From contig NC_080423.1 in NCBI RefSeq assembly GCF_029873635.1, positions 108,579,087-108,643,086 of the forward strand: a stretch of DNA of 64,000 nt, read 5' to 3'. Position 1 is the stretch's first letter; every line of letters starts with the position of its first letter. The position numbers were made by a program, and so were the translations under genes. Source of the DNA: Malania oleifera (lineage: Eukaryota; Streptophyta; Magnoliopsida; Santalales; Ximeniaceae). Under the pieces are notes generated by a model that had not been told where the DNA came from, did not search any database, and saw nothing but the letters and a program-made list of their open reading frames with translations. Positions 1 to 64,000 of the stretch are shown here, piece after piece.

Positions 1-390
1 AAGTCCAACTATTAATAGTTTGGCCTAAACTCAACCTACTAAAGTTTTGCTTATCTTGCAGTAAAGTAGAAAAAAAATATATATATATATAACAAATTTT
101 TGAATGGAGAGCATAAAAAATTCAAGTGATAATTTCTATATCATTCAATTTCTATGTATTTGACTCCTTTCATGTAGTATTGAATTGATTTTATATTTTG
201 AAAAAGTTATTTATCTGAAAAATTACTAATAATAAGTAATAAAGAAATATTTGTTTTTAATAGTTCCAGCGGAAACTTTTTTTTTTTCCAGTTTTTTTCC
301 AATAAAATATTCGGAGTCGAGAAGAAATAAATTGTTTACCGTTCCTGAAAATATTTTAACTAAATTATTTGAGGATTAGGATTAGTATGA
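1..390. other. AT-rich spacer, no gene seen
   Basis: There is no open frame or recognisable repeat boundary. It contains a short TA run near 75-91 and several homopolymer A/T tracts typical of plant intergenic DNA. Confidence 0.6.
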
Positions 391-454
391 GCTGCAGTAG
401 CTCATTGGTTAAATCGTCTGAGATTGATTCCGGATTCAAATCCTGGCTGCGGCA
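391..454 (+). repeat. tRNA-derived SINE-like head, copy 1
   Basis: A 64-bp tRNA-like unit. The two ends pair as a 7-bp acceptor-like stem (GCTGCAG with CTGCGGC). An A-box-like TAGCTCATTGG and a B-box-like GATTCAAATCC follow in the right order. A second copy of identical length lies at 2009-2072, and the similarity continues about 60 bp downstream through a T-rich tract. The D-arm cannot fold normally and the unit is shorter than a cytosolic tRNA, so a tRNA-derived SINE or tRNA pseudogene fits better than a working tRNA gene. Confidence 0.5.
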
Positions 455-784
455 TTCATGTTTTGTTTTTTCTTTTCAATTTTTTTTTTTAATGTTAATG
501 AATTACCCAATCAAAAAATAACATATGATTAAGAATCTAAAAATTTGAAAACAGAAAATTTATTAGTATAGATTTGTAGAATATGTTTAACATAAAAATA
601 TTGTTTTCAAAAATTTTTTTTCCGTAACTATTGTCGTAAAAAATTGTGACATCAATATTTTATAATAAAATTAAAAAAGTTTGGAAGGCTAGAGGTATAC
701 TCCACGAAATATCTTTGATGCTTAAATTATGAATGAAAGAAGTAGCAACTGAATAGCAATCAATGAGGTATTCTTAAGGATATG
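455..784. other. AT-rich spacer between repeat units
   Basis: A T-rich stretch directly after the tRNA-like head resembles the sequence after copy 2 (2073-2130). The rest is AT-rich with no gene or motif seen. Confidence 0.5.
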
Positions 785-1250
785 TTCGAGTCGAGTTAAA
801 TTGAGTTGACATAGTAAGATACTCGAACTCGACTAAAAAATGTTAAACTCGAAATTTAACTTGATTTTCAATATTGTTAAATTCAAACTTGTTTCAATTA
901 CAAATTCTTAAAACTCGAATTCAATTCGATTAAACTTGACTTGATTATAAACTAATATTAAATATATGTATAAATATATATATGATATTAAATATATTTA
1001 TAAAGTATATATTATATGACTTATATAGTATAACATAATAAAATTAAAAATCTCAATTAGACTTAAAACTCGACTTGAGTATTAATATCGAACTTAAACT
1101 CGACTTGTTAAAATAGTTGAGTAGTATGAACTCGATTTGAATTTGAGTAGAATTGAGTTGAGTTAAGTTGAGTTCGAGGCTGAGTTAAGTTCGAATAGCT
1201 CGCGAGTGAACTTGACTCACTTAAATTTGTAGGTATGTATTCCTAAGAGT
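785..1250. repeat. Dispersed repeat rich in ACTCGA/GAGTT words, copy 1
   Basis: About 460 bp alternate degenerate ACTCGAACTCGAC-like and GAGTTGAGTT-like words around an AT core (TATATGATATTAAATA). A diverged second copy lies at 2230-2690 in the same orientation, with the same order of blocks. Such sequence is common as old, non-coding transposable-element debris in plants. No termini or open frame allow family assignment. Confidence 0.6.
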
Positions 1251-1280
1251 TTTGTCATTTCACTGCTTGTAAAACTTTAA

Positions 1281-1415
1281 GGTAGTGTTTGAAAGTATGA
1301 ATTACAAACTTTAATTTTGAATTTAAATGGATTGGAAAGAATTTCAATACAATTTTATATTTTATTTTATTCAAATACAATACAACTGCAAATCCAAAAT
1401 CTTTTCAAACATAAC
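1281..1415. repeat. Short MITE-like element
   Basis: A 135-bp AT-rich block bounded by an imperfect terminal inverted repeat: AGTGTTTGAAAG at the left, CTTTTCAAACAT at the right. It contains only short A/T-rich words and no coding capacity. The arms and size fit a hAT-like MITE. The target duplication is not clear, so the class is an inference. Confidence 0.4.
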
Positions 1416-1429
1416 GTGAGTTTACGCTA

Positions 1430-1700
1430 TCTTTATTCTCGTCATCTATTTAAGTACATAAATGCCAATTTAAATCCAACCGAATGATTTTTTTTTTTTT
1501 TTTCACGTTTAGAAAATTGACGTTCAACATATCAGAGATTACAAGTCAAGGCCAAAAAAAAACTAAACCCATGACAATAGCAATGTGGTAGAACTCAAGT
1601 CAATTTTCAATTTTTTTAATTTAATAGTATGCCAGGTGTTTGTAAGATCTCATACAATGGTACCCGATTATTTTAGAATTACCTTCAAATATATCTAGTT
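1430..1700. repeat. Duplicated host segment, uninterrupted copy
   Basis: This stretch is similar to the sequence flanking the insertions at 4.2-5.7 kb: roughly 4150-4241 plus 4435-4456 on the left, and 5662-5740 on the right. The words CTAAACCCATGACAATAGC and GTATGCCAGGTGTTTG appear here contiguously. In the other copy they are separated by a SINE and a copia fragment. It therefore acts as an in-window empty-site relative. Confidence 0.6.
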
Positions 1701-2008
1701 AAGACTCGAATTCTTTCCATTTTAATTTTATTTATGCCTTTTCAACCGATGATTTGAAAATAAGAGTATGATATGTTAAATAACAAGAATAAGTAAAGAA
1801 TTAAATAGACATACAAACTAAATTACAATTAAACAAGAAAACATATAATTAAAGTCCACCAAAGTTCAATATGCATGGAAAAGAGGTCCTGAAGGGCTAA
1901 GGACTCTGTTAGAAGAAATAAAAGAGTGCTGCAGTTATATTAGGGCAAACTGCCGTTCTCGCCTGGAACTACTTTAAGTAAATTTCTTCGACAGCCTGAC
2001 ATGCAGAC
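1701..2008. other. AT-rich spacer, nothing recognised
   Basis: No gene, terminal repeat or RNA-like element was seen in this 308-bp stretch. Confidence 0.5.
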
Positions 2009-2072
2009 GCTGCAGTAGCACATTGGTTAAATCAAAAAGTTTGATTCCCGGGTTCAAATCCCGGCTGCAGCA
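2009..2072 (+). repeat. tRNA-derived SINE-like head, copy 2
   Basis: This is better preserved than copy 1 at 391-454. It has a perfect 7-bp acceptor-like stem (GCTGCAG/CTGCAGC), a perfect T-arm-like stem (CCGGG-TTCAAAT-CCCGG) and an anticodon-arm-like stem (AATCA/TGATT) with a 7-nt loop. A D-stem is absent and the length is only 64 nt. A T-rich tract follows, as in copy 1. It is read as a tRNA-derived retroposon head or pseudogene and is not called as a working tRNA. Confidence 0.5.
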
Positions 2073-2229
2073 TTTTTGGTTTTTTGTCTTTTCAATTTTT
2101 TTTAATATTAATGGATAAAAAAACATTATGAATTTCATATGAAGATAAATTTTTGCTAGTATACGAGAGTAGTCCACATTAGTCTAGCAAAGTCCAACAG
2201 AAAAGTTAAAAATTAACTAATAAAAAAAT

Positions 2230-2780
2230 AATTATATGATTAAAAAGTGACATAGTAAAATATTTAAATTTAATTCGAAAATGTTAAACTTGAAACTCAA
2301 CTTGAATTCAATAAATTTCATATTATTTATTAAATTCGAACTTGTGGCGGTTACAAATTCTTATAACTCAAATCAATTTAATTAAGCTCAAATTTATTAC
2401 AAATTAATGTTAAATACATGTATAAATAAATATATATATGATATTAAATACATTTATAAAATATATATTATATAACTTATATAATATAAAATAATAAAAT
2501 TAAAAATCTCAAATAAACTCTAAACTCGATTCAAGTACTAGTACCATACTTAAATTCGACTCATTAAAATAATCGAGTAACTCAAACTGGACTCGAATTT
2601 GAGTACAATTGAACGGAATCAAGTTCAAGGTTGAATTGACTCTGAGTAGCTTACGAAAAGATGAGACTCACTTGAATTTATACATATACAAATCCACACA
2701 TTCAATATGAAGTGTCTTATAATGAGACAAGAGTTATGACATTTCACTCTTTTCAAAACTTTAAGACAGCATTTAGGAGC
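2230..2780. repeat. Dispersed ACTCGA-word repeat, copy 2
   Basis: A diverged copy of 785-1250, with the same TATATGATATTAAATA core and the same flanking blocks. Similarity continues to a CATTTCACTC...AAAACTTTAAG segment that in copy 1 sits just before the MITE-like element. Together with the tRNA-like heads this suggests that a segment of about 0.8-0.9 kb was duplicated as a unit and then diverged. Confidence 0.55.
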
Positions 2781-3552
2781 TTCCAAAGGTTAATCACCAA
2801 TAAGCAGGATCCTAATGACGGGTAGGGCCTCCAAAGCCTCCCATTGCACCTCAATCTTCAGTACATATATGATTCTGTTATATATATATATATACCTTAA
2901 ATTAAAAAAATTTGATTGTATTAAGATTGTTGCTAAAAATTGGTTGTTAATCAGTAGTACGATAATTTAATATTAAAATATTATTATGCTGAAGGCAAAA
3001 TCTTCAGACTATATGTTTATTTGGTTAATAGAGCTCCAACAGAGAAATCACATCCACGTGTAATTTTTTTAAAATTAAAACTGAGACATTGTGAATGGTG
3101 AGGCAAAGCATGGTTTATCAAGTTTAATACCTCGTTTGGAAAGCTTTTGTAATCAAAATCAATTTTCTGAGGGCATCCCGAATCCCCTCAAACTAAAAGA
3201 TGATAGGCTAATAATAATTTTGTTAAAGAAAAATAGACCACAAATGAAGGAAACTTGCACACCACCACCCTTGGATGCAATGTTACCTTAAATTATGCGC
3301 ATACCCACTCATCATCCTATGAATCACTAAGAGAAGGTTTTGAATTATTTACAAAAAAAAAAAAAGTACCTTTTCGAAAGAAGTATTTTCCTGATCCAAA
3401 CAGGGACTAAATTATCATGTCCATCACCCACAGATGACATTTCAACAAATTATTAGAATCTCTGAAGAAGATTTCTAGTAATTGGGGTATGAGAAGAGAA
3501 ATGTTCCACTTCCTGCTGTATAGCCCAAACTGATGTAACATCTTTAATTATC
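2781..3552. other. Spacer, no gene recognised
   Basis: It contains a short TA repeat near 2880-2895 and scattered short open frames without domain similarity. Nothing supports a gene. Confidence 0.5.
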
Positions 3553-3739
3553 TAGAGAGAGAGAGAGAGGGTATAGCAGCAAATGGAACCTCAACTCAAA
3601 TCTGCACAAAGGATTGCATAGTTCAGTGATAAAAACACCTTGTTGGTGTCACAGTACTACATAACGGTGAGTTATAACAGGTTTCTAATAGAGTTGCTAG
3701 TTACAAATACGGTCCCCACAAATAACATTTGAAGATTGC

Positions 3740-3790
<51 letters not shown>

Positions 3791-3960
3791 AATGAATTCA
3801 GCAGCAAAAGGAACCCAAATTCAAATCTGCACATAGGATTGCATAGTTCAATCACCTTGTTGGTTTGTCACTGGACTGCATCAAAGTGAGTTAAACAAGT
3901 TTCTAATGAAGTTACTAAGTTACAAGGCAGACTCCACAAATGACATTAGATGCATGGGCG
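3553..3960. repeat. Tandem duplication around a (GA)n tract
   Basis: Two diverged copies of a roughly 220-bp unit start at about 3577 and 3801 with GCAGCAAATGG / GCAGCAAAAGG. Both continue through AAATCTGCACA, GGATTGCATAGTTCA and GAGTTA...TTTCTAAT. A (GA)n microsatellite occupies about 3743-3788 between them, and a shorter GA run precedes the first unit. If the NF-YC terminal exon near 4071 is real, this lies in or just beyond its 3' UTR. Confidence 0.65.
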
Positions 3961-3999
3961 AATTTCTAATCCATAAGAAAAATTGCAGGTAAAATCACA

Positions 4000-4071
4000 G
4001 CCTCAGGCTTGAAAGTCATCCATTCCTCGTTCCAAGCATCACCATAGCTTCTGCATTGTCAGATTGCTTAA
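4000..4071 (-). other. NF-YC: Candidate terminal exon of the NF-YC gene
   Basis: On the minus strand a strong acceptor (pyrimidine-rich TTCGTTCTCTGTTTCGTGCAG-like tract) ends at 4072. Joined to the donor at 10125/10124, the split glycine codon GG|T is followed at once by TAA (4070-4068). The protein would then end ...LDGQG, as remembered for related NF-YC proteins. The rest would be 3' UTR. This implies an intron of about 6.05 kb (4072-10124). It is an inference from splice-site quality and expected protein end only; a closer acceptor cannot be excluded. Confidence 0.3.
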
Positions 4072-4241
4072 CTGCACGAAACAGAGAACGAACCAAAGCA
4101 GTTGTCAAATACCATTATGGAGAAACTATATTATAAATCAATACAAATTTAAAAACATCTACATGAATTCAAGTACATAAAATTCAATTCAGCTGCAACC
4201 AAATGATTTATTTTGAAGTTCAAGAAATTGATGTTCAACAC

Positions 4242-4434
4242 GCGGGTTGCGGGAGTGCCTCTCACGAGGCCAGGTGTTCAAACCCTTCCGAACTCGTTTC
4301 CGCCCCTAGACTCCTGAATTTACCCTCCCTTTGGAGTTGTGGGGTCAACTTCAAGGGGCACAGGATTAATTACGTGGACCGTAAAACGAACGCGTGGATA
4401 CCCGATACGTAATCCAAAAAAAAAAAAAACGCAC
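4242..4434 (+). mobile_element. tRNA-derived SINE with poly(A) tail
   Basis: About 190 bp begin near GCGGGTTGCGGGAGTGCC, contain a B-box-like GTGTTCAAACCC about 40 bp in, and end in a run of about 14 A. The GC-rich body is sharply unlike its AT-rich surroundings. The related segment at 1430-1700 lacks it, which supports insertion. A clear target duplication was not found, so the exact ends are approximate and the family is unassigned. Confidence 0.55.
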
Positions 4435-4456
4435 AAAAGAATCTAAACCCAATGAC

Positions 4457-5661
4457 TGTTAGGGTGTGAGTCCTAATGGAGTAGGCAGCCCCCCCACCAC
4501 CCCCCAAATTTGACTCTCATCTCCACCTACCCCCTTCCCACCTACCATTGATGGCTATATAAGTGTGTGAGTAGTGTATTGTGGGTAAGACAAGCAAGGG
4601 TGAAAAGTGCAACCAGTGCAAGGCAAATCTTGTGTTAGAGAAGGTGTTTTTAGGCTAGGGTTGTGCTAGCCATTGTTGTAATCCAATTTGTATTTGCCAT
4701 TTGTGGACGAGTGTCTGCATTCCGTGGATGTAGGCATATACATCTGCTCCAATTTCTTCCAAAGCTCCATCGGTAAAGTTTCGTCTAACACAGAATATTT
4801 GACTTCATTTGGCAGACATAATCGGATTGTGCTGACCGTCTTCATCTCCAATTCGGTCCAAACTTCAGCAGCCATACTCTCCAGCTTCGTCCCGATCAAC
4901 AGTTTAATCAAGCCTTATTGAACCAAAATATCCTTCACTGTGTTCTGCCACAAGTTGAAGTTGTTTCGCCCATCAAACTTCTCCACCTCGAATTTTGAAA
5001 TGCCAACACCTGTCATTTTGCTCCAAATCTCACAAAACGGACACCGCCAATGGCTCTGGAACGTTGAAAAATAGGAACTCCAAGGACTGCTTGCAATAAA
5101 CAGAAACTTCAGTCAAACTCGATCAACCCTAGTGAGTCAATTCAGCGAGTTGAAACAGTGCTTCTTCAACTTTCACCAACACGATCTTTTCCTGCTCAGG
5201 ATAACAACGACAAGAAGCACAAGCCCTGGGCACATACGGCGGATGAACCAAAATAGACCAAGCACCAACCTTGCTCTGATACCAATTGTTAGGGATCAGC
5301 CTGATTCAAACAACATGCACCAAACAAAGGAAGAGCAATCACAAATGGGATAACAAGATTTAACGTGGTACGGCGCATCAATAGCCTACATCCATGGAAT
5401 GCATACACTCATCCACAGATGGCAAATACAAATTGGATTACAACAATGGCTAGCACAACCCTAGCCCAAAACACCATCTCTAACACAAGATTTGTCTTAC
5501 ACTTGCAACCACACTTGTTGCACTCTTCACAACTCTCTTCACCCTTGCTTGTCTTACCCACAATACACTACTCACACACACAATTATATAGCCATCAATG
5601 GTAGGTGGGAAAAGGGGTAGGTGGAGATGGGAGTCAAATGGGGAGGGTGGTAGGTGGAGAG
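4457..5661 (-). mobile_element. Ty1/copia fossil with inverted LTRs
   Basis: A broken copia remnant. An LTR fragment in plus orientation (4457-4735) starts TGTTAGGG. It abuts a gag-derived internal segment in minus orientation (4736 to about 5272), a tRNA-iMet-type primer-binding site (about 5273-5285) and a minus-oriented LTR (5287 to about 5661) whose sense end is CCCTAACA. The two LTR pieces are clear reverse complements, both with the same TATA-containing region. LTRs of an ordinary element are direct repeats; this inverted arrangement is known from autointegration or from later inversion. It is far too short to be complete. Confidence 0.75.
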
Positions 5662-5753
5662 GACAATAGCCATAGAGTAGAACTCAAGTCGATTTTCAAC
5701 TTCTTAATTTAAATAGTATGCTAGGTGTTTGCAAGATCTTACAAAGCAAATTT

Positions 5754-6045
5754 CAGCAACAACAAAAAAACCAAGCTTTAAGTCCCAGTAGGTGGGGTCA
5801 GTTATATGAATCATTTTCCGCCTATTTATGCGATCATGTACAATTTTTTTTGACAAATTCAGGGATATTAAATTTTTACTCACTATCTCCTTCCGAATTA
5901 TTTTAGGTCTACCCCTATTCCTTCTACTACCCTCCACAATAACTAACTCACTCTTCCTCACTGGTACACTATGTGGCCTACGTTGTAAGTGTCCATACCA
6001 TTTGAGTTGTCTCTCCCTTATCTTATCTTTTATAGGAGTTACATT
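5754..6045 (-). mobile_element. RTE-type LINE, 3' tail fragment
   Basis: The minus-strand translation shows the end of a plant LINE reverse transcriptase (KWYGHLQRRP and RNRGRPK motifs, then a WDL near the stop), finishing in a CAA/TTG-rich tail typical of RTE elements. It is flanked by a 13-bp near-duplication: ACAAAGCAAATTT at 5741-5753 and ACGAAGCAAATTT at 6046-6058. It is severely 5' truncated (about 290 bp). A related tail lies in plus orientation at about 62690-63147. Confidence 0.75.
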
Positions 6046-6058
6046 ACGAAGCAAATTT

Positions 6059-9000
6059 TAACAAAGAAAATTTGCAGGTGACTTGATGATATTTGTAAAT
6101 TTCATAAGGTGGCAACTTAACCTAATTGGAGATCCAAAAATTACTTTGCTTAGAGATTTGGACTGATGATTTGATTTTGAATTGATAAAAGAAGATATAT
6201 AAAATATTAGTTAACAGACCCATAAACAAGATGAGGATAAAAAGAGATGTCTCTAATGCTATAATTGCAGCTGGAAAGCCGGGTTATACATCATAAGGTC
6301 CAAATAGATGGCACAAGGCATGGCAATTTTGATTCTTCAAATAGCCTTCAAAACCACATTGACACTGAATGCAATGTTTCAATTTCCACAGCATGTATTT
6401 CACTAGCTTTGAAAATTCACATCTGATGATATCGTAAATCCACCACAATGGTTCTCAGCTTGTTTTCATAATTATAGAAAATGCCACTTCATACAATTGC
6501 TAAGAAAAAAAAAAAAGATTTGATAAACTAAACTACTCAAAAGAACAAAGGAAAATTTGCCTTTCTTTAAAGAAAATCTTATAAGAAGAAAACCAAAAAA
6601 AAAGTGGAAGAAACTTATTTATGTGATTCCAAGGTGGCCTCAAAATTAGATTACTGAAGTAAGGATAAAAGTGATGGTACACAGAAAACTATTGCAGCCT
6701 ACACGTGTCATTGAGCTGTGGTCTGACCCCAACGAACCTAAACAAAATGATGTGTGCCAATACCTTAAAGCACCAATCAACACATAACAAATCAGACGAC
6801 TGCAACCATGCAGCCCACATTCTTTTATCGAAACTTATTATGCATTTCCGTAACTAAAAACTCTGTTCATTTCAACCCCAAGCCCCAGCATGCGGCGGTG
6901 GGCACCCTAGTGATGAAAAAAAAAGTCAAAGAAAAAGCAGAAAAAAAACCTTAGAATCATGCAAATGAATTTCCAAACACTGAAGAGCAAATGAGGGTGG
7001 ATCACTTTAGAAAAAAAAAGTCAAAAAGAAAATGTGCTCATTTTAGGAGTGAAAAAAAAAAACCTTAAAAAATCATGCAAATGAGCTCTATATATTCCTC
7101 GACAGTCTTAACTCTTAAATAATTAAAAAACATGTCAAAGCTCCTATTAAAAAGTAACAAGGAATACAAAAATAGAAAAAAAATAAAAAAATAAGGAGGG
7201 CCATCTTGAAATCAGGCAGGAACACAGGAAGAATAATAGTTGCAGGAAATTGAACAAATATATTCACTAGTTGTACATTGATGCAGGAAGCATTCACCAA
7301 CCAAATCTGCTTCCAAAAAATGACATAAGCCACAAACTCATAAATCAGAGTTAATCATAACTAATCACTACAACAAATCAAATAGATCAATTTTCATTTT
7401 TATTCAATTACAATACGCATCTGTTTGTAGCACAAATCAAGTGAAAAGGGTATACAACCCGCAATACTGATTTTTGCCATCCAATGTCAGATTTTTTCCA
7501 AAAAAAAAAATATTTATGATAATATATTAGTACTGCTAGGCAGAATCCAATATCAATGAGTTGAAAACTAGAAATGCTAATCATTGAGATAATACTTAAA
7601 AGATTATTGAGATAACATATTATGGAAAATATAAGTAGACTGTAAAGGAAATAAAAAATACAATAGGAAAAATAAGGTAGACTGATGGAAATAAGAAGGA
7701 GAATATCAGTTGAAGTGGTTTAAACATGTTAAATGACGACCAAAGATAGATTTTTAATAATCAGATTGGAAGTGAACATGACTTCAAGGCCTAAAAGGGG
7801 GCACAGGAAAATAAACCTGAAAGAATGAAATCATCATTGTTAGTATCAATCTACACCCTCAAGTGGCATGTGTATATTAAATATTTATTTATACTACATT
7901 TTTTAAAGAATTTAATAAATTAATTCAATGCTTTCTTAACATTGGTTATTACAGAAAAATTAGAAGAATTTCAAGGCACCCATTTTCATTTCAATCACCA
8001 AACTTTTGATTAGTATCTCTTTAGAATGGCTTACTGAGTCTAGTGTTGTTTCATTTTCTTTCCTTCAACAACTAACGTGGAAACCTACCTATAAAGTTAC
8101 TGATTTTTTCAACAAATACACTAGACAAAATGCACATAATATAAAATACAAATATACTGAATAAAGTAAGAGACAAAGCACATCACACTCTCCTTTTGGT
8201 GTTTCTTCGCTGATGGAGAAAAGTATTCAACATGATTTCTCATGAAAATAGTCACATACTCATACGAAAGAAATCAAATTTTTTTAAAAAAATAGTCACA
8301 ATGGCCATCAACAAAAATAAAAATAAGAATTTTTCTTCTTAAGGTCCTCACATGAGCCTCCATTATGGTTTACATTGAACTGGCTTCCTAAAAGACAAAC
8401 TCCTCACCCCAACTATTTTGTTAAGCTCAAACGAGCAGAGCTTTCATATTTCTGAGCTCCAAATGATTAAAAGAATCAAAGATTTAAATTTTTAAGTTCA
8501 TTTCTTTTCCTCCATTTCCCAGTCAAGTAAATATGGGTAAAAATCCTTCATGAAAACAGCTCATAAAATATGAAAATGGGGCAATTTAATAAAAAAAACT
8601 CTACATTTTTTTTTGTAAACACTAAATTCATTTCTATAAATATTTCAAGCCCCAACAATGCCTCAAAAATTAAACATATTGAAAGACAAGACCAACCCCT
8701 CTCCTCTGCCCTTCTACACATTATTGTTACTATTATACCAAATAATTACACCTAACACTCTCCCTAGTTCTAAGAAATATCCAACTGCATCTTCATTGGG
8801 AATGATGCCACCACAATCAACTAAATTCTGCAACACAAAATTCCTAAATGTTGTCTCATTCTGTTCTTTTATGGTTTCTACTCCGGTGCCTTGTCCTCTG
8901 ATGCCCCATCAAGTGATCTACCCATGCCTATTCTACACATCCAGACCACTCGTGATTTTCATCATCCATCAATTGATCTACTCATGCCCACTTTCAGGGC

Positions 9001-9430
9001 GTGGTACCCCAGTTGATATATCAACATGGCCATGTCATTGACATAATACAAGAACAATGATAACTAAAGGGAACACCAAAAAAGAAAATTCACAACCCCA
9101 TAAAAACATAACATGATCGTACCTTATTAACTTAAAAAAAATTTCCTACAACAAATTAAACGCCAGGAATTAAGTGCTCTACACTACAAGATACCCCTCC
9201 AACAAAGGTTCTGTCTAGTTGCCAACAAAACCAAAGCAAAAAGTAGAAAATGAAATAAAATCTTGAATCAAACGGTGCATGTAGAAGGAACTCCTCCGGA
9301 CCTCAACTGAACTACGTCAAACGTTGCTTTAAGCCCAACCAGAATTGAAGGTTCTCAACACCCCTCTCCCCTTTCAAAAAAGAAACCAAAAACACGAAAA
9401 AGAAAAAGAAACAGAAATTCAACATTTTCC
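6059..9430. other. Non-coding stretch downstream of or within NF-YC
   Basis: AT-rich sequence without a convincing exon. Short open frames (for example around 8570-9041) show no domain or codon signature. If the terminal exon near 4071 is right, this is intron 1 of the NF-YC gene; otherwise it is 3' spacer. Confidence 0.5.
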
Positions 9431-9439
9431 TCCCCTTAG

Positions 9440-9911
9440 GTTATAAATCATGATATACTTGCGATTCAAAAGTTCAACAAATCCTTCCCTTTCCTACACT
9501 ATCCCAGCAATCCCAGAAACAAGAATGAGAACTTCGGGGGGGAAAGAAAAAGCAGCAAAGTGTCTAATTTCCAAAAGTGGAAAATCTGTCGGCTCAAATT
9601 TTATTCCATTGGATTCTAAATTACAGTATATCTAGTATTATGAACTTCAATAAATCCTTTTATTTCCCACATTTTCTCAGAAACCAAGCAACAGGCAAAA
9701 AAATTTGAAAAAAAAAAAAAAAAATGCCTTGGGGAAAAAATTTAACTAATCAAGAGCAAATGTTTTACTTCCTTGCTCTCTATATCATGACATGGCTAAG
9801 ATTCATAACTTCAGTAAATCAACTTTTTTCCGACACTTTCTCAGGTACCAACCAACAGGCAAACAATTTCCAGAGACAATAATGAAAATGTCAGGGTGAA
9901 AAATAAAAGAA

Positions 9912-9943
<32 letters not shown>

Positions 9944-10010
9944 ACTATCTCAGCAACCAAACAACAGGCGAAAAATTCCACTAATAAGAATGAAAACCTC
10001 ATGGGGAACG
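9440..10010. repeat. Diverged short-period repeat beside the NF-YC exon
   Basis: Roughly four diverged units share the order CAGTAAATC(C)TTT, CCCACA-TTTCTCAG, AACCAAgCAACAGGCAAA and AATGAAAAC-TCAGGG. They lie near 9440-9545, 9630-9720, 9795-9900 and 9945-10010. A (GAA)n tract (about 9908-9932) and an A-run interrupt them. They sit in the sequence following the NF-YC donor on the transcribed strand, so they are probably intronic. Confidence 0.5.
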
Positions 10011-10124
10011 GTCACTCAAACAGAAAGGAACTCCAAACTCGCAGATCTCACAGGGTTATAAAAATTTTAAAAATAGGAAAGAGGAGAAAAGAAAAGATTA
10101 AAAGAAAATTCAACAGTCACATAC

Positions 10125-10774
10125 CCTTGTCCGTCGAGGCTCCCCTGTCCGCCGCCGCTCACGGTTCCGCCGTACGACCCGTCATCGCCGGCAGCTTGCC
10201 ACACGGACTGCCACGCTTGGGACGGCGGCTGCCCGTACACGCCAGAGGGATCCACCGCCGGGCGCCCCATCATAACTCCTGGTGCAGGCTGTCCGATCGC
10301 CGGGTAATAGTACGGGACGCCGCCGGCCGCGGCGGCCGGCGTTACAACGCCGCCGACGACCAATCCGCCGGTCTCGTCCCTGATCTCGTCCCTAGGAACA
10401 ATATCAACCAAAAAATCGAAGATATCAGTGCGGGTGATGGCGGCGGCGATGTCGTTCTTCTGGAGGGTGCGGCGCTTGTTCTCCTCGGCGTGGAGCCAGG
10501 AGCGTATTGTGAGCTCGAGGATGAAGAGCTCGCAGGCCTTGGCGAACAGAATCGGGGCCTCGGCGGAGATCATGCGGACGTCCTCGTCGGCCTTCATGAT
10601 CTTCTTGATGCGGGCGAGGGGGAGCTGGTGATTCTTGAAGTCGTTGGCCTGCTCGATCTCCTGCCGTTGGTACGTCCAGAACATCTGCAGCTGCTGCTGC
10701 TGCTGCTGCAGGAGGTGCTGGAATGGGGGTTGCGGCGGGTACGCGGAGGATTGGGCCTGCTGGTTGTTCTCCAT
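10125..10774 (-). CDS. NF-YC: Nuclear transcription factor Y subunit C (NF-YC), main coding exon
   Basis: This encodes the NF-YC subunit that pairs with NF-YB through a histone fold and joins NF-YA to bind CCAAT boxes in the nucleus. The ATG is at 10774-10772. Residues 1-47 hold a glutamine run (near 23-28) and the [12 protein letters not shown] helix. The histone-fold domain spans about 48-125, with [20 protein letters not shown], the [13 protein letters not shown] helix and the [16 protein letters not shown] segment. The C-terminal third is Gly/Pro/Tyr-rich with AWQSVWQ near 187-193. About 217 residues match the usual length of NF-YC1/4/9-like proteins. The exon ends at donor GG|GTATGT (10125/10124). 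Reading through would add a foreign tail, so the stop lies in a later exon (candidate near 4071). The exon is much more GC-rich than its flanks. It is confident as NF-YC; the exact paralogue is not determined. Confidence 0.95.
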
Positions 10775-11045
10775 TATGACTTTCTGTGATGAGTTTGAAT
10801 TTGAATTTGACGATGATGATGACGATGATGATCGGGGAAGAGAGAGAGGGGGAGAGAGAGAGATGGCGATGGATGGGGATGAAGGGTTGGAGATGAATGG
10901 TGGGGGGAGAAGGGATAAGGTACGGGCGGGGGTAGCTGCTGTGACCTGTTTGGATGCGTATGAGAGGATTCATAGGATTGTGATTTGTGAAGCTGGGTTT
11001 TTATCCTCTGCATCGCCCTTCTCTCCTTCTATTTATTTTTATTAT
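10775..11045 (-). promoter_or_regulatory. NF-YC 5' UTR and core promoter region
   Basis: Upstream of the NF-YC ATG the transcribed strand is CT-rich with TCATC repeats, which suits a plant leader. A TATA-like ATAAAAATAAATAG lies at about 11027-11040, roughly 260 bp before the ATG. A possible 5' UTR acceptor (TCATCACAG) lies 11-13 bases before the ATG. The transcription start is not visible directly. Confidence 0.35.
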
Positions 11046-12218
11046 TTTATTTTATTTTGCTAAAAGTATGTTTTGAAAAAATATTAAAAAACGTTTTTTT
11101 AAAAAAAAAAATTGTGAATTTCAAGCTTGTTTACTCCTACAAAATAATTTTATCTTTTGTTTTTTGAAAAACATTATAATTCTAAAAAAAAAAAATTTCT
11201 TACCACAAAGGACACTTATCTATTATGATGTTTGACAAAGATACAATGCATGTATCAAAAATTTCAAAAGCTTCTCATGAAATTTCAAAAATTCTATGGA
11301 CTTTTCTTAAATTTTACTAAAAAAACATAAATCTTTCCGTATATATTACAAAAAGACAATTTTTTTAAAGAGTATAAGTGTTCTAAAAATTAAATATCAA
11401 GAGAAGTTTGTGACATCTTTGAAATCTCAAAGTTGTTTATGAGATTTTAAAATCTTAGAAAATGTTTATATCTTTTTGTCAAACCTTAGGATGGGTTAAT
11501 ATTTTTTGACTAATTTTTTAAATATTTGAATAAAAATAAAAATAAAAATTTATAATTTTTCAACATCCATTTTATAACCAGAACTTTTAAAAAAAATTAA
11601 TATATGTATAAAAATAGAAAATAATTTATTATTCTTTTTCAATAATCAATTTTTAACTTTTTTGTACAAATGATAAAAAAAATTAAAATAAAGTGATATT
11701 TTCTATAATCCTTTGGAAAATAAAAATAAATATTAAAAAATATTTTTCAAAATTGAACATGTGCTAAAGTTTTTATCCTTTTTTTTTTTTTTGGGTATTG
11801 CCTATTTGAAGGATTTAAATTTTTTTCCCTATCATATTAAGTGGTAAAAGTTTAATCCTTAAAATAATCAAAAAAAAGAAGAAGAGATAAACGTTTGGTG
11901 CGTACTAATCTTTTTTTTAATAATTCTATGTTTCTATTTATCTCGTGACAATATTTTACTAGGAAATTTTGTGAACGTTTTTCTTTATTTAATCCTCATT
12001 TTCATATAACCAAACATAACTTTCACTATTTCAACTTTGACTATCGTTTCTTGACGTTTTTTCATTTTTTGAATTGCAGCATTATTCGAAGACGAATGAT
12101 AGAATATAGAAGATGGAATTCTAAATATGTAATTATAAAAATAAAAAAAATAGAGAAATTATGTATTATTGTGTGAAAATTTTAATATTAGCTTTATCAT
12201 GTACATTTTAATGTTTCA
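11046..12218. other. AT-rich spacer upstream of NF-YC
   Basis: No gene or terminal repeat was recognised; it is dominated by A/T homopolymers. It ends exactly where the 5' LTR of the large copia fossil begins (12219). Confidence 0.6.
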
Positions 12219-12742
12219 TGTTGTTTATGGTGTGGCTCTTATACTTCGGGAGTTTATAAATAAAGGGAAAAACATATGAATGTGGTCTTGGTGCAGGGCA
12301 ACAGCAAAGACTCGTCAACGAGGAGATACCGAGAGTCAGGAAATCTCAGAGTTCAAAGACTCGTCGACGAGTGGTCGCTAGGCTGTGACAAAGACTTTAA
12401 TTTTAAATTTAAACGTTGGAGTGGTTGAGTATTCGGAGGGAAACCTTTGAGGGGTAGTTATATATGTCATTCTGACCATATTTCAATATATAAGAGAGTA
12501 AGAGAGGGTGAGAGAATGAGAGAAGATCATTGTATCGTGAAACTTTGATTTTCATAGTGAACCTCTTGTTGATTGCTCCTGTGGATGTAGGTTTTACCGA
12601 ACCATGTAATTCCTGGTGTTGTTGCACTTATCTTTATTCTCTTTATTTTGCTATGGTTGTGAAATGTTTTCTGTCTATCACCATTTTGTTTGTTGCAAGT
12701 ATATATGTGTGATCCTTTATACAATGTTCATTCCGTTGCGCA
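12219..12742 (+). repeat. 5' LTR of the large copia fossil
   Basis: 524 bp, the partner of 39986-40527. It carries ACTCGTCAACGAG and ACTCGTCGACGAG words around 12313-12372 and TATA-like ATATATAAGAG near 12486. A degenerate primer-binding site (TTG...AGAGC) follows at 12743. Confidence 0.85.
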
Positions 12743-13555
12743 TTGTTGAGAGCGTGTTGTATGGCCTCCAAATTTAAGGATCTCGTGTTGTAACAGACAT
12801 GGTGAAGGTTTATACAAAATTTCAACCGGATAGCATAAATGCAACAACTTGGAATGAATTGGGAGCAATCATTTGTCTTTGTTTGGCTAAGGACGTGTTG
12901 TATCACATCATGGATGAGAATTCTCTGGCATTAGTTTGGTGAAAACGGGAATGCCGATATGTCTAAGTGTTCGTCAAAATCTGCGAATGTAGTGGAGAAA
13001 GACTCAGAATGTAGTGTTGGAGATATGTTACATGTTTCATCGGGTTCAGAGTGCCTCACGGGTAATTCTTGAATCTTAGTCACCAGATGCTTTTATCCTA
13101 GAAAATGATTTGACACCAATAGGTCAGTTTGTACTGGTTGTATTTTGATGGAAAATGATATTTCATGCAGAATATTTGTTATTTGAAATGTTAAAATCAA
13201 AATGTATGATGATGTTGTAAAAGTCATATGTGATGTAAAGCATGAATCGAGTCTAAGGAAGAATGGTATTTTCATTGGAAATTTTAGATCGTAATGGATA
13301 TTGTTACGAGTCTGAATGCAAAGAAATGAAAATGTGTGGCAACTCGATAGTGATGAAAGGGGAAGTCGCAGGAAACATCTTTGCACTATGGGATGTTACA
13401 GTTGTAGGTGGAATTGCAACTGTTGAGCCTGAGTAGGGTTTCTTATGGCATATGCGGCTAGAGCATATGGGTGACTACATGTATTCAGATGTTTGAGAAC
13501 CAATGATGATAGTATCAGGGGATAGACATATGTTTTTCGTGGGATTATCACGAAG
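12743..13555 (+). mobile_element. Copia internal remnant: gag to pre-integrase
   Basis: Degenerate similarity to copia gag (a VLYHIMDEN-like stretch near 12895) and then to the pre-integrase region (a WHMRLEHMG-like stretch near 13450). It is broken. It stops at the insertion of the gypsy element at 13556, with the target duplication CGAAG at 13551-13555. Confidence 0.7.
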
Positions 13556-14941
13556 TGTAATGCCCCGACTTGCCATGTGGGACCCAGAGTGCTACTTTAG
13601 TGACGTCTGTGTATCTGATATCAAATTCATCGTATCAATTGCAGCGAAAATAAAAGATACAATCTTCAAAAATTCATTACCAGAGTTCTCTACTACCTTT
13701 ATATACAAAAGGTTCCAAAATCCTTAATATAAACCAACGTATTATACTTATACAAAAACCAAATCAAACTACACTCACCATATACAAAAAAACTATACCA
13801 CCGTCTCAGCCTCTCTAGCCTGCTAAGAACGTTTTTTGAAATTTTCTGAAAAGATAATTTGTAAAGTAAGGGTGAGACACAACTCAGTAAGGGAAAGATT
13901 AAGTTAATGTCAATGTATGGTCAGCATGCATTTACTGTACAGAAAATAACCAGTTCATTAAGTAGATAAACACATTTATGAAATCATTCTTATCTTACAC
14001 TCACACACACAATTAGCCGAGGATAGGGAAGATTACCCACTCATACAAGTAGCTTCCCTCTGCTCTAATACCATTGCTGTTATTAGGCCACTCACCTTTC
14101 TCAGTAAGCCCTCGAAATTATCTTATTAATTATTCGTATTTACATAAATTAATAGATATGCATATAAGACACTCCCTGTGACAAACACGCCATTTACTTC
14201 TCCTATAACACAAGTTGTGCGACTCAAAGGCTGGACTAAGTCTGGGTGATAAGCCCAAACAAAGTAAAAAAAAATAACATCCTCTACAAACATATCTAGA
14301 CGCATCCACAACAAAACTGCAGGTTCGACGCCCTTACTTCAACCTCACGCAGGTAGTTGGCTGGACCCCCTACACTTCTATCCAGAACAGTGTGGGTGCA
14401 CATGGTCTAACTAGCAACGGTACCGTGCTCATAATACACTGTTCCTCAGGGTTCCTAAAACATATCATGCAATTTAGATAATAGAAATCACCATTTAAAA
14501 CGTTAATTCACATATATTTCCTATTATTCCAAAAACCTGACCCCTGGCCACAAAATACAATCCGACATATAGCCATTAATTAAAATTCGGTCCTTGACCG
14601 TCAAATAATAATCCTGGCTCTTGGCCAATCAAACAATACCCAGCCATTGGCCTTTATTTCGAAATCCTGCATTTTTCACAAGCAGCTCCTGTATTTTTCA
14701 CAACAATTCCAGTATTTCACAAACAGTTCCAATATTTCGCAAACAGTCTCAAATCCAGTTAAACAATAAATTCTACCAAATAATCATCGGTCACACAATT
14801 TCAACATTTAAACATAACCATATAAACAACCAAACTTTTCACAATTCTTTTTTATTCAAAATATCATACCATATATCTTAGGTTTGTAAAATCCATTTCG
14901 AGCGGTTAGTTTTCGAAATAACCTTTAGATTTTTAAATAAG

Positions 14942-14982
<41 letters not shown>

Positions 14983-15152
14983 CAATTTAATCAGTTCATA
15001 TTTAATAAAATTCGGACTTCACTTAATCCCCTAACCTGATTCCTAAAAAGCCTAATACAACCCCGACCTACGCCCTACAGCGTTCAAAACCCTTGAAACC
15101 CTAAAATTCAAATTTCACCTTATTATTCATCACAATTCCCAGAGTAACTTTT

Positions 15153-16930
15153 TATAACATCCCTCAATTTCTTAATATAAAATATCACATAATAAATGAA
15201 ATGGTCAATCCGAACTCGTGGGTAGCGGGGACATCTATTGAACACAACGGAAAACCTAGCAGCAGTAAACATAAATCTCAACATCCAATCATAAAACATA
15301 ATACCAGAGCTTTCTATTAACATCAATATGCTGTTTATATGTACAATCTCCAAAAAGTCAAAAACATCACTAGGACCATACAACAAAATCTCCTAGTCCT
15401 AGTTCGACACTTACCCTTCTAGTAGGGAAGTACCAATCACTCAACGGCGGCCCTGACCCACTGGTCTCTCTGGGTTTCCTGAAAAGTTAATTAATGTTGA
15501 GGGTGAGACACTTCTCAGTAATGGAAAATAAACTAAATACAGTTGTATGACAACATGAACATTTAAAGTGCTTATATATATACAGTACATTTCATAACTC
15601 TGGAAATAATCATAATATCATACTACATAATCATGTACTTTCATATTTGTTAATAAATCATAACATACATAAGCATATGTTATCACTGTAATAACATACA
15701 TAAAAACATCTGTTGTAACTGTAGTATTGAAAATATACCCAAGATGAATAGCTAGCTAATGTCATGTATTACCCCCCATGACGGGTTGTGCAGTCCGAAG
15801 GAGGGACCCGACAATGGCTGGCCGTCTACTGCCAAATCAAATATGTCTGTAAGTATGATGGGCCTGCCACACCTTGGTCTGAACTTCTAGGTGGACGTCC
15901 ACACTCTACTGAAAGCCACATCAACTATCCATCTCCCATCCCCTCGTGGGATGGTTAGCACTAATCTGACATAGATACTTGATCTACAATATAGCTACGG
16001 TACCGAGCCCTGAACTGAACTAAACTAACATCCTGACTGTAATAACATATAATACATGAACATACATAATATCATCATGACCTCGTGCCGAAAACATAGA
16101 TACGGCTTCGTGCTGAAATCATATATATGGCCTCATGCCAAAATCATAATAAATACAGCCTCGCGCCAATAACATAATAAATACGGCCTCGAGCCGAAAC
16201 ATAAATACAGCCTCGTGCCGAAATCATGCATATGGCCTCGCACCAAAATCATTTCAGGTATTTATATTCTAAAAACAACCATTTATCATATATTCATCAA
16301 ACTCGGTATAACATAATTCGTCTTTTCAAAATACCTGAAAATATGTTTTGCTCGTAAAATCATTCATATCATGATTCGCGCTTCACATAAAAATAATGTT
16401 CATGCCACACATGTGCTTGTAAGTCATACTTCATAGTTTAAAATCATCATTTCTGGAATTTTATACATACATATACATTTTCATCACAATAGCAGTATTT
16501 TCCAATCATACCTTTCATATGTAATATACAAAGATAGCATAGGCTTTTCTGAAAATAAATGTGCTCATAATTAATAATAATATGCATGGAAAATTATTGT
16601 TTTAGTTTATTCCCTTACCTGACTACTGAGAAAGCCCCCTAAAATCCTAGCCTGACCCCCATAGGATTTCCTACTCAATACCCTGAAACTCAAAATCCCC
16701 AGTACTAAACGTCAGTATTTTCATGCATATATCAATTTCTATAACTACCATAAAGTCTAATTTGTCTTAAAAAGCCTTACCTTAACTCTGGGATGATTTC
16801 CAACTTTGTTTCCCCAACGATCCGCTCTGGCAAACTTGTAGGGAACTTCGCTAGGAGCGTCGTGGTGGCCTCAGATCTTCGATCCGACATAAAACCAGCC
16901 CAAAATCGAAGAGAGAGAGTGAAAGGGCCG

Positions 16931-16971
<41 letters not shown>

Positions 16972-17361
16972 TCTTCAAATGAATTAAAAATCAGGTGTTT
17001 CCATATTTATATAGGGGATTTCGTCGATGAGCAGCACCCTTCATCGACGAAATTCAGTCGGCTCCAGAACCCCTCTCGGCTTTTCTTTGTCGACGAAGCC
17101 CTGTGTTCGTTGAAGAAATTATTGAAGCCTTCGTCTACGAAACCCTGTATTCGTCGACGAAATTATTATAGCCTTCGTCGACGAAACCCTGTGTTCGTCG
17201 ACGAATTCAGGCAATCTTAAAAATTACTTTTAACCCCCAAATGCAATGTCCTCAATAAACGCGTAGCGTTCGTCGACGAAGTCTATGGCCTCCTTCTGTT
17301 TCTGTTTCTATTTCTCTCCCTCTTATTACTCAAATTTCCATTTTAAATTCGGGTCGTTATA
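15153..17361 (-). mobile_element. Solo LTR, family D (copy D1)
   Basis: 2209 bp with termini TATAAC...GTTATA and a 5-bp target duplication CTTTT (15148-15152 and 17362-17366). It matches the solo LTR at 32740-39334 along its length in the same orientation and 33996-38468 in reverse. In sense (minus) order it has a palindrome array (about 17282-17020), TATA box (17003-17014), GA/CT-rich leader, splice-donor-like CAGGTAAGGGA (16611-16622), a minisatellite (about 16076-16250) and the hairpin motif (15501-15523). No internal region remains, consistent with LTR-LTR recombination. Confidence 0.85.
17003..17282 (-). promoter_or_regulatory. Palindrome array plus TATA box in solo LTR D1
   Basis: Several copies (about nine, some degenerate) of the palindrome TTCGTCGACGAA lie directly upstream (sense, minus strand) of a TATA box at 17003-17014. 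The spacing and orientation match the arrays in 34081-34274, 39022-39252 and 55772-55990. It is interpreted as the LTR's upstream promoter element. Confidence 0.6.
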
Positions 17362-18050
17362 CTTTTCCTAAAATTCCCATAAGTTCTGAATACCCTAAAT
17401 AGCGTAATAAAGTCTAACTTATTAAACTTACCCCCGATTTAGAGTTGGTGCCCCGGAGCTCCAACTTGAAAATCTGCTCTGGTTAGATTGTAGAGAATTT
17501 CCCCATGAATCTCCCAACAATTTTCGTTCGTTAATTGAGTTTAAGATTTAAGAAAAATTGAAGTAAGAGTGATAATTGAACCTACCCAAGGAGATATGCT
17601 TGCGTCACTCCTACGACAAATCCGCTCCGGTAGATATGTCGATGGCGAAGAATGGAGTTCAACGGTATGTTCGAATTTTCGATCAACCAAATATTGGAGA
17701 AGAAATTGAGGAGAGTGGGAGAGAGGAGATGAGGGAGAGATGAGAGTGAGAGACATGCTAGAGACTCTCTGGATTTCAGAGGGAAATCTTGAAGCTTCAG
17801 GTTACACTTTTCATATATATAATATATAATATATAATAATATTATTATATTATACTTGTATATATATATATATATTATATTAATTAATTATTAATTAATT
17901 AATTATTATTTTTAAAATTTTTTAATTTTAATTTAAGTTTAATTAATTATTTAATTAATAATAATTATTATAATTATAATAATAATTATTATTATTATTA
18001 TTTTGGATCATTCCACTAACCTTGTTTTACTATTTTTTGGGGTTATTATA

Positions 18051-21000
18051 TTCTCCCCTCATAAAAATTTCGTCCTCGAAATTTGTTGAATACAACTCCA
18101 AGTAAAATCCATCGTTAACCTAACAAGTTTTTGAGTTAATCTTTTAAACAATTCTATTAAAACTGATAACTATTATAAATTGATGGATTATACATCTTGT
18201 TCTAATACATCTTACTTCAGCACTAACACTCAACAACTTCAATTTTAATCTCCAGTCTTTCAAAGATCTAACACTAATATAACCTTAGAAGAATCAATAG
18301 ATAACTATCATTTGATTATGACATGACCCTAAGTTTTCATATTAATTGTTCAGAACCCACATTTCCTTTTTAGCATATAACTTATGCTCTCATAATGCTT
18401 GCAAAAATTAATCATATATATTGTTCATGCTCTTCTTGAGTCTTTGAATATCCCAAAAATCATCCATGAAAATGCAAGGTGCATTAGTAACCCAAATTGG
18501 TAACACCAGAAACTTATGGCGGTCTTACTGTGTACTCGATTCTATCTCTGGGATGTGTAATTTTCAAATCTTAATTAGTGATAATTTAATTGTAAATCAA
18601 TCTTCAAAAACTTGGTATTTTACCAATTAATTCAAATAGTCCACCAATCCTTGGAAGTCGATACCAATTCTTAATGTAACGTAATTCGACTTCAAATGAT
18701 TATTGCATAGCCTCGGGGTCCCATTATGTTTCTTAGTGAATAACACAGGTGCAACCTATGATGATATACTAGGTCGAACAAATTCCTTGTCGAGACAATC
18801 TTCTAGTTGTACCCTAGGTTGCCTTAGTTTAGTTTATGTCATTCTTTATGAAGCAGTCGACATAGGCTCTGTTTCTAACACCAAATCAATATTAAATTCA
18901 ATCTCCTCTTGGAGGTAACCCCGATAAATCATCTGAAAATAATATCTAAAAATTCATCACCTATGGATAAAGAAGTTTGGGGTTCGTTAACTCGTATGTT
19001 TCTTTCATTATTGCTACAAACCCTAGACATGTGCCCACATCCTGTCCTTTCACAAGCACTCAAGATGTCAAATATGAGAGCTTGTTAGTTAGAAAGGAAA
19101 CCCTCACTCCATTTGGATCTCTGAGTACTATTTTCTTTTGAAAACAATCAACTAGGTGTATGATCAATGAATAACCACCAATGATTAGCCTCTTCTTTAA
19201 ATAAAAAACTTACAATGATGACTCATACTCATCAAGGACCTTATCTGTTGGAACATCTCAGACCAGGATGTGTAATTATTTACCTATTAGATCATATGTA
19301 TAAAAGGCACTTCAAAACTCTTATCATAGCTTTGTAATTTTTTTGAATAAAAATTATATAAGCTTATAAACATCCTCCGAAATTCTAATCACCCAAATCA
19401 TTTTTAATGCCAAACTAATGCACAAGCTTACACTTTTAAATTAGGGTAAGTATCATTTTCTTACCAAATTGGTTTCTAAATTTTTCTTGCTTCCAGTAGT
19501 TTTAAGATTCCACTTCTAGCCTATATTGGCAAACATTGAATATCAAAATATAATTGGAAGATATCCTCAATGAAAAACAAGGATTGCAATTATGGCAAGT
19601 CCAAGTCCTGGTATACCAACTCAAGTCAACCCTGATGTTACTCCAGTAACTGGACAAATATGCAATAAATACGTGTCTTGGTTTTTAGTACATAATACAA
19701 TACTAATCAAGTTGTTTAGTCAGCTATGATAAGTGATTGAACATTGTCTGGTAGCATAAATCTTGTGTAAAATAGACTAGGAAGGAAATGTGATATTCAT
19801 TTGTATTAGAGAGTTGCTAATGGTAGAATGAAGAATTTCATTACAGAGTTGGAGTTAAATTCTGAAGATGGCTTCAAAAGCCACAATCAACTGTAGATCA
19901 CCACAGAAGATTTCACATTAAACTGTATACAAATCAAATCCCAACCGAGTCAATGCCTAAGTAGTTAAATTGGTGTCCCATTGCTAAGTAGGATTCGCAT
20001 AGGATAGAGTGAAAAGATAAAGCTCCAGGTCCCAACATGTATGGTTTTCCTTCTGGGTAACAATTTGCTAAAGGTCCAAGTATCATTATGATTTTTCTTC
20101 TAGGCAAGTTACTAAAGATGATTTTGTTAGGTGTTATTTGGTTCACAGGACCCTTCGGAATACTTGGCAATGTGATGCCTATAACATCTAATTCTCATTT
20201 TTGTTTTTAGGTTATGGTGATAACGCAACTTCCTAGGGAATAAAGAATTTCCCCAAAACATAGGATTCCAATTGTTACCCACTTAGTATCTTACATTCTT
20301 CTGCCCATCTTAATTTTAAGATTAAACTATCCCCACTATTTTGGCCGACTTATGGAAATATGAAAATATGTAGTCGATGTACATTCTCATCGACCCATCT
20401 TTCTTTTTCACAAACAATACCTACGCTCCCCAAGGTTACACACTAGCCTAATAAACCCTTATCTAATAATTATTATAATTGGTCCTTTAACTCTTTTAAT
20501 TCTACCGGTGCCATTCTTTATGACGTTTTAGAAATCGGCACTGTCCCCAAAACTAGATCAATAGTAACCTCTACCTCATGATCAGGAGGTGGTCCCAAAA
20601 AATCTTTGGGGAATATATCAGGAAAATCTCTTACTATTGGGATATCCTCTAATCTCAACTTCCCTTCTGGTGGCCCCCTCGGGGTGCCTAATTACCTCCT
20701 CTGTACTGATGTTGTGGAGGTGGATAGTTCAATGTCACGCGGCAATCTCTCGCCATATGTCCAGCACCACCGCACCGATAGAAAACAGTCATTCCTCCCC
20801 TACACTCGCCCTAATGCCTCTGATGGCATCTGAAACAAATAGGACGCTGCGAACTCCCTTAATGGGCTTGAGATCCCGTATCCTGTCGTTGGCCCGAGAA
20901 ATTACCAGGTTGCCTCAATGAGCCCTGATTAGTGCTGGCCTGAAACCCTTGAGGCAAGGGCCTCTTATTTTAGTTTGCAGCTTTCTTCTCCTTCTGAATA

Positions 21001-22120
21001 CTGGCCTCAACTACCATGACCCTGTCCACCAACTCATAGAAACTTTGAGTTAATAACGCCACCACTTGTGCACGTATTTCCTGCCTCAGACCTCTCTCGA
21101 ACATTAGAACTTTCTTCGACTCATCTGGGACCATATGAGGAGCAAAACGGGATAGCTCTACAAACCTGGACATATATAGTTGTACAGTCATGGGTCCCTA
21201 GCTGGATGTAGGAACTCCTGAGCCTTTGCCACCAAGGTGGCAATAAGGAAGTATCTGTCGAGGAAGACCTCCCTGAAACGGCTCCAAGTGATAGATCTAT
21301 GCCCTGGACGCTATTCCTCAACCATCTTTGTCGATCTTCACCACTTCTTCGCTTTCCCTACCAATTTAAAGGTGGTAAACCACACCTTCTGCTCCTCTAT
21401 GCACTCCAGCACACCAAGCAGTTCCTCTATTTCCTAAACCCAATCTTTAGCAGCGACTGGGTTCTCTTCTCCTACAAAAATTAGCAGATTCATCTAGGTA
21501 AACTACTAAAAAAGTGCAGCCTTGACCAACCGATGGCTGATCCCACCCTCTAGAGTCCCTCCGGTTCTCCTTCCTAGCTTGGCACACTATACTTCGTAGC
21601 ATTGCCGAAACATCGTCATCATCCTCACTAGAAGTATCCACGTGATTATCCCCTCAATCTACGATGTTATTTCCTCTAGAATCCATCCCGAAGATAAGAT
21701 AGAAACCGACTTAAAAACTCCTCATTTATCCTAATTGAAGCAAGCATGAAATGAAGAAACTACTAATACGTGTGAATTCTCAGTTTAAAGATTCATTCCC
21801 TTAGTTCTGCCACAAAATTGACAAGATATCAGTCTCCAACATAACACTGACTCCACACACGTACTTGAACCAACCTAAATTTCTGAGCTCTAGTCTCTCA
21901 ACTCAAAAATGAAACCATTGATGGATTTACCATGGTTTTCCTGAAATCATCATTCCAGGAAAAGCATAGAAAACCATCAAGGATCTCCGCCTCCAAGCTT
22001 CCAAACCAAAACCTGACCTAACCTACCCACTCTCATCCTTATCCTATCTTAACCTATACTCTTGTAATTATCAACCATCAAAGTCTGTAGAACCTAGCAA
22101 ACCTAGGCTCTGATACTACC
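18051..22120 (-). mobile_element. Internal region of the Tekay/Del-like fossil
   Basis: Gag similarity (an LSRFAPHMVPDE stretch and a downstream zinc-knuckle-like segment) lies at about 20700-21640 on the minus strand. Two separate remnants resemble the same part of pol, the lead-in to reverse transcriptase: about 20340-20660 and about 18400-18960. The latter continues into a protease-linker-like remnant to about 19300. The stretch about 19300-20340 is not recognised. It is heavily broken. Confidence 0.65.
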
Positions 22121-24696
22121 TGTAACGCCCCGACCCACCATGTGAGGCCCAAGGTGCTACTTTAGTGACGTCTATGTACCTGATACCAAACCCATCGTAT
22201 AAATTGTAGCGAAAATAAAAGATAGAATCTCTAAAAATCCATTACCAAAGTTCTATACTACCTTTATATACAAAAGGTTCTAAAATCCTTAATACAAACC
22301 AACGTACTATACTTATACAAAAACCAATTCAAACTACATTCACCACATACAAAAAAACTATACCATCATCTTAGCCTCTCTAGCTTGCTAAGAACATTTC
22401 TCGAAATTTCTTGAAAAGATAGTTTGTAAAGTAGGGGTGAGGCACAACTCAGTAAGGGAAAGATTAAGTTAATGTCAGTGTGTGGCCAGCATGCATTTAG
22501 TGTACAGAAAATAACCAGTTCATTAAGTAGATAAACACATTTATGAAATAATTCTTATCTTACACTCACACACACAATTAGCCGAGGATAGGGAATATTA
22601 CCCGCCCATACAAGTAGCTTCCCTCTGCTCTAATACCATTACTAATATTAGGGCACTCACCTTTCTCAGCAAGTTCTCGAAATTATCTTATTAATTATTC
22701 GTATTCACATAAATTAACAGATATGCATATAAGACACTCCCTGTGACAAACACGTTATTTACTTCCCTTATGGCACGGGTTGTGTGGCCCGAAGGCTGGA
22801 CTAAGCCTGAGTGATGAGCCCAAACAAAGTCAAAAAATAACATCCTCTGCAAACACATATGCAGGCATCCACAACAAAACTGTAGGTTCAACGCCATTAC
22901 TTCAACCTCACGCAGGCAGTCGGCTAGACCCCCTACACTTCTATCCAGAACAGTGTGGGTGCACATGGTCTAACTAGTAACGGTACCGTGCTTACAAAAC
23001 ACTAGTTCCCAGGGTTCCTAAAACATATCATGCAATTTAGATAATACAAATCACCATTTAAAACTTTAATTCACATATATTTCCTGTTATTCCAAAAACT
23101 TGGCCCCCGGCCACAAAATACAATCCGGCATATAGCCATCAATTAAAACTCAGTCCTTAGCCATCAAATAATAATCTTGGCCCTTGGCCAATCAAACAAT
23201 ACCTATCCACTGGCCTTTATTTTGAAATCCTGCATTTTTCACAAGTAGTTCCAATATTTTTCACAACAATTCCAGTATTTTACAAGCAGTTCCAGTATTT
23301 CGCAAACAGTCTCAAATCCAGTTAAACAATAAATCCTACCAAATAATTATCGGCCACACAATTTCAACATTTAAACATAACCATATAAACAACCAAACTT
23401 TCCACCGTTCGTTTTTATTCAAAATACCATACCATATATCCTAGGTTTGTAAAATCCATTTCGAATGGTTGTTTTTCGAAATAACCTTTAGATTTTTAAA
23501 TAAGTAAATAAATAAATATATATAATAATTTAATCAATTCATATTTAATAAAATTCTGACTTTACTTAATCCCCTTACCTGATTCCTAAAAAGCCCGATT
23601 CAATCCCGACCTACACCCCACAACGTTCAAAACCCCTGAAACCTTGAAATTCAAATTTCACCATATTATTCGTCACAATCCCTAGAGTAACCTTCCCTAA
23701 AATTAACCTAAGTTCTAAATACCCTAAATAGCCTAATAAAGTCTAACTTATTAAATTTACTCCCGATTTAGAGTTGGTGCCCCCGAGCTCTAACTCGAAA
23801 ACCCGCTCCGGCAAGATTGTAGAGAATCTCCCCACTAATCTTCTGACAATTCCCATTCGTTAATTAGGCTTAAGATTTAAGAAAAATTGAGGTAAGAGTG
23901 AGAATTGACCTTACCCCAGGAGATATGCCTACGCACTCCTACGACAAATCCACTCCGGTACATATGTCGGTGGCGGAGAATGGAGTCCAGCAGTATTTTC
24001 AAATTTCCAATCAGCCGAATATTGAAGAAGAAATTGAGAAGAGTGGGAGAGAGGAGATGAGTGAGAGACAAGAGTGAGAGACGCGCCAGAGACTCTCTGG
24101 ATTTTAGAGAGAAATCCTGAAACTTCAATTTGAAGCTTTAGGTTTCACTTTTTATATATAATATATATAATAATAATAATATTATATTATACTTATATAT
24201 ATATATATATATATATATTAATATTATTATATTATATTATTGTAACGCCTAACTTGGGTCTGTCAGGGAGAACTGCATCTCTCCTCCTCCACTTGGACCA
24301 TACAATAGGGGGGCGGGCCTTATTGGACTAATAATTGACCCCAGAAACCAACACGTGTTCTTTTCAATGTGTTTTGTCCTCACACACTTCCTGAGAAAAC
24401 TTCCCAGGTGGTCACCCATCCCAAGATTGCTCTAAGACAAACACGCTTAACTATGGAGTTTTTATGGGAAAGCTCTCGAAAAGAAAAGTGCACCTTATTG
24501 ATATGGGTAATAACATCTAATCTTTTAAGTCTTTCATCGATGGGGTATCACAATTATATTATATTATTTTAATTAATAATTAATTAATTTATTATTATTT
24601 AATTTTTTAAAATTTTAATTAATTATTATTATCATTATTATTAATTTTTTTGGATCATTTCAATAATCTTGTTTAACTATTTTTGGGGCTATTGCA
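22121..24696 (-). repeat. Right (5') LTR of the Tekay/Del-like element
   Basis: 2576 bp including a 312-bp Cassandra insert. It starts TGTAACGCCCCGACCC, ends GGGGCTATTGCA, and carries the hairpin motif at 22434-22457 and the CCCCTTACCTGA splice-donor-like word (sense CAGGTAAGGGG) at 23571-23582. It partners 13556-18050. Confidence 0.85.
24241..24552 (-). mobile_element. Cassandra TRIM solo LTR with 5S rRNA-like domain
   Basis: 312 bp with target duplication ATTAT on both sides (24236-24240, 24553-24557). In minus orientation it starts TGTGATACCCCATCGATG and ends GGCGTTACA. About 24399-24468 is clearly similar to plant 5S rRNA in reverse complement, including GGTCACCCATCC, CACGCTTAACT and GGAGTT words. 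A 5S-like domain inside a short LTR is the defining feature of Cassandra TRIM retrotransposons. Only one LTR is present, so this is a solo LTR. It is not a 5S rRNA gene: the similarity is partial and bounded by LTR sequence. Confidence 0.85.
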
Positions 24697-24958
24697 CGAA
24701 GGGTCTTGGTGTACCTTATGTAGTGGTTGAGGTGGAAAACCAGACCGGGAGAGAGATTCTCAAGTCTAACATTGGGGCTGAGTACGCTGGTTTTGTTCAA
24801 GAAGTTTTGTGAGCAGGGCAGGTTATATACAGGCCTTGTAGGGTACTTCTTGGTGAAGTCAATGAGTATGACATGTTTCTCGTGTAATCGATCACCAAAA
24901 GTATCGCTATATGGGAAAATTGCATGTGAATGGTGGATAGGTTTTTGCAGTACACTAC
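24697..24958 (+). mobile_element. Copia internal remnant: integrase
   Basis: A short piece with degenerate similarity to the copia integrase core (a VENQTGREI-like stretch near 24740). It lies between the gypsy element and the gag-only element and begins with the target duplication CGAAG. It is a broken part of the 12219-40527 element. Confidence 0.6.
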
Positions 24959-25792
24959 TGACTCACTCGAAAAATGAGCAGCTCGGAAGCTATCCCAAGT
25001 ATAGGAGTTCTGTCATGTAATATTAAGCCCAAGGGCTAGATCGTCTCCTCAGGGAATGCGTTTGATCTCAGATTTAAAGTTCTCCCAATCAAAATTAAAT
25101 TGCACTGAATTTAGTTCAGATTCGGGATTTCAAGATTGTTTGATTTCATTCTTAACAAATTAAATAACATGCACATTAAACTCTAAAAACTAGCATTCAT
25201 TACATTAAAAAGCAAAAATAGAAACCCTAGCCGACTTAAGGAGCTACCGGAATACGCACTAATTAAAGATGGTAACTTTGGACACGTAATTAAACATGCA
25301 GGAATGGAAACTCAATCAACACATACGTGCGCAATAAAAATTGGATCTTTAACACGAATCAAGAATGCGAATTAAAATTAAGCTACCAATCGACGTAACC
25401 GATAACAAATCACAATAAAGACTCAAACTTCAATCAGATAAACCCTAACTAAACAAAACACCTTTTTTTCTTTTTTCTTTTTTCTTTTTTTTTATATTTT
25501 CCCTTTTTATTTATTATATATTTTTTTACTTTTTTTTAATAAAAAAACAGAATTTAATTTAAGAGAATGATAAATAAAAACAATCAATTTAAATTCTTCA
25601 AAGCTAATGAGAATGTTAATTAAAAGCAAGATAAATAAATAATGATTCAACTTCAACTTCAGTAAAAAAAAAAAATTAAAATCACATAACCCAATATTCA
25701 AATCCTAAACTACACAATGAACCTTAATAAAAAAATAAAACATTTAATTGCAATTTAAAAAGAAGAGGAAAGAAAAGAAAAGAAAAGAAAAA

Positions 25793-25831
<39 letters not shown>

Positions 25832-26783
25832 CAAAATTCAGCCATGGAGGTCTCAGATGTGTTGCAGAGTGGAGGTAGCCTCGGGTAACTGCTGGATCAG
25901 AGGGGAGCTGCGGCGGCTGGTTGTGTTGCTGGTAGCTGCTGCTAGTGCTGGCTTGGTGTGCTCGGGTTGAAGCTGTGCACAGGTGGCCGAGGCATGCTGC
26001 TGCTGCTGGTGCTCTCGGGTCTGCGCTGGTGTTGGTGTGGCAGCAGGCTGTTGCAAGGAGCTGTGGATAAGATGCTGGCTTGCTGTGATGGAGGTACTCT
26101 AGTGGGCTGAGGAGTGCTGGGGTGGTCTGCGAAGCTGGAGCAGCAGGGAAGGAACAGGGAGAGGGAGAGACTGCAAAAGGTTAAGGAAAACAGGGGAGAA
26201 AGAGAATGAACAAGAGAGAGGACGGAGAAAAGCTAAGGGAAAGAGAAGGGACAGGAGAAGAGAAGAAGAAGAGAAGAAGAAGAAGAAGAAAAGAGAGGAG
26301 AGGAGAGGAGAGCCCTCACGGGGTTGCCTGCGCAAGGAGAAGAAGCAGGGGAATAAAAAGGGGAAATTGGGTGCCCTAGACCCGGATCCAGCCAACTTGA
26401 CCCGAATTGTTGTACTTTTTTTTTTTTTTCATTTTTTTCATTCTCTGTTCATTGCAAATCTGACTCTTCTGGAGCCCGTTTCTCACAAAACTCAAAACAC
26501 GAAAGTTGTAGATAATCCTTTCCTCTTTCTCTAAAAATTTGAATCGTCTCGATCGAAACTTGGACCGAAAAGTTACGCACGAAATACAAACAAGTGTTGG
26601 TTTTGGTTCCCGGGAATTTTCCTGCGACAAAAAAAATACCAAAATTTCATAAATAGTGCAATAAAGTTCAAGAATGATGATTTTGGCACTTTATTAAAAT
26701 ATTAATTTTGGACATTTAATTAAAAATATAAATCGTAAAGTCCGGGTTAAGATGCCCAATTACGCAGTTTTGACGCGTAATCA
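24959..26783 (-). repeat. 3' LTR of the gag-only element
   Basis: 1825 bp, the partner of 30267-32109. It contains a GA microsatellite (about 25797-25828), a GAA/GGA-rich stretch (about 26260-26310) and a segment rich in CTGCTG/GGTGCT words (about 25850-26150). Open frames across these are low-complexity and not counted as genes. Confidence 0.85.
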
Positions 26784-29073
26784 CACCCCCCAACTAACGT
26801 TTTGCTAGTCTCTAGCAAATGACGTGAATGAATCTCAGGGTGGTGTCTACAACTACATACTCCGGTGATCATGAAATCAATGCACATGCGATATAACTAT
26901 ACCACTTCACATACAAACATAACTGAATTTCACATTGGCTCATTCATATTCGATGCACATTCTCCAAAGCACGTCACTCATGCAAGTTTCATCGTTTATA
27001 TGTCATTTAAGAGCAGTATACTCACATGAAGTTAATTAGTGGCACATTCAGGGTTAATGCAATCATATAAGTTCGACTATAAACAAGGTAAACTCTCGAG
27101 GTGTGTGTGATGTGTGTGACTCAGTACACCTAGGACGCCAATGGACACCTACAGAACGGTCGCTTTGACTCGGCCTAACTGGTATACAATAAAAAACACT
27201 CAAAGAAAATGGGTTCACTCGTCATATGTGAGGAGGAGTGTCGCGATCAAACATCCCACATATTAAAAGGAACAATGCTTAGTATATGGAGTGGACTAGT
27301 TTGGAAAGGATCTAGCCTATCTATAAGGTGTCGGGTCCTTCACCCTAGCATCTTCTCACCTACTCGCCATATCCAACCGAGACCACCCTAGATCAACTTA
27401 TTCACAAACTTGTCATGAATACATCTGAGGCATTAACCGGTTGAAGAATCTTCATACGTGGAAAATATGTGTCGTATCCTTGTGATATGTGTTTAGACCG
27501 GCATTGACTTTTCATTTCATACGCATGTGTATTGCTTATTCTTTTTTTCTGCTCATTCTTCATTTTCTGTCTTTTCTTGATCAATTAGGACAATCATAAC
27601 ACTTCTTTTGTAATCTTCATACCATCAATGGGAATTGAGCTCGAATAGGAGTTCATGAATTAAGTCTATCTCTACGGTGGCTCAGCCTTCACATCTTGAG
27701 TAGGCTACAAGACCTAGGTTTCTATCTCCCCACTAGGTGTCACCTCTAGGCTAGCAAATCAAAGACAAAGACTAGTGTACAAAGGAATCATCCAGAAAAA
27801 GAGAATTGAGTTCCATGAACTCTGATTTGATATTAACGCTCAAAAGGACGATAAATAGCTCAAGGATATATCACAAGGTGTCATAGTCGCCATGAGTGCT
27901 CTCTTAGTGCTCACAGGAAACCCTAAGTGCAATGAATTAAGTGAATGTGTTTATTCAGCCTCGTGAGATGCATGTAGATACAGGAAATTATATAGTCAAA
28001 TTAACACGAGTGTACTACCAATCAGTTCTTAATGGAGTCATAATATCATATAAAGAGAAACTACGCATGATTGACTAAAGTGTGTAATTCGTAAGTTATG
28101 CGCAAGTATGTGAAAGGTATACACAGTGTTAAGCATGACATAGTGCAATGTAATTCCTCAGTGCTTCTTTCTTTCTCTCTCTTTTTGATTTTTTGATTTT
28201 TTTGATTTTTTGATTTTTTTTAAATTAAAAACCAGGTACGTGTACATGCACAGTGTCACATGCGAATGCTTATTCCCCCCAACTAAAGTGGAACATTGTC
28301 CTCAATGTGAAAGCATAAGGGAAATAGAAAGGACTGTGCACGGGAAAAGTAAAGCGTACCTGAGTGGCGAAATAACAAAAATTGAACTACGAGAAAATGG
28401 TCCTGAAAACTAACTAAAAATAAAATAAAATAAAATAAAAGGAAAATAAGGGAAAGAAAAATATCACAATTGTCTGGCGGAGGCTTAGGAGGAATTTCGT
28501 CTGGTGGCCGCAGGTCTATAAATTGCATCAGCAGATCTCCAAATTTGAGCCGCCACAGTGGATCAGTTTTCATACCTGCACGAAAATCAGCCTCAAATGA
28601 ATTAATGCGTGTTAAAATACCAAACAATACGTGTGCAGGTTGACCCTCGTGTGTGGACAAGAAAGGGTCTTTATTCAACATTGTGTCCAGGAAATGTGCT
28701 TCTTTACGAACTAACGGTTGAGAGAAAGTGATCGGAATTATTACCTGCAGTTCTTCAGAAGCATTAACATTAAAGTTTTACCTGGTTCTTTGAAAATTAT
28801 ATACTCACGAGACTGGTCACCCTCTTTATCGGGTGTACATATCATCATACCACTATAAGAGTCTGCCTCCACATTAGGTTTTTTAACATCTGATTTAGGC
28901 GGGAGTGACAATTTCACGATTTCTGAGCTCGAAGTATGAGGTACCACAGGTTGGTACTCCGTATGAATATCAGTCTCCTCATCAACTAACTGCTCAGCTT
29001 GTGGCCCCGTTTCCTCTAATTTTTCATTAACCTCTTCTGGTTCAGCCGTGACTTCTAGTGCTGGGACAACTGG
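26784..29073 (-). mobile_element. Internal region of the gag-only element, no recognised domains
   Basis: It runs from the polypurine tract to the end of gag. On the sense (minus) strand two short open stretches follow gag (about 28947-28741 and 28681-28283, the latter proline-rich, PPDEIPPKPPP). Neither matches a domain known to me. The remainder up to 26784 is non-coding in appearance. Confidence 0.5.
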
Positions 29074-30135
29074 TTATCCGACGATGAGCATCTCAGGTTG
29101 GGGAAATTCTTTCTCGCTTCTCGAAGTAGTGGTGGCCTCTGCTGTCTCAAGAAAAACATCGTGTATTTGTTGGTGTGGCTGCTGGTACTCTTGAGGACTA
29201 GGCTGAGGTTCCATGGGCAATTCTTCGTTTTCTAAGATGTCCAACTGCGTGCTTATCGCATTAATAGTATCCCACAATTCATTATTATGATCGACTTGAG
29301 TTTGCATGAATTGTTGAAGCATGTTCGCCATCTGTGTTATGCTATCCTCGAAAAGGTCTGACGATGTACAGCTCGGAGAGATCTGTTGTGGCTGATATTG
29401 AGGCGGAGGGTTGTTTGGGTAGTTTGGTGGCTCGTATACATCTCCACCACCGATTGTGCTGATAGGGCATCCAGTTATGGGCGCCTGAGTGCATCGTGTG
29501 TTGCACTGTGAGACATTGTCAGTTAAGTAATCAAAGAATGATAATACCTGATCTGGATCCTCGCTGACGGGCTCTCCATTAGACATAGTCTGGACAAAAT
29601 ACTTGCAATCAGGGGTAAGAGCACTATAAAAATAATCAGCTAACCTCCATGAGTCAAACCCATGATGTGGACAAGTGCGTAGTAGATCCTTGAATCGCTC
29701 CCAGTAAGCCCCAAATGTCTCATCATCATGTTGCACAAAAGTAAGAATCTGTTCCTGCAAAAATTGAGTTTTCTGTGAGGGACAAAATGTATGCAGGAAT
29801 TCACGCTCCATATCAACCCAATTAATGATAGAGTGAGGTCTCAAGGGATGAAACCAGATCAGTGCCCTATCCTGCAAAGTAGCAAGAAATAAATTCAGTC
29901 GAATAGATTCATTAGTTTTAGCATGAGAGAAAAACATGTTGCAGGTTAATTCAAACTCTGCTAAGTGCTGATATGGGCATTCAGATTCCATCCCATAGAA
30001 CTCGGGTAGCAATGACGTCCTTCCGCGCTGCATCATGAAATTAAACTCGTCATAAGGCAAAACAGTGGAAGAGGATGCAGTGGCATATTCAAGTTGCAAA
30101 AAATCCATTATCGTGCACGGTGCAGGTGCAACCAT
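29074..30135 (-). CDS. Gag-like protein of the Athila-type element
   Basis: A 353-residue open frame in a retrotransposon fossil. Residues about 75-190 show the plant retrotransposon gag fold signature (RLNLFLATLQDRALIWF, then AYWERFKDLLRTCPHHG, the PHHG being common in Athila gag). The C-terminal third is Pro/Gln-rich and shows no zinc knuckle. It lies about 130 bp downstream of the primer-binding site, as expected for gag. It is the only recognisable protein of the element. Confidence 0.8.
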   Translation of the reverse strand: MVAPAPCTIMDFLQLEYATASSSTVLPYDEFNFMMQRGRTSLLPEFYGMESECPYQHLAEFELTCNMFFSHAKTNESIRLNLFLATLQDRALIWFHPLRPHSIINWVDMEREFLHTFCPSQKTQFLQEQILTFVQHDDETFGAYWERFKDLLRTCPHHGFDSWRLADYFYSALTPDCKYFVQTMSNGEPVSEDPDQVLSFFDYLTDNVSQCNTRCTQAPITGCPISTIGGGDVYEPPNYPNNPPPQYQPQQISPSCTSSDLFEDSITQMANMLQQFMQTQVDHNNELWDTINAISTQLDILENEELPMEPQPSPQEYQQPHQQIHDVFLETAEATTTSRSEKEFPQPEMLIVG

Positions 30136-30266
30136 TTTTCAAAACTCAATTTGTTTTTTTTATTTTTTTGTTTTTTTCTTTGTTTTCCTTAAAACTAATA
30201 AAAATGACGGGAAAAATGTAAAATTGAGACTAAGAACGACATTCCCCGGCAACGGCGCCAAAAACT

Positions 30267-32109
30267 TGACTCACTCGAAAAATGAGTAGCTCGGAAGCTA
30301 TCCCAAGTATAGGAGTTCTGTCGTGTAATATTAAGCCCAAGGGCTAGATCGTCTCTTCAGGGAATGCGTTTGATCTCAGATTTAACGTTCTCCCAATCAA
30401 AATTAAATTGCACTGAATTTAGTTCAGATTTGGGATTTCAAGATTGTTTGATTTCATTCTTAACAAATTAAATAACATGCACATTAAACTCTAAAAACTA
30501 GCATTCATTACATTAAAAAGCAAAAATGGAAACCCTAACCGACTGAAGGAAATACCGGAATACACACTAATTAAAGATGGTAACTTTGGACACGTAATTA
30601 AACATGCAGGAATGGAAACTCAATCAACACATACGTGCGCAATAAAAATCGGATCTTTAACACAAATCAAGAATGCAAATTAAAATTAAGCTACCAATTG
30701 ACGTAACCGATAACAAATCACAATAAAGACTCAACTTCAATCAAATAAACCCTAACTAAAAAAAACACCTTTTTTTCTTCTTTTTTTTTTTTTTATATAT
30801 TTTCCCTTATTTATTTATTATATATATTTTTACCTTTAAAAAAAAAAACAGAATTTAATTTAAGAGAATGATAAATAAAAACAATCAATTTAAATTCTTC
30901 AAAGCTAATAAGAACGCTAATTAAAAGCAAGATAAATAAATAATGATTAAACTTCAACTTCAGTAAAAAAAAATATTAAAATCACATAACCCAATATTCA
31001 AATCCTAAACTACATAATGAACCTTAATAAAAAAATAAAACATTCAATTGCAATTTAAAAAGAAGAGGAAAGAAAAGAAAAGAAAAGAAAAAGGAAGAGA
31101 GAGAGAGAGAGAGAAAAAAAAAACAGAATTCAGCCATGGAGGTCTCGAATGTGTTGCAGAGTGGAGGTAGCCTCGGGTAATTGCTGGATCAGAGGGGAGC
31201 TGCGGCGGCCAGTTGTGTTGCTGGTAGCTGCTGCTGGTGCTAGCTTGGTGTGCTCGGGTTGAAGCTGTGCACAGGTGGCCGAGGCATGCTGCTGCTGCTG
31301 GTGCCCTTGGGTCTGCGCTGGTGTTGGCGTGGCAGCAGGCTGCTGCAAGGAGCTGTGGATAAGATGCTGGCTTGCTGTGATGGAGGTACTTTAGTGGGCT
31401 GAGGAGTGCTGGGGTGGTCCGCAAAGCTGGGGCAGTAGGGAAGGAACAAGGAGAGGGAGAGACTGCAAGAGATTAAGGAAAACAGGGGAGAAAGAGAATG
31501 AACAAGAGAGAGGACAGAGAAAAGCTAAGGGAAAGAGAAGGGACAAGAGAAGAGAAGAAGAAGAGAAGAAGAAAAAGAAGAGAAGAGAGGAGAGGAGAGG
31601 AGAGGAGAGGAGATCCCTCACGGGGCTGCCTGTGTAGGGAGAAGAAGTAGGGGAATAAAAAGGGGAAATTGGGTGCCCTAGACCCGGATCCAGCCAACTT
31701 GACCCAGCAACTTGACCCGAATTGTTGTACTTTTTTTTTTTTTTTTTTTTTAATTTTTTTCATTCTCTGTTCATCACAAATCTAACTCTTCTAGAGCCCG
31801 TTTCTCGCAAAACTCAAAACAGGAAAGTTGTAAATAATCCTTTCCTTTCTCTCTAAAAATTTGAATTGTCTCGATCGGAGCTCAGACGGAAAAGTTATGC
31901 ACGAAATACGAATAGGTGTCGGTTTTGGTTCTAGGGAATTTTCCTACGACAAAAAAAATACCAAAACTTCATAAATAGTGCAATAAAGTTCAAGGATGAT
32001 GATTTTGGTACTTTATTAAAATATTGGATAATTTTGGACATTTAATTAAAAATATAAATCGTAAAACTCTGGTTGAGATGCCCAATTACGCAGTTTTGAC
32101 GCGTAATCA
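30267..32109 (-). repeat. 5' LTR of the gag-only element
   Basis: 1843 bp, the partner of 24959-26783, with the same GA/GAA tracts (about 31096-31114, 31550-31610). It is a few percent different by eye plus small length changes in the simple repeats. Confidence 0.85.
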
Positions 32110-32739
32110 ACTACTCAGTTGTGAGTGGATGTACACTGATGCACTATTCTAGTGATGAAGGATCTAAGCTTGGTGTTGTGTTTGGACAGTACTTCTTTCT
32201 GGGTTATAAGAAAAGTGAGTGCAAACTAGGTGATCCTATGGCAAATAAAGGGTTGATCGAGGACATGGCTTTTGGTGATAAAGTCATGGGGTAGCGTACT
32301 CAGGTAAAAGGGAGAGAAACAAATGCTAGAAAACTGTAATAGCTGCAATCATGTTATTCAGGTGGAGTTAGGAACTAAGGGCAGAAATGCGGGGAGTTCT
32401 ATCTCCGGTCAACAGTATCACCGTTTGAATGAGCATATGATGTAGGTGGAGTAACAGACTCAGGGTAAAGATGACGTTGTTCATATTTTAAGGACTTTTC
32501 AGCTCGAGAGACCAGAAAGATCACGGTGGGCTCATGTGTACTATCAGACCACTACTCAGGTGTGTGAGTTGGCGAGGCTTCCAGTGTGGAAGAGGGTGAT
32601 AGGATGCCATGGAGTGATGTATCTGTTATATATGAATGACATGTTATTGGATGGAAAGGCTTTGACTGAGGCTAATCAGTTGGATATTCTATTGTAAGGT
32701 TTTGACATGAATGTGTTGGGTACGGCCAAGATGGATCTT
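32110..32739 (+). mobile_element. Copia internal remnant: integrase C-terminus and reverse transcriptase
   Basis: Degenerate similarity to the copia integrase end (a KLGVVFGQYFFLGYK-like stretch near 32170) and, near 32620-32730, to the reverse transcriptase catalytic region and the segment after it (LLYMNDML...DMNVLGTAKM-like). It is a broken part of the 12219-40527 element, cut off by the solo LTR at 32740. Confidence 0.65.
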
Positions 32740-34080
32740 TGTAATGACCTTAATTTCTTAATATAAAATATAACATAGTAAATGGAAAAGCCAACCCAAA
32801 CCCATGGGTAACGGGGACACTTGTCAATCACAGCGAAAACCTAAGCAGTAATAAGTATAAAATCTCATACATCCAACCATAAAACATAATACCAGAGTTT
32901 ACTATATCATCAAAATACTGTTTCTATATACAACCTCCAAAAAATCAAAATAACACTAGGATCATATAATAAAATCACCCGATCCTAGTTCAACGCTTAC
33001 CCTTCTAGTAGGGAAGCTTCAATCACTCAACGGCGGCCCTGACCCGCCTGTCTCTCTGGGTTTCCTGAAAATCATTTAATGTTCGGGGGTGAGACGCTTT
33101 TCAGTAAGGGAAAATAAACTAAATACAGCTGTGTGGCAACATGAATATTTAAGGCACATATATATATATATATATACAGTACATTTCATAACTCTATAAA
33201 TATTCATCATATCATACTGAATAATCATATACTTTCATATTTGTTAATAAATCGTAACATACATAAAACATTTGTTGTAACTATAATACTGAAAATATAC
33301 CCAAGATGAATAGTTAGCTGATGTCATGTATTACCCCCCCATGACGAGTTGTGCAGCCTGAAGGCGGGACCCGACAATGGTTGGCCGACCACTGCCGAGT
33401 CAAATATGTCTGTAAGTATGATGGGCCCGCCACATCCTGGTCCGAACTGTCAGGTGGATGTCCACACTCTACTGAAAACCATATCGACTATCCATCTCCT
33501 ACCCCCTCGTGGGATGGTTAGCACTAATCTGATCATAAACATTTGATTTATAAGCTACGGTACCGAGCCCCTGAACTGAACTAAACTAACATTCAGGTTC
33601 TAATAACATATAATACATGATATTATAAAGGCCTCGTGCCGATCATTTTCATAAATATGGCCTCGTGCCGAACTCATCCATAAATACGGTCTCGCACCGA
33701 AATCATAAATATGGCTTCGTGTCGAAATCATAAATAAACACGGCCTCGCGCCGAAACCATACATAAATACGCATATACTCGGCCTCGCGCCGGATAAATT
33801 TTAGGTATATATATACATTCTGAAAATAAATCAATTATCACGTATTCATCAAAATTGTCATAACATAACGTATCTTTTCATAATACCTGAAAACATGCTT
33901 TGCTCATAAAATCTTTCATATCATAGAACATTTTTCGTAACATAATATTCATGCCACACGTGTGCTGTACAAAACCATACTTCATATTCTAAAATTGTAA
34001 CGACTCGAATTTAAAATGAAATTTAAATAATAAAGAAAGAGAAATGGAAGCCGGAAACAGAAGGAAGCAGTCGACTAGCG

Positions 34081-34274
34081 TTCATCGACGACATTGAACT
34101 TTGGAAGGAATAACGGAAAGGGGATCAGCAGGGCTTCATCGACGAAGATTGAATTTCGTCGACGAAGAAATACCAAGAGGGGGGTTTGAGCAGACTGAAT
34201 TTCGTCGACGAAATTAATAAGAATTTGTCGACGAAGGACGGGCTCATCGACGAAATTCCCTATTCTATAAATAT
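34081..34274 (+). promoter_or_regulatory. Palindrome array plus TATA box in solo LTR E
   Basis: About seven TTCGTCGACGAA-like words end within about 10 bp of CTATAAATAT (34265-34274). A CT-rich leader follows. The arrangement is equivalent to the other family D/E/G LTRs. Confidence 0.6.
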
Positions 34275-35395
34275 GAAAATCCGGATTTTAAGCTTCTTCA
34301 AAAAGCTAACTCTCTTCTCTCTCTCTCCCCCCCCCCTTCGGTTCCCTCTCTTTCTTTTGTTGATTTCGGGCCAAATTTTCGCCGGATCGACAATCCGAAG
34401 TCACCACGACGCTCTTGGGGAAGTTCTCTCCAAATCTGCCGGAGCGGATCGTTAGTGAAAGTAAGTTGGGAATCATCCCTAAGTTGAGTTAAGGCTTTTT
34501 AAACCAAATTTGACTTTATGGCAGTTATAGAAAATGTTGTACTTTTAAAAATACTGAACTTTAATACTGGGAGTTTTCATTTTCAGGGGTGTTGAGTTGA
34601 GAACCCTGCGGGTGTGAGGAAGATTTTCTTAGGGGTTTTTCAGGAATTAGGTAAGGGGATAAACTAAGCTAGTTCTGTTTTGAGAAAATGCATGTATATA
34701 TATATAACATCTGGTTTCAGGAAAAATAATTATATGTATTTATATGATTTATATTTGAAAAATACTGTAAAAATGATCGTATGATGAATATGTGAAAATC
34801 CGTTAGTGTGGCATGAGTATAAAATGTATGGGAAACTGTTTTCTAGGAATGTGATTATGATATAGGTTTTATGATGGAAAACCGGCGTACGGGCCGAGAT
34901 ATTTATATATATATATGATTTGCCGGCGCACGGGCCGTGCTATGTGGATGAGATTTGCCAGCATACGGGCTGTGCTATGTGATTTGCCGGCGTACGGGCC
35001 GAGCTATGTGATTTTCTGGCGTACGGGCCGAGCTATGTGATTTGCCAGCGTACGGGCTATGCTATGTGATTTGCCGGCATACGGGCCGAGCTATGATAAA
35101 ATGTGAAATACCGGCGTATAGGCCAATGATTTTTATGACACATGTATATATATATATATATACAAAATGATATAATTAATGTTATGAGATATCCATGTAT
35201 CACAGTTTCAGTATATATTATATGATATTAGAACTTGGTTGGCTTGGTTTAGGCTAGCACTTGCACGGTACCGTTGCTATGTGTCCATGGTCTTTGTGAT
35301 CATGATATTTGTGTTAACGCCGCTATACGAAGTGGTGTGAGATTGGATGGTCGATGTGGCTTTTAAGAAGTGTGTGTGATCACCCCTGGTGTACG

Positions 35396-37733
35396 TGTAA
35401 CACCCCGACCCCGGGGGGGCCTGAGATATTAACTTTTTACTACTGATTTACAGCGGAAGTAAAAATAAACTCAACTTTTATTAAACCAGAGCGCTAATTA
35501 TCCATATTACAATCATTTATTTCAAAAGAAGGAAAATTACACAAACATAAATATCTGAAACCATACTAATATTTCTAATCAATCTTTATTTTTCTAATCC
35601 CCACCCGCATGCTTGCTAAGCCTGATTCCCGACATGTCCTTCAGAGTTATCTGAAATAAAATATGATTGGGGTGAGACGACGCTCAGTAAGTAAATAAGA
35701 TTATTATTAGTGTGTGGCCAAAATGAGTTTTTAAAGAATTTCGTAAAACAATAATGAATACTATAACTTCAAGACTGCTTTTAGAATAAGCATAAATTTA
35801 AAAATTTCAGCATAAAACTTTTGTTATCAATTTCAACAGTAAATTTTTAAATCATATACTATAACTGTTAAATTAAACTTTTAACTTTAAAACTGTAAAA
35901 ATATTTAATGATAAACATACATATACTTTTCCTTATACGTTTTCCTTAGATCGTCATATAAGCACCAAAATGATCATTTTCACGTAAACTTACACTTTTC
36001 CTTCAAATCATTAGTAACTTTGTACACGTAATTAAATATGTATAAACATATATTGTAAAAACCCACCCTTAGGCCTGTTTGCCGTAAGTCATGTTTACCC
36101 CCATGACTGGGTTGTGCGGTCCGAAGACTGGACTTAGCTGGCTGGCCGACCAAACTAAATCAACGTACGTAAACTTTAAGTGAGATTTTCCTTATTAAGT
36201 CCTGGTCCGGAACCAGGTGTGCACTCAGGAGAAATCCACTAACATAAATAACCACTCTGTAAACAGTGTGGGTGCACTCTGATCCGTATAAACTTTAAGC
36301 TGCGGTACCGAGCATTTGTAACTTTGAACTTTCGTTGCCATAAGGGGTTTTAAAATCATCTTATTATAATTTATGCAATTTAAAATAATATCGTAAAAAT
36401 CTCATCTTTACTCATATTTTCATAAAAAATGCAACGTAAAAATAAACTCATGCCACACAATTTTTGTATTAAAAATATATATAATTTTATTTTTGAATAG
36501 AAAGAAATGCTGAAAATTTACCCGAGGGGATTGGAACATTTCTTAACCCAAAAATAGATGCAAGTATATTAAAGATAGAACTGGTATAATTAAATATGCG
36601 TAAAAATAAACTCATGAAAATTTTGTGGAAGTAATTAACATAATTAAAATTTACGTACAAAATAAACTCGGGTATGAATTTAAAATAAAAAGAAACTAAC
36701 ATAATCAAAATTTACTTACCTTCTTTTTTTACCGTGTGCTACGAACACAATAATTATCTTTAAGAAATGAGATCGGAAAAAGTGGGTGATTGAGAATTTA
36801 TTCAAAAATTCTCTCTCCACCACAAATTCTTTCACTCACTAATCCTTCTCTTCCTTAGAAAATTGTTGTGAAAAATGAAGGTTGAGAGCTCCCTATTTAT
36901 AGGAAAATTTTAGGGAAGAAATAGAATTTATAAAAGTGTGGGGAGATGGGTGAAATTATAATTTTTTTTTTTTAAATTAAAGAATGGGCAAGGGATGGGC
37001 AAGGTATGGGTTGAGTATGGGATGGGGATGGAGGCCATGTGGGAGTGCTTGCCACCATTCCCATTAAATAAATTTTTAATTAACTACTTACCTAATTAAT
37101 TAATCAATTAGTTAATTAATTATTTTATTATTTTATTATTTTTCTTAATCATTATTGTCACTATTATTATCATTGTTATTACTTTTAAACTATTTTTAGT
37201 ATTTATTTATTTTATTATTTATTTTTGAATAAGAATTAAATTTAAATTTTGAAAACTCATGTGGGCCCCACATGGTCTTGTGGGCCCCACACAACTTCGA
37301 GACCCGAATGAATCCTACGTAACTCGAATAACTCTTATACGATTTTATGCATCCTACATAGCTTTGAGACTCGTGTAAACCTCCATACGGTTTTAGGACT
37401 CATGTGGGCCCCACACAGTCTTGTGGGCCCCGCATATGATACATATATTATTATTATTTTATCATATATTTCTACAAATTATGTCAGTCAAAACATTATT
37501 TTATGTACTTATTTACGTATATAAACAGTGTCTACCCTGTTTATCCTATGAAATTCCATTTTGACCAGGCCGACCTCCAGGGAGCGACTGAGCCGCAATG
37601 GTCTCTGAGCACTCGCTTAGACAAGGTCTTTCTTAGGAATCAAACATGGAATCAAGGATCCTAACAGAGAAACACTTTCTTTTTTAATACTAACTATTAT
37701 TATTATTATTCATTTTTTTTTTGGGTTATTACA
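35396..37733 (-). mobile_element. Solo LTR, gypsy-like (copy F), inserted in copy E
   Basis: 2338 bp, TGTAACACCCCGACCCC...GGGTTATTACA, with target duplication GTACG (35391-35395, 37734-37738). The termini resemble the Tekay/Del-like LTR at 22121-24696, but most of the body differs. The hairpin motif in variant form lies at 35669-35692. This is the innermost level: copia fossil, then D2, then E, then F. Confidence 0.85.
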
Positions 37734-39021
37734 GTACGGACCAGGTTAGGCAGGCCCATCGGACTTACAGACTATATGTTTGACTTGGTAGTGGTCGGCC
37801 AACCATTGTTAAGTCCCGCCTTCGGGCCACACAACGTAGTCATGTGAGGGTAATACATGACAACAGCCAGCTAACCTACCAGTGATATTTTTATGTTATT
37901 ATTATGATATGAGATGAGATATGCTTATGAAATGTAGTATGTTCTGCCATGTTTTGATATACATATGTTTTCCCAGATTTGATAAACAGTACTGAATATG
38001 ATATGTATGGTATATGTAGAACACGGTATACTCATGTTGCCACACACTAGTATTAGTTTATTTCCCTTACTGAGAGGTGTCTCACCCTTTAATTTTATAA
38101 ACTTTTCAGGAGCCCCTGATAGGAGAGCGGGAAAAGCCCCGCTGACCTAGTGCTGGATATTTGCCCTCTTTGAAGGGTAAGTTTCTTTTTGTAAGGATAG
38201 TTAGATTTTGTGGGGAATGTCCCTAGGTCTGATTTTTGGGTTGTATATACTGAGATACAGTGTTTGTAGTAGCTCTGGTGTTGTAATGCATATTATAATA
38301 AGATGTATATGATTATATGCTTTCTGCTGCTTAGGCTTCTGCTATATATATTCTGATTTATCAATGGTACCTACGGGTTTAGGTGGATGGTGATCTGCTG
38401 AATTTGAATGTATAATTTGATTTTATTATTATAAAAAAAAATGTGTGGAAAATAAGCAGGTCGTGACAAAAATCATAATTTTCTGGCATCTCATATATAC
38501 ATATACATTTTAACATCATAGCAGTATTTTCCCAAACGTACATTTCATCCGTGATAAACAAATATAACATAGGCTTTTGTGAAAATAAATTTACTCATAA
38601 TTAATAATAATTGGTATGGAAAATAATTATTTTAGTTTATTCCTTTACCTGGCTATTGAGAAAACCCCTAAAATATCCTGGTCTACCCCCCGTAGGATTT
38701 CCTGATCATTACCCTGAAATTGAAAATTCTCAGTATTAAATTTCAGTATTTTCATACGTACATCATTTTCTATAACTACCATAGGAAAAAAATTAGCTTA
38801 AAAAGCCTTACCTCAACTTAGGGATGATTTCCAACTTGTTTTCACCAACGATCCGCTCCGATAGATTTGGAGAGAACTTCCCCAGGAGCGTCGTGGTGAC
38901 TTCAAAACATCAAACAGGCGTAAATCTAGCTCAAAATCAATGAAAGAGAGAGAGAGAGGGCCAAAGGGGAGAGAGAAAGGAAAGAGTTTTCTTCTTAATG
39001 AAGTTAAAAATTGGATTTTTC

Positions 39022-39252
39022 ATATTTATAGAACCGAATTCGTCGACGAGTCACGTCATTCATCGACGAATCCTTCATTAATTTCGTCAACGAAATTCAG
39101 TCCTTTGTCGATGAAATTAAGTCGGTTCAAACCTTTCTCGGTATTTCTTCTTTGACGAAATTCAGTCTTCGTCGACGAATCCCCTGTATTCGTCAACGAA
39201 GCCCTGATGATTCCCTTTCTTTTATCCTTCCAAAGTGCAATGTCGTTGACGA
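39022..39252 (-). promoter_or_regulatory. Palindrome array plus TATA box in solo LTR D2
   Basis: About nine TTCGTCGACGAA-like words, then (sense minus) a TATA box at 39022-39031. Same order as copy D1. Confidence 0.6.
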
Positions 39253-39334
39253 ACGTGAACTTCCTCCTTCTGTTACTGTTTTCATTTTCCTTCCCCTTTA
39301 TTATTTAAATTCCATTTTTATTCGGGTTGTCACA

Positions 39335-39985
39335 ATCTTGGTTTGCTAATTTGCTTGAACAAAACTGACGAGGGATTAGTGTTATCTCAGGGTGGTCTTG
39401 TAGACAGGGCTACAAGGAGATTGGTGTTATCTGAAGATCGCTTTGTGGATAGAGCTATAGAGGAATTGGTATCATCTCAGGGTGGCTTTATGGACGGAAC
39501 TGCAGGGAAACTTTTGTTTGCTATCTTAGGGAAGTTTTGTGGAGAATCTAGATGGAATGTCTACCGCTCGGTACCCAATTAAGGATAGGCTATGATGTTC
39601 AGGATATGTCAAAGGTCCCCCATGATTGTACAATGGAGTGTTTTAGCAGACATCAAAGTGGACTATCAGTTGTTAGTTTTATTGAAGACTATGCATGGGA
39701 CTTTGGTAATGTAAGGCTTGCAACAACTTTTGTATTTACTGTTGGGATGGTCTTATTGGAAGCCTAGGGTGAAGTCTTCGGGTGTTGTATCTATAACTAT
39801 AGTGGGGTTAATGGTAGAAGTTGAAGCTGCCATTGACAAGTTCAAGCGGCGTTGCTTAGACTTAGTGCATGTCTCCAAGTGCTAGAAGGGAGACGGTCCC
39901 AACCGAACGTTCAGAGTTCAAGGTGGAGCAGTTAGATATGTTTTTCGGGTTCTCCTAAAGGGCATATAATCATCAAGGTGGAGAT
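39335..39985 (+). mobile_element. Copia internal remnant: RNase H to polypurine tract
   Basis: Degenerate similarity to the copia RNase H region (a TTFVFTVG-like stretch near 39725, then a region like the conserved terminal segment). It ends in AAGGTGGAGAT before the 3' LTR. It is a broken part of the 12219-40527 element. Confidence 0.65.
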
Positions 39986-40527
39986 TGTTGTTTATGGTGT
40001 GACTCTTATACTTCGAGAGTTTATAAACAAAGGGAAAATCATATGGATGTGGTCTTGGTGCAAGGCAGCAGCAAAGACTTGTCAACGAGTGGACATAATC
40101 GTCGACGAGTGGCCTTCTTTGGCTCGTCAATGAGTGCCCTATTCTCGTTGACAAGTGGTCGCTGGGTTACGAGAAAGAATTTAAATTTTGAATTTGAATG
40201 TTGGAGTGGTTGGGTATTCGGAGGGAAACCTCCGAGGGGTGGTTATATATGTCATTCTGGGCATATTTCAGCATATAAGAGAGTAAGAGAGGGTGATAAA
40301 AGGAGAGAAGATCATTATATTGTGAGACTTTAATTTTCATAGTGAATCTCTTGCCGGTTGCTCCCGTGGATGTAGGCTTTGCCGAACCACAGAATTCCTG
40401 GTATCGTTGCACTTATCTTTATTCTCTTTATCTTGCTATGGTTGTGAAATGTTTTCTGTTTATCACCATTTTGTTTGTTGTAAGTATGTATGTGTAATCC
40501 TTTATACAATGTTCATTCCGCTGCGCA
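39986..40527 (+). repeat. 3' LTR of the large copia fossil
   Basis: 542 bp, the partner of 12219-12742, with the same terminal words and a slightly richer set of CGTCGACGAG/TCGTCAACGAG words at about 40079-40165. TATA-like GCATATAAGAG lies near 40271. Confidence 0.85.
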
Positions 40528-40917
40528 TTGTTGGGAGAGGCCGTCCTTATTTTTCACAACATTTCACTTCTTTACTATGCTTATTTTTCCTTTTAGAAGA
40601 AGATATTTTTTTTTATTTAATAAAAGATAAAACAAATATATAATTTCTTAATAAATTCTAGTCACATATCATCCTTAATATTTTGTCCATTTTAAAAATA
40701 ATGTAGACCAAAAAAGAGTTTATTCGTTCGAATAAATTATTATTCAAAGGTTTGTTGCTACAATAAAAATTCAATTATATTAACATTAGTGTGAGGGACC
40801 TCTCTAGCACATATGTAAATTACTACGTAAATAAATTAGAAGGAAGGTGGCAAAGAAAGAAATAGGGCAAATGCCCTAACTCTATATCTTGAGGGGTCTA
40901 ATTTTTTTAGGATCCTT

Positions 40918-41213
40918 TAGGTTTCGTTTGGATTAAGGATTTTAGTTGGAAAAAGAAAAGAAAAAAAAATGAACTCATTTATCACTACATTTTCTCTTTA
41001 CACCAAACACTATTAAAAATAAAAATTTGTTCTAATCTTGTTAATAATTGAGAAAATCAAATGTTAATGATGCATAGAATCAAAATTTTATTAATTGATT
41101 TGGAATAATTTTTTATTTTTTCCTCCTCACTTTCCTTGATAAACAAACAAAAAATGCGGATTTTTCATATTTTCCTTTCTCTTTTCTGATATTTTCTAAG
41201 TTCCAAATAGAGG
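40918..41213. repeat. MITE-like repeat, copy 1
   Basis: About 295 bp, similar along its length to 44106-44402 in the same orientation. Shared words: TTTGTTTGGATTA-like start, TTAATGATG, TTTTCCTTGATAA and a TTCCAAATAGAG-like end. Non-coding and AT-rich. The family is not assigned. Confidence 0.5.
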
Positions 41214-44105
41214 GTTAGGGGGACACCATGGAAGTGTGGTCACCTTTGCTTGGGTAGTGGTCTCCTCTCCTCACCACTCCTTTTTTTGGGTGCAATGGAA
41301 TAGAAAAAAAGATAAAAACAATTAAAACAATGAAATAAACTAATAGTTAACTCTCGAAATATTTACAAAAAAAAGATCAAAGTAATTTTGGAGGATGTGA
41401 TGACTATATAAGAACATTAGAGATTTGCGAGAGTAAATTTTCATGATTCCACATCGAGAATGTATGAAAAATATATTAAAGTCTCAACCTTCTAAGGCTT
41501 TTGAGACAAGTACAAAACATATGGTAATAATAGATAACATATTTCTATAAATTGTAATTAGCAAGGATTGACATTTGTATATTATAACTATGTCAATAAT
41601 TCAAATGTTATTTCCTATATGCAAGTGTTATTTTCACAGAATACCTATTGAATTTTTATTGAACTGATTAATCGTAAAATCAATCTGACCCAATGGTTGA
41701 TGTATCCTATTAAAAAATATTTGCTTGATCAAAAAAGTACTTTTAAAAGAAACATTCTAATTCTTAAAGTTCGAGACTTTTATATTAGACATGTCGAATT
41801 CTAATCTTGGAAAGGAATCAAAAGGCACACGATAAGAGTGAGAAATTAATTTTTGCTTTTGTACCAAAAGGGCCAAAGGGCCTCCCATGAACAAGGGAAA
41901 AACACCCAAGAAGTTATTTTTGGTGACCCAAGAAGTAAGAACTCTAGAAGGGGGGAAAATTTAAAAAGGAATTCATTAAACTATGTCAAGTGGTGTTATA
42001 GAAATGATAGAATGTATTAGTGGTGTAGATCAAAGAAAAGATTTGATGTATGTGGTGGATAGCTTATTAGACTTTGGATAATGTTTTTTAGTCTCATTAG
42101 ACTTGGATAATATATGTATATTAGTCAAAAACATAATATTAAGAGGCACTGAAATTAATATGAGTGTGTCAACTTAAGTTGATATCGATATTTGAATTAT
42201 TTAAAGGTGCCATTGGAGGGTATTCTTAGTGGGTCACATTTAGTGGAGATTTACAAAAAAAAAAAAAAAAATCACTATTGAATTTTTTTGTAGAATAAAA
42301 AAAAAATTTAATTTAATAAACATATGTGTGAAATTATCGTGATAATTCGACATACAAAATATACATTTAATGTTTAGATGGTTAATATTCTATTTCAGAA
42401 TTTGTAAAGAGAAAGATTTTGTTAACACGTAAGTGTTGTTTATATCTAAAAATATCTAAACACCAATATGAATAGTGAATTTAGACTCATAGTAGTCAAC
42501 ACTCTAAATGCACGAGTTTTGAATACAACAATTAAACACTGATCCAGATTTCTAGTCCTTTTAATTTACGTCTTTCAGCAACTCCTCGATCCATATATTT
42601 TACACAACATATAGAGATTCTCTTGCTAGCTCATCAGTTCTTAGTTTTCTATTGTGTTAAGAGAAGTCGTTATATGCTTTTGATGTATTTAATTTGTTTG
42701 TTTTTAAATTTTTTAATATTTAAAATTTCTTTCTAGATTTATCTTGAGTTGTGGCTTATATTAAAGCCCTTTTGTCTTTTGTATAAAAGTACCATAATAA
42801 GAAAGATCCAGTTGTTCTGGTGCTGAGATATGACACTTAGCGATATGGTATGATATTTTGAGTCAGAGCAATAGTGTTATTATATCTTTATGTGATATTT
42901 GGAAATTTTTGTATGGAAGTTGTATATATATTTGTAATCGAGAGCTGAATTCATAAGGTGATTTTCATTGACATTATAACAGAGATTTCGCAAACACTGT
43001 AATTGTAAATTTAGCGTATGAAGAATAATCTTAATTTTTGAATCTTTACTTCCTTTTTTTTTTCAACCATTGATTGCTTTACACAAGCAAAAATAAAAAA
43101 AAATAAAAATTAATAAAGGGTCTATCATAAAGTTCTATAAATTCCCTAACTCAAAAGCAAATAGATTCCGACTGCTCAAATAATGTTCCTTTAAAAATTA
43201 TATTTTTTGGGTTCTTTCCTTGACAAAATCAAATTCTTTTTTATATGAAAAAATAATTAATGCAGATAAATCTACTTGACTCAATTTTAGAGGTCAATTC
43301 TAAGAAATATGATCGAGTAAGGACTTATTAGTTTTTAAATTCAACGTGTCACACAAAATCATTTACAAGAGTTATATTTATATGAGTATTGGTTCGTACA
43401 TATGCGGGCACCTATTTATAATTTTTTATATCAAGTTCATGTAGCCCTCTTCATTACCTTCGATTATTTTTTTTCTGAGACGTGACGAATTACAAATACT
43501 TCTAAAAACTATATTACAATCTTAGTCTTACCTTTACCTTCAACCCACAACTTTTATCATTTTCATACCAGGGCAGGCAAATAATTGAAGGGCCTAAGTC
43601 CAAATCTCTCTCTTTCTCAAATCTCAGTAGCTGGTTTTGTTCATGAAAATTGAAATCAAAGAAGATGAAAAATGACATTCTCACAAATCACATGGCAAAA
43701 GTTTTTTTTCGTGCATATACTGATAATTGCTTGACTTCGAAAATTGAAACAAGGAATGTTTGTGGGTGATCTTCCATTTTAAATTTATGTGCCAAAAGTT
43801 TTTGTGTCACCATCAAAACTTTATTGGGGAGAAGAATAGCCTTTGGAAATGGAATTGGGAGCACCAATCTGCAATAATAATAATTTACTATTGCTCAAAG
43901 CCCATTTCATCTTCACGCTATTGGTTAACCATGGACTAAGACAGAAGCCAGTGAGGCTTCACCAATGGCATTGGGTTGACTAAATAATAATAATAATAAT
44001 AATAATATAAAAGTGTTGTTTTGGGAGAATTAATGGTTTCCCTATTAAATGTTTTTGTAATTTCATTTGAATTTATTTTAATTTTTTTTGGGTAGGAGCA
44101 AAATT

Positions 44106-44402
44106 ATTAAGGGTTTGTTTCGATTAAAAATTTTATTTGGAGAAAGGAAAAAAATAAAAGTTAGAAGGAAACTAATTTTCCTTTCCTATTAAACATTATC
44201 AAAAATGAAAGTTTACTTTAATATGAATACAAATTAAAAAAGTAAATATTAATGATGTGTATAATCAATATTTTGTTTATAAATTTGGTATGTTTTTATT
44301 TTCTTTCTTATTTTTCTTGATAACAAAATATGAAAATATGGATTGTTTAATATTTTCCTATCATTTTTCTAATATTTTTTGAGTTTCAAATAGAGTTTAA
44401 AG
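44106..44402. repeat. MITE-like repeat, copy 2
   Basis: Diverged copy of 40918-41213 with the same order of blocks. Both start GGTTT(C/G)GTTT-like and end ...CAAATAGAG. Confidence 0.5.
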
Positions 44403-47397
44403 GAGGAAATAAGTAAAAACAAGGGTAAGACGAAAGGAGAAAGAAATATTATGTAAATAAGTCACGATGGGAAAAATAAAAGAAAAAAGAAAAAAGAAAA
44501 TTGAAGAAGGTTGGAAAATGCGAAACCAATAGATTATTAGAAAGGAATATCGTTTACGATAACATTAAAATGGAAAAGAGAGAAGATATAAGTTCTGAAA
44601 GATACTTCCTAATTGTTGAACAATAAATATTTATAATAAAAGGGACTAAAGTTATACTTTTAATTTTTTTAATAATAACTAATCATTTTATTAACCGTAA
44701 CTCGACATAAAAATACCTACTAATTTTTTGCATGTTAGGACTCATTACACTAATGTTTATTTGGTTAAAAAATCATCGAATATATAAGGCTGCTAAGTTA
44801 ATCTTAAATTATATGTAATTTCTTTTTGTTATTCTTTAAAAATAAAATTTATCAAATAATTATAGTAGAGGGCATGTTGAATTAATTTTTAAATTTTTAT
44901 CAACTATAAATATTTTTTTAATACTTTGCTCTTACATTAATTGATATTTTACATTGTCCTTTTTTTCAATTAGAAAATGACCCCTTTTTATTAATATAAA
45001 AAGCATTATGAAAAAAAATAGTGTCTCCATTATCTTATTATAAATGTTCTTTCACACGCCAATTTAGGCTTCTAAATCAAGATAAAAAATTTATAAACAA
45101 AAATTTATATTATCATGAATGTTTTTAAATCATTTATCAAATTCATTTATATGGATAAATTTAAACGCATTAAGTTAATTTATTTTTCTAAACATCAAAT
45201 TAACTATCATTAAAGAACGTTTGAAATAATTGATTAATTTGTAAATTACCGAATAGTTATTTAACACAAAAACTATTCCTCTGAATGTATAAAAAATATC
45301 AATTAATATTTCAAGAATTTTTCTTTTTAAAAATATCAATTAATATATACAAACTATCAATTTTTTAAAAAATTGTGTACAATTTATTAAAAACTCATGA
45401 GTTTTTAATTTAAAAAAAAGTAAAAAGTACAACAATTATAATAAATAATCCGACTTTAATTGGATAAATGGGTTTAAAGAGATTTGTGATGCCATAACAA
45501 AATTATCCAAAAAAACATTTTATAAATATTGACATTAATATGATAGCTCGACGTATTGAATTTCTTGGCATTGAATTAAAGTTTGTGATTTAAATTGTAA
45601 ACTAAAAAGAAAAGTTAATAAAATTTATGATCTTAACCCTTGCAAATATGGCATTTACTGTCAATTTCAAACTTTAAAATGTCAAAAAGATTTTTTATTC
45701 ATCTCTATTTACAAAAATTTTAAATAGGGTTTTTCCACATAGAGAAATGAATATTAATGCTTTATCACTTTATTAAATTTGAAATCGTTGCAATAAAACA
45801 TTGTGTTACCACTGCAATATCATTTTCCTACCCAAAAAAATAAAATTATAAATGAAAAACCTACCATACAATAGAAGAGCATTATTTTCTTCTCAAGAAG
45901 GAAACCCATTTTATAATTCATTTTATACCTTAGAAATTCACCCTTGGAAAAGGAAGAAAAAACTTGAGAAATAAATAAGCAAAAAGCATTATAGAGTTAT
46001 TGTGCATAATAAGCAAAAGCAATATATGAAAGTGATTGTGCATGCAATGGTTTGGAAACTATTAAAGCAAAATCAACACAAATTAATGAACAACCAGCTA
46101 TTCCATGTGACTTGATGATGATAGTACTCGTGAAGCAAAAAAGAGGCTCAAGCGTTAAAAACTTTGTTGCTACTCATGCAGAAACTGCATGCAAAAAAGC
46201 ACAACCTAATACGTTACTGGAAGGATGCTCAGATCACTTTAAAAACTTTTACACACAAAATCATGCAGATTTTCTGCCACATTCTAGGGAAACAAACAAA
46301 CAAACTCCACCCACTGAAAAATCTCATGTAGCACTGGAAGATACCAGTTGCTTGCTTCCTTCATTTCAGGAACCATGCAGGCAAGCTTTAAAATCTGGAA
46401 AAATTTATCATGCAGACAAGTTTCCATCCACGGAACAGTTCCAGCATAACCATATGGGGCAGAAATGGATATATCATTGACGAATGAGTTTGGAAAGGAA
46501 TAAAATGAAAATTTGAATGGAAAGGACTCCATTCTATTCCTAAGTACCAAATTTGCAGTGAATTCCAATTTTTGTTCCTGCCTTCTATAATCTGACAACC
46601 ATACCAGGCAAGTTGTACAACTATAGAAAATTTACGAGAGTTGGATTTTTCACACCACAACAGCACGTTTACTCATAACCCTTCAAAAAAAAGTAAACAG
46701 GGCATGAACTAGTACATGCATGCATCCAAATGCTTTAAAAAGGAAACAATATGTATATAAGCTGAAATTTCTTCCCAAAGTTTAATGTAATATGACTGAA
46801 CAAGAAATCAAGAGCAAAGCAGGGTGAAGCATATCCCAAACATGCATTCCCAAGGTAAATAAATTTGGCTATTTTGTGCCAAGGGTCCTTTTGCAAGCTT
46901 TAGGAAATGTAAAAGGAAATGAGAAAGTCAAAAAAAGCCAATGGAGGACAGAAGTTGATCATGAGTTTTAGCCTAATGGAGATAGAGCAGTTAAGCCCCA
47001 TGGAAACACCATGTAAGCCATGCAAGATCACCTTCCAAGTTGTCTTCAGGTTGCCGATACAGAGACTTCACTGGCATCCCAAGAACTCCTGTGAGAACTA
47101 CAATGGTCTCGACACCCAGCACTATACAGAACAAAATGAAGATGGCTGGATCAGATTCAGTATCATCACACAAAATGAGTTCTTCAATTATAAGAAAACG
47201 CGAGCAAATAAGAGACGACTTGGGAGTCTTACGACTTCTTAGGTCAAACAGGTCATCATGTGTTTCCAAATTTTCCTACTCTTTTTCTCTGATTCCTCTA
47301 AGCAGTCAAACAGAAAACAGCTGCAAAATAAATTTCTTCCATATGAGTCAATCTCATAAGGTCCTCAAAAAGAAAGATCTGGAATTACACTCAGAAG

Positions 47398-49773
47398 TCA
47401 GCACCCACGTCCATCCATATTTCTTCCTAGAGTCCCTTCAGCAATTTCCAGCATATCTTTGACTTCAGTTTCCTTCATATTCATCATCATCATTTTTGCC
47501 CCAAACTTCACAGCATCTTCCATCAACCCTTTCTCATTGGGTGTTTCTTTAGGATCTGTCAACATATCATTCTTAGGTTTTTCTGCATTCTTCACCATCT
47601 CTTCATCCTTACCTTCTGTCAGTACCTGAAGAAGTTCTAAAGGTGTGGATGCTGGGTCAAGCTCCCGGCAACCTGTGGGAACATTTTGAGCCTCTTGACC
47701 TGTAAGAAAGTATGATGGAACCTGATGAGAGAACCGAAACAACTCTTCTTTTGGAATTGTCTTGACTTGCTTCGGGTCCAAATGCCGGTGAAATACTGTC
47801 CTAAAACCAGCAACTTTAACCAATGGAGTGACAGTCACACCTAGCTCCTCAGTATAATCTTCAAGCACTTCCACCATGTCATATTTATGAATCACCTCAT
47901 CAGGGGTGAGTTCATTCCAATCAGGGGACCAATTCCTATAAAGAGCCCAAACATCTCCCTTACTGGGATATATTTGAATGACCCCCCTCGCTCCTTTTGC
48001 CCATTTAACCATGTGAGAGAAAGAATTAAGAGAGTTGTTAATTTCATGCTTGCCGATCCTAAAATCTCCACTAGTTTTGGGAAAACCAGATCCAATCCAG
48101 TTTATTGGGGCCAGCTCATTGTTGCTTTTGGAATTAAGCCAACTAATTCGCATCTTGAATGGTTTACGAGAAACAACACCATGAATCATAGCATAATAAC
48201 GAGGCATCCCATCATCATCATCATAAGCAGCCCAAACCTGGTTACCACTGAATGACTTTTCAGTACGATCCTTGTCAAAATCATGAAAGTCTGGATCTGG
48301 AACATTCATTGCTACAGTTTCAGTACCCTTTGAATCAGAATCAACACCAGCAATGGCAGGAGAAGACTTCTTAGCATGCACTTTATTCTCAGCAACACCA
48401 AGCTGCCTATGCTTGTTTGCACCATTTTTTACACCATTTATAGTAGCTTCTTGTTTCCCTTTCTCCCTCTCTTTCTCCTCTTTACATGAATTCTTTCGTG
48501 CAGCAGCTGTGCTCCATTCATTCAGCTTCTTGCGAATTTCCGTCCTAGCCTTCTCTATCAGCATTTTACGAACCTCTGGCTGTGACAGCTCCTTTGTAGT
48601 AATAGACCTGGCACTTCCAGGAACATTGATCCTTGCAGTTTCAGAACTGCTCTTTTGAGAAGCAGGCACACTTCCCATGCCAACCACTCCATGTCTCATG
48701 CCCATTTGATTTGGCATCTCTCTTCCAATACCATGCATTGCATTTTCATCCATACGCCTTTTCTTCATTCGCCTTTCTCCTCCCAATACAGTAGAACCAG
48801 TTATCCGTGCTTCCTCACGCTCTCTCTTCAATTTCTCATAGGCTGGCTGAACAGCTTGAGCAGCTGAGGAAGTGGAGGCCGGTGCACTTCCACCTCCACC
48901 TGATTTAGAAATAGAATCTGACTGAAAATTTGCCCGATTAAATGAGTCAAAACCAGAAAACCCTGTTCCTCCTGCACTTGGGGCAGCAGCCTGTTTCATT
49001 CTTGGAGTTTCAGAGTTCCGGTTTGTCACATGGGAGCTTGAATTCTGCCGTTGCTGGTATGTAGTCCAAGGAGTGGATGACTTGCGTCCATTTAAAGGTG
49101 GGGGTGGCGTCTCTACGGCCAAAAAGGGCTCATGGCAATTAGGGCAAAGAAGAGTGTGGTTGAGATAATTTATAAGATATTCATACTGCATTTTGCAGCG
49201 ATTGCATACGGTCCAAAATGTATTTGGTTTTGATGGACGGGGAACCGCCGGAGTGGGCTTTGGATGAGCAGCACTCTTTTGATCCCTTGTGTTCAAATTA
49301 GAACCATTGGTGAAATTATGGAAACCATTCCTACCGGCTGGCACTGATGAATTCCCAGTAGGAATTTTCTGATATAAATCCCTCCGCCTCATGTTATATG
49401 CACTTCTTTTGGCTTTATCGGACAACAAACTCCAAGCCTCTGATAAAATTTTAAATGCGCCATCAGCCCCGATCAATTTGTTTTTATCAGGATGAAGAGT
49501 GAGAGCCAGCTTCCTGTATTGTTTCCTTATCGTATCATCGTCAGAATAGGGATCTACATTGAGGACCCCATACCAATCAATCTCACCATTAATTTTCTTC
49601 TCAGCTGAGGCGTACACATCAAGTGTTGCCAGTAATTGAGGAAGACCCTCAAGGTCAGCATACAAGCTTTGGGCCTTCAAAGCAAATTTTTTTGCTCCAG
49701 CAATGTCCTTCTCTGTCATCTTCTTCATTGCAATATCCTTAGCCCTGATGGCTTCATCTTTATTACACTCCAT
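47398..49773 (-). CDS. DnaJ domain protein with C-terminal DUF3444 (single coding exon)
   Basis: A plant-specific type III J-domain protein. The J domain lets such proteins stimulate Hsp70 ATPase; the family is usually nuclear or cytosolic, with poorly known clients. The start ATG is placed at 49773 (MECNKDEA); a codon further upstream in frame is GTG, not ATG. About 791 residues, usual for the family. J domain about 64-130 with HPD near 94-96. A zinc-ribbon-like pair CNRC...CPNC lies at about 189-212. A basic RRMKKRRM segment near 333-340 is a likely nuclear signal, and a charged linker follows to about 490. DUF3444 spans about 500-715 (VWAAYDDDDGMPRYYA, GDVWALYRNW, FSHQVPSY). The coding region is intronless, with a 5' UTR intron inferred at 49895-51544. 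It appears intact. The exact orthologue was not determined. Confidence 0.95.
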   Translation of the reverse strand: MECNKDEAIRAKDIAMKKMTEKDIAGAKKFALKAQSLYADLEGLPQLLATLDVYASAEKKINGEIDWYGVLNVDPYSDDDTIRKQYRKLALTLHPDKNKLIGADGAFKILSEAWSLLSDKAKRSAYNMRRRDLYQKIPTGNSSVPAGRNGFHNFTNGSNLNTRDQKSAAHPKPTPAVPRPSKPNTFWTVCNRCKMQYEYLINYLNHTLLCPNCHEPFLAVETPPPPLNGRKSSTPWTTYQQRQNSSSHVTNRNSETPRMKQAAAPSAGGTGFSGFDSFNRANFQSDSISKSGGGGSAPASTSSAAQAVQPAYEKLKREREEARITGSTVLGGERRMKKRRMDENAMHGIGREMPNQMGMRHGVVGMGSVPASQKSSSETARINVPGSARSITTKELSQPEVRKMLIEKARTEIRKKLNEWSTAAARKNSCKEEKEREKGKQEATINGVKNGANKHRQLGVAENKVHAKKSSPAIAGVDSDSKGTETVAMNVPDPDFHDFDKDRTEKSFSGNQVWAAYDDDDGMPRYYAMIHGVVSRKPFKMRISWLNSKSNNELAPINWIGSGFPKTSGDFRIGKHEINNSLNSFSHMVKWAKGARGVIQIYPSKGDVWALYRNWSPDWNELTPDEVIHKYDMVEVLEDYTEELGVTVTPLVKVAGFRTVFHRHLDPKQVKTIPKEELFRFSHQVPSYFLTGQEAQNVPTGCRELDPASTPLELLQVLTEGKDEEMVKNAEKPKNDMLTDPKETPNEKGLMEDAVKFGAKMMMMNMKETEVKDMLEIAEGTLGRNMDGRGC

Positions 49774-51700
49774 CTTCACTATGTTTGCTGCTCTCTCCTT
49801 CTAACAGCTAACAGTATCTTTTTTTTTGACAACAGGTAACCAACATATAAGCAAGAAGTCAACCACCAACATCCGGTTCTACAATCTGCAATTCCTGCAT
49901 GCAACATAGAATAAAAATAACTTTAGCAGCGAAGCAGTCAAGTCCATAAAAAAAAAAAATTACCAAAATAAGAAAACTTTTCCAGCAACGTGGAAATAAA
50001 CAAAGCAAGCGAGGTTAGCGACAAATGGCAAGGTAATGAATGGAAAATTATGAGTAACCGACAAATACGAGTTAATGCTTCTTCAAAACAAGCAACCCCA
50101 AACTTTTGTGCACTTGATCCAAAAGCCTTCTTGGTGATTGAACCGAAAAACGACAAAAGAAAACACGAATTTCAACAGTTTCTAGAACCAAAATTTAAGT
50201 AACAGAACAGAATCGACAATTAAAAGTTGACAAATGTAATACAGCACTCCCAGAGCTGACCATTTGTGCAAAATTACAAGGTTAGTGCAAAACGGTAAGG
50301 TCCTGATGATGAAAAATTGTGAGAAAATTATGAGTATACGACAAATAAGAGTTAATGCTTTTTCAAATCAAGTAACTCCAAACATTTGAACACATATAAT
50401 CTGAAGCACTCTTAATGACCGAAGCAAAAACCCGCAAAAAAAAAAAAAAAAAACACAAAATTCAACAACTTGATGCACTGAAAAAGTGAAAATTTAAAAT
50501 AGCACAATAGAATGGACAATTTAATTAAAACAAGAACCGATTTCCCGCAGCTGATCATTCATGCCAAATTACGAGGCAAGAGTCAAATGGGAACGTCATG
50601 AATGATGAAATATTACAAGTAAATTATGAGCAACCGACAAACACTAGTTAATGCTTCTTCAAATCAAGCAACTGTAAATATTTGAACACTTCTGATCAGA
50701 AAATCTTATTAATGACTGAACTGAAAAAGAATCCACAAATCAACATTCAAAACTCAACAATTTTAAGCACCAAAATTTTAAACGGCAGAATATAATTGAC
50801 AATAAAAACTTGCACATAAATACAGTGCTCGCAGAAGCTAATCATTCATGCAAAATCATGAGGCTAGTGCTAAATGGTAAGGTCATGAATGATGAAAATT
50901 TGCAAGTAAATTATGAAAAACCGACAAACACGGGTTAATGTTTCTTCAAATCCTGTAACTCCAAACTTTTGATCAACTTTGATCTGAAAGTCCTCCAAAT
51001 GACTGCACTGAAAAACCCACGAAAGTAATCAACAATTTTTTTAAAAAAAAAAAAAAAAAAACCAGAATAGAATTGACAATGAAAAGTTCCACAAACATCA
51101 ACAAAGTGCTCCCAAAGTTGATCATTCGTGCCAAATTACAAGGAGCATGAAACAAACAACAGTAACTGATAACATAAAAACCTAAAGATCTCAGCTCTAG
51201 AAAAATTTCCTTTATCAGATACTGCAATGAAAAAAAACATGGTCGAAAAGAGTATCATCCCTCATTCAAATTTGAGGCAGACGAAGAGTCACAGATACCC
51301 ACTACACAGATTAACTTCAAACATTCAAATCAAACAAAACCCTTCACCATGGATCTAAAAGAGCTGAGATTTTGAACAAAACAGTGCAGATTTCACGTTC
51401 CAAGTACTCAAATTCTGCGATTTGACTGAAATCCTCATAACCTTAAAACGTCAATATTCTCAGTAAATAAACAATCTACAACAATATAATAAACCCGAAA
51501 ATTCATATTCCGAACTGAGCAGAAAGAAAGACACGAAAAATTACCTATTTCCGAGAATGTGAATCGCAGAGACAGCACTGATAAATTTGCATGAGAATTT
51601 GAGTTTGCCCTGCTTTACGACCGAGGTCATCAAACATCTCCCAAACGGGATCCTTTTTGTGAAAATCCCTCGAAACCTAAATCAAATTCTGAAGAAAATT
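49774..51700 (-). promoter_or_regulatory. 5' UTR, leader intron and promoter side of the DnaJ gene
   Basis: A leader intron is inferred. The donor AG|GTAA is at 51545/51544 after GCGATTCACATTCTCGGAAAT, and the acceptor is at 49896-49895 after a pyrimidine-rich tract ending TTGCATGCAG. That leaves about 120 bp of leader before the ATG. The intron would be about 1.65 kb, mostly the 285-bp tandem repeat. An AT-rich stretch with a TATA-like CATATATATTTAA lies near 51695-51710. Splice sites are by eye. Confidence 0.45.
50000..51150. repeat. Tandem array of an about 285-bp unit in the DnaJ leader intron
   Basis: Four copies are marked by CGACAAA-(T/C)A-GAGTTAATGCTTCTTC-like words starting at 50059, 50339, 50635 and 50922 (periods 280, 296, 287). 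Each is followed by AACTCCAAAC-TTTGA, an A-rich run, AGAAT-GACAAT and a CATTCATGCAAAATTACAAGG-like block. Copies differ by many substitutions and small indels. No coding potential. Confidence 0.85.
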
Positions 51701-51719
51701 AAATATATATGGCATGGTA

Positions 51720-53360
51720 TAAATAAAAAAAAAAAAAAAGCAGCCCTGGTTTTCTGTATTTTAAGTATTTTTTTAGGGCATAACCTATCTTTTTGTATAG
51801 GGTAAAACCCTAACCATGGTTATTTTTTAACTCTGGTTAACAATGCTGAATATTGTGGTGTGGTTAGCTAAATATGGAAAATTTAATTAGTGGGTGGATT
51901 TTTCTGAAAACCATAATTCAAAATTTTTTTGACCTCTCTTTTTTTCTTTTTTGTAAAATTTGAAATGGGTTTAATCTATAAAATGTGGGCCATTTTTTGA
52001 GTGCAAAATCAAATAAATCTGCCCAATCACATTTTTGGAAATTAAATTTTGTAATAATTTTTTTGGCTGTAGTGGCAAAAATTTTCAATTTTTAATCAGT
52101 ATTTACAATTTTTTGCAAAAGAAAAATATTTTTTTATTTAAAAATCCTTTTTTTAAGACACCCTTTGTGAATGTAAAGCTTCACAAGAGTTAAAGTCCTT
52201 AATGTGCAAACAACAAGCCAAAACAGCTTGGGTTTTTGCTTCCTTTGACTTGACCTAAGGATAATATCCTAAGCATGGTTACCTGCCTTGTTTAACTTGG
52301 AATGGGATTCCATCATAAGTTACCTTATATGGTTATGTTCCATGGGAAAAGGAATTCTCTGGGAATTCTAGAACTTAAATTCTACCTTTTTGCTGATAGC
52401 AAAATGGAAAATCTTCTCTCCTTGCATTTCTCCTCTTTCTCTTCTTGTGTAGTCCATTCCAAAATGTGATAGAAGAGAAGAGAGTTACACAAAGGGTGTC
52501 AATTCCATTGGAGGACATTCCAACGTGTGAGAACGATGGCTTGGTACCTGGTCATATAATCATTAAGTGCATTTCCTCAAAACCTTCTCTGATCTCTACC
52601 ACTGTTCAACTGAGAAATGGCTATTTTGGCAACAATGTAGATTATGCACTGGCCTAAATTAAAGGTTGTGGTAGAAAATAAACCACCATAAAAACACCCT
52701 GCCAAGTGCCCACTGCCAGAGCAAAAAACAGGTGACTATTGTCATTTAGCGATGTATCGAGTGTATCGCCATAGTTTATTTAGTGGGTCCCATGCATGGT
52801 TAGTGGTGGACCTTGTGTGGGACCCACTGATTGTATGGCGGTGAAATGTCACGGGACCCATTAAATAAATGGTAGAGTTCTATGGACGCCTTTCAGTTTG
52901 CATTCGAAAACCTTCATACTCCTTCATTTCTTGATTTTAAATGCCAAAAGTCAAAAACATGTAGATGCATTTGAACAAATCCACAATACCATGGTTGCAG
53001 GGCTTGCAAAACCACTGCCAAAATGTTCACAGGACTCATAATATGTTCTGTATAAACATTTATGCTCACCCTTAAAGGGGATGAATGATCTCGTGTAGGA
53101 TCAGAAGAAAACTTTAGTTAGTAATTGGGGCAATGAGGGAGAGTAATGCTGTGGATAAATGTAACAACCAAACCAGAAGGCAGCCTATAAATAAATCAAT
53201 GTTTTAAAAAATGTTCACTTTTTCATTATATTTGTATAGAGCTGAGTTGCAGACAATGATTAAAGAAGAATTTGTGGGTGAAAGTAACCCATAGGGAAGA
53301 AAAAAGAACTAATGGGTTTGAGAAGAGGCCTATCCCAAAAGAAGAAGAGAAGGTCCAAAA
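51720..53360. other. Spacer between the DnaJ and MFS genes with a small foldback
   Basis: No gene seen. It contains an inverted repeat with arms 52775-52794 and 52850-52869 (TTTATTTAGTGGGTCCCATG and its near complement), with a second inverted GGGTCCCA/TGGGACCC pair inside, as in a short foldback element. It runs into the MFS 3' UTR on the right. Confidence 0.5.
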
Positions 53361-53364
53361 CATG

Positions 53365-53680
53365 AGATCAGACAAATCCAACCATGATTTGAGTATCCAT
53401 CAGCTCCAAAGTTTACAGATACAAATATAGATACTGCCCTTTGTTGATGGTAATGGAAGCCAAGAAGCCATCTTCTGAATGGTAAGGGAATTTTTAGGCA
53501 AACTGCAACTGAAAACAAGAGACCAGACAAATCCAACCATAATTGGTCTATCCATGAGCTCCAAAGTTTACATATACCAATATAAATACTGCCCTTTGTT
53601 GATGGCAATGGAAGCTGTGACGCCATCTTCTGAATGGTAAGCAGGTTTTTGAGCAAACTACAACTGAAAACAACCTTTTT
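53365..53680. repeat. 155-bp tandem duplication in the MFS gene 3' UTR
   Basis: Two copies with a 155-bp period (AGACAAATCCAACCAT starts at 53370 and 53525). They share CTGCCCTTTGTTGATGG and CCATCTTCTGAATGG. They lie directly downstream of the MFS stop codon on the transcribed strand. The open frame spanning them is a by-product of the duplication. Confidence 0.85.
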
Positions 53681-53700
53681 GTGATTGTTCCCCATGCAAC

Positions 53701-55256
53701 TCAAGTGCGAGACTTTCCATAGAGCTGTGCATAGACACTCTTCGTCCTAAAAACAACAATCGAACTCATTACAACTGCAATAATGCAGAGTCCTGAGAGG
53801 ATCCAGCAAGTGAGGGAGTAGCATATGGAACCATCACAAGAAAGAGATTCATCCCCCACAAGAGTAGTCAAATTTGGTTGAAGGAGGCCAGCTTGTTTTG
53901 CCGCATAATAATCATATATGCCACTAGCAATGACGCCGGAGAATAATAGAGAACCAACAGGACTTGCCAGTGTAAGGAAGTTATAGAGCGCGCCAAAACT
54001 TTTCAAGCCAAAAAGCTCAGAAGCTGCTGCTGGAACAATTGCCCAATGAGCTCCATATCCGAGTCCTGTCAAAACGGTCACAACATAAATTTGCCCTGGC
54101 CAGCCCATAGCATAGTAGAAGAATCCAATTGCCATTATGACCTGAACCACAGCCATTGCCACTGGTCTAGGATAGCTATAATTTCTGGTATCAAAAATAA
54201 GAAAATGAAAAAAAGAAAAAGAAAAAGTGTGAGAATGTTGTCTAAATTACATCCCAAAATAAGGATATATAAATAAATAAATAAAGAGACCAAAGCTGTG
54301 GCTCATGAAGAAAGTGAACTACACCTTATGATGATCTCAGAGAAGTAGCCGCCGCCAACACGGCCAAGAAAATTCCAAATGCTGATCATGGATACATATA
54401 TATTTGTGTTGGCATACCCCAGGGATTGACATATTTGACCCAGGTTATCGATAACCGTCAAACCTGACCCAGAAGCCAGCACAAGGGAGAGAAATATAAG
54501 CCAAAAATCTGCCTTTATTAATGCCTGCATTAGGGTGAAATCTTCCCCCCTGCGAGGTCCTTTTCTCCGCTTGACTCTTACTGCTCCTTCTGCAGCTGCT
54601 TGAAAAAGTTTAGTTTGCAACTGAGCAATTCGTTTTTTCCTTTCTGATGCAGGAAGTGAGTCTACGTCTGTGGGTTTCTCATCTTCAACTTCGCTAAGAA
54701 TGACCTCATTTGCATCCTTCTCAGATGTACCTAATTCTTGATTCTGAAGCTTAAGAAGAAGGCTCTCCTCAACCAGAGGCTTTGGTTCCAAGAAGAAAAC
54801 CAATAGAATGGGAATGATAACTGGAAGCAAAATGAAAATGATTAATAGAACTGTGAACAATGTGACAAGGTTTTGGTTTAAATCAATGAGATCCTCAAGC
54901 AACAAAACCCCCAGCAAGTAGGCTGCTAGAATAAGGCAAATGGTATAAATAAATAAAAAGCTTGAATCGTCAGATGGCCTAACTTGTCGGTGACCTCCCA
55001 CAGGTCTAACAATGAACATTAGAGAAATAACTACCATTGATGGGCCAACCGCAAACATGAAAATCAGCACTGCTTTGTCAGGGGTATTGATCATTGCATA
55101 AATCTGAGTCAAAATTGCACCACTCAACCCAGCAAAGCCCTTCAGGATACCAACAACAGGCCCTCGGCTTTTTGGGAAGTTCTGCACGCAGGACACCAGA
55201 GATCCAGTGTTGAAGTAGGTCTCACCATTTGTTCCCACAAATATACAAATGCACAG
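53701..55256 (-). CDS. Nodulin-like / NFD4-like MFS transporter, exons 2 and 3 (5' exon not in window)
   Basis: A multi-span membrane protein of the plant Nodulin-like/MFS family; substrates are mostly unknown. Exon 2 is 55256-54325: acceptor TGTCTTGCAG before CTGTGCATT, donor ATAAG|GTGT. Exon 3 is 54184-53701: acceptor TTGATACCAG, then ...NYSYPRPVAMA, stop after YGKSRT. The joined frame is open for 471 residues. Conserved family words include FVGTNGETYFNTG, CVQNFPKSRGPVVGILKG, GLSGAI, the charged cytosolic loop (about residues 157-265), DNLGQI, WNFLGRVGGGYFSE, GYGAHWAIVPA and ELFGLKSFGALYNF. Relatives have about 110 further N-terminal residues in a first exon; no such exon is visible up to 64000. 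It is therefore either a gene with an intron over 8.7 kb or a 5'-truncated copy. The visible part looks intact. Confidence 0.92.
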
Positions 55257-55692
55257 CTGCAAGACATAATCCAGTTAAAATTCAAGATGATATGATAATG
55301 AATTATTTAAAGCTCCTGCGCATTAATTATTGAATAAACTTATTTAATGACAGCCAAAATTTCACAGGTTGTGAATTGTCAAATGAAGTTAAATTACACA
55401 CAAGGAAACAAGCATGAACATGTTATGCTCAACATTAGAGGAGAAAATAAGACAGAAAATTTTTTGCAAGCTTCTGAAAGCATGCAGCTTTGTGTTAAAT
55501 ATGAATTAGCAATAACCATCTATAGGGAGAAATGTCCTACATGGCTGTGCATTGTAGGATTAAATAAAAATGCATCCATTTACATCTACATGCTATGCCA
55601 ATCCAATAACAATAAAGAAATCATTAAAATTATTTTCTTCAATGCTCAATCTTCAAGATTAAGAGGTAAGAGGTGTAGCCTGAGGCTTCTCG
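55257..55692 (-). other. Start of the long intron upstream of MFS exon 2
   Basis: Non-coding AT-rich sequence between the exon 2 acceptor and the solo LTR at 55693. No exon-like frame with MFS similarity was seen. Confidence 0.5.
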
Positions 55693-57532
55693 TGCAGAAA
55701 CCCAAATCTAGAAAATAAGAGAAATAAATAAGAAAAGAAGGAAGAAAAATTTAAAGGGGCAAAGCAGCAGGATTCGTCGACGAATCCCTTGTTTTCATCG
55801 ACGAATTCCCTTGTGTGGTTCATCGACGAAGTTCAGGAATCGTTGGCGAAGAAATACCGAGCGACAAGAAAATTCAGGATCAAGGTTTGTCGACGAACTC
55901 TTTCTTTCGTTGACGAATGTCCTTTTGCAATTCGTCGACGAAGGCACCATTTCGTCGACGAATGCGACCGGGTCAACAGCCTATAAATAGCTTTGGAATT
56001 ACTTCTTGATTAAGAAATCAAAATATCTCTCTCTCTCTCTAACCCGCGGCCCCACCCCTTCTCTCTACGATTTCTCGCCATTCGTCACCTGATTCAACGA
56101 TCAGAAGTTACCACGAGAATCTGTGGGAAATTCTCTACAAGTCTAGCGAAACAGATTGCTGAACGGTGTCTTTCCAGACATCACTCCAAATTTGAGGAAA
56201 GGGTAGAAATGGACTATCTGCCTAGCATGTAACTAGTCAAATGGGGTATATGGGTTTGGGGATGTTTAATGGTTGCTAATCTGGGATTTGAGTTGATTAA
56301 ACTGGGGAAAATGTAGTTTTAGGATTTTGGGCTCTGTATCGCCGTAGGGTGGGCTTTAGGAGCGTCGTAGGAACTCTCTCAGTAAACAGGTAAGGGGAAT
56401 AAATTATATCAGTTTTTTCTAATTTCTACCGGTTAAAAAGAGGTTTATACTTATATGTATATGTTTACGGCTTTTGTTTCAAATTCCAACCATTTAAAAA
56501 GGAGTATTTGAGCTTAGGGTTAGGTTCTGGGTTATTACCTTCAAAACTAGCCAATTAAACTTGAATACGAGACCATAGGATTAAAGTAGTGAGTTTTCTG
56601 AACGTATTGATTGAGTTAGAATATTAGTTTGGATTATCTTATAGATTATGTAAAGAATCAAAGCAAGTAGGGCTGACTAACTCAGTTTTGTAATGTACAA
56701 TTTAAATCCTTAAATTGTGTCATGAGATTGACTTTTATTAATGAAATGGATATTGTGGCTATGCTGTATTTGCCTGTTTGGTTGATGTGATATGTATATT
56801 ACTAAGAAATGAGTGGTTGTGCTTTGTAATTGTGGGACTCTGTTGTGATATATTTGTGAGACTCTATTGTAATATTAGGACTCTATCATGATGTACATAT
56901 GAGAATGATGGGAAGGGATGCTTAGTACACTGGGCACCATGTGTTGAAAAGTAATCGGGCACCATGCGTTGAGAAGGAATTTGGGCATCATGTGAAATGA
57001 AGTGTTTATGCATTATTACCTGTATGTGCATGCAAATATTGAGGTTTGCTTTATGGTAAATATGTGTGTACCGTCTGCTTGTACCTGTTTAGTTGTTATT
57101 GTTTATCATACAATTATATTTTGGATATATACATTAAAACTCATATGACACACTGTTATACTTTATTCGTCCTTACTGAGAAGTGTCTCACCCTAGCAAT
57201 ATATTAACTTTTCAGGTCCTTCTGGTGATCGAGCTTAGCAAGCTCCGGGGCAGGGTTTAGTTATTGTGGTTGTAAGTTAATGTGAGATACTGGAATATAT
57301 AGGTTTATGTTTTAAATGCTGGTATGTAATATGGACAAATGGAAGTATCTTTTTGGTTGTGTAATATGAATTAGGGAATACTTCTTTTTGGGATTATATA
57401 TAGTACTCTGGCATTATTGTTGAGAATGTATTATTATTATTTTCGCTGTGTGTATGAATAATATGGTATCAAAGATGGATTTTTTGGACACATAACACCT
57501 CGGGCCTCGCTTGGCGGGTACAGGGCGTTACA
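55693..57532 (+). mobile_element. Solo LTR, family D-like (copy G)
   Basis: 1840 bp, TGCAGAAACCC...GGCGTTACA, target duplication TCTCG (55688-55692, 57533-57537). Sense features in order: palindrome array (55772-55968), TATA CTATAAATAG (55981-55990), CT-rich leader, CAGGTAAGGGGAAT (56387-56400), the hairpin motif (57171-57193). No internal region remains. It lies in the probable first intron of the MFS gene. Confidence 0.8.
55772..55990 (+). promoter_or_regulatory. Palindrome array plus TATA box in solo LTR G
   Basis: About eight TTCGTCGACGAA-like words, then CTATAAATAG at 55981-55990 and a CT run. Same layout as in copies D1, D2 and E. Confidence 0.6.
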
Positions 57533-57656
57533 TCTCGACCATATGAACAGGGAACAAATCCTCCAAAAATGTAACGAGTTTGTAATTAATACCCTAGGAA
57601 AGCTGTTGCCAACTCACTGCTATTTGTTCTTGGATTCCTTTGTGGTGAGGAGGGGA

Positions 57657-57863
57657 TGTAATAACCCGAAAAAAAAATTAAAAAAAAATTTAATTAATTA
57701 AAATTATTAATCAATTAATTAGCTAAACATTATTAAATTAATATATTAAATAAACAAATAAAAAAAATAGTATGAAAAAAAAAGTTAAGAGTAATTATTA
57801 ATTAATTAATTAGTTAATTAAATATTATTAAATTCAATTAATTAAGTTAAGTAAAATGGTGGT

Positions 57864-57899
<36 letters not shown>

Positions 57900-60190
57900 T
57901 ATGATATTGTTATAATATATAATAAAGTAAAAAAGAAAAAGAAAAAAGAAAAGGATAAAGAAGCTGAATCTCTCATTCTTGCGTCTCAGCCTCTCTCACT
58001 CTCTCCTTCTTCATCCACTCCTCCGTCTTCGTCTCTTTCTCTTCTCAATTTCTCAGCGGATATTCGGCTAATCGAAAAACCGAAGGTACCGCTGGGTTCC
58101 TAACTCCGCCACCGACGTTTCTACTATAATGAATTTATCATGGAAGCGGTGTAGGCACCACTCTTAGGGAAAGGTATATTTCCTCTAAATCCTTAATTTC
58201 TCCTTAAATTTGCCGTTAAATCGACAAACATGCACCACCACGAGGTCCTAGTCGTGATCGTCGTCATTTGGACGTGAGTAAATTTTCAATTGGGGTTTTC
58301 TAGGCCCCACTCCAAAGCAAGAGTGGGATTTGAGAAATTTGGTAAATTGGTTGTATTTGAGGGTATAATTATTTATTTGAAATTTATGGACTTAAGAAAT
58401 ATTAAAATAAAATTTTATTTAAGGTTAATTTGATGGAATTAGGATTTTTGATTCAGGGCTCGGGTGAGTGCCGCAAGTATTTTTCAGGGTCCCTCTTGGC
58501 GGAGTTCAAGAAACCAGGTAAGGGGAAAAATATATATTAAACCAGAATTTTTATAAATTTAATTGAAAATGAATTGTGTTATATATACGTGTATATGTTT
58601 CGGTATGGGTTTAAAATGTCAACCATTTAAATTATATTTTTTCGAGTTTAGAGCTGTTTATTAGATACGTATATGCGAAAATGAATTGATGAAAGTAGGA
58701 AATATTTTCAGGATAATTATGTATGAAATGGAAATTACATTTGCAGTATTTAAATGCTAAATGTGGGTTGACTTATTTTATAAGGAACATGTATGAATTT
58801 TATTACTAAATTGTGTGGTATGAGTAAATGTAAGTTTTGTACAAATATATGTTAGATGTATGAGATGCAGGCTAAGTAAAGCATTAAGAATGAAATATGA
58901 TATGAAATATGCTGCATGTGAGTGTTAATGCAACCATGTAAAACAGCTAAAAGATGCTGGGTAAAACAATTGAAAGATGCTGGGTAAGACAGCAGAAAGG
59001 TGTCGGGTAAAATAGCTGAAAAATGTTGGGTAAAAGAGCTGAAAGATGCTAGGTAAAACGGCTGAAAGATGTCGGGTAAAACAGTTGAAAGATGCTGGGT
59101 ATGTAATGAAATGAAATGAAAATGGAAATGAATGAAACGAAAATGAAGTGTGAAATGTGAACAATGTAAAATGGGAAAGAGTCACTTAAAGTGAAATAAA
59201 ATGAAATGTTAAAGTTATGAACATGAACATAGGTGAATGATTGAATAATGACAGAAAGAATAATGTATTATGATATTAGAAGTATCTATACTCGTAGAAC
59301 ATGTTACGAATGGGCGGAGCGTACTCTTCGCTTGAGGGCTTGCTGAGAAAGGCGAATGCGCTAATAACTTCAGATGTGGCAGTAGCTGCATAACGTACTA
59401 GGGCAGAGGGACTTGTATGGGCGGGTAGATTTTCCTATCCTTGGGGTCTTTGCTGGTAAATCTTTGTTTGAACTATGTGAGTACGAGATCAATCTAACAC
59501 TAGAGGGCTTATTGAGTAAGGTGAGTATCCTGATATGCTTCAGTAGTGACCTTCAGGTTGTCAAATGTATCAGAGCAGAGGGGTGCTACTTGTATGGGCA
59601 GGTAATCACCCCTATCCTTAGGTAATCTCGTGGATTTTTTTTTTGCATGTGTTTGGTTAGGCTCAGAGAATGATTTCAGAAATTATGTTAACGATTTTCA
59701 AATGTTAAATATTATATTGTTATATAAACTCATGTTAGCCACACGCTGTTTTAATATATTGTTTCTTCCCTTACTGAGATGTGTCTCACCCGAATATGAA
59801 TTTATTTTTTTCAAGATTTCCTCGAGATTGAGCTTAGAGAGCTTGAGGTTTTATAGTATTTTTGGGAAATAAAAAGAGAAAAGGGTATATTTTTATGTTA
59901 ATTTTGAGATGTATATTTTATGTTTTATGTTTTATGTATTCACGTCTTCAAATTGATGAATAGTTGCGAATACTAGTATTTGGAGATTATGTTTTGGAGA
60001 CATGTATATATGTGATTACAGCTGGTGAATAGTTAATTTGGATCATGGATAGGAATAGTAAACTCTGGTATTATATTTGTGGAGATTATATTTATGTTTT
60101 CCGCTGCGTACATGATATTAGTATGTGGATTATCAGGTATATGAATGGATTAGTAGCACTCTAGGCCCACGTAGAGGGTCGGGCGTTACA
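57657..60190 (+). mobile_element. Solo LTR, gypsy-like (copy H)
   Basis: 2534 bp, TGTAATAACCCG...GGGCGTTACA. The flanks GGGGA (57652-57656) and AGGGA (60191-60195) are a likely one-mismatch target duplication. It carries a TA microsatellite (about 57865-57890), CCAGGTAAGGGGA (58514-58526), a 23-bp minisatellite (58938-59098) and the hairpin motif (59768-59791). No palindrome array. Termini resemble the Tekay/Del-like LTRs. It lies 124 bp from copy G. Confidence 0.75.
58938..59098 (+). repeat. 23-bp minisatellite inside solo LTR H
   Basis: Seven consecutive diverged copies of GTAAAACAGCTGAAAGATGC plus TGG, exactly 161 bp. There are no spacers, so it is a minisatellite and not a CRISPR array. 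Confidence 0.9.
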
Positions 60191-60487
60191 AGGGATGGGA
60201 GTGGGGGTTGAGAATTCAAAACATTTTTCTGGTGTTCAGTTCTTTCTTTGCTATTCTATTCTTTTCTTTTCTTTTCTTTTTCTTTTTTGGATAAACAAAA
60301 TATGGTACTAATGAAGGAAAGAGAAAGTATGACAAAGTGAAGAAAACAAAAACAAGGAGAACAAGATATCCTTGAGAGAGAAAAAAAAAAAAATCCAATC
60401 CCCTTGCACGTCTTCTAGAGAGACATGTCTAAAGAAAATATTGGTTGAATACCAAAGTGACACAAGAAACACCTTGCTTTTTTTTTC
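60191..60487. other. AT-rich spacer, probable MFS intron
   Basis: No gene seen; T- and A-rich low-complexity tracts (about 60240-60290, 60380-60395). Confidence 0.5.
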
Positions 60488-60494
60488 ATTGATG

Positions 60495-60663
60495 AAGGGG
60501 AGCTTAGGTGCAACGGTAAGGTTGTCGCTGTGTGACCTAGAAGTCACGGGTTCGAGGCATAGAAACAGCCTACTATAAACCCATTGTGGTCCGCCCCTTC
60601 CCCGGACCCCGCATACGCGGGAGCTTTATGCACCGGGCTGCCCTTTTTTTATTTATTTTTTAT
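60495..60663 (+). mobile_element. Au-type SINE
   Basis: It starts AAGGGGAGC, contains the Au SINE words GGTCACGGGTTCGAGG-like (here AAGTCACGGGTTCGAGGC), GTGGTCCGCCCCTTCCCCGG and CACCGGGCTGCCC, and ends in a T-rich tail. It lacks a segment of about 30 bp in the middle relative to the remembered consensus. ATTGATGAAGGGG occurs at 60488-60500 and 60664-60676, a target duplication overlapping the SINE head. It lies in the probable MFS intron. Confidence 0.9.
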
Positions 60664-60676
60664 ATTGATGAAGGGG

Positions 60677-61944
60677 GTGACCTTGTCCTCTTCAAGGAAT
60701 GAAAGCAACACCACCACCAACCCCCTACCCCACGGAGCCTGAGCTTACCTCTTACCAAGGATCTTGGAGGGGCTTCGACCGAACCACCTCTCCCACACTT
60801 TAGAGATAAGAACATGACAAAAAGTTCTCATTAAAGGCACTGGAGGCCTTAAAATCATCCATAGTTGGATAATAAATTTTAAGACTAAAAAATAAAACCT
60901 CTCAACAGGAATGCATCAACAAAATTGATTTTCCATATAGACTTGGAACTAAACTAGCAGATACAGTTGTGACAATTGTTGATCTAAGAGATGTAGAAGT
61001 AGTTGCAGCATACCTTCCATATCAATTATCAAGAGCTAGAATCAAGTCATGGTTTCCCCTGCACAATACATCCAGTACATCTAGCAGATTATACTCACCT
61101 CATAACAGTGCTTCAGTTAATCATGTGAGGTTCAATTCCTTACCTAAAAGTTTACCTATATATACTCATAGTGGGTTCTATAAGCATCTCTGGTAAAGCT
61201 TATAGCATACCAACACTGAAAATGATAGGGATCATCTGAAAGATTTTCACTACAGCTTGGCCATAAGAAAGTTTGAGGCCTAGTGAAGAGTTCCATTCTA
61301 ATGGTTGGTGTGTCTATGTCTTCTCTACCCTCTCCTTTGCACATTGTCTTTGCTTTGGTTTCTAAGTCCCACTTGCCCCAGATTTTGGAGAACGCAGCTG
61401 TTGATGGTTCAAAGACAACAAAACTAGTTAGCATGTGATCCCCCCTCTTCCCCCATACGCATGGAAGCACCATCAATCCAACCTTACCTATTCCAAAAAG
61501 TCAATATGATAAGGATCCTTCATGCTTTTCTCACTTCATATGGTTTTCTGACAGCTTGCAGAACAACCTCCAAAACCAGAAACTTTGAAAGAAAAAAGTT
61601 CCAGAAGAAGCCAGTAGTTGGTCAAGCTGAAGGAAGACTACTTATATCATGCAGGTGTGATTCTAATCTTCTTTCTTTCAAAAGTTATGTTGTTTTTACA
61701 ATGGAAGATAATAAATAGAAACATCACATAAAATTTGGGAATTTTGGTTCAGAATCAAGTTTTGTTTTATTTTTCTCCCCCTATTTATTTTTTGTGTTTC
61801 ATTTTTAGTCAAAATGGATCAAGAAAAAGTGAAGGATGACAGCTGGTGCCTCAGGCACACTTTCCAAAATTAGTTCCTATATGCGACACCAGTATGAGAC
61901 AGAAATGATAATGTAAAAGACAATTGACTATGTTCACATTTCAA
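60677..61944. other. Non-coding stretch, probable MFS intron
   Basis: A CCACCCCC/GGAGCC-like patch near 60700-60790 and several short frames (for example minus strand 61156-61476) without domain similarity or codon bias. No exon was recognised. Confidence 0.45.
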
Positions 61945-62090
61945 AAATAAAAAAATAAATATTGCCCAGTGCACGCGGCACCCATGCCAGGCGGGTGGTA
62001 TGGGGTGAGCATGATCTACACAACCTTACCATGCAGCCCTGCCTCTAAGTTTGGGTGTAAAACTCTTACTATTGGACCAAGGCTTGTCCT
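61945..62090 (-). mobile_element. Au-related SINE, second copy
   Basis: On the minus strand it reads AAGCCTTGGTCCAATAGTAA...GGTAAGGTTGTGTA...TGCACTGGGCAA followed by a T-rich tail, the same layout as Au SINEs but diverged. It is bounded by a perfect 14-bp target duplication TGTTCACATTTCAA (61931-61944 and 62091-62104). Confidence 0.8.
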
Positions 62091-62104
62091 TGTTCACATT
62101 TCAA

Positions 62105-62689
62105 CACATTTTCCCAAATGATTGAGCCTCTTTAACATATGAGGATTTTGTAGGCCATATAAGCTTTCAAGTGATTAGGCCTGACTAGGTGGAGATCTCT
62201 CATTTATTGTCAATGGCATTTGTGGCATACACGAATAACTTGCATGTTATTATTCCACATCCGGGCTGGTGGGTCCAGTCTTAAACTGATGTTAGTATTT
62301 TAATTTTTATGGAATAAATTACACTACAAGTTCATAAAATTTCACTGAATTGCACATCACTCCATAAAGTTCAAATTGTGTCAGTTTGATCATTGAAGTT
62401 TCATATTCAAGCAAGTTTTGAGATCTCTACAAAGCTAAAATTGAAAATTAAAGGATCAAATTTTTATAACTTAAAACTTTAGGAAGAAAAGTGCAATAAA
62501 TTGAAACTGAAGGGACTTGTATAATTCAGGTTTTTTTTTTTTTTTTTTTTTTTATTAGGGGATTGAACCAGGGAATGGCAGGATTTGAATCCAATCACCT
62601 GCTCCTGCATAGCCCCTTGCCTTGTAGAAGTGCTCTGGGTGTGCTGTGTGAACATAGAATACCCACTAAAATTAAAAGTAAAGTTCTAT
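62105..62689. other. Spacer with a poly(T) tract
   Basis: A long T-run lies at about 62530-62552. It is followed by a GGATTGAACC/GGATTTGAATCC segment that faintly resembles a tRNA-like box on the minus strand. No gene seen. Confidence 0.4.
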
Positions 62690-63147
62690 GGGTCAGCTGT
62701 AAGACCAACCATGCTATATGGATCAGAAAGTTGGGTAACTAAGAAATAAAATATCTAAAAAGTAAAAATTGCCAAAATGCAAATGCTAAGTTGGATGAAG
62801 GGCAAAACAGTAAAGGACAAATTAAGGAAGGAACATATTCACAATAAGTTAGGGATAGCACCAACCTCTAGTAGAGGATAAGAAAAGGGAGGGGCAACTT
62901 CGACAGTTTGGGCATGTGAATGTAGGCCCCATGGGGCACTGATGAGGAGGAGTGAGCTAGTCAATGTTAATAGTAGAAGAGATAGGAATAGACCTAAAAT
63001 AATATGGAATGAGATAATGAGAAGAGGAAGGATTTAGATCTTAATATGTCCAAGGAAAATGCTCTTGATCGTGAGAGTTGGTGGAAAAGGAATCATGTAA
63101 CTAACCCCAACTAGTGGGACTTATGGCTTGGTTTGTTGTTGTTGTTA
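62690..63147 (+). mobile_element. RTE-type LINE, 3' tail fragment
   Basis: Degenerate plus-strand similarity to the end of an RTE-type reverse transcriptase (RPTMLYGSESWVT, QMLSWMKGKT-like, FGHVNV...). It finishes WWKRNHVTNPN-like and then a TTGTTGTTG tail at about 63135-63147. It is several frames out of register and truncated at the 5' end; same family as 5754-6045. Confidence 0.75.
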
Positions 63148-64000
63148 TTTCTTAATTAAGCCTTGGCCCTTTGCGCATTGAACTTTAGTTCAAGTTGCAT
63201 TCATTTATTTGAGTTTCTTGCTATTAACTTCTTTATCGCTTCTTATAGTTTGAGTGTTCTATTAAATTTCCACAAGTATCTCAGAAACTTATTGATGTTA
63301 TTAGCCTTGAAAACCTTGATCAATCTTGTTTGTAGGGGCAACAATAAAAATGTAGAAATCATTGACTTTCAGTTGACCTATCTTAATTGAATGTTAGAAA
63401 AGTCAATCTTTTGGATCCATAAACCTATTCTGCTAGACTGTCAAAATATTAAACATAAAAATAGAGTTCCAAATTTGGAAGTCTTCAGCATAGAGTAAAA
63501 GTCAAAAATCGAAACAATCTAGCTTTATCCACTCAAGTCTACAAAGAAAAGAAACAAATAAATCACTATATCTATAAATACTTTTAACGATTTCAAGTTT
63601 AAAATCCAAGAAAAGAAACTAAATTACCTAGCTCAAATGACTGACCACCCTCCAATCCATAAATGCAAAATCTTAAAAAAATAGATGCTGGCCCAAACAG
63701 AATAAAATCACATAGACATTTTAAATGTGCAATCAAGCCATCTATAGTATTGGCAATGATTTTCAGAGAAAATAAAATATCATAAATCCTTCCCCACAAA
63801 AGTAATCCTGTGGTTTCTCCCAATTATTTGACTTACACAGACACCGTGCTTTTTTCTCACAAATACATTAGCTATACATTAGCTATAGTATTATAGAGCC
63901 CTTCTCATTAAGGGGAAAAAAAAAAAACAACTGAAAAATGACAGGCTATCACAGCATCACATCCTCTTCCGCATAAACTGTATAGGACCAAGATTAGTAA
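63148..64000. other. AT-rich spacer to the window end
   Basis: No exon of the MFS gene and no repeat boundary was recognised. Short frames at 63163-63390 and 63599-63823 show no similarity. Confidence 0.45.

Follow-up and report, generated by a model that had tools for sequence, protein, structure and literature searches.

In the genome of Malania oleifera, a 12-bp palindrome is arrayed in the U3 regions of long terminal repeats (LTRs) that belong to gypsy-type and, probably, copia-type retrotransposons, in a layout that has a fixed spacing and a fixed polarity toward the TATA box, and its sites are abundant genome-wide. The full module is approximately 186 bp long and consists of four palindromes (P) arranged as P-8-P-12-P-8-P, a spacer of 32-39 nt that opens near the motif RARATACCGAG, and a second quartet arranged, again, as P-8-P-12-P-8-P; the spacers have diverged while the palindromes have been kept, save for decay at CpG. 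On the basis of these patterns, we consider it probable that the palindromes represent operator sites of one composite U3 enhancer module, and that this module reached both superfamilies by transfer rather than by convergence.

The window, i.e., the whole 64,000-nucleotide stretch that was analysed, contains six array-bearing LTRs, including four solo LTRs of gypsy type (A to D) and the two LTRs of a copia-type fossil. These LTRs, with their arrays, are as follows:

15153 to 17361, minus strand: solo LTR A, gypsy-type; target duplication CTTTT, by eye; begins with TA, not TG
17020 to 17280, minus strand: array of LTR A; 9 sites; spacers, in LTR sense, 63, 8, 12, 8, 12, 8, 34 and 8 nt; TATA 6 bp past the last site
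32740 to 39334, minus strand: solo LTR B, gypsy-type; target duplication ATCTT; split by LTR C; inserted into a copia reverse transcriptase (RT)-like relic (relic named by eye)
39039 to 39253, minus strand: array of LTR B; 8 sites; spacers 41, 9, 8, 32, 9, 12 and 8 nt; TATA 8 bp past the last site
33996 to 38468, plus strand: solo LTR C, gypsy-type; target duplication AAAAT; nested in B and split by LTR E (about 35397 to 37733)
34081 to 34254, plus strand: array of LTR C; 6 sites; spacers 42, 8, 34, 11 and 7 nt; TATA 11 bp past the last site
55693 to 57532, plus strand: solo LTR D, gypsy-type, of a diverged family; target duplication TCTCG
55773 to 55962, plus strand: array of LTR D; 8 sites with the canonical spacers 9, 13, 8, 35, 8, 13 and 8 nt; TATA 19 bp past the last site
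55851 to 55885, plus strand: central spacer of LTR D, which opens with GAAATACCGAG
12219 to 12752, plus strand: 5' LTR of the copia-type fossil; end approximate
12311 to 12371, plus strand: shortened array of the copia 5' LTR; palindrome, 37-nt central spacer (GAGATACCGAG...), palindrome
39986 to 40555, plus strand: 3' LTR of the copia-type fossil; end approximate; purine-rich tract just before it (by eye)
40078 to 40155, plus strand: shortened array of the copia 3' LTR; 4 palindromes with spacers of 8, 13 and 9 nt

All four solo LTRs show short terminal inverted ends, which are imperfect (D begins with TGCAG), as well as 5-bp target duplications (4 of 4; flanks read by eye). A sequence-only reading of this DNA, whose coordinates were right, had claimed seven to nine palindromes for each solo LTR. 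When sites are defined by ≤3 mismatches, a limit that caps their divergence, this number applies to A (9 sites), B (8) and D (8), but not to C, which has 6. Other parts of that description held throughout; the arrays of A, B, C and D end 6, 8, 11 and 19 bp, respectively, before a TATA box that is followed by a CT-rich leader in all four LTRs, and the same core is present upstream of TATA in both copia LTRs (2 sites in the 5' LTR and 4 in the 3' LTR, with TATA at 87 and 88 bp, respectively). Absence of arrays from the other LTR families of the window was confirmed as well; when both outer-base forms of the palindrome (T..A and C..G) were scanned for at ≤2 mismatches, 36 of 38 sites in the window were located inside the six U3 regions, which total 1,273 bp, and the only two sites outside these regions (at 12085 and 18069) are isolated; the other LTR families of the window thus lack arrays. 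At 3 mismatches, 11 further sites appear outside the six U3 regions. Exact copies of TCGTCGACGA, the sole non-AT 10-mer palindrome with more than three copies in the window, number 13 versus 0.00 expected from shuffles, and TTCGTCGACGAA occurs 34 times at ≤2 mismatches versus 1.15 expected.

Spacing between the sites is far from random. Among the 31 spacers in the window, 16 are 7-9 nt and 7 are 11-13 nt long; random placement of sites within the same spans gave means of 3.26 for the 7-9 nt class and 5.96 for both classes together, and the observed values were never reached in 20,000 trials. One spacer of 32-37 nt, opening with GAAATACC, GAAAAGCC or GAGATACC, was found in five of the six LTRs; the copia 3' LTR of the window has no spacer of this length.

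Genome-wide, exact TTCGTCGACGAA occurs 37,861 times in the 1,494,336,490-base assembly, versus 67 for the same letters reversed, and exact CTCGTCGACGAG occurs 29,470 times, versus 36 for its reversed control. A control palindrome of equal composition that also has three CpGs, TTCGACGTCGAA, occurs 7 times (its reverse, 36 times), and the junction CGACGARRARATACCGAG was found 6,528 times, with 0 occurrences of its reversed control. Layout was characterized in a sample of 60 of the 61 clusters formed by the first 100 exact TTCGTCGACGAA matches listed, all within the first 2.5 Mb of contig C1; this sample thus represents one region, was picked by exact TTCGTCGACGAA, and probably includes some loci that are two LTRs of one element. 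At least 3 sites were present in 59 of the 60 clusters. Among 423 spacers, 215 were 7-9 nt, 115 were 12-13 nt, and 64 were 30-41 nt long, with 24 longer and 2 shorter than 7 nt; 394 therefore belong to these three classes, versus 3 that are 10-11 or 14-29 nt long. The commonest layout is P8P12P8P-34-P8P12P8P, and all eight slots are filled in 29 of 51 anchored non-copia arrays. Scaled up in proportion from this one-region sample, the genome would be expected to contain approximately 20,000 or more such arrays. Leader similarity placed 47 of the 60 sampled loci with the cluster of LTRs A-D, 3 with the copia cluster, and 10 with neither; in this clustering, for which 96 loci were compared, several of the 10 loci left alone were wrongly oriented. 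Leader similarity replaced a clustering by wide flanks that lumped 93 of 96 loci, probably through nested elements.

The arrays are polar. RARATACCGAG is found near the start of the spacer in all 53 sampled arrays that have a 30-41 nt spacer, with matches at 7-11 of its 11 positions versus 0-5 on the opposite strand; as these arrays were oriented by the motif itself, this strand contrast is partly built in, while the TATA test is independent of the motif. In these 53 arrays, TATA occurs ≤25 bp downstream in 33 and ≤25 bp from the mirrored end in none, and a gypsy LTR-start motif is found upstream in 37, versus 1 for the downstream control. Corresponding counts for all 60 arrays are 37 (TATA), 0 (mirrored end), 40 (LTR-start motif upstream) and 1 (downstream control), including 7 arrays without a central spacer for which orientation was chosen partly by TATA and which the 53-array test leaves out. 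The LTR-start motif is located 61-104 bp upstream of the first site in the sample. The 37 close TATA distances fall into two classes, 27 at 7-11 bp and 10 at 18-20 bp, that are about one helical turn apart. No TATA-like word was found within 25 bp in 23 of the 60 sampled arrays, some of which may be explained by decay or a misplaced array end; in addition, the close distance seen in gypsy-type LTRs is not required, because copia arrays are located approximately 90 bp from TATA. The repeats thus have the position of a U3 enhancer, i.e., in U3, upstream of TATA and close to the LTR start. Taken with polarity, fixed spacing and selective conservation in the genome sample, this position provides good support for the promoter-module interpretation that the sequence-only reading had proposed.

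LTRs A-D themselves are solo, and gypsy-type pol was identified between array-bearing LTRs in two other elements of the genome; one presumed LTR pair (L158/L159) encloses RVT_1 (1.8e-21) followed by rve (1.5e-7, just under the cut-off) in the order RT to integrase, in L195, and another (L160/L161) encloses RVT_1 (1.1e-14) and RT_RNaseH (1.9e-14), in L194. LTRs A-D are tied to these elements by the leader cluster, which includes 55 of the 96 loci compared. They also share a TCTCACC-TTTTCAGG block (R/U5) with the neighbouring families E and F, and the interior of family F shows a weak match to gypsy gag (E 0.001, under the cut-off). With regard to the copia-type family, two interiors matched RVT_2 (E 0.0035 and 0.004) and one also matched Pol_BBD (4e-5), all below Pfam curated cut-offs; a Pfam search with pieces of the fossil in the window found no relevant match. 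We tentatively take the fossil and its family to be copia by reading these weak domain matches together with the purine-rich tract and with peptide motifs. Relatives of the copia LTR are numerous in the genome; of 3,858 candidates, 40 were scored, and these gave at least 45 matches. Among 30 copia LTR loci, 9 have five sites, with a 37-40 nt spacer followed by spacers of 8, 13 and 9 nt, 14 have four sites spaced 8 (or 9), 13 and 9 nt without the long spacer, and 7 have other shortened forms; the 5' and 3' arrays in the window appear to derive from the five-site array by two different deletions. One locus (L149), which matches the copia LTR of the window at 69% over 316 bp and is assigned to copia by LTR similarity only, carries eight sites; the LTR presumed to pair with it (L148; 67% over 298 bp) carries six.

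The sequence-only reading had named convergence and exchange of promoter modules side by side as explanations for this sharing; exchange is now favoured, and convergence less so, by the order of spacer classes, by the slot and strand of RARATACCGAG, and by residual similarity between spacers. Copia and gypsy arrays show the same order of spacer classes, over five to eight sites, and carry the central motif in the same slot and on the same strand. In addition, none of 5000 shuffles aligned as well as the central spacers of copia and LTR D did. Once the motif was taken out, 9 of 1000 shuffles equalled the highest-scoring gypsy tail, which was again that of LTR D, in a comparison set of 59 that counts LTR B twice (wB and L102). 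When the copia spacer was compared to the whole window, the observed score was 34 and the best of 30 shuffles was 32. Two of the three short spacers, i.e., the 13-nt and the last one, are, as a group mean, nearer to gypsy than shuffles are; for example, the 13-nt spacer reads CAACCTTCT.TGG in the gypsy elements L160/L161 and TGGCCTTCTCTGG in the copia locus L116. This residual match is modest. Among the four gypsy spacers of the window, only D matches copia well, with A, B and C matching poorly; with the sites masked, 13 of 1000 shuffles equalled the whole-U3 alignment for D, and between 44 and 183 did so for each of A, B and C. Outside its sites, the copia 3' LTR gave no signal (72 to 251 of 1000 shuffles).

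An alternative is that the same array evolved twice, under demand by the same host factors for this spacing and central motif. A functional role is indeed conceivable for layout as well as motif, the first 8-nt spacer is no more similar between copia and gypsy than shuffles are, single spacers match poorly, and the usual outer bases differ in the window (T..A in gypsy arrays, C..G in copia), though sampled gypsy arrays are mixed in this respect. We nevertheless consider convergence unlikely, given the number of sites that would have had to fall into the same order around the same motif, along with the spacer similarities above; judging from these comparisons, transfer would be about four times likelier. 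Transfer is favoured because the whole layout is shared, more than because of any single spacer. The direction of transfer is uncertain; among gypsy spacers, the one most like the copia central spacer is of the LTR D type.

Selective conservation is evident within and between LTRs. In array D, palindromes are 87% alike and the 7-9 nt spacers 25%, and in array B these values are 81% and 29%, respectively; array A, in which a 44-bp unit occurs as a tandem repeat, has spacers that resemble each other to some extent (48%). When CpG transitions are set aside, mismatches are less frequent in the palindromes than in the rest for six of six pairs of LTRs A-D (Fisher p 2e-6 to 1e-12), and not significantly so between the two copia LTRs (p 0.095), in tests that lean on palindrome-anchored alignment and on the mismatch limit applied to sites. 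CpG transitions represent 27 of 38 site substitutions in the window and 340 of 410 core substitutions in the 60-array sample. This decay is as expected of methylated, silenced LTRs. In the sample, identity between the two LTRs is 81-90% for four presumed pairs, which makes these copies appear old.

These CpG patterns could also suggest that the palindromes are targets of a repressor or of silencing, i.e., CpG-rich operators that recruit or exclude the methylation machinery, with the close TATA blocked when they are bound. Consistent with this, each site has three CpGs, changes are mostly of the kind seen in methylated sites, and CpG observed/expected in the first 670-760 bp of LTRs A-D drops from 1.10-1.20 to 0.60-0.83 when palindromes are excluded. 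The same decay would be expected after silencing of an enhancer, however, and an element would derive no benefit from maintaining such numbers of a site that serves purely as a silencing target; we thus regard this explanation as rather improbable. Slightly less probable still is a role in RNA, in which neighbouring palindromes in the U3 of the genomic RNA would pair with each other, forming hairpins with a 12-bp stem and an 8-nt loop that contribute to dimerisation, packaging or 3' end formation. U3 RNA folds of D and B had z values of -3.2 and -3.1, with none of 100 shuffles as stable, and in pairs of sites separated by 8 nt, outer bases 1 and 12' are more strongly coupled (phi 0.40) than those within one palindrome (phi 0.23); on the other hand, such folding is seen with any repeated palindrome, the bases that close the loop show almost no coupling (phi 0.09), slot-wise coupling is mixed, and an RNA function does not predict that the array ends at TATA. 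Finally, a functionless minisatellite, i.e., passive tandem repetition in U3, can practically be dismissed despite the variable copy number and the 44-bp tandem unit that makes up part of array A, as arrays D and B show no head-to-tail unit that includes the spacers, which are about as unlike as random DNA while the palindromes are alike, and the polar layout recurs across the sample.

For the composite enhancer that we favour, we propose that a sequence-specific host protein would bind each palindrome as a dimer; the presence of the module in two superfamilies whose own proteins differ speaks for a host factor over one encoded by the elements. The two sites of a pair, 20-21 bp apart, may cooperate, and the central motif may bind a second factor that gives the module its polarity. 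The module would thereby form an assembly that helps recruit the transcription machinery at TATA, located mostly about 8 or about 19 bp past the array in gypsy-type LTRs and about 90 bp past it in copia LTRs, and would drive transcription from there, in both of the superfamilies that it presumably reached by transfer. No member of the bZIP, WRKY, HSF, AP2/ERF, TCP, NAC or ARF families is known to bind TCGTCGACGA.

Repeated U3 enhancer boxes are known in plant LTR retrotransposons, including Tnt1 and Tto1, and the arrays described here resemble them in that cis-elements are repeated in U3 upstream of TATA. The arrays differ from these boxes by a 12-bp palindrome, by a recurring eight-site layout with a central motif, by their presence in both gypsy and copia LTRs, and by tens of thousands of sites in the genome. 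The available excerpt of a study on the Tnt1 superfamily treats U3 as a module whose changes outpace those of the coding region (PMC1838419); as far as that excerpt goes, the modularity concerns related copia elements, whereas here one module occurs in two superfamilies. In LTR E of the window, TGTGGGCCCCACA occurs three times, with two copies 19 bp apart, and matches GTGGGNCCCAC, which is named as the TCP14 motif in an excerpt of PMC10391996. These TCP-type sites are like the arrays in being palindromic sites in an LTR U3, two of them closely spaced, but they differ in sequence, in LTR family, and in being located several hundred bp from TATA. An open-access search, partly of excerpts, with TCGTCGACGA, CTCGTCGACGAG and other stretches of the module, and also by topic, found no description of the palindrome or the module in LTRs among the matches listed. 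Viral contigs were also considered as carriers and rejected; close pair spacings are multiples of three in all but 7 of 90 loci, most of them GC-rich, and these loci were taken as coding sequence. No array like those of the window was noticed among them, and one further viral match is GC-rich as well. GTDB contigs contained 2 bacterial matches.

A more far-reaching version of our interpretation, to which we give slightly less than an even chance, is that the module is a self-contained cassette of eight operators, in two quartets around a polar motif, that crossed between gypsy and copia and that drives, or once drove, a large part of the LTR expansion here by way of one host factor for which all of these elements compete. 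If module transfer and shared control are true, unrelated retrotransposons trade promoter modules, and the evolution of their transcriptional control is in part independent of that of their coding regions. The two classes of TATA distance (7-11 and 18-20 bp), approximately one helical turn apart, would make direct contact with the TATA complex testable. Under such shared control, one dimeric plant factor could represent a common key to a large share of the LTRs in the genome, and loss of this factor, or change of its sites, would show how the genome opens or closes itself against its elements.

The copia fossil (12219-40555), a copia-type element with a shortened array of palindromes in each LTR, appears to be a single element broken up by nested insertions, between which remnants of its interior seem to survive. 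The insertions that would have split it are F, an element of a neighbouring family with LTR A inside it; G, an element with an LTR pair; and LTR B, which contains LTR C, itself interrupted by LTR E. Features of these insertions and of the right-hand flank are as follows.

24959-32065, element G, whose two LTRs share about 92% identity
29074-30138, minus strand, gag ORF of element G (Retrotrans_gag, E 1.1e-19)
about 35397-37733, minus strand, LTR E
53357-53673, 155-bp tandem duplication, copies 86% identical
58938-59101, about 7 tandem copies of a 23-bp unit (GTAAAACAGCTGAAAGATGCTGG)

The site scan of the window found no palindrome array in element G. LTR E, whose family is distinct from the array-bearing ones, carries in its U3 (region 37260-37434, minus strand) a match to a TCP motif, TGTGGGCCCCACA, at 37260, 37279 and 37403, with a near copy at about 37422; counting the latter, sites are spaced 19 bp apart within each of two pairs.

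Three minus-strand ORFs, 10067-10969, 47398-49800 and 53701-55274, are likely host genes amid the elements; we take the first to resemble NF-YC, the second a DnaJ-domain protein and the third, which adjoins the 155-bp duplication, an MFS/nodulin-like transporter. LTR A (15153-17361) begins with TA, not TG, a start also reported for tomato TARE1 (PMC3701649).

Among the 45 scored copia LTR matches, five neighbouring pairs are separated by only about 2.3-2.4 kb, and coding pieces are broken in both copia-family interiors examined (L192 and L193); the copia LTR family may therefore be non-autonomous.
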